Source of the DNA: Bryum argenteum
Taxonomy: Eukaryota > Streptophyta > Bryopsida > Bryales > Bryaceae
NCBI GenBank assembly: GCA_037043015.1
Contig: CM073325.1
Location: 8,287,001-8,351,000 of the forward strand
Direction: 5' to 3'
DNA: 64,000 bases
Both the position numbers and the translations under genes were made by a program. The notes beneath the pieces were generated by a model. That model was not told the origin of the DNA, did not search any database, and was given only the letters and a program-made list of their open reading frames with translations. This document shows, piece after piece, positions 1-64,000 of the stretch (the stretch's first letter is position 1; every line of letters begins with the position of its first letter).

Positions 1-1491
1 TGACGATCGTCCTCCTTGCCTTCGTCTTCAAGTACTTCTCAAGAATGTCAACCAAGGCAGGCACCGTGACAGGTGAGGTGTTTCCCAGATTGAAAACACG
101 TAGTTGCGCTGGGCCGGTCTTCTTGCCACCGCTCCCTGTGCTCTTCTCAGCTGTATCTAGGGCCCCCACGCAACCCTTCACTATGTCGTCGATGTACGTG
201 AAGTCACGGGCTAGATCCTTTCCGCCACTGCCCGTATAGATGTTGATGGGCTTCTTACGCAGGATGTCCCGTGTGAAGGAGAAGTACGCCATATCTGGTC
301 GTCCCCAAGGCCCGTATACTGTGAAGAAACGAAGACCTGTTAATGAAAGACCGTAGATGTGGTTGTATGTATGAGCAATTTCTTCACCGGCCTTCTTGGT
401 AGCAGCATAAAGACTCGCAGGTTGGTCCGTCCTGTCACTCTCAGAGAAGGGGACCTGCGTACGTAACAGAAAGTGTTAAACGTAATGAAAAAGATTGGAG
501 ACTATATAGCACAGTGTGAAATCTTCCTTATATTTCATAATTATTGTGAAATATGCGGAAAAGCTCTATTCATTTCACTGATTTGAGGTCCAGTACAAAA
601 GTAGCGGCACTGAATCATAAGTGATGCCGAATTTTGGGTGTCAAATCAAGAACTACGTCGATGAACGCGATTTTAAAGGTGAGACACACTGGAGAAACAT
701 AATATCTTCTTAAATTGAACTCTCCACAGGACAACTTCATTAAACATTTTCAACACCAGATATCTATAAGGTATCTTTAGAATGAGTCATCCATTTGAGC
801 AACATTGAGTAAAACTACATACCTTGGTGTTCAAGCCGTACACAGAACTCGAAGAGGCCCAAACAATTGCTGGCTGAGGATTCGCAGCTTTACAGACCTC
901 AAGAAGAGTCACGAGGCCAGCGATATTGCTGTGGACATAAGAGCCTGGGTTCTGCATGGCATACCGTACCCCTGCCTGAGCAGCAAGGTGCATGACATGT
1001 GTGAACTGACCCAGTTCGAAGAGTGTCTTCAAGAGAACCTCATCATTAATGTCGCCCTCAACAACAAAGACACCATGACTCTCGAGCAATTCTTGTCGGG
1101 CACGCTTTAAGGATGTCTCATAGTAGTCATTAAAATTATCCAGACCAACCACTCCCTCCCCTCTTTTCTTCAATGCCAGGGAAACATGAGTACCAACAAA
1201 TCCTGCAGCACCTGTGACAAGAACCACCATGGCATCTTGGTCTCTCTTAGGTAGGCATGAATGCCGCACTTTCAGCTCCCATTGATGATTGGGTATAAAG
1301 ACAGCCATTGCCGCCTTTGTACGACCACCAATGCCGCCTTCAGCAGCCATCCCCGAGGTACCACTCATCTTGTAGAATACCAAGAGCGTCAAAGCAAGTA
1401 AGAAGGCGGAACACCCCAGAAGTTTGGCAGAAGCTGTCGTGTGCCATCTTGAAGCCACTCGACCGAAATAATTGCTTCTTTCCACCTTCAC
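1..1491 (-). CDS. GAE: UDP-glucuronate 4-epimerase (GAE), partial
   Basis: Converts UDP-glucuronate to UDP-galacturonate, the pectin precursor, in the Golgi lumen as a type II membrane protein. Seen: exon 1 at 1491-823 and exon 2 at 454-1, joined across a 368-bp GT-AG intron (donor AAG|GTATGT, acceptor CGCAG|GTCC). Exon 1 has a basic N-terminus, one hydrophobic membrane segment (LLGCSAFLLALTLLVFYKM) and the Rossmann signature VTGAAGFVGTH. SSSSVYGLNTK then continues across the intron. Exon 2 has the catalytic YxxxK pair (SLYAATKKAGEE) and FFTVYGPWGRPDMA. The gene runs off the window near LVDILEKYLKT, so roughly the last 50 residues are missing. Oddity: no in-frame ATG lies upstream of the membrane segment; the frame opens at a GTG directly after a splice-acceptor-like TATGTAG. 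The start codon is therefore probably in an upstream exon that I could not place. Arabidopsis GAE genes are intronless as I recall, so the intron is notable. Confidence 0.93.
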
Positions 1492-3660
1492 CTACATATT
1501 GATTTAGAACAACCTCAGTTGCTAATAAGAATATCTAGATATAGTACGTGAAAGTAATGGGAAAGGCATCCTGCCAGTCATAGGACAAGGTCGAAATTTG
1601 GCTACGACTCTGCAAATCTCTACGTTTGTACCATACCTTGCCAGGAGTTGAAGGGTAGTTGTCTTGCATGGAAGGAGGCATTTTGAGCAAAGGGCTGTGC
1701 AATGTCTTGCTAGGGGAGTCCACGAACATTCCGCGTCGCCAAGTTCACTCTCTTCAGCAGCTATCAGCAAAAGTACTCTACCTTCTTAGACTGGAGGTGC
1801 GGGCAGAACCTGAAACGAGACGCTACTGGTCAGAACCGCAAGCAGAATCTGAAACGAATCATTCACAACTAAAGCGTGGAGCACTTGTATAAAGACAGGC
1901 ACAATTCGCCAACTCAATCCTCCGTGAGGGGTACTAGGCTCAGACGAATGAAAGAGGGAACAAAAGAAAATATCAATTGCTATAATCCTGTGATATAAGG
2001 AGCAGGAGTTGAACTGAACGAAAAGTCCCTTGATGTGTTACAGCATTTAGAAGAAACAAAAGACTCACTAGGTGAGGAAAGAAAGTTACAAGGATTCACA
2101 CTCAAATGCGCTTTGTAAGAGTCTGATTGTATATTTCAATCTCTACTTGTCCCACTCACGAAATCGAAGAACTCTGCAGTCGCCTAGTACCGATCGCCTA
2201 TGAATAAGAAGAGATTGAGACTGCTGATCACTCTACTTAATAACAACAATATCAAACAGCTCCGATTGCTGAAACAGACTAGACGATCTCACAAGAATCG
2301 AAACAGAGTGCCGCAGATGAGATCTATTGAAATGATTAGCTCAACTTTAAAAAGTAGACATCTACAACGGTTCTTACTCTAGAGTGGAGAACAGAATGCT
2401 AGTCTTCATGCAAGACGACTACCCTTTGCAGGCATCTATATTATCTAAGAAACTTATACAGGCAATGTAGTTCGTTCTTTGACAAAAAAAGACGGTCTAC
2501 GAGTATGCAGACATCAAGATTTAGAGGCTAGAAACTTACAAGAATCTCTGGACAACTCCGGTGCTTCCAGCAACTTCGAGGCTACACGTCCGTTCGCTTG
2601 TGATTCTGAGACAATTCCAAGACAAGACGCTGCGAGTTCTCGGAAACACCACACTAGAATCCGCCAGCTGTCGTGAAATCAAGAAGATAGTAATGCACGT
2701 CGCAATAACTTAAAGCCGCATCCATTCTCGAAACTCCGGTAGAGCTCGTAACTAGCATCAAATCTTGACTTGATAACTGATGCTCCCCTCGTCCTGTAGA
2801 GCAACATGGTTCAGCTGCAGCTGTACTGACAACAACGTGCATGTCTACCAGACGATGTCGACCTCTGCACAAGTAAAAACTCAATTCACACTAAAGAGGA
2901 AAAACGTCTACTCGCATCTAGAAAGTACTTGCAGTATATATCTAAATTGCAGCGGTTCTGACAACAATGTCATCTCTAAACATGTCAAAATCTCCGCCCG
3001 AAACCAAAGATAGGAAGACTTTACCTCCTCTCGCTTCAGCTGAATGTACTTGTTGCTCTTTATGCCTTCACTATCACTCCTCCCGCCATCATTTCACAAC
3101 AGACAAGCACAGAGTCTGATCACTCTGCACAGGCTACCTCGTCTTTATGCGATTTTCTCTCACACAACAAGCGCCTGGAAAGAAAAAACACGTACGATCG
3201 CACGGTCAGCTCAAGACACGAAAACTTCATTTCCAGCATTAAGGCATTGCACCAGAATTGTGTCGCAGCACCGAAGGCAGAGTGGAGTGCTACTTACCTC
3301 GAGTGTTACCTCCACTGCCGGATAATAAAGGTGATGCGAGGATGTAATAAGCAGTGGTGGCTCAGTCAGAGTGCTGGAGTGAGCGGGGCGATGGAAAGGG
3401 TGAAGTTATGCTTCCGCGGTTCGGGACGGATCCGCCATAGCTGGCATAGTACAACTACTGTAAACTGTGAAGGAATACAGCGAGCAGCGAAAAGGCCGCC
3501 CCCTCCCCACCTCAGGGTCCCCGCAGGCCGGGCGGTTGGTGCGATGGACGATACCCGGGTTTATGATACTGCGCCACCACGTGCCGGTTCTCAATATGCA
3601 GCTGTCCCTTGTGGTGCTTCAAATTCAGTTGCTGCTTCCACTTTATCACACGAGTGTTAC
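1492..3660 (-). other. GAE upstream region, possible leader exon and intron
   Basis: No convincing protein gene here. On the minus strand a near-ideal splice donor (GAG|GTAAGT) ends at 3298, and an acceptor-like TATGTAG sits at 1492. A leader intron of about 1.8 kb would join an exon around 3298-3600 to the first recognisable coding exon. The candidate leader exon contains a 13-codon ATG reading frame near 3438 that stops before the splice site, so it could be an upstream ORF. Inference only; RNA evidence would settle it. Confidence 0.35.
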
Positions 3661-3706
3661 ATTCCTTTTTAGTTTCATGCTCCTGTTACAAGTTCTTTTC
3701 TATAGC

Positions 3707-3915
3707 TTAACCCCAAATGTAACAAGGCCTCAAAACTGCCAAAAAGCTCAAAACAACCCTCGATCATTGCAAAGTGCAAATTTTAAGTTTTTGTGAAATT
3801 TTTGCATATGTATTCCTAGGATCTAGCAACTAATTTGTACATGTATGTGTGTATGAAATCTTAGATTAAAACTCCTTACTAGTTGTGAGATCCTTAGAGC
3901 ACACTCATTCTTTGT
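3707..3915 (+). repeat. Left-end fragment of a TTAA-family element
   Basis: TTAACCCCAAATG begins at 3707. The following 200 bases align by eye with the interiors of the elements at 10853 and 56007: a CTCAAAACTGCC stretch, then a 'gatctagcaactaatttgta' core, then a stretch ending ttgtgagatc. I could not find the matching right end. Confidence 0.5.
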
Positions 3916-4882
3916 ATGTTTATGCAAACATACATAGAATAACCGTTTAAGCCCTCTAGGGTTTTCTTCCTATAAGCATTTGAGGGCTTCAACAATCAAT
4001 TACTTATTGTTACACTTCTTGTGAACAATAGAAATTGCTTAAAGATAGTGTATCTTCTCAAGAAGTCCTTTAGACCTCAACCTTTAGACCTTAATGCCAA
4101 GTTAAGGTCTTCCCTATGTACCGAGATATTTGCCACCTTAGTGCAATTTCTCAATACACACCCGTACCTTCTTGTGAGCTAAAAGCAAGTGATATGCATC
4201 AACTTGAAAACCAACATTCTCTTGTTTTTGTCCTGATATTTCCATCATCCTCCACCAAATCCACATAGGTAGCGCTAAAAACAATGTCACAAAAGTGTAC
4301 CAAAGTAAGCTTCGTTCTTGGTAAAGCTCCTCTTCCTCCAAGAGTACAAAACTACAAAGCTAAGAGTGTACATCTTTTTCCTTTGGAGGTAGATGATGAT
4401 GTGATATGCGTTTGAAAATGGATGTAACAAAGGAGCCATGCAAATGTGAAACAGAAAAGTCACTTGAATGTATGGGGCTACAACTACTACTACGACATAC
4501 ATAACACTGTCAGGTGATGAAGAAGAAGCTTGATGACAGCCCATGGGCCACTTCCACCAACTCTCCCTGCCAACCCCCCCCCCCCCACCCTTCCTCCTCT
4601 CCCTGCCTCTGGCCTCCAGAAAAGGCCATGGCAACAACATAGCCTCATTGAAGAGCCAAGGCCAGAAACATTGTTCCAGCCACATCTAACTTGTTGTACT
4701 ATATCAGTTTCAAGTTTTAGGGAAGAAGACATGTGGCCACCGACCACTTTTGCTTGCTCCTGGTAATGGCTATGTCCACCTGGAGTTCAGGTGCAGGCAA
4801 AGAGACAGGGTCAGTGAACACTTGGTTCATGTTTGCTTCTGGCTGCAACGGAATGGCATTGAAGGTAGCAATGCATGCGTTG
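3916..4882. other. Intergenic, no gene recognised
   Basis: AT-rich sequence with a C-run at about 4572-4586. The open frames across it are short, overlap on both strands and have no recognisable motifs. I see no gene here. Confidence 0.6.
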
Positions 4883-5150
4883 TTAACCCCTAAAGGCCCA
4901 AGAAAGCGGAAATCGCTTTTTGGAATTTCCGCAGGGAGAAAATTCAGCCAACTTTGACCATTATAATCTCAAAATTGGAGAAAATTTAACGGTTCAAATT
5001 TGACGTTTGAGAAAAGGGTCAAGTTAACTTCAAGATCCTACGGTTGGATTTTCTAATCATTGCTTAGATTGAGTTTCTTTGCACCTGAAGTAGAAGAAGA
5101 TTCTTTTTGATAATTTAAACAGTTTTGTATCAAGGACCTTTAGGGGTTAA
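4883..5150 (+). mobile_element. TTAA-flanked miniature element, 268 bp
   Basis: Begins TTAA-CCCCTAAAGG at 4883 and ends CCTTTAGGGG-TTAA at 5150, giving a perfect 10-bp terminal inverted repeat between two TTAA copies. Just inside the left end is a hairpin: AAAGCG (4903-4908), loop GAAAT, CGCTTT (4914-4919). The interior has the family core: 'agccaactttgaccattata', 'aacggttcaaatttgac' and 'gatcctacggttggat'. It has no coding capacity, so it would depend on a transposase supplied elsewhere. The TTAA duplication and CCC tip are piggyBac-like. Confidence 0.85.
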
Positions 5151-5639
5151 GGGAAGGCACTCTAAACCTGAACCAAGTTTAACCCTAAATTTGGACGGTA
5201 CCCCCATGATCGGACAACTTGGAATGAAGATTTCTTTTGGGTGGAATGAAGATTTCTTTTGGGTGGAATAAAGATTATCTTGGTTAGTATGTTCCTCAGA
5301 TGTACATGCATTAGGGTGAATGATTGTAGGTGTACATGTATTAGTCATTTTTAAACTTTGTAATTGAATATGTAAGTGCTTAAAAACGCCACAAAATAGG
5401 GAAATCTTGTCTTTTCTATCTGCTAAATTGTAAATGACATCTGTCATCACTCCAAGTATGGTGAATGACTTAAGTGTTCGAATATAGGTCTACTTACCCT
5501 AAAGGTCCTCGTAAGCACGAGGAGCTTGTTTCCAGACTTTCATGCGCTTTCATGACGTCACTACGCAACACAATATTCTTCTCATGGGCTCATTATGATT
5601 TGAAGAATGAACTGCACATAAAGAATGAAAGAGAAACTC
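5151..5639. other. Intergenic with a decayed TTAA-family end near 5492
   Basis: At 5492 the sequence TTACCCTAAAGG, followed by a hairpin CTCGT-AAGC-ACGAG (5506-5520), looks like an eroded hairpin-bearing end of the TTAA family. No right end was found. The rest holds no gene I can recognise. Confidence 0.35.
5221..5277 (+). repeat. 22-bp direct repeat, about 2.6 copies
   Basis: The unit 'ggaatgaagatttcttttgg'+gt occurs twice without change at 5221-5264, followed by a partial third copy. Confidence 0.8.
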
Positions 5640-5835
5640 CAGCCAATGTAGAGGCCGGCGTGAATAGATTGTTCGGTTGATCTATCATTGGATGTATGCT
5701 CGGATGTCATCACACCAATGGCGGGACTAATAATCCCTCTTGGGTGAACATTATCAGTAGTGCCTTAGAGATACCCGACATGGTATCCTCCCAAAGGGCT
5801 TTGAGGTACCCATACATTGAGATCCATGGACCCCC
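5640..5835 (+). repeat. Dispersed repeat, copy 1
   Basis: The stretch beginning 'gaggccggcgtgaatagatt' recurs at 8690 and, more diverged, at 54650. The shared segment continues through a 'ttggatgtatgc' motif to a 'tgaacattatcagtagtgcc' motif. This is an unclassified interspersed repeat. Confidence 0.6.
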
Positions 5836-6838
5836 CACCATGGTTAGATGGATTGTGGTGGTGAGCACCACGCCGGCATGGGGAGTAAAACCCACAACCT
5901 CCTCATTGGGGGCCATGAGCCCTAACCACCAAGCGAAGGCTTGTGATGCCTTCGAATGAAGTGCACAATCTTGATTCAATGTTGCATGCTTGCTTGATAA
6001 ATTGAAAAGGAAATGTGAGTAGCAAAAGAATTAGGGAACTCATCCCCTCTCTCACATCTGCCCAAGCACAAGATAGAAGGAAATGCGAGTGGTTACCGAG
6101 TTGCTCCTTTGGTAGCTGCTCTTAAACTGAGGAAATATTATAATTTACTTATTTTTTGAGAATGATAAAATAGCAATTGAAAATTACATCTTAAACCAGA
6201 GCAATTTTCTTGCTACCTTAGCCATGTTTTGGATTTCCTGATCTGATTTTTAAGCATGACAATCACATGAAGCTCAACAAATTAAAAGAAAGTGTGAGGG
6301 TGTGAACAAAGCAATTATAAAAGTATGAGCATCACTAACTCCCTTTCCTACAAGATCCCAATCATCCATGATGGTGCTTGCAAAGAAAGGACTGGAGTTT
6401 CAAGACCTCATGGAGCTCTTGATTGAGATCAAAATCATGGGTCTCACTCACTCCACTCAATCACTTTATGCATCATACTCTTTACAAGCAAGAAATGTGT
6501 ATGGGTACCTCCTCCAAAATAGTGTAATTTTTTTACACTATTTTTTAAAAAATAAAAAAACAATATTGAAAAATTATTCTATTACAGGTGACATGGCTAT
6601 AGTTGTATACATGGAGTTAAAAAAGAAATTTCTGACACATATATAATGAATTACACATAGGTCGCACATGATGAGACGCGTCTTAGTGGTACCCATATCA
6701 TGCTCGTGCCCAAATAAGGAAATCAAGAGTTGCAATCCTTAACAAAGTTGGGCCAATTTCATTGATATCTCCAAAATAATTCAAAGTAGAGGTCCCACAT
6801 TTCTATTGAAATCCCACTCTCATTTCCCTTTAATTACC
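5836..6838. other. Intergenic, no gene recognised
   Basis: Short open frames only, none resembling a known family. Includes an A/T-only run near 6530-6570. Confidence 0.6.
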
Positions 6839-7085
6839 TTAACCCCTAAATTTCCTTGTTGCAAAACGATTTAAGTCACAAAATTTGACCTTCCTTTAGA
6901 CTAATCTCGATTTAAAAGATTCAACAGTAAAATCTCATAGTTCACTTGTCATTCTTCTCACATACCAAATTTGAACAGTTCATTATTCCTCATTTGTGAG
7001 ATTATAATGGTCAAAGTTGGCTGAGTTTTTCTCCGGCGGGAACCTCCAAAACCTGTTTCGGGTTTAAAGGAAAGTTAGGGGTTAA
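6839..7085 (-). mobile_element. TTAA-flanked miniature element, 247 bp
   Basis: TTAA-CCCCTAAATTTCC at 6839 and GGAAAGTTAGGGG-TTAA ending at 7085 give a 13-bp terminal repeat with one mismatch. The hairpin lies inside the right end (AAACCTG-TTT-CGGGTTT, 7049-7065), so the element is reversed relative to the copy at 4883. The interior carries the same core on the opposite strand ('aatggtcaaagttggctgag' near 7008). Confidence 0.83.
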
Positions 7086-7890
7086 TCATCCTAGTTGACA
7101 ATGATTCCAAAACCAACTTGGAATATCCAATTCATAATTACCATAATTATAAGCTTTTCTCAAATTTCCAGCTCATTGTAGAACTTTCCTGCATCATAGT
7201 ACAAATAGCTGTCTCTGGCCTGAAAAAATGGCAGCTTAATTTCCATTGTCAGAGGTTCAGGGTTTAGGGTTTAAGGAGGAGCTTTGTACTATGGAACGTG
7301 ATACATTATCACTTAAGATACCACCACTTTGCAAAAAGTGATGTATAGAGATTGAATCTTCTATGACTTTCCCATGCAAATAAATAAAAAGCTGTTTGTT
7401 ACTATTGCACGAAATCAAATCGCTCCATGTAGTAGTACTTGTACTGAATGATTTTTTCTTTGGTTGCAACATTTCTAAACCCATGACACCTTACCAAAGG
7501 ATCGTCAATGACAAGTACTTGTGTGTATCAAGAAATGACATGCGCATGAGTATTATGGAGAGTGTCGTTTTCGAAGTCGTTAGGTTCCGAACGTGGAATT
7601 GATTGTTGAGGTATTACTTCGCTCAATGGTATCTCTAATTCAAGCACGTACAAAGTGAAGTTCGAGTCGTCTAGAAACATGTAAGATAAGAACACATAAG
7701 GAGCTTCCGCCGGGGTTGAAAGAGAATATAAATGATTATTGTGACATTTGAACCATAAGACCATGTATTCTATTCGAACTGAAACTTGTGAAAAAATCTT
7801 GAGTCATTCCATTTTATAATTTACAGGATAAGCGTCTGTGTTTTCTCTAGAATCTTACTCCACAAAAGCTTCTACAAAACCACATTAAAC
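7086..7890. other. Intergenic, no gene recognised
   Basis: No coding sequence that I recognise. A two-unit telomere-like string (gggtttagggttt) at about 7259 is too short to matter. Confidence 0.55.
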
Positions 7891-8157
7891 TTAACCCCTA
7901 ACTCTCCTTGTTGCAAAATGGTCTAAGTCACAAAATTTGACCTTCCTTTGGATTAAGCTCAAAAATTCTCAATCTAAGCATTATTTAAAAGATTCAACCG
8001 TAAGATCTCAAAGTTTGCTTGACATTCTTCTCACATACCAAATTTGAACCGTTCATTCTTCCTCATTTGTGAGATTATAATGGTCAAAGTTGGCTAAGTT
8101 TTTCTCCTGCGGGAACCTCCAAACCCGTTTCGGGTTTTAAGGAGAGTTAGGGGTTAA
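7891..8157 (-). mobile_element. TTAA-flanked miniature element, 267 bp
   Basis: TTAA-CCCCTAACTCTCC at 7891 and GGAGAGTTAGGGG-TTAA ending at 8157 form a perfect 13-bp terminal inverted repeat. A perfect 7-bp stem lies inside the right end (AAACCCG-TTT-CGGGTTT, 8121-8137). It is a close relative of the element at 6839, in the same orientation, about 800 bp downstream. Confidence 0.88.
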
Positions 8158-8689
8158 AGTCTCAAAAGAACATACCAAACTTTAGGATAATAGGTACTTG
8201 TTCGAACTCCGAACTATAGTTCCTTGACATATAGACAACAATACCACATGGGATAAGTATAACTTTTATACCTGACATCTATATTGTGGACTATACTTGT
8301 TTTGCTATAGTCATTATTGCCTATAAATGCAGTGCTACCTTCTTGATCATTTTAAGAACTTGCCTCATACGAGTATTACTCATACACAACTCCTAAGGCA
8401 CAAATGTGACTTAAATTCGATGATGAGACTCTACCTCCAAAATTCAACATTCTAAATGACAAGCTAGAACTTCACTACTTCACTTGTATTGCAATTTAGA
8501 TATTCTCTCCCTAGTGAATTTTTTTGCTCATTCCAAGATGTGAGGAAATGATAAAAATCATTTTAGAGTTAGCCTAAGCTTGATTTATATCAATGACAAG
8601 TTTGAAGAAATTACTTCCGGATCAAAAATAGACTAAGAGGTCTACGTTTAAATACGCAATCAAGATGTAGAGAAACAACTTAAGCCTAC
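8158..8689. other. Intergenic, no gene recognised
   Basis: AT-rich, with no plausible ORF or repeat structure that I can support. Confidence 0.55.
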
Positions 8690-8815
8690 TTAGAGGTCGG
8701 CGTGAATAGAGTCTTCGTTCGACCTATCCTTGGATGTATGCCCCGAGGTCATGACACAAATGGCACGATACGAACACCTCTCGGCGTGAACACTATGCTA
8801 GTTCAATCAAGATGT
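8690..8815 (+). repeat. Dispersed repeat, copy 2
   Basis: Matches 5640-5770 by eye (gaggtcggcgtgaatagagt..., ttggatgtatgc..., gtgaacactat...). The copy is shorter than the one at 5640. Confidence 0.6.
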
Positions 8816-9007
8816 ATATACCACATCAACATAGTATAAAACCTTGTGAACACACGAAGTGGTATTTAGTGAAGCACATGTATAATATTGAATACTCTAA
8901 TTTGCACATATAGGTAAACTCTAAATGGTGATTTGTGTAGGTTGGGTTGGAAATGGATATATTACCAAATTGGAATTGAATCTCTTGTTAGCTCAACTCT
9001 TTTGAAC

Positions 9008-9771
9008 TTAACACCTAATGCTATGAGGTCAAATTTTAACACCTTACCCTCAAAATTGCCCTCTTCCAATGCAAGGGAAGATTTTTTTACTTTTGTAGTG
9101 TAATTTAAGGATTCTAATCGTAGGATCAAGTATCTGATTTTAACTTGATCATATACACCAGATTTTGAACTCAAAGTCCTCACCATTTGTGATATCATAA
9201 TGTTCGAAGTCTAATGAAAAAGTTCTTTGTCTTATCCTCAAAAGAGAAATCAGTGCTTTGGAGCCCAAGAAAACAATCTTAAAAGTAAATATGTGGCTCT
9301 TCGGATTCTTGTATCTTGGGAAGTTAGGTACATGTTTACATAAATTTTGCCATGATAGGAGATATAAAACGTAGAGAAAAGCTTGATTTTTCACATTAAG
9401 GTATGCTGAAATTAAAACATAGAGGCTTCAATTTGACGGTTAAACAAGCATGTGAAAGTCCTGATGCCTTGTTAAAAACAAAATCTGAAAAGTAGTAAAA
9501 TCTTAATTTTTAGTAAATCCTTAGGGTTACTGCAATCTTGTTGTTCTTTCGCAAAAAATTGAGAATATATGAGGATATATTGCAATTTCGGGCAGGTTTC
9601 ACAATGTTGTTATCGAGTTTTGAGGGTGAATATCTCTTGAAGTGTGAGGAATTCTGAAGCATGAATTATCTTGTTGGAATGGTATAAGAAAGCTCTACAA
9701 TCTCCACAACTTTAGGAGTTAATTTTGTTTGCTATGTAGATATAGTACCCATTTTAATAATCGACCTTTAA
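9008..9771 (+). mobile_element. Decayed TTAA-family element related to 10853
   Basis: Starts TTAA-CACCTAATG at 9008 and ends cgacc-TTTAA near 9771. The interior aligns along its length with the element at 10853: 'cctcaaaattgccctcttcc', 'cgtaggatcaagtatctgat', 'tttgtgatatcataatgttc', and near the right end 'gaagcatgaattatcttgtt' followed by 'aagctctacaat'. The termini are eroded, so the exact ends are uncertain. Confidence 0.5.
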
Positions 9772-10209
9772 CACCAATAAAATTACTTTTGTGACCACAA
9801 GACGTTTACTACAATGCCAAATCACATAAGATGACATCTACATTAACGTTACATCCCAACACTAAAAACTACAAGTCCAATTAAGAAAATTCACACAACT
9901 TCTTGATGCTTGCACGTGTCCATTTGACTCGACAATGGTCTCAATGAATGCGCCTCTTTCTTTACCTCTTAGTCATGATGTAACCTTTCTTCCAAAGTGG
10001 CTTGTAACACTTAGCTTATAGGATTTTGTGTTGAGACAACCCCTAGATAGTCATTTAGTCTTCAACGATTATACTATCTCTCCCCATGCAAAGAAATTGC
10101 TTTTATGCCTGATAAATTGTTTAAATAATTAGTACATCGTTTTATTGGGAAAAAATAAAAAAATAAAATAAAAAAATAAAAAATAAAAAAATAAATCACC
10201 TCTCCCTTA
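9772..10209. other. Intergenic with low-complexity A/T run
   Basis: Includes an AAATAAAA-type run at about 10148-10193. No gene seen. Confidence 0.55.
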
Positions 10210-10573
10210 CGTGCCCAATATGCGCATGGTGTGAGTGCACTTGTGAGTTGACATGCTCCTTTCATGAGTCCGAGAAATATCAAATATAAGCAACTTCCGT
10301 CTACGAAACACTATGACACAATTGTTGCTCAACTAGAAGTCGTATTCAAAATGAGTGCTTACCCGAACTCTTTGAGACAAATCATGGGTACAATCATACC
10401 AAATGTGCTAACCAAAAGTAATATGCATATCCTCATGGATAAATAGTACATTGCCATGTAGTCATTTTAGAACATTGCAAAATGATATGAAGGTTATTGT
10501 CAAGCTTTGGTACTTGGAACCCCAAGCCCAAATGAGTGTTGCAATTCTAAACAAAATGCATCATATCACTATC
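10210..10573 (+). repeat. Direct duplication, copy 1
   Basis: Matches 12000-12370 by eye, including 'gagaaatatcaaatataagc', 'cttccgtctacgaaacacta' and 'gaagtcgtattcaaaatgag'. The two copies are about 1.8 kb apart and bracket a TTAA-family element and a TA-flanked element. The similarity stops at 'catcatatcactatc', just before a TTAACCC at 10574. Confidence 0.75.
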
Positions 10574-10740
10574 TTAACCCTTTACCACCGGGAAGGCCCT
10601 GATATGGTCGAAAAATGTTCCATACATGAACATTTGTATGTGCCTGTCACAGGCCCCGGTAGAAAAGAAACAATTTTGTTATGAAATGATGATTCTTTCA
10701 GCGAATTGTCCAATTTAACAAACTTTGAGCGTAGATTCAT

Positions 10741-10741
<1 letters not shown>

Positions 10742-10774
<33 letters not shown>
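10742..10774. repeat. Poly(T) run
   Basis: About 32 consecutive T residues. It could be the reverse-strand tail of an old retroposon, but no body is recognisable. Confidence 0.8.
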
Positions 10775-10776
<2 letters not shown>

Positions 10777-10852
10777 GGTGGCATGGTCAAAATATTTATG
10801 TGGGCATGACAATGTTGAGCGGGCGTACTATTATTATTTGAACCATCAAAGA

Positions 10853-11470
10853 TTAACCCCTAAAGTGGACTAGCCCCATTTAATTGCTAAAATTTCTCAA
10901 AAACTAGCAAATACTAGTACCCTCTATTGATGCAAGGTTGAAGTTTTTTAAAATTTTGACGTATTTTTAGGTGTGTAACCGTAGGATCTAATACCTAACT
11001 TGTATGTGTACATGTCTATGTGTATCAAATCTCATATTCAAATTCCTTACCAATTGTGAGATCGTAATGTTCAAAGTTGGAGAAGAAGATTTTTCCTTTT
11101 GTTGTAGAAAGGGTGACTAGTTGTTTGAGGGCCAAAAGAACCACTTTTGGTAATTAACTTTATCATGAAGCTCTTCACATTCTTGTTCCTAGGTGCGTTG
11201 AGAACATGTTTATGCAATTTTTACCCTCATAGAATCTATGGACCTTAAAAAATCGCTTGATCATTCACATGGAGGTATATGCTGAAATTCAAATATAAAG
11301 GCCAAGCATTATCTTCTAAAATATGAGGAGTTTTGAAGCATGAAATGACTTTTTGGAAAGGTATGGAAAAACTCTACAACCTACAGAAAGTTTCAACATC
11401 ATACGAGCTAAAAATAGTAAGTCAGATGCTGACCAAAATCCAAACAACCTCAGTCCACTTTAGGGGTTGA
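10853..11470 (+). mobile_element. TTAA-family element, 618 bp
   Basis: TTAA-CCCCTAAAGTGGAC at 10853 and GTCCACTTTAGGGG at 11453-11466 form a perfect 14-bp terminal inverted repeat. The right flank reads TTGA rather than TTAA, one substitution from a duplication. No subterminal hairpin is evident. The interior resembles those at 3707, 9008 and 56007 ('accgtaggatctaatacc', 'ttgtgagatcgtaatgttca'). Non-coding. Confidence 0.8.
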
Positions 11471-11753
11471 ACCATGCGAAATGAGCTTCAAACCAACCAA
11501 CACTATTATAACTTCCTTTTGCAAATGATAAAATCAGAAAAACTAACAAAGATCCTGAGGGTGTTCGCTTTCTTATTGAAAGACATTGATTCACCTTTAC
11601 TCTCTAAATGGAACCTTCTTTCATCACAAGGAAACATGTTGAAAGCTCAAATAACTATATTTTGAGTGCATTCAAAATGATACCAGAAAACAGAAGTTTT
11701 TTTGTTGAACTGAAGTAGTTGATGTTTCTGGTCCAAGAATCACTTTTTGCTTG

Positions 11754-11923
11754 TACAGTGGTGCTTGGATTAGATAAACGTTTTCGGACAGACAAAAACG
11801 TTGATCTTATCCAAGCGTTGACCATAACGAAACATTATCTCTTTGCGTAATAAAGGGACAGGGACATCGTTCTTAACTGAACGTTGATCTTAACAAGGTT
11901 GATCTTATCCAGGTACCACTGTA
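11754..11923 (+). mobile_element. TA-flanked miniature element, pogo/Tigger-like, 170 bp
   Basis: TA-CAGTGGTGCTTGGAT at the left and ATCCAGGTACCACTG-TA at the right. The inverted repeats agree over about 20 bp with a few mismatches, and the termini CAGTGGTACC...GATAAG resemble pogo/Tigger ends of the Tc1/mariner superfamily, which duplicates TA. The interior repeats 'gttgatctta' several times. Non-autonomous. Confidence 0.75.
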
Positions 11924-11999
11924 TTGCTACATAAATTTTAAGTGTTAGGGTCAAACCATATTGTTTCAGCTAATTTGTACTTGTGAGCTTTGTAGGTGA

Positions 12000-12375
12000 A
12001 GCTTGTCGTGTATCGCGTGAGTTGACATGCGGGTTCCATGAGTCGGAGAAATATCAAATATAAGCAAGCAACTTCCGTCTACGAAACACTATGACACAAT
12101 TGTTGCTCACCTAGAAGTCGTATTCAAAATGAGTGCTTGACGCAAACTCTTTCAAGACAAATCATGGGTACAATCATACCAAGTTTGCTGAAGACCGAAA
12201 GTAATATGCGTATCCTCATGGATAAATAGTACCATGTAGTCATTTGCATGATGATTAGAACGTTATTGCAGGTAATTGTCAAGCTTGGTAAATTTTTGGG
12301 TACTTGGACTCTCAAGCCCAAATCAGTGTCGCAATACTGGAAACCATTACAGTACGAAATGCATCATAATTATCT
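12000..12375 (+). repeat. Direct duplication, copy 2
   Basis: Second copy of 10210-10573, with small indels such as an extra 'gcaa' in 'aagcaagcaacttcc'. Confidence 0.75.
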
Positions 12376-12490
12376 AGAAAACACATTGCCTTAATTTAAA
12401 AATTTAAAGAAAAGAAAAACGTAATTTTGCACAATCAGGGTTTCATCACATTTTTTGGAACCCATTTCTTCCTCCCAATTTATTCACCAC

Positions 12491-12897
12491 CACTACTAGA
12501 AAGGGAGTTCCTTTTGATGTGGTCACGTCGCTAACTCGCTGAGTAAGGAGGAGGGGTGGAGACAGTAACTTTAAAAGCTACCTCTCCAATAAAAAAATTT
12601 CAAACCGAGCGGTGGCGGAGGGAGGGGGCACACGGAAAAGGTCACACGTGGACTAGTGCGTTTTCAACACTTTTTACCTCTCATGCTCGTGCTTCTTCAT
12701 GCTCTTTCGCATGTTTGCTTGTTCGCTCATACTTGTTCGCGTTTGTCATTGTTATCCAGAAATTGTTATTCGACGGTATCGTCATGAAAAAAGTAATATG
12801 CAGTTCTAGAGTGATAGAATTTCAAAAACCGAAACCGCTCATCCCCAAGTCCAAGCTTTGTTCACCACATCACAAAGCACCCCCATTTCTAGTAGTG
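12491..12897. mobile_element. CACTA-type miniature element, about 407 bp
   Basis: Begins CACTACTAGAAAGGG at 12491 and ends ATTTCTAGTAGTG at 12897. These inverted termini match the consensus ends of plant CACTA (En/Spm) elements. The 3-bp flanks are CAC and CAT, so the expected 3-bp duplication has one mismatch. The ORF inside (12556-12912) matches nothing I know. Confidence 0.65.
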
Positions 12898-13905
12898 CAT
12901 GATATAGTATGACTTCTAGCAGTGAATAGAAGATACTGTAAGTGTACAAAAGATAACAATGCTGAGAACATGTCAAGAAATTGAGTATTTTCGAAGGCAC
13001 ATGTAGTTAGATACCTTTTCGTGGTTGTGAAATAAAGCTTTCAAAGCCTTGGCTTACCAGAGTTTTGAACATTTCAGTGTCTTCTGATTTGGACTTTGCA
13101 TGTGGACACGATTCAGAAAAAATTGAGGAATTGGGTTTCGAAATGTATGTACAGATTTGTGAGTGGCCGGTCATTTTGAAGCGAAACAGCAATTTTGACG
13201 TGCGAAAAGCAACAACACTGTCTTGATTTTGTCACGCAAAATGATGCAAAATCGGAAACTTCAAATAAGCTTCACTCAGAGCACTCTTTGCTTTCTCGGA
13301 GACGATTTACTTCGATTCATCTTCAATTGAAACATCATAAGATTTGAAAGTATTGTGTGAGCTAGAGCCTTCAAATTGATACTCGAAACTTGATTCGTTG
13401 AACATTTACATCATTGCTGTAATTGATGATTTTGTTTCAAGAGGGAGAATCGTGTATTTATATATGAGTAACGTAACCCAATCTGTTGCGTTCGAGAATG
13501 AAATCCAACTTTATTGTTTCAAGGCGATTTTAGTACACAGATTCATGAAACTTCGAAAGTGTATAACTTAAAGTATGAAACCTCATTTCGTATGAAATCA
13601 TAAGTGATTGTGCTACTCAGTTTTGCCAAAATCTACGTGCATTATTGAGTAGTTTCTCTTCATTTGATCACTTTATACTCTCAAATCCACCACTTTTCTT
13701 TCTTTGCTCTATCCTCGTCAATCGCAGTTTTCTGTATCTCAACACGAGTAGAGAATAATTATATTTGATGAAGGTCTTGAAAGAATCCAATCCTGACAGA
13801 GCATGAATTCGATTGACTATCAATCTGTAATGGACCTTCACACAGTAAAGTTTTAGCCATAAAAAGAGTACAATGACCTCTACAATCTGAAACACATTCA
13901 CTATT
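12898..13905. other. Intergenic, no gene recognised
   Basis: Contains many short 'gaaac' and 'cttcgaa' motifs but no supported ORF or element. Confidence 0.5.
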
Positions 13906-14096
13906 AGAATTTGAACCCATCTGCTACGTTTGTGTTTTCTTAAAAACCACATTTGAGGAGTAGTTTAAACTACGTTTCAGCAGGTTTTTGTTGGAATGTA
14001 GCTTCTGAAACTACATTGTAGCAAAAACGTAGTTTAAGCTACTCCTCAAACATGACTTTCATGAAAACACAAATGTAGCAAATGGAGTCAAATTTT
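13906..14096. repeat. Foldback element, about 190 bp
   Basis: Two arms of roughly 70-75 bp in inverted orientation (about 13906-13980 and 14025-14096). The left arm reads 'ctgctacgtttgtgttttct'...'gaggagtagtttaaactacg'; the right arm is its reverse complement with scattered mismatches. A poly(T) run follows at 14092-14109. Transcribed, it would form a miRNA-precursor-like hairpin. No target duplication identified. Confidence 0.75.
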
Positions 14097-14384
14097 TTTT
14101 TTTTTTTTTAAAGTAACTGTTTGACATGGAATGTGCACACCACATTCATGAGGAGAGTCAGTTTCTACACTTCGGAGAGAGGTGAGGAACGATTGAAGAA
14201 TGTCTAAAAGGGATCAAATATGCATAGAAAAAAGTCCGTCTGGTCGATGATTTTATCGATCAACTCCTCGAATGCCACTTCCTCGGTGAGTGCAAATATG
14301 AAATAAGCTGGTCGACGGAGAATAAGATAATTCAGCTGTCTATTAAGACTCGCTCTTTTGGTAAGGTTATGTTTTCTCTACAAA

Positions 14385-15175
14385 CATTTGTCTATAATGT
14401 CGACAACTTGGATGGATTGAAGGCAGCAACTTTGAGGAATCATAAGTTCTTCATTGGAGGTTTGTTTCGGATGAAATCACTTGAGTTGAGTTCCAAATCA
14501 AGTCTGATATTTGTGGTTAAAATTTCGGACCTGTTGACAGAAGTATGAATTTATAATGGTATGCGTTTTGGTGAAGGTAGCTCTTAGCTTTTGGGTTTTC
14601 AAACATGGGGCATGTAAGCCAGTTATGTAAAACCCTATTAGTTGTTCATTGATGTTCTCTTTGCAAAAGTTAGTACAATCCGAACAACTTTGCGGTTGAA
14701 AGATTTTTGTTTTAAATAGTTTAGGTATTGATTTTTTAGTGATGCTACTGTCTTGAAAAGATACCTAGAAAGAATATACAGTATTTGAAGAGAAGTTTCT
14801 CGTTCATTCCCTGTTGGATTTTAATTTTGTTTGTTAGGTTGGATTCGACTTTGGATCTTGTTTTTGTAGTAGAAACTTGAAATACATCGAAGAAGTTGTG
14901 GCATTCATTTTGTGCAACAGGCCAACTTTTGGACATTTTTTCATTTGGTAGTTTTTAAGTTGATTTCACCCTTGCAAAGCCATTAATTTCAAAGAGAGAT
15001 TCTCCTTATGGTTTGTTTGGTTTATAGGTGTTATTGAGATGAAGGTAAAAGTCTTTTTAGTTGGTGTTTTTTTTTATCACATTGCGTCTATTGGTAGCAT
15101 TTTTACTTCAAAGTGAAAATGTTGAGATTTTGTTATGTTTCTTTGGATATCAATACGTTATGATCTCCCAACCTA
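14385..15175 (+). repeat. Diverged copy of the ~980-bp TTAA element family, termini lost
   Basis: Aligns by eye with 36490-37290: 'gattgaaggcagcaactttg', 'gatgaaatcacttgagttga', 'ttccaaatcaagtctg', 'aaaatgttgagattttgtta'. Neither TTAA terminus is visible and similarity stops after 'tttatgactcaa'. Confidence 0.6.
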
Positions 15176-15990
15176 TGGGGCTTTATGACTCAACCTCCGG
15201 AGTAGGAATGAATTCCGGTATGGTATTGTACGGAGTAGGAATGATACTCGGTAAGGTATTGTGCAACCCGCGGAAGATTACAAGAGGACCATCGCTTGGG
15301 GTAACTCCGGCGATATCACTGATAGTTAGAAACTCGGATGAGTAGTCATGGTTTACTCTAGATTAGTATCGTAGTAGTAGAAGATGTTTTGAATTGTCCG
15401 GATCAAGGAGATAGTACGGACTATCCATATTAGGGAGATATCTCGGATTTTCTGGATCACACAAAATGCGGATTTGAGAAAAACCATGATGGTTTTGGAT
15501 ATTTCTCAAGAGAACGCATTTTTTCTCGGGTCTTTTTTAGATGTACTTGCTTTCATGCCAGGAATCGAGGTTTGTGTTGTTTGCATTTCCAAGATTTGAG
15601 TATGTCTTTAGGTTTATGTTTCAATCTGTCTCTTGTTGTGGGGGATAGTATGCTTTGTCTGTGATTGGACTTAGTAGGTAGAACAAGGTGCAACTGTAGC
15701 TTAAGAAGTCCGGCTTGCAGCACATCTGAAGAGAGGAGTTCGCCAAGATCCAAGATCTAAACTGACTACTGAAGAGAGAGTACTCTTCTGGCTTGGAACC
15801 ACGGGGGCAGGTAGACCGGATTGGTTCCAAATCTTTGATAGCTAACTCTCTGCTATCAGGGATAGAAATAGAAAAAGTGACAAATATCATAATTTATTTT
15901 GATGTTATTAAAAGCATAATTAAAGCTGACACTTTGTGTCATTACAGTCAAGTCATTACAACTGTCACTTTCAGTGCCATTTTCTACTAG
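15176..15990. other. Insertion between two family copies; possible CACTA-type end
   Basis: Separates two copies of the same repeat. Its right margin 'ttttctactagtg' (15974-15986) looks like a CACTA-type terminus. I could not find a partner CACTA start at the left, so this is unproven. Confidence 0.35.
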
Positions 15991-16905
15991 TGGGTATGCG
16001 TTTTGGTGAAGGCAACTCTTAGCTTCTTGGTTTTCAAACGTGGGGTATGCTTTTACCAATGTAAGCCAATTATGTGAAATTCTATTTAGTTGTTCATTAT
16101 AGTATTTTTTTGCAAAAGCTAGTATAATCCAAACAAATTTGCGGTTAGAAGTTTGAATAGTTTAGGTATTGATTTTGCAACGAAGCTACTATCTTGAAAG
16201 AGAATCGAGAAGATATACAAGGTTTTTAAGGAGAAGTTGCTCATTCACCGTCCAATTTTGCTTTCAAAGTGAATGATAGATTTACTTCATTGCAAATTGA
16301 ATGGATAAATTAAATTTACCATCCAAATTTATCCTCAATTTACCATTCAATAAATTTATCATTCACTTTTGCTTGCTAGGTTGGATTCTAATCTGGAATC
16401 TTGTTTTTGTAGTAGAGGCCTTAAATCCATCTAAGATGTGAGGACTTTGTAGCATTAATTTTCTGCAGCATGCCTCATTTTGGACATTTTTCATTTGATG
16501 ATTTTTAGGTTTATTTCAGCATTGCAAGGCCATTATTTGCTGAGAGAAATTTTCCTTATGGTCTTTTTGGTTCAAAGGTGTTATCGAGATGAAGGTAAAC
16601 TTCGTTTTAGATGGTGTTTTGTTTTTATCGCAATGAGTCTATAGGTACCATTTTCACTCCAAAGTGAAAATGTTGAGGTTTTGTTATGTTTTTTGGATAC
16701 TAATACTTTTTGATCTCCTTGCCTATGAGGCTTTATGACTTAAAATTGGACTCGCATAATGTGCAATATGTTTACCACAAGATCAAACAGATGAAATCTT
16801 GTGGTAATATGAAGTTTGTGGTAATATGAAGTCTGTTGATCATATGAAGTTTGTAGTAATATAAAGTTTGTTGCAAAGTCATGGTTCTTCTTCAACATGA
16901 ATTGG
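15991..16905 (+). repeat. Second diverged copy of the ~980-bp TTAA element family
   Basis: Matches 14560-15175 and 36655-37350: 'tatgcgttttggtgaaggca', 'aggtattgattttgcaa', 'aaaatgttgaggttttgtta', 'tttatgacttaaaattggac'. Towards the right end an 18-19-bp unit 'gtggtaatatgaagtttg' repeats about four times (16800-16875). Confidence 0.55.
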
Positions 16906-17681
16906 GTTTCAGAATAAACAAGAACACAATCCATGCTACTAAGCTGTAAATTCCATAATGGAGTTTAATCTCACAAGATTTAATGCCTGCAGAGGCGCTC
17001 GCTTGAAAAGTACAATAAACTTTGCACTTGAAGCCACACCTCTTGAACAAATGTGGCTAAGCTTATATTGAGATGTATTACGGCACATCAATCCTAAGCG
17101 AAATCACAAACTCCTCAACAAAGTTTTACTTCAAAACATCATGAGATAAAACACTTAACACTCGAAAATGGTGTAAATCTAATGTCACATGACGAATATA
17201 AAATATACTACAACACACCAACATTAGTAATGAAAGAAGCCCTTAACATAGCTCAACAACTCTTTTGCTATCCAACATTTAACCAGCAATGTGAAAATCC
17301 ATGCAAGGAACACCATGCATCAAGAATTCTAAAAAATGAATATAGAACACATGAGCATCTTATTCTGACCAACCTGGGAACAACCCTATACACCCACCAA
17401 CACCACCACATCCCCCTTATTTGAAACCCCAAATAAAATCACCAATAACCCAACTACATTCTCCATACATTCAATATTAGACCACCAAAAAATCAAAACA
17501 AGACAAATACAAACTTTCAAAAACATACAACACCTACCTATGCCTACGGAAACTACCAAATGATACCACATATAATAAATGGATACCACAAAATAACATG
17601 TTATCTCTAAATATACCAATAACCATATAACACAACACCTCATTGCTTACTTAATATTACACCACAAAACATAATACATAT

Positions 17682-17998
17682 TAGAGAAATCCGCTAAGTT
17701 GTCTCCAGTTTGGACCCTAGTTGGATACGAGTCTGTTGTTTAGTGCCGAGTTTTTAGTTATCTGCTAAGTAGAATCGACTCAAGACCAACTAGGGACCTT
17801 ATGAACAAAAATTGTGCTCATTCGGTCTTCCGTGCATCACGTTGCAAACCAGGCACCAAGGTGAACTGGGGATCAAATTCAAAAAACCATCAAAATCATG
17901 CATTTTTGAGTTTAGTCCCCACTTTGATCTTAGATTAAAAATTTGGTGCCCAGTTCGACGTTTGGTCCCTAGTCCGTCGTACTTAGCAGATCTCTCTA
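17682..17998. mobile_element. TA-flanked miniature element, 317 bp
   Basis: Left end TA-GAGAAATCCGCTAAGT, right end ACTTAGCAGATCTCTC-TA: a 16-bp terminal inverted repeat with two mismatches between TA dinucleotides. Internal inverted motifs (ggaccctagttgg near 17712, ccaactagggacc near 17788) repeat the theme. Compatible with a Tc1/mariner-type non-autonomous element. Its base composition differs from the A/C-rich host block. Confidence 0.6.
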
Positions 17999-18616
17999 CT
18001 ATAGAAACTTAGTAGATACCCATTTTACATAAGAACAATCCCGAGATACAAGACATATACTTCCAAAAATCCCTCTCCCCCTTATACATATCAGTGGAAA
18101 TGAATGTAACCCTTCAAAAGACATTAACACCAACCAAAACACCATATACAAATAAAGATAAAGTGGCACACATACCTTTATGAATTATGATGCGATGCAA
18201 CACAACAATATCTCATAAATGTACCTATAATAAGACTAAAATGGCTATGGAACCGATACTTTAAAGGAAAATATCTACCACTCGGATTGGCACCTCCCAC
18301 GGAACCATTTGAAACATAAATTATATAGCTATACCAAATATACAAATATAAAATTCAAGAAATCCACCCACTTACAATTGCACACTACTCTTTGCCAAAA
18401 TATTACTTGACCCAGATCATAACATTGTTTGATATAACACACACATACTTCTCCTCACCAATAATCTGCTCCACTCGTATAGATAAGTTTTACTCACCAT
18501 TCAAAAGGGATAAATCTTCAAAGCTAGGGGCAAGCAGTTTTTTTTATAGGGAAAGAAATAGACTATGCTCACCCACATTACAAATTGGATACCCCAAAAG
18601 CTGTACACCTCACTAT

Positions 18617-18990
18617 ACTTGCAGAACAAAAGAATTCAGCTAATATCACCATAATAACTACCTCCAATACCAACTGGTACCATAACCAAATACCACATAA
18701 AGGCCCCTATCTAGACACACATGTTGTTACATAAACACATGGAGATACTATAACATATGAAGAACCAACCAAACTCCCACTACAAGTCTAGTCAGGTGTA
18801 AAGCTAGACTTGCAGCACAAAAAAAATTCAGACAATATCACGATGATAACCACTCCCAACACCAACCGGTACCATAACCTAGTACCACATAAAGGCCCCT
18901 ATATAAACACACATGTTGTTACATACATACCCGCAAATACAATAACATATGAATAACATATGAATAACAAAGCCAAACTACAAAACTTAC
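18617..18990 (+). repeat. Tandem duplication, about 191-bp period
   Basis: Two adjacent copies start 'acttgcag' at 18617 and 18808. Both carry 'taccacataaaggcccctat' and 'acacacatgttgttacata', with perhaps 15% divergence by eye. Confidence 0.75.
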
Positions 18991-19097
18991 CTAATCACGA
19001 ATAGAACCTTCTGCTCTCCACATATTTTGTGTACATCATAAAAACACCACTAGTGTAGGAAATAATGCACAAATCACCGCCATATCTACAATTTTTA

Positions 19098-19735
19098 TTA
19101 ACCCCTAAAGATCCAAGAAAGCCGAAATGGCTTTTTGGGGTTTCCGCAGGAAAAAAAGTCAGCCAACTTTGACCATTATAATCTCAAAATCGGAAAAAAA
19201 TTAACGGTTCAAATTTGACATATGAGTATAGAGTCAAGTTCACTTCAAGATCCTACGGTTGGATCTTCTAATTAATGCTCAGATTGAGTTCTTTTGGGCC
19301 TGAAGTAGAAGAGGGTCCACGGTGTCGTTTTTCGACATTTTGGATGTAAGGCTCCGTCTTTGGTGCACAACCCCACTTTCATCCCATCGATTTTTCATCC
19401 GCCGTTCTTTTTGCTCAACTCCTCGGTGGTTTACTCTACTCCCTCCTTGGATAAATAGCAAAAACCTTGATCCTCAATTTGTGAGAGTGGGCGAAAGAGA
19501 TTTTTCATGAAAGTTTTGGTGGTGTGATCTTCACCCCTTCTTTGCATGGATCTTGAAATCCATACCTCCAAATGGCATGCAACTTAGAGGTCATACTAAT
19601 TGCCATGCTCCAAAGAAGATCCTACGGTTGGATTTTCCATTTTCATCTTTTATTTGTTTTTACGCAGTTTTGAAAAAATCAGCATTATTACCAACTGTTA
19701 GGAGCTTTACCCCCCCTTGGGCGTTTAGGGGTTAA
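19098..19735 (+). mobile_element. TTAA-family element, 638 bp, with extra internal segment
   Basis: TTAA-CCCCTAAAG at 19098, and TTTAGGGG-TTAA ending 19735. Left hairpin AAAGCC-GAAAT-GGCTTT (19118-19134). The first 215 bp parallel the 268-bp element at 4883. After 'cctgaagtagaaga' an additional ~370-bp segment intervenes, and this contains its own TGTCG-TTTTT-CGACA hairpin (19322-19336), like the one that opens the 36473 element. A second TTAA follows four Gs later (TTAAGGGGTTAA). Confidence 0.8.
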
Positions 19736-21400
19736 GGGGTTAAACTTCAAATACCTCACCTCTACATACAAACTGCCCCTAATACACAACCAAATACACA
19801 AGTCAACAAAAGTAAAGAATGAAACAAATTCATATATCCAACTAACAACTCAATCACAAACTACATTACACCATCAATTCCTAGCTTCATAAATGACATA
19901 CAACCTAAATTCTTACCACAATACTACTAGTGATGACTACCATAGTGATGACTCATTTCTCCCTCTACGAGATATGAGCACTTATTGGACTAATGAAATT
20001 GCAAAGTATGGAATATCTAATCAAGCCAAAAACATAGAATTAACTATAGGACTCCTAGGTTCACAAAACATATTTAAAGTTGAAACAATGGCAATATACA
20101 CAACCCTTGAAATGATTTCCTCTAGATACCCTAATGATCGTGCACACATTTTGACATATTGTTTGATGGTTTGTATAATATCTAAACACATCTCAAACAC
20201 TCCACCCAGCATAATAACCACCTATACAAAATCATTCTACAAGATATGATAACACTTCTCCAACAAAGAACATAACCTACATCACTATACAAAGTTCGAG
20301 CTCATGCAAATATACATGGCAACAAAAAAACTAGCGAACTAGCTAAACAAAGCTAAATAAGGTAGAGATGAAGATTACCACAATGCAACTAAACCACATG
20401 AATATGCACATTCCACACTATATTACTTTCAAACAAATAGGTGGCACTCTATGGATGAAACGCATGATAATACCTCTATAAGATTCCATGAAAAACATAT
20501 TAATAATACGACAAAATAACAATTTAATAGACATTGCAACAAACTTCTTCATTATAAATAGGCGGATAAGTAACAGTGACATAGATGATAAACTATCAAA
20601 TGAATTTTTACTAATAAAGAAGTATCATACTCCCAAAGAACATGCCTCCTCAAACTAAGACCTGGTGAATATACATGCAATGCTAGAAAACAACTAGATT
20701 GTTTGGTAGAGCACTATATCTATCAATCACATGTTCAATATGCAACTCTCAAGATCCAAACACATGGTTACATATAGTGTTGAAATGCAAGTAATACCAT
20801 ATACATGCGCTTGAAACAAAAAGACACAATGAAGCACTTTGGGAAATTGAAACTACTATTCTCATCAAAAAACTCGAGATGTTATACCCTCTTGAATGCA
20901 AGCACATATAACAACAAAAAAAACATACTAAAACTAGACCTATCATGCATTTAAGAATTGCCTGACCATTCAAACCCCTCTACATCTCCCGAAATGAATT
21001 TTGAAGTAAATTTTTTAGAGTTCACACATTGGAACGACAGATCCTAAGGAGACACAATTGAAAGAAAGATAGAAAAATACCAACCTCTCATTGACAATAT
21101 TATTAATAGAGGATGAATAGTTTAACTCTATATGGTAATTACAGCAAGTGTCAAAGCATCTACACACATCCCTTTTATGAAAATCATAAAAACCAAACTC
21201 AAATTCCAAAAAATTCATAAAAATACATTCAAAGAAATAAATACAATTGCTATACACCATGCTATGTCTATAATATTACACGAAAGAACAATACAAAGTA
21301 GAGAGCCACTTACTACCAACAGACATACAACTACCATACATTCAAATTTAAGATAAAAGTAAATTAATAAAAGATAGTGATATATAATCACCTTTGTTCA

Positions 21401-22003
21401 TAATAGTAACCTTGGTACAACATGAGGGCCGAGGCTATTGGAATTTCCAGCCTATACGCTCCGTAGGGCCAAAAGATTATTACTATGCTAAAACAAGTTC
21501 AACGGGCATGAAACTTGGACGACCGCTACAACATATCCATAATTCCTCCAAATAACGTGGTATGTCAACAATGTGACGGCCAACAAAATCAAGTATAGCC
21601 AAAGCAACCACTTTAGAGTCACCAGTTCTCGGTCTCTTCCAATGCAATGTCCACCTTGAGAGGATTTAGTAGTCCTATACCACTATTGTTATGTCGGTGG
21701 GCATATCATCAAGGGGTAGGTCGAACGTACACTTTATTCATGCCAATCCCTAGGGGTCAGGTGTTATTTTTCTTCCAATATGGCAAGACCCCAAGGTGCC
21801 AAAGATTCCCCATAGCAACTTCAATTTTTTTATTCCATTGTTCATAAATTCTATGAGAAAATACTTAAAGCATCTTAGGAGGAGATTTAATGATTTTTTT
21901 TTTCTTTTAAAACAATTAATGTAATGCAACTTCTTTTGTTTTCCTTAACCCTTCAAATAGGGAATGGAGAGTAGGAACTATAATTTCAAACATTGAAAGA
22001 AAA
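21401..22003. other. Intergenic before the LINE
   Basis: No gene seen. A TTAA-CCCTTCAAATAGGG string at 21955 resembles a family end, but no partner was found. Confidence 0.5.
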
Positions 22004-25000
22004 AGAGAGTAATTACCAAAGGCTTAATCATACTCCTTCACAAAGGAGGGGAGAAAGAGGACCTAGGAAATTGGAGGCCCATCACCTTGTTAAACACGGC
22101 CTACAAAATTCTAGCCAAAGCATTACAGCTTAGACTTCAACCTACCCTTCCCGAGCTCATTTCCAATGATCAGACGGCTTTCATCCAGGGGAGATTCATC
22201 CTTGATAATGTGCTCGTTACTCATGAAGTCATAGAGTGGGCAAAGACTTCGAATCAAGATCTTGTTCTTCTCAAGTTAGACTTTAGAAAAGCCTACGATA
22301 TGGTTAACCATGAGTTTCTCTTCCAAGCTTTAGCCAAAGTAGGATTGCCTAACAAGTTCCTTGCCTTAACCAAGCTTTTGTTTACTAATGCTCGGGCGTC
22401 AGTATTGTGTAACGGAATCATTTCCAAAGATTTCCAGTTAGAGAGAGGCGTTCGTCAAGGATGCCCCTTGGCACCCTATCTTTTCCTTTTTGCAGGTGAA
22501 GCTCTCAACGCAGCTACTAAAAGTCTTATTGCAGAATCCGAGCTTAGCGGGATCACTCTGCCCAACTCCACCACCCAACAAGCAATCATTCAATACGCAG
22601 ACGACACAAACTTCACGGTGGCAGGTACAGAACGCAACTTATTAACCCTCACCAACACTCTCGAGAGGTTTCACAAAGCGTCCGGCCTCCAACTCAATTG
22701 GGACAAAAGTGTGGTCCATTGGTTCTCACAAGAACCCCCCCCCCCCACCTTGGACTCAACGACTCCAATGTCAATGGGCCCAAGAGGGGGTCTTATCTAA
22801 GCTTTTAGGCACCCCGTTTGGCTTAAACCAACGAACCGTGGACGTAGATGAATTTCTGCTCCAGAAAATTACCAAGAAGCTGAACTATTGGCAGACCACC
22901 CACCTGTCTCTATCAGGTAGAGTTCTAATCATCAACTCTATCCTCCTCTCTTCTCTTTGGTACTTTCTAGGCATTTGGTGTGGTTCTTTGGTGATTCTCA
23001 GAAAAATAAAGACCCTTATAAGGAACTTCCTTTGGTCGGGAGTGGTCAATAAGTGCCGCACCAGGGTTTCATGGGCCGACTGCACTTTGGCCAAGTCAAA
23101 AGGTGGGCTAGGCCTTTTAGACCCGGAAGACGTCCTACACGCCCTAATGGCCAAGTGGGTAATTAGAGCACTCACGCCCGGCAACACCAACTTGCAAACA
23201 CTGCTGCGCCACAAGATCCTACAGGTCCAACCCACCTATCCTGGGAGTTGGCCTAAATCCCCTAACTGGATCCTCCTGTACAAATTTCGCTCAACTCGCG
23301 GCTCGAAAGTGTGGGAGAGAATTATTAAAGCTTGGAGGAAACTCTCCCCCTCGATAGATGCCATCCCACCTGCAAACGCAGACGAGGTTAAGTCAACTTC
23401 CTTATGGTTTGCAACCCACCGGTTGTCTAGACTTGACAATTTCGATTTAGAGAGGATCCCCACTCTTATGAGAAGCAGCTTTTCTCAAATTAATGATATC
23501 TGGTGCCCTAGGAGGCTGAAAATCATAGACTGGGAAGAAGCACAGAATAAGTTCCAACTAGAAGTTGTCGAAGAGGCCGCATACTTGCAGTTGATTCACT
23601 CTATTCCTCCCAAATGGTTGGAACTACTCACTAACCCGAACATAGAAGCTTCAAAAGAAGACTTTATTGGTATCTTTGCAGATACGATTGCAGGTCTTCC
23701 CAGCATGGTGATCCGGGCCTCGAGCAGCTTCACTCTTCTCGCTACAACAGAACCCCAGGAGGTCCAAATCCCTTGCGGGGCCGAGATCTTCGCAGTAGGC
23801 GCCACAAGCATGCTGCAAAGAACGGCACCACTCACAGGGCTAGCAAGGAGACACACCGGCCGGTTCGCGAGAGTTCGGGTGGTGTCAGTGACTACTGGCT
23901 CCGCCAAAAATGCTAACATTGTTTTGTGGTATGCTGGTATTATTGCGAATTTAAGTTTTGACCCGGCAAGATGGAGATGGCGTAGCAAGTGGACATCCAC
24001 AACTACCAAGACTAGACGGCCTCCCAAACACAAGGGTCAATGCTTGCTCAATTACACAACTAAAGAGGGCAGAGCACTCGTGAGACCTATCCAAGAACTG
24101 AGCCGCTCCATCCCCGAGAAATGGAAAGGTATTCTCCCGAGCACGTACAAGCCGGATTGGCATGAAGTCTGGCATGCAGCCAAGCCACAAAAGGAGGCAG
24201 GGTTCCTATGGTCGGTTTATCACCATGCCATTGCAGTGAATGAATGGCGCCACCAAATGTGCCCCCAAACAGACAGGAATTGTCCTAGTTGCCTGCTTCG
24301 TGTCCCAGAGTCAATTAAACATCGATTTGTAGAGTGCCCCAAAGCCACGCATGCGTGGAACTATGCACAAACGATCTTCAACACCGTCATGCAGGTTCCA
24401 GCACGAGAGGGCAAATGGGATCCTTTAGTTTGGCAGCAATGTCTATTGGGGTCTCCTCTCCCTCGCAAACTCAGAAAAGGTAACAGCATTTGGATGGTGT
24501 TAAGAGGCTTAGTAATATGGGTGATGTGGTTGGATAGAAATGCTGATGTATTTGCAGACACCAAATGGACCCCTCAGTTTAGAGAGGTACGAATTTGGGA
24601 ATCTATGCTAGATATTATTCGAACAGCTTGGGAACGAACGATGTACCTAATACACACACATCCCGCCCACGCCGACAAGTTTCTGGACAAGTTCGATCGG
24701 AATTGGCTGCCTACGGACGAACTTGCCTCAAGAGTAGAAACAGCTCTGGAATGGAATGCCACGAGACCGTCTATGGGGGCATTCAGGATGTAATCAAGTC
24801 AAATAGCACCAACAACTTTTCACAACATATGTCTGGTTTGAGGGGGATTTGGGGTGCAGGCCATAAGATAACGAGTGTTGCTGTAGAGAACAGCGCAGGC
24901 ATCAGGCGAGGAGTTGCAGTGGCGTGGAGGAGGACGGCAAAGAGCAGGCAGGGCTCTAGCTGCAAGTCAAGGACCTGCGGCGAGACACGAGGAAAGGACC

Positions 25001-25306
25001 AGCTGGATGGAGCTGATCGACTGGATAGTATTTAGGTCCGGGAACACGTCGACGGAGCGGAAGGAGCCTGCGAAGGCAAAGGAGTGGATCGCCCGGGGGG
25101 TGCGATTGGTGGAGAACCTCCACCACTTGATGGAGGTTGAGGATGTTTAGTGGCTGAACTAGCGTGGTGGTTTTGCCTCAGAAAATCTTAAAAAGAATTT
25201 GGTTCAATTCTGCCGGGCTTCGGCTCTGGCTCTTGTATGTGTTTAACTTCAGTAAAGCATATACTGTTCAAGAAAAAAAAAAGAAAAAAAAAGAAGAGAG
25301 TAATTA
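22003..25306 (+). mobile_element. 5'-truncated LINE retrotransposon with target-site duplication
   Basis: Body 22016-25293. It is flanked by a 13-bp direct repeat, AAGAGAGTAATTA, at 22003-22015 and 25294-25306, the second copy directly after an A-rich tail (25270-25293). This is the signature of target-primed reverse transcription. The element starts abruptly inside the reverse transcriptase domain (KGLIILLHKGG...NWRPI), so ORF1, the endonuclease and early RT motifs are missing. A ~480-bp 3' untranslated region follows the ORF2 stop at 24793. The intact duplication suggests a fairly young insertion. Confidence 0.92.
22017..24793 (+). pseudogene. LINE ORF2 remnant: reverse transcriptase and zf-RVT
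   Basis: Plant L1-type ORF2. Frame 1 (to 22800) holds the RT palm: NWRPITLLNTAYK, LKLDFRKAYD, GVRQGCPLAPYLF and the catalytic QYADDTNF. Frame 2 takes over at a run of twelve C (22735-22746) and continues to 24793 with LLGTPFGLNQ, LSLSGRVLIINS, the thumb region and a C-terminal zinc-knuckle-like zf-RVT segment (CPSCLLRVPESIKHRFVECPKATHAW). The change of frame at the homopolymer is a single-base indel; it could be a real mutation or a sequencing error. Truncated at the N-terminus, so non-functional either way. Confidence 0.9.
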
Positions 25307-28300
25307 TGATTGAGTAACACCATAGTTGTATCGACTCTTTTTTCTAATTTTCGACTCACACAAAATCTCACTTAAGTGAACTAATTTTAAAACATCACAA
25401 AACGGCGGTGATACCAAGGCAAGTTGGGGGCAAAAAAGCCGACTCCGCATGCTTTTTCTTTGATAATAACAACACCCCCCTCCATGCAAGACCACTATCA
25501 TAATCATACAATAATGACAATAATTGAAACACTGTTCATCGATTCTATTCTATTTCATTTCTATTTTACCCAATTTCTAATAAAATTTTTGGACTTTTGT
25601 GCACAGTTCCCGGATTTTCTTGCTTGTGGGTTTTGTTCAAAATTAGGTTTTTATCCATACTTGACTCATTTGCTGGTACTGTACGTCTCTTAAGGCCAAT
25701 ACGCAACGTATTATTACTTAACTCCCTCCAAATTTAAGTTGGGTACCCTATAGCCGTGGTTGGGGTAAAAATCATCATAATTACTCCCCACCCCCCCCCC
25801 TTTTATAATGTATTTATTCAGCTTTGGATTATTCTTCATGGTGGTAACTAAGGAAATTAACTCTTGTAAAAGATGATGATTACCTTGGTGTTAATGATGG
25901 ATGGGTGGGGGGAAGTAAGTTATAATGGTAAATATAAATGACGCTCCGTGCAAGTGAGTTTATTAGTGTGCAGCCAAATTAGATTAGTTTAGGTAATCAA
26001 CGACATCTGTCAATAGATTCACAGAATCATTATGAGGCTCCTGTCCAGCTTACAGCCAAAAAATAATAATTAAAAGGACATCTGCACTATATATACTCGC
26101 TTCTGGAAGGTGTTGATTATTTTATTTCAATATTTTTTTAAAAGAAAAAATTCATGTGTGTGTGTGGCTTTTTTAGATGTTTATAGTGTCTCACATGTAC
26201 AAAGAATGACAATAGGCGCACTTAAAATATTACTCTATGGAATTTTTTCTTGTTACCAAGAACAACAATCATCTTAAATGTGACTAAAATGTACCAAGGA
26301 GTATTTTGGTAGATCCGAGTAACTTGGAAACTCGGCAAGCCTTGGCATGCGCAAATAACTTGGACTCCTTGTCCTTGACGTCTAGAATAATGAATACATA
26401 GCATGTACAGACACCATTACCTTGATCTATGACACCAAGTGTTACAAGTCACCACTGAAAACTATAGATAGGAGGCCTAAGGTGGCAACTATCAACGGTA
26501 GGCATGGGCAGAGTTAAATGAGAACAAGTTGGCACGTTCACATAAGTCAAGAGCGTTAGCGTTCTTCACCGCTCTTAGATGTTCATGCCCTAATTTACAT
26601 GGTCTCCACTGCTTCGAATACATCAATAAAATCCCCATCTACCGTGGTTGCATGTCGACAAAATAATTATACGTCACATTTCCTACATCCTGCTCATAAT
26701 TACTTATCTATTTGTTTTCATTAATCAAATACCAAAAAACACGCCAAGACCTCGCAAAGCTTGAGAACCATTGGGAACGTTAACGGGTTAACCCCCAGTT
26801 AGTTTCTACAATTGCCAAGTTTTGCTATTCCCTTGAACGGCAATTAGGTCTTAGCATTGACTAGAGTCCTCTTGTCCGGTGGGCATTAGGACACTGGCTT
26901 GACGAACAGACACTCTAATCATGCCGGCCCTGAAAATGGACCGGAAGTTTTTATCTATTTTTACCTATCTATCTTAGCATTGAAACTAGAGAACCATCTT
27001 AAAACTACAAATGAACCTTGTCTACAGTGCCTTGTCCCAACGAGCTCCAAATCCAAGTTACCATTGAACTGGCTGCCACACCAGTGTGGTCATGGGCACA
27101 GTATAATTGAGAATGTGCATTCCATATAATAATTTTGCACAATAAGTTAGTGATTATAAGTTGAGTGCAATCCATGTCCCAATCAAAGCTTCTGCATTCT
27201 GATATGAAAGCCCTTTTAAAACTGCCTTTTTAAATGGGCTCCCTGCCAATTGGTCAGCTCCTGACAAAAAGAGCACCCCAAGGATCAGCAGCCACTTTTC
27301 TGTACCTGCTAGCAACACCCCCCCATGTTGGTACTACCACCCCTAGAGTGAAAAAGTGGCTCAAAGTCTATTTGGATGTGGAAACCCCAACAAGTACCTA
27401 TATAGGCTCCATCATTTTTTCAACCCTAAATACAAAAATGTACTATCTAAGATGGCTTTTGTAGGAAATATATGTACAAATAACTCCTAGTAACTTACAT
27501 GTGTGTTGGAAAGCGAAACAATATGTTATTTTTGTATATTAGGTTTCAACGTTGTGTACTTTTGTAAGAACATTTTATATTTCATTGAGTCCCTTTGCAC
27601 CATGGGTCATGAAGATTGACCACCGCCCTTCTAAAACTTGTGATTGGAGAGTAAAGTGTTGTCTGTGCCATTTGACTTTAAAGTACCTGGAAAAAAAGGA
27701 GAATGACCACTAACTTTGAGGTCCCCAAAGTATGTGATGAATTTTCGACAATGGGTAATGTTTTCATGATCTCCATGATAATAGTTGACTCAAAGCAAAC
27801 GCCTCGACTCAACTACAATTACGCAAACGATGAGGCTAGAAAATTAGTAGTTGGTTAGTATTCAATTATTCAAGGAGAACGAAGGAAAAAGGGGAGTGTA
27901 AAGGACATAATGAGGAGGATTTAAATTAGAAAATTAAACTTAAAACGTGTCCCTATCCAAATCCACTTCACATTACAAGAGTGACCAAACCACTTGCAAA
28001 TTCAATTCTGGTTTATCATGGTCACGGCTCTTGTCCAAGCGCCACGCCCATGAAAATAATTTTATTTATTGTTCCAGCCATGGTAGGTAGTCTTCCATAC
28101 GGAAAAGGGAGAGCTCGTAGGTGGCGGATGTGACGTGGTTATGTACTAGTCACATTAGGGGAAGAGGATTGTAGTTTACATTAGCTAGATTTAGGGGCGA
28201 GCTAGGCACCCTACTCAGGGACTAGAAGCTTTTACTTAGTCCTAAAACTTAGACACGCGGAGGACACTATGAGAAAATTACAAAAAAACCTTCGCCAAGC

Positions 28301-28713
28301 AAGCCCTTGCTTTGATTCATGTTGTGTTAATCCAATCGATTAATACATTAATTGGTTCAAGAAAAAATAAAAAAGTTTTATTTTTCTGTCGGGAAAAATT
28401 AATGAATATCTTCTTTTTACTGAATGGAAATAACGCCACCAGGAACATGAACAGTAAAAACGACTACCCCTACTAAAATTACCTATACTATTTACGAGGA
28501 TAACATGCATAATGTGAAGCCAGCCAAAGAAATCCTTTAAAATTAAAAAAATGCGTGATGCATGCATGACATGGCGATAGATTATGATTGCTGATCTGTC
28601 ACCTCTCAAATTGGATACGAAATTCTAATGAACAGTCCAAAATCATGTAAGCTATGATTTGATATACAGAATTAACTGATTCTCCCCATTCCCTGATAAG
28701 AGCCTTTTCTCTG
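25307..28713. other. Long intergenic stretch, no gene recognised
   Basis: About 3.4 kb with only short, motif-free open frames. C-run at 25790-25800 and a TG run near 26155. A GTTAACGGGTTAACCCCC string at 26779 may be an eroded TTAA-family end. Confidence 0.55.
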
Positions 28714-29083
28714 TTAACCCTTAAACGCCCGAGCAAGCCCGAGGGGCTTGATTCCAACAGAATCTTCCCTGTAGCTCTCATTGTACTCAACGTTTCACTT
28801 ATATTTTGATGTCAAACTGGTCACCTTCTTCTGATGCATTCAAAAAGTGAATTTTCACAATTCAAATCACAATTTGTACGAATGATTTTGTGGTTTGAAA
28901 GGATTGTGGTAGGTAGGTTGGGGTGGTACATAACCTTGTAGGAGGTTGCAAGCTCATCATTGATTGGTCCATTCATGATGCCCAAGTTCAAAAAGTGCAC
29001 TATTCATGATGCCCAAGTCCAAAAGATGCTGTGATCCAATTTTGGGCTGCCCGTTTTAGACCCCAAGGGCGTTTAAGGGTTAA
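28714..29083 (+). mobile_element. TTAA-flanked element, 370 bp
   Basis: TTAA-CCCTTAAACGCCC at 28714 and GGGCGTTTAAGGG-TTAA ending 29083: a perfect 13-bp terminal inverted repeat. Left hairpin is a perfect 7-bp stem, CAAGCCC-GAG-GGGCTTG (28734-28750). The interior is unlike the other copies. It ends 729 bp upstream of the CYP40 start codon. Confidence 0.88.
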
Positions 29084-29811
29084 ATTAAATAGGCACCCAT
29101 TTGTTCCCATACAAATTCCTAATGGGGAACGTGCGAAGGCAGAGGGGCGAATGTGGGGCGTTACGTTCCCGACGTTCCCCATTCATTTCAAGTGGCCATG
29201 CCGCCGCTTTTCGCCACTACCGACCTATTGTTGTACACGACGGTTTCGGACGGAACGTCGACGAAGCGTCAACGGATTCCAGGTGAAACGGTCGTCCTCC
29301 CTGCACCCCGGCGCGGCACAGGGGGGGGGGAGGCTCTGCGTTGTAAATAATAAATTTTAAGGTGTATTTTTGCGGGGGTTTGTTTTTTGTCTGGTTTGTT
29401 TGTTGGCTGGCCTTGATCTGCCGGCTTGGAGGGGAGGGGCGTTGGACGGAGCGGGTAGGATTCGTCGAGAGCCTTCTGTAGAGCCGCTTAAGGAGGGGCT
29501 ACTGGCGGCGGTTATAATTTTGGCACTTGGATTTTGCCATTTAGAAATACCAGCTTGCTATCTGTTTCTTACAGATTCACTCCCCTCCAGTTTTCGCGTC
29601 TTGAGCTCGCCCTGACCTTTCTTGCTAAGCTTTTCTCTGCTTCTGGAGGATGCTGGAACCCTAGTTTGTTTGTTAGTTTGGAATTGGAATCCTTTGAGGG
29701 AGAAGCTGTTTTGAAAAATAATCTTCAGCTGTTTTTTTTTTTTTCGGTTTGTGATCAATCTTAGTCGATCTTTGTTTTAGAAAACAAGCCACGAGTGCGG
29801 AAGCAGCAGCT
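29084..29811 (+). promoter_or_regulatory. CYP40 upstream region and 5' leader
   Basis: Base composition becomes markedly more GC-rich from about 29100 to 29520 than in neighbouring intergenic DNA, as expected for a gene-proximal region. Pyrimidine-rich sequence at 29560-29760 probably belongs to the 5' leader. No certain TATA box or transcription start can be assigned. Confidence 0.4.
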
Positions 29812-32705
29812 ATGGAGTCGTCGTCGAAGAGCAACCCGAAGGTCTACTTCGACATAAGTATAGGCGGTGATATGGAAGGCAGGATCGTGATCGAGCTCTT
29901 TGCAGATGTTGTGCCTAGGACTGCCGAGAATTTTCGTGCACTTTGCACCGGGGAAAAAGGCATTGGACCAGTCACAGGACGACCGATGCATTTAAAAGTA
30001 TGGTGATGTGGAATCCATTGTTCATTTCTGCATGCATAGATTTGATTGCTAATCGGATTGTTGTTTCTGTGAATCTCGTTCGAGAGAGATAGCAGTAGTA
30101 GTTCGGAATTGCCTAGATAGACGCCGTGTGGTGGTTCGATGACCCTACGTGTGGCGGCCGAAAATGCTGGCACAATGCTGGCTCTTCCCGTTGTTTGGCT
30201 CAATTTTGATTGTCTTAGTGAGGGAGGCGTGCTTAGGCGGAGATAGCGAGTGTAGAGATAGAAAAAGTGCAACTGCTAGAAGTTCGAGCGTCGGCTCAAT
30301 TAATTAGGTGACTAGTTTTAGTTATCCTGGTGATTATTTTCGAGGTCTGTGTAGGTTAGTGGCGCTCTTGTCTTGACTGTCTCAGAATGCGTGTATGTCA
30401 CTTTTGCTGTTTATAAATTGGATAGACATTTTTTATTGTTTTCTTTTTTAGTGTGTTGAGCATGTTTGGGAAATGCGGTCGTGGATGGTTGAATTCCTCC
30501 ACTGTATGCACGCTTTAGAGGTGTGCGATCCATTTTGGACGTACTCGTCCGGCTGCTCACCCCTGTTGACTGACCAGCTTTTTTATCCTGTATTACGTAC
30601 TGGATGCTACTCTTTAAACAGGGCACCATTTTTCACAGAGTAATAAAAGGCTTTATGATTCAAGGGGGAGATTTCGAAAACTCCAATGGGACTGGCGGCG
30701 AGTCCATCTACGGGAAGAATTTCGAGGACGAAAATTTCCAGATGAAGCATGAACGGAAGGGTGTGTTATCCATGGCGAACGCAGGACCGAACACTAATGG
30801 ATCGCAGTTCTTCATTACTACTAATCGAACTCCTCACCTCGATGGGAAGCATGTTGTCTTCGGTAAGATACTGAAGGGTATGGGAGTCGTCCGCTCCATT
30901 GAGCACCAGCCGGTTGATAGTGCAACCAATCTTCCCTTACTTGATGTGCGTATCGAAGACTGCGGCGAGCTGCCGGAGGGTGCTGATGATGGCGTCGTAG
31001 GTATGTGTTTTGATTCTTTGGTCTATGAAAGCATTATCCTGCTTGTCTATCGCATTTCTTACGTTTGTGATTGTAAGGTCCATAGAACTTGGAGTGACAA
31101 TCAATGTTCTGTTTCGATTTCAGGATTCACACAAGACGGGGATAAATATCCGGATTGGCCCTCAGACTTGGACACGCAGCCAGCTGAAGCAGCGTTTTGG
31201 GAGGAAGCAGTTGATTCTGCCCGCGGCTATGGCAATGAGAACTTTAAAGTAAACACCGAATCACACTGTTGATGCATTTGTCTGTCTCCAATACATACCT
31301 TAGGTAATTGGTCTTGCTGTTGAAGATCGTATAATTTTGGACTTCATAGAAGCTCTCGTATTCATGTGTGCATCTTCTGAGCAGAAAGGAGATTACAAGA
31401 CCGCACTAAGAAAGTACCGCAAGGCTTTACGGTATCTGGATGTATGCTGGGAGAAGGGGCAGCTTGATGAAAGTAAGTAGCTGAGGTTTTGGAGGCATTG
31501 CATTTTCTCTGGTTGCATGCGTCAAGGTTTGTGTTTGATGGCTAACATCTGAATGTATTGCTGTTGTTTGCAGCAAGGAGCAATTCGTTGCGCAAGATGA
31601 AATCGATGATATTGACCAATAGTGCTGTGAGTTACTCTCAAGACCTCTTGTCTTGGACAGTCGTCATTATTTTTTCCTTCTCTCCCCCCCCACCTTTTTC
31701 TCCTCTAATGTGGCTTTTGTGGTTCTGGTGACAGGCTTGCAAGCTGAAACTTGATGATCCTCAAGGTGCACTGACCGACTGTGAATATGCCATGCAAACT
31801 GGAGTTGATAACGTTAAAGCACTCTTCCGGCAAGGACAGGTGAGTTCCTTTCTGTGGTGTAGCATAAGTAAAGGCTGCATGTAAAAGTACTGGGACAACT
31901 GATATTTATATACAGCGCTGATTACCAAATCACGAGAAATCGGGCAATAGTATGATTATGTTATTCAACTTGCTATTACTGAAGCGACATCCATTCGTAA
32001 TTATGTTGCAGGCTCATTTAGCGATGGGTGACATTGATTCAGCACTGATGAGTTTGACCAAAGCCTCAAACATCGAACCGAACGACAGTAAGTTATCTCT
32101 TTCTCCGTCACAATGTTTGAACTTGTAAGTAGATTGGAGTTGAACCACTGACACATCGAATTTAGCCATTGCGCTATCCGTTGTTGAGAATCCGCTTCGT
32201 CAAAAGTTCTGTAAGACTCGTTTCGTCTGTATGCATTTCAAGTCTGACCGTGTATGGGAGATCTTAAATATACATTTTCTCATGGGTGTGCTTGAAGATT
32301 TACTGCTGGGAATCAGTTCCTAAAAAATTGTGTCAAAGTTCGGATTATTTCAGCGCCCGCTACGCTTCTGTGTTTACAACTGTCACAACACCTGCTGATT
32401 GTTAGTAAATCATGTTTTTGCAGCTGGGATCAAGAGAGAGCTCGCATCTGTGAGGAAAAAGGTGCGTTAATTCAATACAAGAAATACTCAATAATCTAGA
32501 TGATTTTTAGAGGCATAGACACATGAAGATGCTAGCAGGCGCACGACACCTATGTACAAAATACAGTATGTATCACTAGTGATGATTCGAGTACTTGCGC
32601 AATCTAATACGCTTCTGTTTTTCGCACGCTAATGTTATCCTATGGTACCAGATCAATGAGCGGAACGAGAAGGAGAAGAAGTCCTACGCACGAATGTTCA
32701 AATAG
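29812..32705 (+). CDS. CYP40: Cyclophilin-40 peptidyl-prolyl isomerase with TPR domain
   Basis: Prolyl isomerase and Hsp90 co-chaperone; in Arabidopsis the orthologue (SQUINT) promotes AGO1-dependent miRNA activity. Nine exons give an unbroken 367-residue protein: 29812-29997, 30622-31000, 31124-31248, 31385-31472, 31574-31626, 31735-31839, 32012-32087, 32424-32461, 32652-32705; all introns are GT-AG and all phases agree. The Arabidopsis protein is about 361 aa. The cyclophilin domain (about 8-175) has [26 protein letters not shown] and [12 protein letters not shown]. His replaces the cyclosporin-contacting Trp, as is usual in CYP40. Three TPRs follow (about 215-340), with clamp-type residues in GNENFKKGDY, TNSAACKLKL and KALFRQGQA, expected to bind the Hsp90 C-terminal EEVD. 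The basic tail ends [11 protein letters not shown]. No signal peptide, so cytosolic or nuclear. Confidence 0.97.
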
Positions 32706-34876
32706 GAAGTCTTTTCATTTTTGATAGGTATTCTTCGTTGCCTTGTAAACTCTGAGATGGTTGTTTTACCTCATCTAATTCAACAACATTGTTCATAGTA
32801 CAGTTCACGAAGACTCGTGAGTTATTTTATTTGAACGGAATGATGCATTTACACCAGGAGGTGTAGAAGAGGATCTTTGCTCTCAGTTGCTACCGGTTGT
32901 TGAAAGATTGCTATGGTTTGTTAATGGCAGGGATGCAGTTGCAGATCAAAATGACTTCACGAAGTGTGAAGCCACGAAGTCCACTTACATATGAGACATT
33001 TCTTAGGGTTGCTAGACAGTGTTCGTGCCCTTTCTTAGTTGCTCATTGGAATCTTTACATATGTAAGCTGCATCATTCACTATGCATTCAAAAGTCCCAC
33101 ATGATTTTCTTATTTGACCCTGCCACGGTTCGTCTAATCACTTCACATTCAGCAAGGCAGCTCTCAAGTTGAAATGTTTTCAGAAGTCTGCAACTTGTGA
33201 ATCTTCTTGGTTGACACCAACTAGACTCTTTGTGAGAAGTGAAGTCTTCTTTGTCACTGATCAGAAACTCGTACATCTCGAGACTGAACTAGCCCAATGA
33301 AAGGATGTATTACTTCCTCGGAGTCCGTCGTAAACGTGGTGTGATGTTCCTCGATCTGTGCTTTTCAATTTAAAGTCCGAACAGGGGAGGGAATGTCACA
33401 ATTTGAATTGCACATTGATTCCTCACGAGGTAAGGAAGCCATCATTTGGTAGGGACAGGGGAGCCAGTAATGTACCCAAAAATGATGGGACGGGCAGCAG
33501 GGACATGCAACACGTACAAATGCCCTGAGGACGATGGAGGTATGATGATTGTGAGTTTCGTCTCCTCCACAATTGTACAATTTCTGCAAGGTGGCATAGG
33601 ACGATGATTATGATCTATCGTGAATGTGGAGCACGAGGAACTGATTACATCCCGGATGTCTTTACTGTCATGGCCAGTTACTGACACCTCCAGTTGCTGG
33701 TTTGATACACTGTCTACATCCGTCAATGTGAATGAAGCTTTGGCTGTCTATCCAAAAGGAAGTAGGACGGGTGTCACAGTTCAAGCTTAACAGTAGATTT
33801 GCTATGTGGATGTTTACGGTATGTTCGAAGATAAACTAGCATCTTCGAATGGTATGTGGTTCGTTTAAATTAGATGTGGATGTTGGCATTCAGACATTCT
33901 TCGTAAGGAATGGCACCATTATCTTGTGGGTAGGCCCCGTAAGTTTTTTTCTTCTTAACCACATTTACATTTTTCAGTTACCTGCCACAATGATAATGAG
34001 GGAACTTGCTCCTTCATTCGAGTTTTGAGTAAGTTAGCTCCAGAAACTGAGCAGAAGGCTAATCTTCTCATGAAGGCATCAAGCTCATCCTAACATGTAC
34101 ACCAAAACTTGATTGGTTTGATACACATGTTTGCTCCGAGACATTTATTTTTCCCAATATTCCTTATTCTTACTTTTGTATCACTTGGTTGCTTACGAAT
34201 TGTTTTTACAATATCCCTTGTTCTTACTTTTGTATCACTTGGTTGCTTAGGAATTTTGCGCATCTACACTAGTTTTTTCCATTGCTCATACACATTGATT
34301 TTTGCTTGCTTGTTTTGAAGCATACTCCTTATCATAAGAACTAAAATACCAATTGTTGAATGCTTGATGATTCTTTTAATGTGTGTACAAATTGATGATG
34401 ATATGGTTAGTACCAACTAATATGCAAATAAAACTCTAAAAATAAACAATAGTTTGTAATAACGGGATGGTAATAATGAAATGCCTAAATTTGTGTATGG
34501 GATCCGAAGGTCCTACCATAAGGTTTGTAGGCACCATTGCAACAATATATTCGATTGTTTAAAAGTTTTCATACATTATCCCAATCATATAATGTAGTAA
34601 CTAAAGAAGATTTGAGTTGTTCTTACTTCCAAAACATTTGGGGTCTAAATTGAAATCTGATATTTGTGTTATATTCTCTTTGAAAGAATAATGTATACTA
34701 AAAGCACATGCCTTAGTTGAAACATATTTAATTAACCCTTTGATGACTTAACTTACAATGGCTGAGTTTCAAGCGGATACATTCCATCTGTAGAAGTGGT
34801 CATGCCCATAAGTCCATATTGAGAAATTGGTAAACCTTCCAAGTACACTTGTTGGAAGCATTAGTTCCTTGATAGC
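32706..34876. other. CYP40 3' region and intergenic
   Basis: No gene I can support. A 94-aa minus-strand frame at 33726-33442 has no recognisable domain or start context. A TTAA-CCCTTTGATG string at 34733 may be an isolated family end. Confidence 0.5.
34155..34259 (+). repeat. 54-bp tandem duplication
   Basis: 'ttcttacttttgtatcactt' + ggttgctta occurs at 34167 and again 54 bp later. The small ORF across it (LTFVSLGCLRI twice) is a by-product. Confidence 0.8.
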
Positions 34877-35853
34877 TTAACCCCTGAGCGTCATTGGCAT
34901 GTTTTCACCCAAAAACTCAATTTTTAAAAAAGTGTCATAGATGAAAATAAAAGTAAAGCTATCTAGAACTCAACTCGATAAATTTGTAGTATACTTGTTG
35001 TAAATCATGTGGACCAAAACTTGACTCATGAGACCTTATAGATTGCAAGATCACAACATTTTAGTGCGCAAAACATGCTACAAATACAATCAAATTCACT
35101 TTGAAGTGAATATACTACCAACATGACATTTGCAATTATAAAAATCACCAACTAAAACGTTTTTCATCTTCACTCAAAAGACTCTATTGTACCAAAATAA
35201 TCCATCAGAAAAATATCTTGGCTCAAATAGTAGCCTTGCAATAGTGAAAGTTGCCAAACAATCTTCAAAGAAAAAATAGTCCAAACTAGATCCTTGCACT
35301 CAAATCCATACCTTATCCTCAATATATTTTCGATCGGGTCAAGGTTTCTATGACTAGCACTAGACTAAAATCTAAATCCATCCCAAAAATTAACCCAAAA
35401 ATTAACGGCGGATGAAGGAGATATAGCTCTTCAAAAGACATCCACTTTTTCACTTTCTTTGTTTTGCAAGCATCATTGTAAATCCAAAACCGATGTTATC
35501 TCGATCAAAAATCTTCCAACTACAAGGTTGTTGGGATGCATCTAAAGATCACACGTAAGTAAAGAAAATTCATGGAAAACTATTTTTGATCTCACTTAAT
35601 TGGCTTGCAATAATAAAACAAGCCAAATACTTAAAAACCCAAAAACATAAACTACCGTCACTAAAATGCACGTCATTTATTCATACTTTATTGTATGGTT
35701 TTGCAATTTTACCACACAAACTAGACTTCATTTGGAACCCAACCAAAGTGATATTGTCCAAAATGGACTTCGAATGAAGAGGTTATTGGTCTTCAAAGTT
35801 TTTCCTCTCTATCCACAGTGGCGTTTTTCGGCACTAGGGGTGTTTTGGGTTAA
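34877..35853 (-). mobile_element. TTAA-family element, 977 bp, reverse orientation
   Basis: TTAA-CCCCTGAGCG at 34877; the right end reads GGTGTTTTGGG-TTAA at 35853. Its reverse complement aligns end to end with the element at 36473: after the terminus comes a hairpin (GTGGCG-TTTTT-CGGCAC, 35818-35834, one mismatch), then the 'gattttggacaa'-like stretch, the 'ccaaatgaagtctagtttgt' stretch and 'caagccaattaagtgagat'. The termini are less alike than in other copies, suggesting an older insertion. Non-coding. Confidence 0.78.
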
Positions 35854-36472
35854 GCCATGTGTAAGATCAACAAAAGTAGATGTGTAGTTCCACCAAAATT
35901 TAAAGATAATGGAAATTTAACCTCTTTTGGCCCCCTCATATTCAATTTTTAAAAGCCCAATCAACCATTTTATGGTCGATTCCATATTTTCATGAGCCAC
36001 ACTAGAATAATAGAAGTCATTTTAAAAAAAAACATCATTCTTTATAAAAATCACGTGAATTGCAATTTACATTGAATTTATGTATTCTTGTTTGGGTCCA
36101 TAGAATATCACAAGAAGCCTCCAAACACAAATGGGGCAAGGCTTTCTTTTTCTAAACAACAATCAACCATATGGATCTAATGTAGCAAAAATGTATTTAT
36201 ATTTTCATTAGAGGAGACCTTTATGAGAGTTAGGGAACTTGTGTCTTATGACACGTCCAAGTTTTTTATACATGAAATTTGTAAAAATATAAATCCTAAA
36301 GATACAAATTTGGAAATTCTCACGTATCATTTGGTTTTAGAATTTTGATTACTGCTAATATACTTTAATTCTAGTTCTCCTAATTTTGTAAACGCATATC
36401 CTAGTTCAAAGTAACTTCAAATAAATTTTAGAGTAAGTTCCAAACTAATGTGTAGATTAGGTGATAATGACA
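35854..36472. other. Spacer between two opposed family copies
   Basis: AT-rich, no gene seen. Confidence 0.6.
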
Positions 36473-37452
36473 TTAACCCCTAAACGCGCCGAATGTCGAA
36501 AAACGACATTTTGGATGGAAGGCAGCAACTTTGAATAGCCATATCTTCTTCATCCGAGGTCCGTTTTGGATGAAATCACTTGGGTTAGGTTCCAAATCAA
36601 GTCTAGTTTGTGTTGTAGAATTTGCAAGCCCATACAATAAAGTATGAATTAATGGAATGCACTTTAGTGAAGACAGCTCTTGTTTTTGGGTTTCCAAGCA
36701 TGGGGCATGTATTACCATTGCAAGCCAATTATGTGAAATTAAAAAAAGTTTTTCATGATTTTTTTTTCATGGTCATGATCTTAAGGTGATTCCTAACAAC
36801 TTTGTAGTGAGAAGTTTTTTGATCCAAATGACTTTACTATTGGATTTGCAATGATGTTTTGTCAACAAATAAAGTGAGAAAATGGATGATATTTGAGGAG
36901 CTATATCTCCTTCATCCACCGTTGGATTTCAACTTAATTTTTTGGAATGGCCTCCAATTAGAGTCTAGTCTAATTGGTAGAAACCTTAACAAGATCGAAG
37001 ATGTTTTGAAGATAGGGCATGAAATTGAATGCAGAGGGTCTAGTTTTGGACTAATTTTCCTTTGTAAAATTTTTGGCAGTTTTTACCATTGCATGGCTTT
37101 TATTTGAGCCAAGAAATTTTTTTGATGAATTTTTGTTGGGTAAAGGACTTATTAAGATGAAGGTGAACATCTTTCTAGTTGGTGATTTTTTCATTGCAAT
37201 AGGTATATTGGTAGCATTTCCACCTCAAAGTGAAAATGATGAAATTTTGCAATTTGTTTTTAGTATTAATATGTTATGATCTCCCGATCTATAAGGCCTC
37301 ATGACTCAAATTTTGGTCCACATGATCTTCGATAAGTCTATTACAAGTTTGTACGGTTGAGATCTTAATAGCTTCTCTTCATTTTCACCTATGATGATTT
37401 CTATGGAAATGTGCTTTTCTGCTAAAAATAGGCTGGGGCGTTTAGGGGTTAA
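36473..37452 (+). mobile_element. TTAA-family element, 980 bp
   Basis: TTAA-CCCCTAAACGCGCC at 36473 and GGGGCGTTTAGGGG-TTAA ending 37452: a 14-bp terminal inverted repeat with one mismatch. Perfect 7-bp left hairpin AATGTCG-AAAAA-CGACATT (36492-36510). Best-preserved representative of the long subfamily, with relatives at 14385, 15991, 34877 and partly 56007. Ends 526 bp upstream of the DUS3 start codon. No ORF of note. Confidence 0.9.
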
Positions 37453-37765
37453 CTTTGGAAAATTACAATTACTTTTACCATGATTGAGTTGATGTAAGAG
37501 TATATATTAATTCTTTAACATCTAGTATACTTTATGACATTGTTATGAAGTATCTCAGTTTTTACTCAATTTTTAAAAAACTTACTCAATTCTATATTGA
37601 ATAAATGTATATTGTATCTTATAATGATTATGGGCAATGAGGAACATAAATAAAAATAGTTGTAAATGTGAGTAGGGTATAAATTGGCCTTTGAGATTAC
37701 TTTTTAGTTCACCAACACCTTGACCGGCGGGCAGTGGGGGCAGCAAGGGTTAATTTTCCAAAGTT
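37451..37765. repeat. 15-bp inverted repeat upstream of DUS3
   Basis: 'aactttggaaaatta' at 37451-37465 is exactly inverted at 37751-37765. The left arm abuts the right TTAA of the 36473 element. It may be the remains of another small element or chance symmetry in the DUS3 upstream region. Confidence 0.5.
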
Positions 37766-37977
37766 GGTGATTCTCAAGAAGTACAGTATCTTCCACCATC
37801 CTCTCGGCGCAATCATTCATCCACGTTCATCCAGCGGTAAAGGGAGCAGAATGAGAAGGAGCACCCGTGCCCGCGGCAATGCAGTTGTCGACAGGAATAT
37901 GCCATCAGTTTGGACTTGTAGCGGATTTGTGAGCTTCTTCAGGGTTTAAGCTCACATCGCATTGAATTGCAGCAGCG

Positions 37978-40900
37978 ATGGAGGTTGGAAACGGCCTATC
38001 CGCAGGGGAGAATGACTTAGTATTGGAAAGCGCACCTCAAATGGCGCAAGAACTCGCCAAGGACCTCGCTCTAGAGAAATCGGCATTAGCAGTCGCCAAA
38101 GACGACGCCACATTACCTGCATCATTAGAAAATTCCGGAGCGGGCATCGCCGACGGTGTCGGAACCGGTACGCATCCTAATCCCGCCCTTCACACAATTC
38201 TTGTATCCCGTAATCAAAGAACTCATTTCTCTCCAAATTAGGGTTCAGAATGCCATTTAATTTCCAAATTGCATGGATTGAATATTGTGTGCGAAAGCTA
38301 TTATCCTGAATTGGTGTTAATCACTGGAATTGATGAATGTTTATCATGCAGCGCCAGTTGCAAGGGAAGAGAATTATCCGTCAGCTGAAGAGCTAATTGC
38401 AAAAGCACGGGCGCCTGTGAAACGTGAATATGTGATATTTAACACTGGACCTCGTGTTATGGCGAAGTCTATCGTCATTACTTCTACCGCACCGAAGGAC
38501 GGAGCTGGTGCTGAGGCTGGGAATGTCGTCTCTGCAAAGACTTCAGTCGACGGAAAATCTAAACGACAATTAAAGAGGGAACGACAAGAGGTTTGTACCA
38601 TTATCTTGCGCTTGAGGGGTCTGCATAGTAGGGTTTATGTCTTTGGAATCTGACGCTGTGTTTATGAAAATAAGATCGAACTCAGCAATGGTAAGTTAGT
38701 ATAAATACCATGTTGATTAAATACTAGTAGTTGCTACAGTAGTAAATACTGTCATGTAGTTACCGCATCATAGAATCACTAAGCTAGGAAGATCAATTGC
38801 ATGATGAGGGACTTCCTCAGTTTTTGGCATGTCGTTCTGCATTGAATATTTCAGATTATTTGCAAATTCTAATGACTTGAGTGCACAATACCGGTAATTG
38901 ATCAGCATGTTGCATAATTGGAAGAACTTATTAAGTACTTCAAATAAATTCATTACTAGTTAAGGCCTCATCTAAGTTATCCCGCTTATGGAAATCTTAC
39001 ACTATGTTATGTGGCTTTCATGCTTCTTGGCTCAATCACTCAATGCGAACATTAAAGATCTTGTCTCTGTAATGGAGGAGGTGATATGGCGGTTTGCGCA
39101 TACTCTTATATTTTGAGTGATTGGAACCTTGAATCTCAGGCTAGGTCGAGTAAATCGGCAGAAAACATCTGTGGCGCGGTGGCGAAAACGGGTGATATGA
39201 AAGCTTGCAAATTTGGAGCCTCTTGTCGATTTAATCACGATTTGCCTGCATTTATGGAACAAGTAAGTGATTGGACCTATACCTCCATGCGAAAGCTTTG
39301 TCGTCATTGTGAGATATCCATTTCACGAACTATCATCGTATTTCTCCATAATCTGATCCAAGTAAAGCTTCCATTGAGTGCTTTCCATGAACCATCAATG
39401 TGAAGTTACACGGCCTTGCATAGTAAAACCTCTTGTTCTGTTGTTGTGTCGAGCACCTAGTGGCAAAGTAATTTTCGAAAAGTCCACTATGGATGGTAAT
39501 ATTGGATTATGGTAACCCTCAAATTAGAAACTAGCTGGAGCTGATTGTAACAACCACGCAGTTTTACCCGTTATGTAGAGTTTTCAAATGGTTTTTTCCT
39601 TCTTGATACTGCGAGGTATGGATTGGACACTTTTGGTTATAAAGTTTGGATTAAGATCAAATTGTTGGCAATCACGGACTTTAGGGCTAAGCTTTGCTTC
39701 TGAGTGCTACTCCGGTAGGACATGTAGAAGGGCTGCCTTTCGATTTCTCTGTTATTCATGCAGGTTCGTTGGTTGGTTGCAGAAACCTAAAGATCTAGAG
39801 GGTGTGTGCCCCTTCTCGGACGTAACTGCAGTATGCCCTTACGGATATGCGTGCCGTTATTCTGATTCTCACCCCGAGATGAAGGGGACTCAAGTAGAAG
39901 AAGTTGCAGCAGTTTTGAAGGATGGGAACCACGAGAGTAAAAATTCCTTGTCCAGTATTCGGGAGCTTAACAGCTTGAACAAAGTTTTTCAGAAATCTCT
40001 ATGGAAAAACGCGGTGACTTTTCCAAGAGCTGACGCGCAATTGCAGGCATTAGGACTATTGGTGCGATTTCTCACTCTCGTATCTATCGCTTTTGTACTT
40101 GCCTTGATTGAGCATCTGATGGGTTCAACATACCCCTGCTCCTTAACTATTGGAATTGGAGGTTTCACCAGAGATGTTAGCGCCCATGTTTCCGTGGTTA
40201 TGATGCTTCATTCATTTTGGGGTTATCTTTGGGTGATCAGTTTGGTGAGTACCACATTTTCTTTTCAATGGAGTTGATTCATTCTCTTAACGATTCTCGT
40301 GGATGGTGTGGTATGGATTGCTGGATGTTCTACAGGGGAAAGCACGGAAGATGGTTGCCAAGCCTTCAGCTGAAGTGAAAGGAGATGATGGGGGCTTAGA
40401 GCAAGTACCGAAAGTAGTGGGAATTACCCCAGCCTCAGATGTCAAAACTGATGCAAATGCGCTTCCTGGAAACGACGAAGGCCATATTACCGACGGCCTG
40501 GTATCGTCTGTCCCTTCGGTAGTCGATGAAGCTTATCCTCCTCATAAGAAGGTTCGAGTTACTACAGAAGTTATAGACAGTGCAGATGAGCAGCCCCTTA
40601 AAGCAGATGAGCAGCCCCTTAAAGCAGATGAGCAGCCCCTTAAAGCAGATGAGCAACCCCTTAAAGCAGATGAGCAACCCCTTAAAGCAGATGATGATGA
40701 TTTAGTATATACAAATGACGAGGTGAAGGAACCGTTACGAGAAAAGAAACTAGTTGATTTCCGGGGAAAGCTTTACTTGGCTCCGTTGACAACGGTGGGG
40801 AATCTGCCATTTAGACGAGTATGCAAGCGGTTGGGTGCTGATATCACATGTGGAGAAATGGCTATGTGCACCAATTTACTCCAGGTAAGTTGGGATCCTA

Positions 40901-42738
40901 TTATCTGCAGCTTAATCTAAATAACAATCACCCACACGTTATCATGCCCCTTGGCTTCATCTCTAATTCAACCATTTTTATTAGAGCAAGCATTGCTGAA
41001 GGTTTTGATTCGTTAATCTTGAAAAATTCAGGGGCAAGCGTCAGAATGGGCATTGTTGAGGCGTCATGAAGAGGAAGACATTTTTGGAGTCCAGATTTGT
41101 GGATCATATGCTGATACCGTAGCTCGAGCGGCTGAGATGATAGAACGCCAATGTACGATTGACTTCATTGATTTGAACTTGGGATGCCCTATTGATGTTG
41201 TGGTTAACAAGGGCGGGGGCTCTTCTCTGTTGACCAAACCCCAACGGCTGCAAGAAATCGTGAAGGCAGCATCTGGATCAATCGATACTCCTCTCACACT
41301 CAAAGTACACTTCACCTTCCAAGTCTCATGTTCAATAACAAACTCATATTTACTTCGAGAACATTGACATTCCTTCCATGTATCTTGGTCCCATTTCTAA
41401 GTCTGAGTCTTGACTATTGATCAATGTGGTGCGGTTCAGGATCTGTTTTGTGTAGAATTTTTCCATGTATTGCTAATTAAAGTTTTGGATGCGATACAGT
41501 TGCGAATGGGGTTCTTTGAAGGTCGAAATTGCGCGCACTCGTTGCTTCCAAACCTTGGATCTTGGGGAGCAACAGCGGTGACCATCCATGGTAGGACACG
41601 GCAACAGAGGTACAGTAAACTGGCAGACTGGGACTATATCAATCAGTGTATAACTAATGGTCCAAACGACGTACAACTTATTGGAAATGGCGATGTTTTT
41701 TCTTACACGGAGTACAACGAGCACCTTGAAACGTCGGGATCAAAGCTTGCAACGTGCATGATTGCTCGCGGAGCCTTGATAAAGGTGAGACCCATTCATA
41801 CTTAATTTTGACATTTGAACACCTCAGCAGTATATTTGATGTTTTTTATAGTTACAGGATTTTTTGTTATTTACTTGTCAGCTTGTTATCATTAAGTTTT
41901 GCTTTCTAATACAAAAATTTCTGGTTGCAGCCTTGGTTGTTTACCGAAATTAAAGAGCAACGACATTGGGATATCACTGCGGAAGAAAGGTTGAACATTT
42001 TACGTGACTTCGTGAGATTTGGCTTGATACACTGGGGTTCCGACAGTAAAGGTGCAATCCGCTCTTCTTCAAACAGTCATAATCACGATGTTGTAACATC
42101 TAGGCAGTAGCTCATTCAGTAAATTGCTAGAGAGTGGAGTGTTATCAATCTTTGCACATTAAATTAACTCCGATATTGGCCGTTAATTTCGCATACTCAA
42201 GCTGCTGTTCTGATTAAAACTAGACTAATGTACGAAGTGGCCGTATAATCAGGTGTCGAGACAACAAGACATTTTCTCCTCGAATGGTTGAGTTATACAT
42301 GTCGCTACATCCCAGTGGGGCTACTGGAGGTTATTCCACAGAAATTGAACTGGCGACCACCAAATTATTTTGGGCGAAACGACTTAGAAACACTAATGGC
42401 ATCAGATAGTGGAGCCGATTGGGTGAGCTTCTTAGTGATCTTGGTTTAGATCGGGCAGTAACTTCAGTTTAAGTTTTATTGGCATACTAGGAGGTAGTCG
42501 TCTATTCCTGGTTTATGCATTGAAGGTGACCGACCTTCAGTGACTGATTGGAGTATCTGATGAAATGTTCATGGAGGATGGAGTTGTTTTATTTACAGTG
42601 AAGGGCTCTAAGAAGTGGGATGTTGTTATGATCTTGCAGGTTCGATTGACAGAATTGTTGCTGGGTCCACCTCCGGCAGGATTTACATTTTCTCCCAAAC
42701 ACAAATCCAACGCATACGACAAAGCTGAGAATGGCTGA
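37978..42738 (+). CDS. DUS3: tRNA-dihydrouridine synthase 3 with CCCH zinc fingers
   Basis: FMN-dependent enzyme that reduces uridine to dihydrouridine in tRNA (U47 in yeast Dus3) and, in some eukaryotes, in mRNA. Ten exons give 775 residues with consistent phases: 37978-38167, 38352-38590, 39140-39262, 39783-40061, 40336-40884, 41032-41304, 41500-41784, 41931-42051, 42253-42422, 42640-42738. Two CCCH fingers at about 153-176 (C-x11-C-x5-C-x3-H) and 192-213 (C-x8-C-x5-C-x5-H). A low-complexity linker holds five ADEQPLK repeats (about 360-394). The synthase domain starts at [21 protein letters not shown], with the proposed catalytic Cys at about 512 in [27 protein letters not shown] and [13 protein letters not shown]. 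The C-terminus [16 protein letters not shown]-like ending matches plant orthologues. This start is the first ATG after a stop-containing leader and is in frame with all exons. Confidence 0.96.
40582..40686 (+). repeat. Five 21-bp tandem repeats inside DUS3 exon 5
   Basis: The unit GCAGATGAGCAGCCCCTTAA(A) occurs five times in frame, encoding ADEQPLK. Copies differ by a single silent change (CAG to CAA), so the expansion is recent. Confidence 0.95.
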
Positions 42739-44224
42739 GCGTGGCCCAGCTCAAAGTACCTTACTAGGAAGAGCGGCTTTCTTGACTGTCATGTGAGGTT
42801 CTCGCCTCCATCAGACGAATTTTGTCCTGGAAGCTTTGGCATGAGTCGATTGGCGAGAGAGCCACCGACTGCATTTTCAGATCAGAGGCCATGTTGTACA
42901 ATATATGAGCTTAAAAGGAAGCACGTATGCCGGCCACTTGCTGAGAAGATGTGTTGCAATCTCTGTTTCGTCAGTTACTCTTCAGTGTTTATGTTGTTGC
43001 TAACACAGTTCTTTCATGCCTTCCACCAGTGATGGTCATTGCAGCTACCAAGGCATTTGACAGTGGTCAATTTCTCTCTTTTTTGGAGATTCATTGTTTT
43101 GGTTGAGAAATGGAATGTCATTAACGTAAATCACCGCCATTAGCTTTGATTTTCAATGTACTCACCGAGACATTTGAAACTGGATCATTTTAGGAAAATC
43201 TACAAGTCTAAGTTTTAAAATTGCATCTAATCTTATAGGAGTCTTACTTTAACCATGCACACAAATTGCTTGTTTAGGTAACTTCGAATTTGCCATATTG
43301 AAGCGATTATTTATTACGTTACCTTGGTGCTTGCACTTGCATAAGGAGAAATGAAGATTTCCTAGAAGTCCTTGAAATGCTAATTACTTAGTTCTTCAAA
43401 AAGGTCACCTTTGGGCATCATTAAATTTGGTAACCTCTTCTAGATCTACCAGCAATTTATTTTTTTTCGTAAATGGGGGTGTAGTGCGAGTGGCTCCACC
43501 CCAACCGCCCATCTTAGACGAAGTTGCGAAAAACAATAAATTCAAGTAACTCTCCTGGCTCCCCAACGCAAAATGCTTATGCTTATGCGATGGTGGCGAT
43601 TTCTTTTGTACTTGGATAAGATGAACACATTTGGCTCCTTCCATGGTCGTCCATAAGCGCATGTGGCGAAGTTCATTGTTTTCAGGTCACTCATGTGGCG
43701 AGCAAATTTTTATTTATGTTTTTGTTTAGATCATGCACAAGCATCATTCACATTCGCAAGGTGTGAACAAGGGGAGATGATGTACACACAATGTTGTGCA
43801 GAGTTAATACCAAAACAGGAGGTTTTTAACAACAAGAGATCAAGTAACAATTTCTAAGCATTGTGCAAACACATCCAATCCACCCAAGCAAATGAGACCC
43901 TTATTGCCATGACATTCGAAATGCACAAACACATTTAAACCTGAGCTAACACACATGAGCTTGACAAAGAACACATTCGAACACACTCAAATGATGAACT
44001 AAGGGTTGAATGTGTACCTGCAGCCTTGTATCGAGGGTGGAATGGTTAGCCTTCATCACCGTACCTGCATGCAACATAAACACACAAAGAGTATTGGCCG
44101 GAGGAGTTGAACCTCGGCCAAGTAGGCCCTGCCCAACTGCAGCGCCCACCCACCCTAGTTAGAAACTGACAATTTACTCCATGAAAGAAAAACGTGCTAT
44201 CATCATGGAAACAGAGGAAAACTG
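42739..44224. other. DUS3 3' region and intergenic
   Basis: No gene I can support. Short frames at 43405-43662 (minus) and 43946-44149 (minus) have no recognisable features. Confidence 0.55.
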
Positions 44225-46591
44225 TTACTTGTCTGCCATTCGTTTTGGGGCGTCACCCCAGTGTGTTATGGCTATAGCATAGGAGAAGCTTTCCTGATTC
44301 CACCACAGTTGTGCAAAATTATTGACACAAGTGTCTAGGTGGCCACCAAGTCGATTACGGACTTTAGATTTCATGTAGGCCAATGTTGAGGATGTGCGCT
44401 CATCCTCAACGCTTCCAAGCACCAAAGTCATAGCTATTTGGCTGAGTTTAATGAACTCTGGGACGAGAGCACATCAATCCAATCTGTCCAATTTTCTCCC
44501 AAAGTTTAGAGATGGGGTTTTGGTTCTTTGGCTCAACCATGGCGGGGGCACAGTTTGACTTCATAGTCAGTTTAAAGAGGTTGTTTTGAAGTCCCAGCAG
44601 TCAGACATCCAGCATTGGCTCGAGGTCCACCGCAGCAGACTCACCCTCCGCCCCAGCACTCACAACCCGAGGCACGCAGTAATGGCAGCACAGGGTCTTC
44701 ATATACAAAGGGAAAAGTTCATCTACATTTGCTTGACCTCAAAACTGTGGAAAAACAATTGAGAAAGCGTTCATGAGATCCGAATTGGGAAAACGCCTAT
44801 CAAGCTCACCGATCAACATTTCTGCCGCATCCCTGCACTGTCCCTTCTCGGAGGAGACAACCTCCTCAAAATTGCTCATGTTCACCAATTGCTTGGCACC
44901 TGAAATAGGACAGAGTTTGTAGGCAGGGTACGAGTGAGATCCGATTTGGAAGCTTAAGGCTTTAGATACGTCATTCAGGTTGACTACCCACTCCTAGGAG
45001 ATCGTGTAGTTGTGGTCACTCACTACGTTACAGAACTGTTGAAAGTGCATAGGCTGGAAGGATGAATCGGGGTCACAATACATCTCGTAGAGTTCAGCTT
45101 GTGCTATCTTCACCGCTGCCACATAATCGCTGACAAACGCTTGAGTAGATTGTGCAAATTGCATCAGCAAGTTCAAGGACTCCAACATGGGCATGATACA
45201 AGGCAAGGCAAGTAATGTGCCAACATCGCAAAAGAGCTCATAATTGAGCCTGGTGCTATCACTAGTTGCCTCCTGCGTGCCGCTCATACGAGACTCCTTC
45301 ACTGCTGCATCTTCACACATTTTGGCAATAAGGGTCTTGTATTCCCCCAACACCCTTCTAAGTAGATCCAAAAGCAAAATCCACCGGGTCTTCACGTTTC
45401 GCAACATTTTCAGACTCTCTGTTTCCATGAGGTCAGCAAGTTTCCAAAATTCCAGATGTTTCTTGGGCGATGCACTAAAGTATGCATACATAGCTTGACA
45501 AAGTGACTCAAGTTTCGCCACTACGGGCAAGTGGGATATGGGTTGAAGTGCTAGATTTGTGCAATAGGCCATACAGTGGATCCCGAGCATGAATGGAGCA
45601 TGTTTGGTCTGAAACTGCTTTGTGACTCCACTCTTGCTTCCCTAGAACACTAACACACTGTCTGCACCAAATGATACCAACTTCTGTGCAATATTTACAG
45701 CATTCAACCCTCCATGATGCAAGAAATGCGCCACTATGGCATCAGTAACAGCATCTGCCCCATTTCCTTCAATAAGACGCTGCAAACCAAGCAGTATGCT
45801 AATTCGGCTAAACCCAACCGGAATATATGCATGCAAACTTAGCCAAGATTCATGGTCGATTGTAGTTACCTCCTCTGCGCTGATAGAGAACAATGGCGTG
45901 TCATGAAGTACCTTCTTGATTTGTTGAAAAAGCACCTCCTCCATGCTCACTGCAATCTCCCACCCCAACCCACACTCTAATGCTTGTTGGGCATGTCCGG
46001 GACTCGCAACTGCTGGAGCAATGCACGATGGTCCTCGTAGTCGGTCATTGGGCAACCATGGCTGAGCAAGTTGAAGACCACATGAAACTGGACAAGTTTT
46101 TTCTTCTTCTCGCAAGTCGCACCTTCATGCATAAGCTGGACGACCGTTTCGCTGCTGCTCCTAGCGAAGTATATTCGCTTGTTTTTAACGTGCTGGCAGG
46201 TCGAGAGAAAGTAGTGTTGGCCCTTCTTCATCAGCTTCTCAGTGTCCACGAGCGCTCCCCTTCTCCATGCATGCTTCCTAAGCGAATCTAACTAGGGCAC
46301 GAGCAATTTCTCGCGCCCCTCCACCTTGCTGCACACAATGCATTTTACTTGGCAAACACGGCCGTCCTTCCCAAGGACCGACTCCGCCCGGGGCAGTTTT
46401 GCCGCCCAGGTGTCCTGGAAGTGTCTGTTGTTCTCGTAACTCTGCCGCATAAGCTTCCCAGCCTCCACCAGGGGAATCGCAATTGCAGAGTCCAGCACCT
46501 CCAAGTCAGAGTCACAGCTTGCAGCAGGTTTTGCAAGTTTTGTTTGGGCCGTCCCCATAGAGACGTTGTCTCTAAAGCTCTCATTCTCCAT
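44225..46591 (-). pseudogene. hAT-like / ZNF862-like transposase-derived gene, broken
   Basis: The reading direction shows a CxxC region (CQVKCIVC, near 46330) of a BED/TTF-like N-terminus, then LDSLRKHAWRRG, a central DUF4371-like stretch (GADSVLVF, LGIHCMAYCTNLALQ, VKTRWILLLDLLRRVL) and a C-terminal hAT dimerisation-type tail (VLGSVEDERTSSTLAYMKSKVRNRLGGHLDT) ending near 44225. It is disabled by in-frame stops at 46292, 45642 and 44997, further stops between 44450 and 44950, and a frameshift near 45980. No intron signals explain these. Terminal repeats were not identified. Probably a dead element or a decayed domesticated copy. Confidence 0.8.
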
Positions 46592-47258
46592 CTCCGTACC
46601 TACACATTGTCCCAGATTGTACCTCTACTTAACACTGTCACTCACTTCAATGATACCACTCACATTAACGCGGCCCCTATACAAGAACTTTGACAAGTCA
46701 GCCTATTTCGGAGCCATTATCTCTACACGCAAGCACAAAAATCTAAACCAAAGGACACATGAGCCCACAACCTACGCTAAAGACTGCAGTCTCCTCGACG
46801 CAAGAGTATGCCCTAAACCCTAAACACACCGAGACCCATTCTTTGAGTGATGAACCAAAGTAGACAGACACGCACAAGACAACGGATATAAGCAATGCTT
46901 CTCTGGCCCAGCACTGCTCTCCTTTTAAACTGCTTCCTGACGGTTGAACAGCTTGCGCTTCGAAGTTCCCTCCACGCTAAACCTTGAGCTCTGCCGCCAT
47001 CCTTGGAGCCTGATTCAAATGACAAAATTGGCGAGCGCCGCCCATACAACTCGCAGACATGGCGAACCAGCAAAAATTTAGCTACGGCTTCACTAGCGAG
47101 GTACCCGGAATGCAAGGAAGAAGGTGGCGATTAGAAGTGGAAGAGCAAGAAATGGCAAATCAATCGCTGCGATTGGAAGCGCTAATGGCGGCGGTGGCGA
47201 GGTCGTGGGCGGCGGGAGCAGCAACAAGCCGATGATTGATTTTCAAGAGGTGGCAATA
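46592..47258. other. Intergenic, no gene recognised
   Basis: Contains CCCTAAACCCTAAAC (46811-46825), two telomere-type units that can act as a telo-box in plant promoters, but no gene is placed to use it. Confidence 0.5.
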
Positions 47259-47588
47259 TTAAACCTTGAAATCCTAAATTTTTTTAAGGGCATACTCGCA
47301 GTGCCCGAGAACAAGTAGAAAATTGGCGAATTTTCACTTAAAATTTTTTCGTTGAGATCTAGGCCTACAATCATGAATTGAATCTTGCAACCAATATCAT
47401 AATTTCGATCACAACCATGAATTGAATCTTACGACCAGAATCAGAATTTTCATCTGTAAAGTTCCTTAATGCAGAATTGCCTAAATTACCAAAAATGACC
47501 TACTTCAAGTTTTTTTCAAAGGGTCAACCTGCAAGAACCCCAAAAAGCTCTTTCGCCATTGTGGCTTTCTTGGATCTCTAGGGGTTAA
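47259..47588 (-). mobile_element. TTAA-family element, 330 bp, reversed
   Basis: The right end GGATCTCTAGGGG-TTAA (47588), read backwards, gives TTAACCCCTAGAGATCCAAG, like the opening of the 19098 element, followed by a GCC-ATTGT-GGC hairpin (47555-47565). The left end TTAA-ACCTTGAAATCC (47259) is a diverged partner. The interior has two ~40-bp repeats of 'catgaattgaatctt'. The gene-side end is 566 bp from the WD40 stop codon. Confidence 0.65.
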
Positions 47589-48153
47589 GTCACAAACCTC
47601 ACAGTTCTCTTTCCAATTTCAACCAAAATTGATGTAGAAATCTAAAGCAACCATGCATCTTCAATTACCTAAAATCTTCCACCGTCAACAACTGGGAATA
47701 TTGCATATGTTTAACCCCTAAAGGAGAAGCTAGGACCTTGCTTCTATAACTTCCCACCAATTTCTATCAGATTTCGAAGATAATTTGAGTCAAAGTTTCA
47801 GTTTTTGTAAATACAGGACCAAATCGACCCAATTTGGGCTTCTCTCTCTTTCAGGGATGAACATCTTAAAACAACATTCGAAAAATACAAGGTACAAAAC
47901 CTGGCATGCTCACATAATTCTGAAGCTCTAGCGATCAAAACTCAATCATTATGGTCTAGCAACTGGTGGGAGACACATTCATATCACAACTCCAAGTCAA
48001 AGAACTACAATCCCACCAGAACCAACATCCCACCAACCAGCCTCAATTGATCACAAACAAACGTGGTCCAACCAACCAACAAAAGCATCAACATCAACAT
48101 GGAAAAAATGCAATTTGTGTGGTCCTTTTTTTTCTCATCATATTTTGTTGTAC
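47589..48153. other. WD40 gene 3' flank with an isolated TTAA-family end
   Basis: TTAA-CCCCTAAAGGAGAAGC at 47711 is a clear family terminus, similar to one at 55367, but no right end was found before the WD40 gene. The remainder probably includes the WD40 3' untranslated region. Confidence 0.5.
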
Positions 48154-51100
48154 TTACAGTCGGACAGGGAAGCCATAATTTTGAAACGTAGTGATTTCGC
48201 CTCCCAAACCTGCAGTAACGATGACTAAACCCCAAGCAGCCGACACTGTAGCTGTAGTAGAGCTAACAAACTCTCCAGCGGCAGTTTCACCACCATTTTG
48301 CTGCTGCTGCTGCTGGTTGGAGCCAGCAAGCTTCTCTTCAGGCCAAGTAGCAGATCCACCTTTGGGTCCACACTCCGGAAAGAAGCTTGATCGACGAGGA
48401 GCAGGAGGAGGAGGAGAAGCTAGAGTATCATCCATTGATGATACATCGAGGTGATGATCATCGGCAACTGCAACACTGTTCTTTCTGCCGGAGCCGAAAA
48501 TCCCGAGCGGGGATCTTCCTAAGCAATATGAGGGGCACTTCGAGTTGTTGTGCTCCTCCGCTGGAATTGGTGCCTTCTCGTCTGTGGACTCTATTGTTGG
48601 CTCTGATTCTTCGGAGGCTGTAGTCTGAGATGAGCTATTTAGCTGTGGGGTTGATGAACCTGGCCATGCTATTGCTACTGAAACGTGACGTGCTGCGAAT
48701 TCCTCACATGAAAGCTGCTTGTCTCTTCGGTAGATTGATGTCTTGTTGGATACGTCTCTGTTGCCTGAGTTCCAGACTATCACTCGGGAGTCTTCACTTG
48801 CACTGATTATGAAGTCTCCTGCTGGTGAAAATGATGAGGCTATTTGGCTCTTTACATTTCGTAAGCCTGAACACAGAACCATTAATCAACACAAGCAACG
48901 ATATTCTACTGCCCAAGTTGATATTCATGTAGAAAAACAAAAGACAAGATTTCTACTTTCTAATCACGTCTTTAACGTATCCCTTCCTTAGGATTTAATA
49001 GAGCACCCGTAAATATGAACTACACTAGTGTATTGTTGCCACACTAATGGATTTGTACATGCTGCTTTTGATGATTTTCGTTTTTTACTAAAAGTACAAC
49101 TATCTATTCTACTCAGAGGGGCAATCTTGTAACCACAGTTGGTGACTCTGTACAAAGCCATAGCATTCGTGTAATTCAACGATTCAGTGTAGTTTCATAA
49201 ACGTGACAAGAGGATGGAATGGAGGTAAGAGAGTCGCTTGTCACCTTTGTACTTCGCAACCAGATTCAAGCCATCATATACACGGATACGTGAGTCGTTT
49301 GATGTGACGAGGACTTTTGATGGATCTCCAGGCATGCACTGCATTTCATGAATTACCAACATTAGTTAAAAAGGTCTGAACCTCATTGTAAAGGGAGCCT
49401 CACAACATGATCAAAAAGAGTAAACCGTGATGCAACGTGAGAATCTACGCACATGTAATCCGGTGATCTTCTTGCCCCGTGCCTTCTTATTCTCCTCCCG
49501 CACATCGATGTGAGCATCGAGCTGCAACTTGTTTCCTGCATCATCTTGATCAAAAGCCCAAAGTCAGAGATAGAAGGCCGTAACTCCATACAAACAGCAC
49601 CATTGATAACGCAAAATAGGAGAACTAGCTAGGTTCACCCACATGAAGAAGTCATAATTACGGCCTGCCAGCATCAAACGGCCACCTACAATGGAGAGTA
49701 TAATCTCAAATTCCCTATGCTATATAGCAGATATTATTACTGATAATAAAGAGTACTCTTTTCTTACGGATGATTATAACCGTCAAAAACGATTACTCAC
49801 CTGTTGCATTGTAGAAGCGACATGTGCCTTTGTACGAACCAACAATTACTTTCTGAAACCCCAAGCCAACATAAGCTATCAGTAACTCGTTATTCACGAT
49901 GGGAAAAGGTAAGAAACAAGAGTTAGGATTATTGTTACCTTTCCATCAGGAGTGTAGCATACAGATGTGACCATTTCTTGAAGATCACTCCAATCTACTA
50001 CGTGCTGCTCCGGAATGCTCCAGATTCTCACTCTATCATCGAGCGACCCACTTAAAAAGTAGCGATCATCAAGAGGATTGAATTGAGCACAAGTAACTGC
50101 AAGCAAACATACAACCGAATGTCATCAGACTGTTCAAGAAGATTTCTATGTGTTACAATTCCAAGCCCTGAATTAACTATCACTGTAGTAACAGAATATA
50201 CTCATTGAAAGAAAAAGAAAGTATCAAATCATGCGCAATAACACCAGGTAATGTTGTGATTAAGAAACAAGATATTACCGTAGTCGTTATGCGAGAACAC
50301 TCGCAAGCATTCGTCATAAGAAATGTGCCACAAGCGTACTGTTTTGTCCATTGATGAAGACAAAAGAAACTGGCACAGTCCCACACAACAGCCTGTTGGC
50401 ATCTCGTCCTTGTAGGAACACCGATTGTGAACCAGTACCTAATATAGCCATCTAATACATGTATGGATTCACATTCGCATAGAATACGCTACATATGTGA
50501 ATTTCAGAATAACCATAATAAATGCACATTAATTCAAAAAACTGGATCATGACTTTCTTTTGCTGTTGCATTAAAAAGCATTTCACCAATCAACTTCTTC
50601 TCCATATATGCATGAGGTGAATATTAAGAAGAAACTTCCTGAGATTTCGAAGGGAGGTACCTGGCTTCGAGACCATGACAAGTCCAATATATCTTCAGTA
50701 TGGCCCCGGAAAGAGCACATGGGCTTCTCAGACAACCAGAAAAGCTTCGGGACCGGGGCAGGGCTCTTGCTGTGGTTGTTGCTAGACTTGAGTATTCGAG
50801 GTAGCGATACTTTTCCACCCTTGGTGCTTCCTTCTTTGTCGATCTTCGACATACTTCTATCTTGCCCTGCTTTCACGCTTCCATCGCTGTCCAGTTTCGT
50901 GCTGCCCAGCTCTCCATCACCCTTACTAATATCTGATACAAGCCAACTCTCTCTAAGTCAGACTGAGTAGTGCTCACATTCTTAAACCATCTTTGACTAT
51001 ATTGGCTCGTAAACCGCTCAGCATATCAGCTCTTGTCCTTAAAATACGAAAAGAAGATCCCTCCTCACTTAAAACTCCCTAGAAGAAAACGTGGTTTGCA

Positions 51101-53163
51101 AACTTCGGTATCCCACACCTTGAGAAATCTTCATCTATTCGTGTTATATTGTTTTTACTTAGAAGTTGCATACTAACTGTAGTCCAGGTAAAAAACCAAT
51201 TGATGGTAAAGAAGAGACTCCTAACAATGTAGGTGATTGCAAATGCATGATAAAGTTGTCACAGCAGATTAAATGAACGTGTTAATTCACACCTCAAAAA
51301 TGACATCAATCATCTGCTGTTTCAGTGACTTTCACAGTAAAACTAATTCGAAACTGCGACGTATTACTAGAGTTATCGTTGTGAGGTGTGATGCAATAAA
51401 TAGTTCAAAAATGTGATATGAAGCTTCGGTATGAATAAATCTCAAGCGAAATCAAGCACGCAATTGCAAGTGCTTTTGGTTCAGAATTGAGCTCACCGGA
51501 CTCAGCCATCAAGGGATGATCAACAACCTCCCAGACATGGACAACGCGGTCCTGTCCAGCCGAAGCAAGGTACCGTCCATCCGGGCTAAACTTCATAGTC
51601 CAGATAGCACCCTGATGCGCAAGAATCTCTTGACTCAAATGCAAGTCATTCAACTCCCGATTGCTTTTCTGCCTCAGTTTCACTTTCACTTTCTGCGCCC
51701 TCCTCCAATGAAGGCTCCCATCGTCACTCTTCGGCAAACTCCCCCGTTTCGTAAACTCATTCCTATCAAGACCAGCAAACGAGCTATCCCGTTTCGGGGA
51801 TCCGTCTCCGGAAATGCTCCCCATTTGCGAACTCGTATCAGTATCATCAACACTCCGTTGCGAGCTCGCATCAAAAGGAACACTACTTCGAGCACTTCCT
51901 CCACTTCTTTCCTTCGTTTTCAAAGCTCCCTTCAGCTTCTTCAACCAGCCCTTCCGCTTTGTCACAACCGGTGGCTTGCCATCACTTGCCTTGATCTTCG
52001 GAGGCTCGTTAGTAGAAGATCGTTGCTCTCGTCTGTGAAGCTCCTGTGCCACTGGAGAGAAGAATCCTAAATGCTTTTCAAATTCTGCGAGAGTAAGGTC
52101 TTTCCCTGTTGCTACCTCCCGAAGCATGTTGAGAGAGCCATCCCTGTTGAATCTCTTCATCAGAAACTCCTTCCCACTGTCTAAGTCACGGATTTTTAAT
52201 CGTTCTTCCATTATGTTCTCGATAGCGCTCATAACCTCATCCAGATTCTCGTGGGAGCTCGATGCTCGATGCTTTGGTTCATCGATGGAGGAAAAGGATG
52301 AACAATCTGGTCTCTCAATCGAGCTATTTGAGTTGTTGTGATTGCAGTTTTTGTCGATACAATCGCATGTCTTCTGATCTGGTGAACTCGAGCTCTTCGT
52401 CCTTGCAGAGGATTGCAATTCCTCTTCCTGTTTACTCAATTTGTAGCCATTTTCTGTTCTTGAACCACCCCAGTCTGTTGAATTCTCATGTGCACAACTC
52501 TTCTTCTTACCACCACACTTAAGGCAGGTCGCCTTCACCTGCATCCATCATTCGTAAGCGTACAATACTGAAGGACGAATCTCTATAGCATCTAGTACTA
52601 ATAGATTCCTCTTTTCACATCCCTAGATTCATTCTAGACCACTTCTTGCATGCCCTCAACAGTGGATGGTAGACTTTTGAGCTGTGCTTGTTTATTTAAA
52701 TTTTGATTTACAGTGGAGTTTGCAAAGCTCAATGATCATCAAAGCGAAAATGTCGAAGATTCTAGTGAAAGAAAGTGTGTGTGGTGGTAATGAAGCTTAC
52801 AAGCTCCTCGTCATCGTCGTCTTCTTCATCATCGAAGAATCGAGAAGTTTGGGTGCCGGAATCAGTGAAAGAGAGAGGCTCATCGCGAGAGCTTCGCAAG
52901 CCCTTCTGCTTGAAAAAGCGTTGGCGCCGTTCAGTGATACTCAGCGGGTCGTCTTTCCAGATGGAGAATTTGGATTGGAAAGAGGTCGGTGTCCAAATAG
53001 ACGCTGCTGCATCGTGCTCGCTTGAGACTTTGGTGGTAATACGTACAGTGTTGTTGTTGTTGCTGCTGCTTCGTTCTTCGTCTGCATCTGAGCCTGATGA
53101 AGAGGGAATGATGTCCTCGAACGTCTCATGAAACTCATCGTCCGATACAAACTCCTCGCCCAT
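48154..53163 (-). CDS. WD40-repeat protein, plant WDR44-like family
   Basis: Nine exons on the minus strand join in phase to a 955-residue protein: 53163-52801, 52538-51497, 50932-50661, 50369-50279, 50096-49939, 49852-49801, 49535-49453, 49338-49245, 48866-48154. The start is the ATG at 53163 ([18 protein letters not shown]). The acidic, Ser-rich N-terminus is followed by a conserved block around [11 protein letters not shown]-like and [15 protein letters not shown] (exon 2) and a basic [11 protein letters not shown] patch. The WD repeats start at [26 protein letters not shown] and include [57 protein letters not shown] and [14 protein letters not shown] disordered C-terminal insert with a Gln run precedes the ending [16 protein letters not shown]. 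Plants carry several such genes; molecular role unproven, presumably a scaffold. WDR44 in animals binds Rab11, but I would not transfer that. Confidence 0.94.
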
Positions 53164-54002
53164 GCTCACTGCCCTTCCCTACCACTAGTGCATCCTCCCA
53201 AATTGATTGGGAGCGAGCGGCGGCAGATCCAGATGCTCGTCCTCCTCCTCTGGAGATCGATAACCACCTCCCATGCCACTCTTACATTACCCTAGTCTGG
53301 ATTCACTCGGCAGCCTTTACTGAATATTTGAAACGCCAATGGAAACGAAAGCTGTTGTCGCCAGTGTCGACACGAAAGAAAGCTTCGTAATGCATCCATT
53401 ACTTCTCTAATATCCACTTTCTCTCGTCATCATAACCGGTAATCACACACACTCTTTGAAATCTCACCGCGATCCACTTCAAACCCTCAATTCATCGATC
53501 TGCAAACCCCACTCTCACGGCCTATTCAATCATACCCCAACTCGCAACTCTTCTTCCCTCTCTCAAAACTCAAATCCGTCACGAACCCAACTCCCAATTG
53601 GGCAACAAAGTGCAGATCTGCCGGAACCCAGAACGGGCGTCAGTCAGCCGCGGGTTCTGACTCCACCAGGAATGTAAATGGCTGACTAAACTGAGTGGGG
53701 GAGGGGGGGTGGGGATAGTGAGGAGCTTGCGGAGGAAGACGACGACGATAGCCGGTACGAAATAATAAAAAAAGGGAAAAACCAAACGGAAGTGGCGAGA
53801 AGGGCATCCGTCGTGGAGGAGAGTGGCGCGGAGGGTGATGAGTGTGCGAGTGTATGGGGGTGGATTACGTGTAATAATTGACTGGGCTTATTGATGCGAG
53901 TGACTAAAGTAAGGAGAAGGCGGGGATTGTGCATGGGGCCGAGGATCGAGAGCTATGGAAGCCCTGACCGCCGGGGCGGACTGCGAAATGAGAAAAAGAG
54001 AG
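53164..54002. other. WD40 gene upstream region
   Basis: Probably contains the promoter and 5' leader of the minus-strand WD40 gene. Pyrimidine-rich near 53450-53600 and G-rich at 53695-53715. No other gene seen. Confidence 0.45.
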
Positions 54003-54600
54003 GACTGAGACAGGCTCTCCCCGCGCTCATTTCGTTTGTTTGCTCGTCGTCGTCGTCGTAGTCGTCACTGGATGAGCAGTCCAGTCTCCTTGCCTCAGGC
54101 AACTGAACTGATTGCTTCCTTGCTTGCTCCGTTTGGATGAATGAATGAATATCACCTGGTGGTGCATTCCTCCATGTGGTTACCCTGTTAGTATGGTTGC
54201 GTGGAGGCGCACATGCCAAAAGTGAGTGTCACATCTGGTTCAACAATGGCAACAAGATTGTCAAGCCAGAAGAAGAACTTCAAGTTGCATTACTGGAAAA
54301 GTGTGGTATTTCCATCAAGTTCTTTACTGGTATATCCACCAAGAATGTCTCATTCACCGGACATTGTGGTGGGGGAGTTATCTAACCTGGTAGAAATACT
54401 ACACGCTTTCATAAGTGTAAGGTCTTTGTTCAACCTAACTTGTATGTAATCTATAACATCAATGATCGACACTTCTAACCTCTTGGGTGAACCTTTGATA
54501 GTTTCCGTCTAAATCCTTTGTAGGGATAACATGTTGGTAAACTTCGAAGCTAGCGTACTAGCAGAGTGTCCATTTTGAGATGTGTGAATTAGCTTCGATA
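54003..54600 (+). repeat. Segmental duplication, unit A, part 1
   Basis: Matches 60219-62290 by eye, starting at 'gactgagacaggctctcccc', through 'ggatgagcagtccagt', 'gtatggttgcgtggaggcgc', 'gagtgtcacatctggttcaa' and 'gaagctagcgtactagcaga'. This copy has the single sequence 'gagttatctaacctggtaga' where the other copy has a 26-bp tandem array and two insertions. Confidence 0.85.
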
Positions 54601-54649
54601 TTGGTGTTTTGACCTCTGGGCATAACAAGTAGAAAATTCGGCCCCTTTC

Positions 54650-54850
54650 TAAGAGGCCGGCGTGAATGAAGTGTGCGTTCGTAATGCTAATCTCCCGATG
54701 GCCAACGGACAAGGTGAAATTGGAACACTACTACTTCCCCCTCTTGAGGGTGGACACTATAACTTCGCTAGTTTTTAACTAGTTACTAGTGCCTTGAAGA
54801 TACTTGACATAATATCCCTAGAGGACCCTCTAAGCCTATACATTCATGGA
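54650..54850 (+). repeat. Dispersed repeat, copy 3 (diverged)
   Basis: Begins 'gaggccggcgtgaatgaagt' and parallels 5640-5835, including 'tagtgccttgaagatacttg' versus 'tagtgccttagagatacccg'. Confidence 0.5.
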
Positions 54851-56006
54851 TAGAAAAACAAAAGTTATATTTTGTGTTGACCTGAATTTATCATTTGTTT
54901 TCAATCCAATGATCAAATCACCATTCTAAGGTTCCACCGAGGATTCTTTCTTCAACAGATGTCTCATTCCATTATAGCTCTTTTTCATCCAAGTGGATGA
55001 ATGAACGTTCAGTGGACCCGGTCGCCACTGTGGGGAGTCCCATGGAATGCGCGTTATGGGCGTATCACTGAGATGATTTTCATCCATTCTCCTTTCGTCG
55101 AGTAGGTAAGGAAAGGAGTCCACATGGCAGGGCTTAGGTAGGCGCTCATACCAATATTAGTTTTGAATTTTTCTTCTGGAACTTACAACAAGCATAAACC
55201 TGTCAATCAAAATGGTGATTTTAAGTTCAATAAGTGGAAGCTGAAATATATTAATTCATTCGTGAGATGGTGAAAGCCAAAAGTCACTTTTGTCCATACC
55301 AAGTTGTCTCATAAGAACTTTTTTATTATTGTGGTTTTAATCTTCTTAGGAAAAGAGTGTGTAAAATTAAACCCTAAAAGGAGAAGCTCTAAAGTGACCT
55401 CAAAGACAAATCGTCAAAAAATGAACAATTCTTTCTTGAATTTGATTTTGGAATATCCAACTTGTACAATCTTGTTTAGAACTCTCTAAGTAGTCTACCC
55501 ACCAAATTCTTTTAACAAATTTCACCACAAGGATCTCGAGTTCTATCTAGTCAAGAGTTATGTTTTTGCAAAAACAACATATGTTTTGTGATTGATTTCA
55601 ATTTGTAGGGTTCATTGAACATGAATTGATCCAAATAAGGTCCAAAATCTTAGTCACCCGTAACACAAATATCACTCAAATTGCTACCTTTGTAACTAAT
55701 TTGCCACACTAAAATTTGCGACATCATTAAGCATGTTACCTTGCAATCCTCCATAACTCTTCCCTTTTGTTTGAATTAAATTGATGATTGAGAAAACTAA
55801 AAGTAGAAAGCACAAGAACATGTGATGTGGCATGCAAAAAGCCCTGGAAATGAAGAGCACATTGAATGTCTCATGGCTTCATCATGAGTAATTGGATAAG
55901 CAATTAAGGTAAAGGGAGCCTTTGACCTAAATGGGAATAAATATGACTGTGCCCAATGCATGACCCCAATTCCACCGTGGAACATTGATACTGTATTTAT
56001 TTGCCT
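54851..56006. other. Intergenic; isolated TTAA-family end at 55367
   Basis: TTAA-ACCCTAAAAGGAGAAGC at 55367 resembles the end at 47711. No right end identified and no gene seen. Confidence 0.45.
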
Positions 56007-56580
56007 TTAACCCCTAAAGGAAAAGGTGAGCAGCCTCAATACAATCAAAAACCCTCAAAACTGCCCTTTTATTATGCAAGATGGAAATTTTGTTTTAGAC
56101 AAGTTTAGGAACTGTAACCTTAGGATGTAGTAGCTAACTTGTACATGTACTTGTACATCGAATCTTTGGACTTCTTTTCCTTTGTAATTTTTTGGCAGTT
56201 GTCACTATTGCAAGGCTAATATAGGAGCCAATGATTTTTTTTGATAGATTTTTTTGGTACAAGTGTGCTATTTAGATGAAAGCAAACAATTTTTCAGTTG
56301 GTGCCATTTTGATAGCACATCGTTTGTTGGTAGAATTTTCACTCCAAACTCAAAAAAATGAAATTTTACGATTTTGTTTTTAGTATTAATACGTTATGAC
56401 CCCTCAATCTATGAGGGCTCATGACTAAAAATCTGGTCCACATGATATGCAATAAGTTTACTATAAGTTTCACAACTGAGATTTAAATAAATTCTCTTCA
56501 CTTTCATCTATACAATTTTTTTAAAATCTTTTTTTGATGTGTTTTCTAGCTAAAAGTATGCAATAACGTTTAGGAGTTAA
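56007..56580 (+). mobile_element. TTAA-family element, 574 bp
   Basis: TTAA-CCCCTAAAGG at 56007; the right end CGTTTAGGAG-TTAA at 56580 has one mismatch. The left half resembles the 3707 and 10853 elements ('ccctcaaaactgccctttta', 'aaccttaggatgtagtagct'). The right half resembles the long element at 36473 ('aaatgaaattttacgatttt', 'ggtccacatgatatgcaata'). It therefore looks like a mosaic of two subfamilies. Confidence 0.8.
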
Positions 56581-57730
56581 AAGTAGTTTTTTTTTTTAGC
56601 AGAAGAGGATATAACCAAATTAAACGGACACTTTTAAGTCCTTCGTTTACTTCATCAATATTATTTTGTCGTCGATTGTATTATTTTATTTTTTTCGATT
56701 ATGGTATTTTGTTTTTTTTTACAATTCATTCACATTTGGCATTCTTTGTGCTTCTTGTAAGTACTTCGAATGTCACGAATTTGTTCATGTACAAATTAGG
56801 TGCTAAATATTACAATTCAGATTTTGAAGATAGGTGATTAAGTGGAAAATTAGCACTTTTCAATGGAGAAACAAAGAAAAATTTGAAGCTAGAGTAAGGT
56901 GCTCAATAATGGCTCACATTTTAGCACATGGAATCTATTTTGATGTAACAAGTGGAAACTATTTTTGTGCACGGAGGAAAAATTAATAGAAAGATAGAGC
57001 AAGTGGAATCATCATTATTCGACTCTTCTACAATGAGTTATGAATTTCTGAAGTTGGAAATGTAGATGTTCCTAAAATGATACCCTAAAATAACACCCTA
57101 TAACCTCTGAAGTGCGTACATGGTAGAAGATTACTAGAGCTCTATTGTGGGACCTGCTCCATTTCAGACCACTCTACTACAAGACGTACAGGGCTTGGAT
57201 GAAGATGGATGAGAGCTGGTGGATGAAGAAGAACTGGTAGTGGACAAGGCACCCAGCTGCCACTGTCGGTAAACGGAAACTCATCCGAATATCCTCCTTT
57301 TCATCCCATCCTTTCGGTGTCGGTGGCCATACCTTTGGAGTTGCTCAGTCCTGGAATAGTTTACTTGATTATATTTCATTTTTCCTGAGGGACCAGCCCT
57401 TTCAAAAATAAAATTGGTGCTTGTGGATAGGCTCGTGAAGTACTCTTGTGAACCACGCTTTTGCAAACATGTAATGTAGAAGTACCTAAAACCACAGGCA
57501 CCCCTAGTATCAACCTGTAGGTCTCCCCTTCACCGCACCTAGCCTGAACTAGCATTGTCAGAACACTCAATTCAAACTGACCAATCCAAACAATCAAAAA
57601 GCTGGTGGTTTTGGGTCAAATCATGAATAGAAATTTGTAAACAATGATTTTGCAAACATGTAGTGAGAGGGGTGGTGGTGGCTGGTGCAACACGCGGAGA
57701 AGGTGCAAACCCTAGCCCTTGTACAGAAGG
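56581..57730. other. Intergenic inside unit A
   Basis: AT-rich, with no gene recognised. The frames at 57281-57597 (minus) are motif-free. Confidence 0.5.
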
Positions 57731-58110
57731 CATGAAAGAATGTGGGAATAAAAAAGGCATTTGGTTAGGAAGAGAAGGGAACCTTGGAGGAATGGCGGAG
57801 GAGAAATGCGACCTCCTTGAAGACCAAATGTGCTCCACCCGGGAGGAGGATTGGTGGTGGAGACATTGTTTACATTGGCACCTTCGATTTGTGGCAAAGG
57901 TCCTTGCGAATCCATGGAGCAAAGTGCGGCAGAGAGAAGAAGAGTGCGTGCAAGCAAGATAAAGTGAACGGCGACCAAGGTGGTTGGAAATTGAGCACGG
58001 AAATGAAAATGGAAAGGGTACTAGAGAGAAGGAGAGTATGCGCATGCAAGATAAAGTGAACGGCAACAAAGGTAGTTGCATGTTTAGGAGGGAAATGAAA
58101 ATGGAAAGCG
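57731..58110 (+). repeat. Segmental duplication, unit A, part 2
   Basis: Matches 62284-62575: 'gaatgtgggaataaaaaagg', 'atggcggaggagaaatgcga', 'gaagaccaaatgtgctccac', 'ttgcgaatccatggagcaaa', 'gggaaatgaaaatggaaagc'. In unit B this part follows part 1 directly; here about 3.1 kb separates them. Confidence 0.85.
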
Positions 58111-58385
58111 CACAAGCGAGAAAGAGAGTACGCACCGTAGAGAAAGAGAATATGCGCTGGAGAGAAGGAGGAGAGAAGGAGAGCATGCGCCAGAGGGAAA
58201 GACAGTACGCACCGGAGAGAAGGAGGAGAGAAGGAAAGTACGTGCTAGAGAGTAGGAAAGCACGCGTGGTAGAAAGAAGGGGAGTACGCGCTATAGAGTA
58301 GGAAAGCAAGCCTGATGGAGAGAAAGAGAGTGCGCGCCTGAAAAAAGGAGAGTATGGGTGTTGGAGAGAAGGAGAGTACGCGCGC
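58005..58385 (+). repeat. Purine-rich degenerate minisatellite
   Basis: A unit of roughly 25-35 bp around 'gagagaaggagagtacgcgc' recurs about ten times with drift. The charged reading frames on both strands (57984-58301 plus, 57572-58309 minus) are consequences of the repeat. Confidence 0.7.
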
Positions 58386-58799
58386 CGGCCGTGTGGTACG
58401 CCTCTAAATTACCAAGGCTTATTCAATTATTGAAGAAATAAATATCAACAAGTTGGTCCATCAGAATAGATCTCAAGAAATGGTGTTGATATGACATTTG
58501 ATACGAGTAAAGAGGTATTTGAATGTTTGCTTGTTACCAATTTCAACAACTTCTCGCTTCTCACGGTTTTCAACAATCTCGGTCGTAGCTTGTCATTATT
58601 CTCAACAATCTCATTCCTCTCTTCTCACAATGCAAAACAATCTGTGTCCTTACTAGTCACTATTTCAATACAAATTTTGACAAGAATTGTCACTACTCAT
58701 GAGAATCTTAATTAAACACGTTAGCATTCAATGAAAAAAATAATTTTCACTTGTCATTATATACAAGACTCTCAATTCTCACTTAGTACTACCAAAGGC

Positions 58800-59265
58800 A
58801 ATCCTAAAAGCAAAATTTATTATCCCATATTTTGTTCTAGAATACAATGTTAAAGTCAATTATTTTACAATTTTCAAGTTATTGTAATTACGAAAAATAA
58901 CAAAATTTTCATTATTGAAAACCTCTAACAAACCCTCACAGAGCAAAACATATCTACCAAATTGCAATTTTAATATATATTATTGACTTGGTTGAAAGCA
59001 AGAAGACCCTTTCAATATACAAGACTTTATAGACAATGATAATATTACATTGAATCAAGTGCAAAGATGGCACTTTATAAAAATTAGCCTTAAATTTACG
59101 CCATTGTACACTTTCTTAAACCAATTTTCCTAGAATATGAGAATTACTGTAGATAAAAACTACTCTGGCTTGTTCCTAAGGAACTAATACTCCTCGAGGG
59201 GAGAATCTAATCCAAATTCTAGGAAAGTGAGCCAGCATTTGCAGGTGGATATTCTGAACAAAGGA
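58800..59265 (+). repeat. Segmental duplication, unit A, part 3
   Basis: Matches 63640-64000: 'aaattgcaattttaatatat', 'attgacttggttgaaagcaa', and the ending 'ccagcatttgcaggtggata'. About 100 bp (about 59020-59130) has no counterpart in unit B. Confidence 0.75.
59131..59221 (+). repeat. 91-bp segment found inverted in the other duplicate
   Basis: Runs from TAGAATATGAG to CAAATTCTA, i.e. with 9-bp inverted ends (one mismatch). Its reverse complement lies at 63874-63963 with only about two differences, while the flanks there are in direct orientation and less similar. CCTCGAGG lies near the middle. Confidence 0.8.
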
Positions 59266-59538
59266 ATCACTCCATGAGTGTGCTGGGTTGGGGGCTTTGT
59301 AATTCTGCTTAATTGCCATGACCCACCCAAAAATGTCAAGTTCCCATCCACCTTGGAATTAACGACCACTAAAGGGATATAAAAAGCCCCTTCTCATGTC
59401 TTTTAAAAACACCATCACAGCATCAAAAGTGATGTTCTCCACTTTGTATGCAATCCAACCTACCATTCCATAAGGAAGAGGCACCTATAACCGTCCGAGC
59501 ATGAAGTTCGGAGAACGATGAATTTGTCATTTGGAATT

Positions 59539-59886
59539 TTAGAATAATTCCCACTTGGATAGCCTTTCTTCGATCATCTTGCACAATTTGGATGTCGCTT
59601 CTATTTGATGATATTTTTCCCATCCCCCATTCTCCTCCACCCACATTGGAAATGGGAATTCTTCTCTTGGGAGGGGGGATGGTACATTGCTTGAGCAACA
59701 ATTGGCCGGTATTTCATCACTCATACTCGGGGAGAGTCTTTTATCCATCATGTTGAGGAATTTGGATCTCAATTCTCTTTTGTTATGTTTGTCCCATCCC
59801 TTATTTTCCACCCACATTGGGGTTTGTTTCCTTGGGGGGATGTAAATGGGTGGGGAGGGTACATTAGTTCGGTTTTGAGGCTCCAT
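59539..59886 (-). CDS. Unrecognised 115-residue ORF with two related repeats
   Basis: ATG at 59886. The protein contains two copies of a ~45-residue motif: NVPSP...PMWVE-N-KGW-DK...SKFLNMMDKRLS and NVPSP...PMWVEENGGW-EK...SKLCKMIEERLS. The copies are more alike in protein than at third codon positions, which hints at past coding selection. I do not recognise the family. Further coding-like sequence in other frames follows to about 59184 (for example QNIHLQMLAHFPRIW), so this may be the start of a decayed gene or element ORF. Confidence 0.3.
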   Translation of the reverse strand: MEPQNRTNVPSPPIYIPPRKQTPMWVENKGWDKHNKRELRSKFLNMMDKRLSPSMSDEIPANCCSSNVPSPLPREEFPFPMWVEENGGWEKYHQIEATSKLCKMIEERLSKWELF

Positions 59887-60218
59887 TGTTTACGATTCTC
59901 AAAGTGCAATTGGAACTTATCAAAAGGGCCCCTTTCTACAGTATGTGGGTGAATGATAAGAGCACAATAGTAGCCAGAAATGCCCTGGATAGTGGGAAGA
60001 AAATAAGGATTGAAGGAAGAGGAATGGGAGGGAATAAGAGGAAATGAAAAGAATAAGGGAAAATGAGGTATGTTTTCCGGTTATATAGGTCGTAGTACGC
60101 ATTAAAGAGCTGTCGAAGTGAAGCTAAAGTAAAAGTGGTGGGGGCCGGGTATATACCCGGACCCCACCGGAAGTAGGAAAAGGGTTTTGACAATATACCC
60201 GGCTATCGACGATGTACG
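59887..60218. other. Junction between duplicate units; 32-bp palindrome
   Basis: At 60137-60168 the sequence around CCGGGTATATACCCGG is palindromic with GGTGGGG/CCCCACC outer arms and one mismatch. Otherwise purine-rich, no gene. Confidence 0.5.
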
Positions 60219-60626
60219 ACGACTGAGACAAGCTCCGTCTCCCCGCGTTCGTTTCGTTCATTTGCTCGTCGTCGTCGTCGTCGCTGGATGAGCAGTCCAG
60301 TGTCCTTGCCCCGCCCTCCCTCAGCTGAACTGATTCCATCCCTGCTTGCTCCATATGGATGGATGAACGAACAGCACCTGCTGTGTTCATTCATCCATGT
60401 GGCTACCATTTAGTATGGTTGCGTGGAGGCGCATATGCCAAAAGTGAGTGTCACATCTGGTTCAACAATGGCAACCAGGTTGTCAAGCCAAAAGAGAATT
60501 TCAAGTTGCACTTGTGGAAAAGGGTGGTATTTCCATCAAGTTCTTTACTCATATCTCCACCAAGGATGCCTCATTCAGTGGACATTGTGGGCGGAGTCAT
60601 TTAACATGGTAGAAATATGGAGTTAT

Positions 60627-61521
60627 TTAACCCCTAACTTTCCTTGAAGCCCGAAATGGGCTTTTGCAATTCCGGGCAGCCTAGATGAAGGGGTTAAAAG
60701 TAATATTTTTGACTAAGAATTTTATTGGGTTCTCCTTATACTGCAAAGTGTATGTGGTAAAATTTGCAAAGTCAAATTCCAATGTTTGAGTCTTCTAGGA
60801 CGATCCTTGGGTTGCGAGCCGAGATGGGGCAGCTCAAAAAAGTAACCTTTTTTATTTTATTTTTTTTGAAACATGATCATTACTAAATCACTACTCAAAT
60901 TTCAAAGTGACTCAAGTCAAAAAGTTTACCAATTTTACAAGGGCAGCCTCCAAAAAAATTTAAAACCGATCTTCGCAATACCCAAAAAAACTTGGGAGAC
61001 AAACTTTGGATGTTATGATCTCTCAAATGGTAAACATCCAACGGTCAAATTTTTAAAGAGTAATCACGCATATTCTTAGGTACAAGATCTTACGGTTGGA
61101 AGTTTTAGAAAAAGAAAAGAAATTGGTTCACACCCCACGAGTGCATAGAGGTAGAGTTTTTTTGGGTATTGCGAAGATTGGTTTTAAATTTTTTTGGAGG
61201 CTGCCCTTGTAAAATTGGTAAACTTTTTGACTTGAGTCACTTTGAAATTTGAGTAGTGATTTAGTAATGATCATGTTTCAAAAAAAAATAAAATAAAAAA
61301 AGTTACTTTTTTGAGCTGCCCCATCTCGGCTCGCAACCCAAGGATCGTCCTAGAAGACTCAAAAATTGGAATTTGACTTTGCAAATTTTACCACATACAA
61401 TTTGCAATATAAGGAGGACCCAATAAAATTCTTAGTCAAAAATATTACTTCTAACCCCTTCATCTGGGCTGCCCGGAATTGCAAAAGCCCATTTCGGGCT
61501 TCAAGGAAAGTTAGGGGTTAA
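60627..61521. mobile_element. Foldback TTAA element, 895 bp, with ~365-bp arms
   Basis: TTAA-CCCCTAACTTTCC at 60627, GGAAAGTTAGGGG-TTAA ending 61521. The left arm (60631-60991) is repeated in inverse almost exactly at 61157-61517, around a ~165-bp spacer. Each arm starts with the hairpin AAGCCC-GAAAT-GGGCTT (60647-60663 on the left). The spacer keeps the family core ('aacatccaacggtcaaattt', 'tacaagatcttacggttgga'). Inserted exactly at the TTAA of the 26-bp repeat. The arms look about 98% identical, so it is young. A transcript would form a long double-stranded RNA. Confidence 0.93.
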
Positions 61522-61673
61522 CATGGTAGAAATATGGAGTTATTTAACATGGTAGAAATATGGAGTTATTTAACATAGTAGAAATATGGAGTTATTTAAC
61601 ATGGTAGAAATATGGAGTTATTTAACATGGTAGAAATATGGAGTTATTTAACATGGTAGAAATATGGAGTTAT

Positions 61674-61941
61674 TTAACCCCTAAACGACCACGGCCACCG
61701 ATTCGTCTTTTACAGTCAAGGCCAAATAAAATTTACAGTCAACTTCAAATGTTTTGATCTCACATCTAGTGATGATCCAACGGTTGAAAATTTCCACACT
61801 ACTACCAATGGTAGTCTACTTCAAGATCCTACGGTTGAATTTATCAAAAGTTTCCAAAAATATTGGAGGTACCTCATTAGTACATAGTGGTCAGTGTTGG
61901 GATTTCAAGCTCCCAAAACATCGTGGATCTTTAGGGGTTAA
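61674..61941 (+). mobile_element. TTAA-flanked miniature element, 268 bp
   Basis: TTAA-CCCCTAAACG at 61674 and TTTAGGGG-TTAA ending 61941. Same length as the 4883 element, and shares 'aagatcctacggttgaa' and a 'gatccaacggttgaaaat' variant of the core. Inserted at the same position of the 26-bp repeat as the foldback element. Only a weak 3-bp stem (CGG-CCA-CCG) follows the tip. Confidence 0.9.
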
Positions 61942-62283
61942 CATGGTAGAAAGATGGAGTTATTCAACATGGTAGAAAGATGGAGCTATTCAACATGGTA
62001 GAAATATGGAGTTATTCAACATGGTAGAAATATGGAGTTATTTAACATGGTAGAAATATGGAGTTATTTAACATGGTAGACATATTACACGCTTTCATAA
62101 ATGTAAGTTCTTTGTTCCAACTTAACTTTTATGTAATCTATAGCATCAATGATGAACACTTCTAACCTTTTGGGTGAGCATTTGATAATTTCCGTTTGAA
62201 TCCTTTGTAGTGATAACATGTTGGTTATTTCATTGAAGCTAGCGTAGTAGCATAGTGTCCATCTTGGGATGTGTGAACTACCA

Positions 62284-62583
62284 TGAGAGAATGTGGGAAT
62301 ATAAAAGGCATTTGGCCATGAAGAGAGGGGAAACCTTAGAAAAATGGCGGAGGAGAAATGCCGCCTCGTTGAAGACCAAATGTGCTCCACCCCGTAGGAG
62401 GACTGGTGATGTAGACATTGTTTGCGTTCGCACCACTGATTTGTGACATAGGTCCCTGCGAATCCATGGAGCGAAGTGCGCTAGAAAGAAAGAAACTACG
62501 AGCAGGCAAGATAAAGTGAATGACGACAAAGGTGGTCCTAGGTTTAAGAGGGAAATGAAAATGGAAAGCGTACATGAGAGAGC
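62284..62583 (+). repeat. Segmental duplication, unit B, part 2
   Basis: Counterpart of 57731-58110, ending in 'gggaaatgaaaatggaaagc'. In unit A the purine-rich minisatellite follows; in unit B a different 45-bp array follows at the corresponding place. Confidence 0.85.
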
Positions 62584-62765
62584 GTTATTTGTATACACAC
62601 ACACCAAGTTCCTATTTTGACTACAAGCATGTTATTTGTATACACACACCAAGTTCCTATTTTGACTACAAGCATGTTATTTGTATACACACACCAAGTT
62701 CCTATTTTGACTACAAGCATGTTATTTGTATACACACACCAAGTTCCTATTTTGACTACAAGCAT
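62584..62765 (+). repeat. 45-bp tandem repeat, four copies
   Basis: Unit begins 'gttatttgtatacacacacc' and ends 'ttttgactacaagcat'. The copies are identical except for an extra AC in the first. Because 45 is divisible by three, frames stay open on both strands; these are not genes. Confidence 0.95.
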
Positions 62766-63639
62766 CTCGATTTCATAAATTTTGGGGGATTCGAATTTAA
62801 GATTTAACATAAGTAAGTTATTACATTCCATGGTTGCATAGCCGAAATTTACATTATAAATACAAAAATCTCAAAAAAGGCGATTTCAAGGGTAGAACTA
62901 GGCCTTTCTTTGCAAATAGAGTAAAGCAAAATATAGCTTTCTCATAAATTGTTATTTTGATTACATATGTGGGAATGCTCAATTCCCAAGTGCAAACTTT
63001 CTTAAATGGTTCGCCACCGTGTTGCTGTAAAATGTGAAAAGAAGGGTTGGTTTACACTACAATGGAAAAGGCTACTAGTCAGTCAACAATTTCATTTTCA
63101 ACTCATGATCACATTTCAAGAGCCTCAATTTCAACCAATGACATTTGAGATTTCTACTTAATTTCTTCACCCGTGAACTTCTCTAGTGTAGTGTAGAGAG
63201 GCTCTAAGAAAGTTCAATTCTTCTAATAGGGGCTTATTTTTGTTTTGAATAGAAGGTATATTTATTTCACACTCTTTCTCGATGTTCTGTATTTGTCATT
63301 ATGATTACAATTCAATGTTGTCTATGTACAAATCTTTCTTTTAGATTCTTAGAAAGAGTGGGTCATATTCTACTTTAATAAATTCTGATTATTGTTTTCA
63401 TGGTGGTTAGAGGTGCGGTATGAGGTGTTTGGTATTATAGAGGTCGAATGGGCTAGAATTTGGAGATAAGAGGTGTGACATCATAGAGGTCAAGTGTGAT
63501 ATCGCGAAAATGAAAATCATGGAAATGAGGTTACAAAGATTATACATAAGGGGCGGGGTATGGGTGCAATTTAGTTTGATTTTACAATGCTCATGCACTT
63601 TACTTAGGAGTTAGAAGTGTGTACTCAAAATACACCGCT
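62766..63639. other. Intergenic inside unit B
   Basis: No gene or further element recognised. Confidence 0.55.
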
Positions 63640-64000
63640 ACATGCTTATTTGAAATTTGTTATCACGTAGTATATTCTTGAATACAATCTTAGAGTCAGG
63701 TATTTTATAATTCTAAAGTTATTGTAAGTATCACTTGTCAGAATAAGCAAATGACATTTCCATTACTAAAAAACCTATAATAACTCCTAAGATTGAAAGA
63801 CATATCCACCAAATTGCAATTCCAATATATATTATTGACTTGGTTGAAAGCAAGAACACCCTTAGAAAATACAAGAATTTGGATTAGATTCTCCCCTCGA
63901 GGAGTATTAGTTCCTTAGGGACAAGCCAGAGTAGTTTTTATCTACAGTAATTCTCATATTCTAAGTAAGTGAGCCCACCATTTGCAGGTAAATATTCTGA
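63640..64000 (+). repeat. Segmental duplication, unit B, part 3 (runs off window)
   Basis: Counterpart of 58800-59265. The segment at 63874-63963 is inverted relative to unit A, after which direct similarity resumes to the window edge. Confidence 0.75.

Follow-up and report, generated by a model that had tools for sequence, protein, structure and literature searches.

Short TTAA-flanked elements in the moss Bryum argenteum as putative non-autonomous members of several piggyBac families

Twelve short elements bordered by TTAA occur in a 64-kb stretch of the Bryum argenteum genome (hereafter the window), which raises the question of what they are and which enzyme moves them. An initial annotation had described them as one piggyBac-like family with common ends and without proteins of its own, making up about 10% of the window. 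TTAA was present at all 12 start coordinates, and the 12 elements amounted to 6,432 bp, i.e. 10.05%, in agreement with that estimate. None of 23 stop-to-stop frames (≥130 aa) lay inside them, as the annotation had implied. The common ends were recovered for 10 elements, in which both ends were at most one mismatch away from TTAACCCCTAAA and TTTAGGGGTTAA, but not for those starting at 34877 and 47259, which were degraded. CCC stood at both tips of 10 of the 12 elements (exceptions 47259 and 56007) and of all five complete coding elements described below. The window contained 12 exact end sites (8 left, 4 right) and 25 at ≤1 mismatch; the means for 50 first-order Markov sequences were 0.0 and 0.52, respectively. 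Because the window is richer in exact sites than the genome (12 versus ~3.5 per 64 kb), its 10% share should not be extrapolated. The ends did not form a single family but several related ones, each with its own end variants.

Genome-wide (258.8 Mb), TTAACCCCTAAA was found at 14,192 exact sites, compared with 172 for the reversed control. Consistent TTAA flanks, the check proposed in the annotation, were observed: the outer base was T at 14,192 of 15,087 places of TAACCCCTAAA (94.1%; 895 non-T), in 95.8% of a further count of 3,628 ends (3,475 T, 153 non-T) and in 97.0% for one family (162 of 167; 5 non-T), against ~30% expected from base composition. These values bear on an alternative assignment to a TA-target superfamily (Tc1/mariner, Stowaway-like), under which the elements would run ACCCCTAAA...TTTAGGGGT with a TA duplication and carry an outer T/A by chance. 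Such a parsing of the symmetric string TTAACCCC...GGGGTTAA is possible, and TA-target elements are common in plants. However, the outer T occurred far above 30%, contrary to a TA-only duplication, and the matching coding elements carried PF13843, which renders the TA-target proposal highly improbable. The telomere repeat was also considered as a source of CCCTAAA and was rejected: of four contig starts, two were N and two were without an array, and the sites paired as element ends. Among the matches listed for C1 (100 places), 14 neighbours within 1.5 kb were ordered as in an element and 5 the other way round. A spacing of 268 bp between end sites recurred in the genome.

In a 26-bp tandem array (60593-62104, unstranded), the TTAA duplication was evident when occupied units were compared with empty ones, which correspond to the pre-insertion sites of the elements 60627-61521 and 61674-61941. 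In the sequence examined, only two of 21 joined-flank queries gave clean empty sites, both in this array. A third query matched diverged relatives in which TTAA was absent at the spot. At least 16 of 30 loci in a set of MITE copies shared one flank, and it is deduced that some MITE copies spread within a larger repeat.

The annotation had further suggested a search for a longer element with the same ends, and this search succeeded: elements of 5.0-6.5 kb with the same ends encoded DDE_Tnp_1_7 (PF13843) with the DDD triad. The TTAA target and CCC tip named at the outset as hallmarks of piggyBac were both confirmed and joined by a PF13843 transposase inside the same ends. In the genome, 116 PF13843 matches were scored among 775 candidates (best E 7e-82), and they were spread over all of C1-C11. 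No match was obtained in 14 control genomes, a weak control since those named are prokaryotes. Contamination of the assembly with animal or fungal DNA might be suspected behind the transposase matches, as piggyBac is best known from animals, but the dispersion of both the matches and the element copies over C1-C11 refutes it, and the window that holds the twelve elements carries plant-type genes; we consider the probability of such an origin negligible.

All seven frames submitted to Pfam matched PF13843 (1e-75 to 3e-83), and five of them (L030, L032, L039, L040, and L043) sat between two matching ends. The frame of L031 matched piggyBat best in the PDB (9c0f, 3e-27), with piggyBac (6x67) at 4e-25. 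For 31 loci, equivalent to 26 distinct places, the residues of the triad (D268, D346, and D447 in Trichoplusia ni) were aligned in 31, 30, and 28 cases, respectively; the shortfalls were alignment gaps only, and the motifs aligned with 6x67. The first Cys of a CxxC motif in the predicted C-terminal Cys-rich domain (CRD) was found in 21 of the 31 loci, with gaps in 10. This Cys-rich tail was present where the transposase frame extended far enough. The four long transposase frames read comprised 831-1,008 aa, and the DDE domain sat late in long frames, at residue 396-507 (L031, L032, L040, L041). Frames were interrupted in several coding copies. A programmed frameshift was rejected upon comparison of L030 and L039, which break at similar places: at each break, a short C run differed in length by a single base from that of close relatives, for which ordinary decay or assembly error is a sufficient explanation. 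This comparison covers L030 and L039; the frames of L029, L033, and L034 were also broken. The coding copies fell into at least three protein groups that coexist in the genome. L030 and L032, located on different chromosomes, showed 0 substitutions over 5,699 aligned bases. With full-length, transposase-encoding copies that are this nearly identical, piggyBac has multiplied recently in a land plant, a moss.

Three families with a coding partner (A, B, and C) were present among the loci read, and they could be linked to elements of the window. The element 4883-5150 (268 bp, plus strand) has the same left end, TTAACCCCTAAAGGCCC, as autonomous family A, its first 20 bp being identical to the ends of the coding stretches L029-L034. 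The element 19098-19735 (638 bp, plus) has the left end TTAACCCCTAAAGATCC of autonomous family B (L043). Both ends of 28714-29083 (370 bp, plus), TTAACCCTTAAACGCCC, match those of autonomous family C (L039, L040), at 94% identity across 34 bp and 84-85% across 40-43 bp. The element 61674-61941 (268 bp, plus) is an internally deleted derivative: its positions 44-268 are 89% identical to the terminal 236 bp of L043, a coding element. The degraded element 47259-47588 (330 bp, minus) carries a family B end at the right only and reads TTAAACCTTGAA at the left.

Ends shared with autonomous families were those of the elements at 4883, 19098, 28714, and 61674. Of the 116 scored matches, 26 distinct places were read, and in these no coding partner was found for the ends of 10853, 36473/56007, 60627, or 6839/7891. 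The elements 6839-7085 (247 bp, minus) and 7891-8157 (267 bp, minus) are 84% identical. In 10853-11470 (618 bp, plus) the right TTAA is replaced by TTGA. A diverged element missed earlier, 9008-9722 (plus; TTAACACCTAAT ... TTTAGGAGTTAA), is related to it, with identities of 66% (376 aligned columns) and 76% (79 aligned columns). Also overlooked were relatives at 3707-3892, 14413-15193, and 15993-16800, which are incomplete or degraded. The element 36473-37452 (980 bp, plus) was matched from base 1-3 to 980 at 95-100% by 40 scored genome places, its own included. A diverged inverted relative of it with degraded ends, 34877-35853 (minus), is 76% identical over 921 columns; its left end has 2 mismatches, and its right end, at ~35853, reads TTAACCCAAAACACC inward. 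The element 56007-56580 (574 bp, plus; right tip CTCC) is also related to 36473-37452, and 60627-61521 (895 bp, unstranded) is a foldback. Ten of the 26 distinct transposase places were without such an end at ≤2 mismatches; for nine of these the flank read was limited to 1.5 kb, whereas the tenth, L041, was read over 7.5 kb.

The TTAA target is not unique to piggyBac. Another TTAA superfamily (Kolobok, Sola3) might thus have made the MITEs, with piggyBac sharing only the short tip, and the four element groups of the window for which the loci read offered no coding partner would fit this. Matching of ends to piggyBac-coding elements, by which we judged it, argues otherwise: 28714-29083 shares ends of 34 and 40-43 bp with such elements, 61674-61941 shares 236 bp with L043, and a palindrome centred at nt 29 (see below) was seen in groups with and without a partner found. 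A Kolobok or Sola3 origin is consequently very unlikely. The elements were short and non-coding and had many copies with identical edges and the ends of an autonomous family, as is typical of MITEs. We infer, with a probability of roughly 96%, that they represent several piggyBac families as non-autonomous (MITE-like) members, mobilised in this moss by autonomous relatives. Speaking against this reading are the late position of the DDE domain and the greater length of the coding elements, their interrupted frames, the transposase places without such an end, the element groups without a coding partner, the scarcity of clean empty sites and the flank shared by MITE copies. The autonomous relatives of 5.0-6.5 kb elsewhere in the same genome would produce piggyBac transposase, presumably expressed and active today, which would bind the MITE ends, with CRD dimers probably occupying the palindrome. 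By analogy to T. ni piggyBac, the element would be excised through TTAA hairpins and inserted at another TTAA, leaving TTAA on both sides. For the elements at 36473, 60627, 10853, and 6839, mobilisation in trans by the autonomous families read, rather than by partners of their own, deserves consideration as a possibility below even odds. The first 12 bp are identical or almost so, and the genome combines coding copies from three or more protein groups; on the other hand, the palindrome arms differ between families, which suggests distinct CRD specificities, and own partners may have been missed, as only 26 distinct places among the 116 scored matches were read.

Many of the elements harbor a palindrome at one end, centred 25 bp from the tip (centre nt 29), whose arms vary between families yet remain complementary. 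With 41 end representatives, centre nt 29 was the highest of 68 centres scanned: 118 of 287 arm positions paired, against a null of 75.1 ± 7.4 (0 of 20,000 as high); this centre was picked after seeing the data, and the T. ni left-end oligonucleotide given in the methods of PMC7351741, which peaks at the same centre, serves as an outside check. A first scan for any inverted repeat (nt 13-50) gave a slight excess (mean 4.09 versus 3.56 shuffled, 85 ends), and the signal emerged once the centre was fixed and scanned. A palindromic end was found in 7 of the 12 window elements: at the left for 4883, 19098, 28714, and 36473 (7/7 pairs), at the right for 6839 and 7891, and at both sides for 60627; the elements 10853, 56007, and 61674 were without a palindrome at centre 29. 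In the coding families, it stood at the upstream end in A and C and was weak in B (3/7). A second, deeper right-end palindrome like that of T. ni, sought in five elements, was seen near nt 50 in family A; the others had nothing similar. The position of the palindrome at centre 29 coincides with the binding site of the Cys-rich domain in T. ni piggyBac, where a CRD dimer binds bp 17-33 of the left end (PMC7351741). The palindrome at this centre and the covariation of its arms are a new observation.

The arms of the foldback 60627-61521 are ~97% complementary, and each of its two sides bears a palindromic end of the left type. Full-length copies, at least 40 on nine contigs (40 scored places, own included), were 94-100% identical, and copies of the 895-bp and 980-bp families together occupy C1-C11. 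Natural mobilisation of elements that have left-type ends on both sides by the piggyBac system of the moss is a tentative proposal, which we rate as less likely than not. Since the foldback copies have multiplied and wild-type piggyBat moved no symmetric donors in cells, the moss transposase, which has a far longer N-terminal portion, may differ in its assembly and accept symmetric ends in nature. Alternatively, a right-type site could be concealed deeper in one foldback arm. T. ni piggyBac with an extra Cys-rich domain in its transposase was described as hyperactive on LE35/LE35 (PMC11707139). Against the proposal, LE35 ends were integrated in vitro by the T. ni transposase (PMC7351741), so tolerance of symmetric ends may be less rare than is apparent.

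The annotation had called piggyBac poorly documented in land plants. This was a fair statement, although the superfamily is not absent from the record: PiggyBac is among the plant superfamilies named in PMC10004981, an angiosperm MITE review reporting it as present in angiosperms, in PMC4438587, a 257-species survey that lists it for every group examined, land plants among them, and in PMC10794571. A Ceratopteris repeat table (PMC6890710, in part) gives 1,230 PiggyBac pieces totalling 122 kb, ~100 bp each. As far as these sources were seen, they offer superfamily labels without an element, transposase, or TTAA evidence or a moss case described. Among the matches listed for the plant and bryophyte transposon literature, no description of moss piggyBac elements was found; the survey of Bouallegue et al. 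2017 may mention some. A moss genome paper with "piggybacking" uses the word in a different sense. PiggyBac is a TTAA transposon tool in wide use. A multi-family, recently multiplied moss piggyBac with coding copies would offer plant biology a native TTAA transposon for testing. The moss population would provide thousands of natural end variants. The palindrome, whose sequence varies although its place and symmetry are kept, lends itself to tests of how the specificity of the Cys-rich domain evolves, and the foldback family puts to the test the requirement for two unlike ends.

With piggyBac (IFP2) of T. ni, the moss elements share the TTAA target, the CCC tip, a DDD transposase with a C-terminal Cys-rich domain and, as described in PMC7351741 (in part), a left-end palindromic internal repeat with identical centre. 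They differ in the letters of the palindrome, in a similarity of only E 4e-25 and in size: T. ni piggyBac has 2,472 bp (PMC10140906, in part) and a 594-residue chain (6x67), whereas the moss elements have 5.0-6.5 kb and 831-1,008 aa. They are also longer than beetle piggyBac elements (2.1-3.5 kb, 500-725 aa; PMC12732532). Bee long-TIR piggyBac (Bombus, Exoneura) is reported to have terminal repeats of 200-493 bp (PMC10140906) and resembles the non-coding 895-bp moss foldback in having long repeats. PiggyBat of Myotis lucifugus, the best PDB match (3e-27), has imperfect palindromes in its LE, 3 bp inside the core motif and bound by CRD dimers (PMC11707139, in part). According to the same source, wild-type piggyBat did not move LE/LE or RE/RE donors in cells, in contrast to the moss foldback family, which has multiplied with two left-type ends.

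All twelve elements that the initial annotation had proposed as non-autonomous members of a piggyBac family (named here by start coordinate) begin with TTAA. The shared ends claimed for them were confirmed for ten, in which both ends lie within one mismatch of TTAACCCCTAAA / TTTAGGGGTTAA, and not for 34877 and 47259, which are degraded copies. Exact end sites numbered 12 in the 64-kb window against a Markov mean of 0.0, and sites with at most one mismatch numbered 25 against 0.52. The twelve elements together cover 6,432 bp. They are real, but the list was incomplete, since the diverged element 9008-9722 had been omitted, as had three partial elements (3707-3892, 14413-15193, and 15993-16800). 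The window also holds a sugar-nucleotide epimerase gene (2-1491, minus strand; domains Epimerase and GDP_Man_Dehyd), whose two parts are separated by some 300 bp, as though by an intron; a decayed LINE-like retroelement (21997-24790; RVT_1, i.e. reverse transcriptase, then zf-RVT in a different frame); a 45-bp tandem repeat (62581-62805); and a pair of 253-bp direct repeats of 81% identity at 57777 and 62329.

Elements 60627-61521 and 61674-61941 lie within a 26-bp tandem array (60593-62104, unit ATGGTAGAAATATGGAGTTATTTAAC), in which empty neighboring units read GTTATTTAACATGG and filled units read GTTAT-TTAA-element-TTAA-CATGG. Many units of this array offer TTAA, and it was struck twice by TTAA elements. 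When 21 joined-flank queries were run against the window and 75 loci studied elsewhere in the genome, clean empty sites were obtained from two, both in this array. The query for L030 6500-7394 retrieved diverged relatives of the insertion site without TTAA at the spot, and the remaining queries found no empty site within the window and the 75 loci. Genome-wide, TTAACCCCTAAA occurred at 14,192 sites (reversed control, 172), and the string with an outer base other than T occurred at 895 (control, 227), i.e. 94.1% T. For the family A end, the counts were 162 and 5 (controls, 0 and 0; 97.0% T). For TTAACCCCTAAAGRYCC, they were 3,475 and 153 (controls, 0 and 1; 95.8% T), counts that are not all independent, because 16 of 30 loci from this search share one flank and the MITE was thus carried along within a larger repeat. 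This MITE, with a GATCC-type end and a length of 1,056-1,061 bp in three copies, occupies a fixed spot of the amplified repeat (flank ATATTC[CT]TTC) in L048, L049, L055, L056, L058, L060, L063, L064, and L068-L075 (16 of L046-L075) and inflates the genome counts. The family A counts and the 26-bp array are outside that repeat. Consistent TTAA flanks were thus found genome-wide, the outer T being present in 94.1-97.0% of ends; an element with a TA target, which would predict about 30%, was rejected. Among the matches listed, ATAA seemed by eye the commonest flank of TTAACCCCTAAAGRYCC-type ends without the outer T; such ends could stem from point changes or from an occasional insertion at a site other than TTAA. 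On contig C1, CTAACCCCTAAA repeats at 71-79 bp spacing (e.g. 20812912/20812991 and 21889848/21889919) as an array unrelated to element ends.

Of 775 candidate matches to PF13843 (DDE_Tnp_1_7) in the genome, 116 were scored; they reached E values down to 7e-82 and lay on each of C1-C11. No match was obtained in 14 control genomes, of which those identified were prokaryotes. Several end 20-mers lay 1.8-3 kb away from a PF13843 match, and the surrounding stretches were therefore taken for analysis. The autonomous partner that had been predicted was found in five elements with matching ends at both sides and a PF13843 transposase, which fall into three families by end variant: family A in L030 (153-5856, 5,704 bp) and L032 (1298-6998, 5,701 bp), with ends TTAACCCCTAAAGGCCC; family B in L043 (680-7140, 6,461 bp), with ends TTAACCCCTAAAGATCC; and family C in L039 (2031-6980, 4,950 bp) and L040 (1475-6673, 5,199 bp), with ends TTAACCCTTAAACGCCC. 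The same variants occur in the window (A in 4883; B in 19098, 47259, and 61674; C in 28714). Of the 268 bases of element 61674-61941, 225 aligned at 89% with the final 236 bp of L043. In 28714-29083, 34 bp at one end matched family C, as did 40-43 bp at the opposite end. The transposase set comprised 31 loci at 26 distinct places, five being represented twice, and formed three groups at 60% protein identity (25 of 31 loci entered, the motif filter having passed over the other six). No such end at up to two mismatches was found at 12 of the 31 loci (10 of the 26 places), nine of these 10 places having been examined with 1.5 kb of flank only. As L041 was without such an end over 7.5 kb, its ends were deduced to be different or lost.

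Ten proteins were submitted to Pfam, one being the product of the epimerase gene of the window. Seven matched PF13843 (1e-75 to 3e-83), and no Pfam match was obtained for the upstream pieces of the split L030 and L039 frames or for the N-terminal part (residues 1 to about 400-500) of the L031, L040, and L041 frames. The 916-aa frame of L031 matched solved piggyBat (9c0f, 3e-27) and piggyBac (6x67, 4e-25), with the catalytic-aspartate motifs in alignment (numbering from PMC7351741). The first, second, and third aspartates were retained in 31, 30, and 28 of the 31 loci and the first Cys of the CxxC tail in 21, the rest being gaps. The piggyBac chain match starts at residue 110; the domain begins at residue 396-507 in L031, L032, L040, and L041, with no Pfam match before it. 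Additional exons may be represented by open frames of 100-200 aa that lie upstream within the elements. Split frames in some coding copies reflect one-base differences within C runs.

Copies were dispersed over the assembly (258.8 Mb in 25 contigs, at least 11 of them multi-megabase), in which the window occupies C5:8287001-8351000. The best 40 of 6,536 candidates for the 980-bp element 36473-37452 matched from base 1-3 to 980 at 95-100% on 10 contigs, and the best 40 of 4,321 for the 895-bp element 60627-61521 matched from base 1-2 to 894-895 at 94-100% on nine, although these are not random samples, because the best candidates alone were scored (the window's own copy is counted in each search). 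Similarity ending exactly at TTAA in separate places is the pattern expected of a transposon. The 980-bp MITE has a copy on C11 that scored 1,764 bits, close to the 1,768 of the window's own. L030 on C2 and L032 on C4, with unlike flanks, showed no substitution in 5,699 aligned bases, and their lengths imply small indels between them. L031, L033, and L034 differed from these two by 4-8 substitutions in 5,551-5,670 bases, L029 differed from the remaining family A copies by 90-93, and the two family C copies differed by 196 in 4,941 bases. Near-identical copies on different contigs point to recent movement of piggyBac elements.

As to the host genome, Dirigent genes, which are not known outside land plants, gave 21 matches, 20 above the cut-off. 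Two inverted Dirigent matches at C13:2524 and C13:24230 scored equal to C6:2035319; C13 could be palindromic, or else a duplicate contig left unplaced. Plastids that have lost rpoA to the nucleus are known from mosses. Contig C12 carries rbcL, tRNA-Arg(CCG), and accD (named by eye from its translation) in this order and is plastid DNA. For the C-terminal domain of bacterial-type RNA polymerase alpha, the one match lies on nuclear contig C3 and none on C12; rpoA lost from the plastid to the nucleus is the state in Physcomitrella, according to a title in the reference list of PMC13120521. The host is very probably a moss.

A subterminal palindrome was sought in 112 ends drawn from the window and from the 75 loci, some of which overlap, reduced to 41 representatives less than 75% identical. 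Nucleotides 20-26 pair with 32-38 at 0.411; the 68 centres compared average 0.264, and the next best reaches 0.338. The palindrome is thus centred on nt 29 when counted from the outer T, which corresponds to bp 25 within the element. At centre 29, 118 pairs were seen against 75.1 ± 7.4 after re-dealing right arms among the ends, a count reached in 0 of 20,000 shuffles, which do not give a strict probability because the ends are related to one another. Ten ends scored at least 5/7 (re-dealt mean 1.5, maximum 7), against at most four ends at each of the other whole-number centres between 22 and 55. In these ten, pair 24-34 is G-C five times, C-G four times, and T-A once. In families A and C the palindrome lies in the end that precedes the transposase and is absent from the other (1/7); the family B ends score 3 and 0 of 7. 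Seven of the twelve window elements have a palindromic end, the exceptions being 10853, 34877, 47259, 56007, and 61674. The Trichoplusia ni left end peaks at the same centre (5/7 at 29, at most 3 elsewhere; oligonucleotide in PMC7351741), and there a dimer of the Cys-rich domain (CRD) of the transposase binds bp 17-33 (PMC7351741). We read the moss site as keeping two-fold symmetry for a CRD dimer while its letters follow each family's specificity. Its position and symmetry are seen in the sequences, and such a dimer would bind the palindrome.

The 895-bp element 60627-61521 is a foldback with the left-type palindromic end on both sides (6/7 and 6/7), as is its relative at L030 6500-7394 (7/7 and 6/7). 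Wild-type piggyBat is reported not to have moved donors with two left ends (LE/LE), piggyBac was hyperactive on LE35/LE35 with a second CRD (PMC11707139), and LE35 ends were integrated in vitro by the T. ni transposase (PMC7351741). The foldback differs from the wild-type piggyBat case in being present in many copies with two palindromic ends. Its spread could be due either to a moss enzyme that accepts symmetric ends, to a right-type site inside an arm, or to another origin of the copies.

In the literature, piggyBac is assigned to animals, to fungi and protists, and now and then to plants, red algae being the example (PMC12732532), is mentioned in passing for plants (PMC10140906, PMC10813416), is one of seven MITE superfamilies of angiosperms (PMC10004981), is among the superfamilies common to every group surveyed, land plants included (PMC4438587), and has a line in a fern repeat table (PMC6890710); it is also entered in a general plant scheme (PMC10794571). 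Among the matches listed in the literature searched on the subject, the passages available described no moss piggyBac element. Thus, the moss elements are a firm member of the known piggyBac superfamily in a little-studied host group, and the covarying palindrome and the two-left-end foldbacks may be new points.
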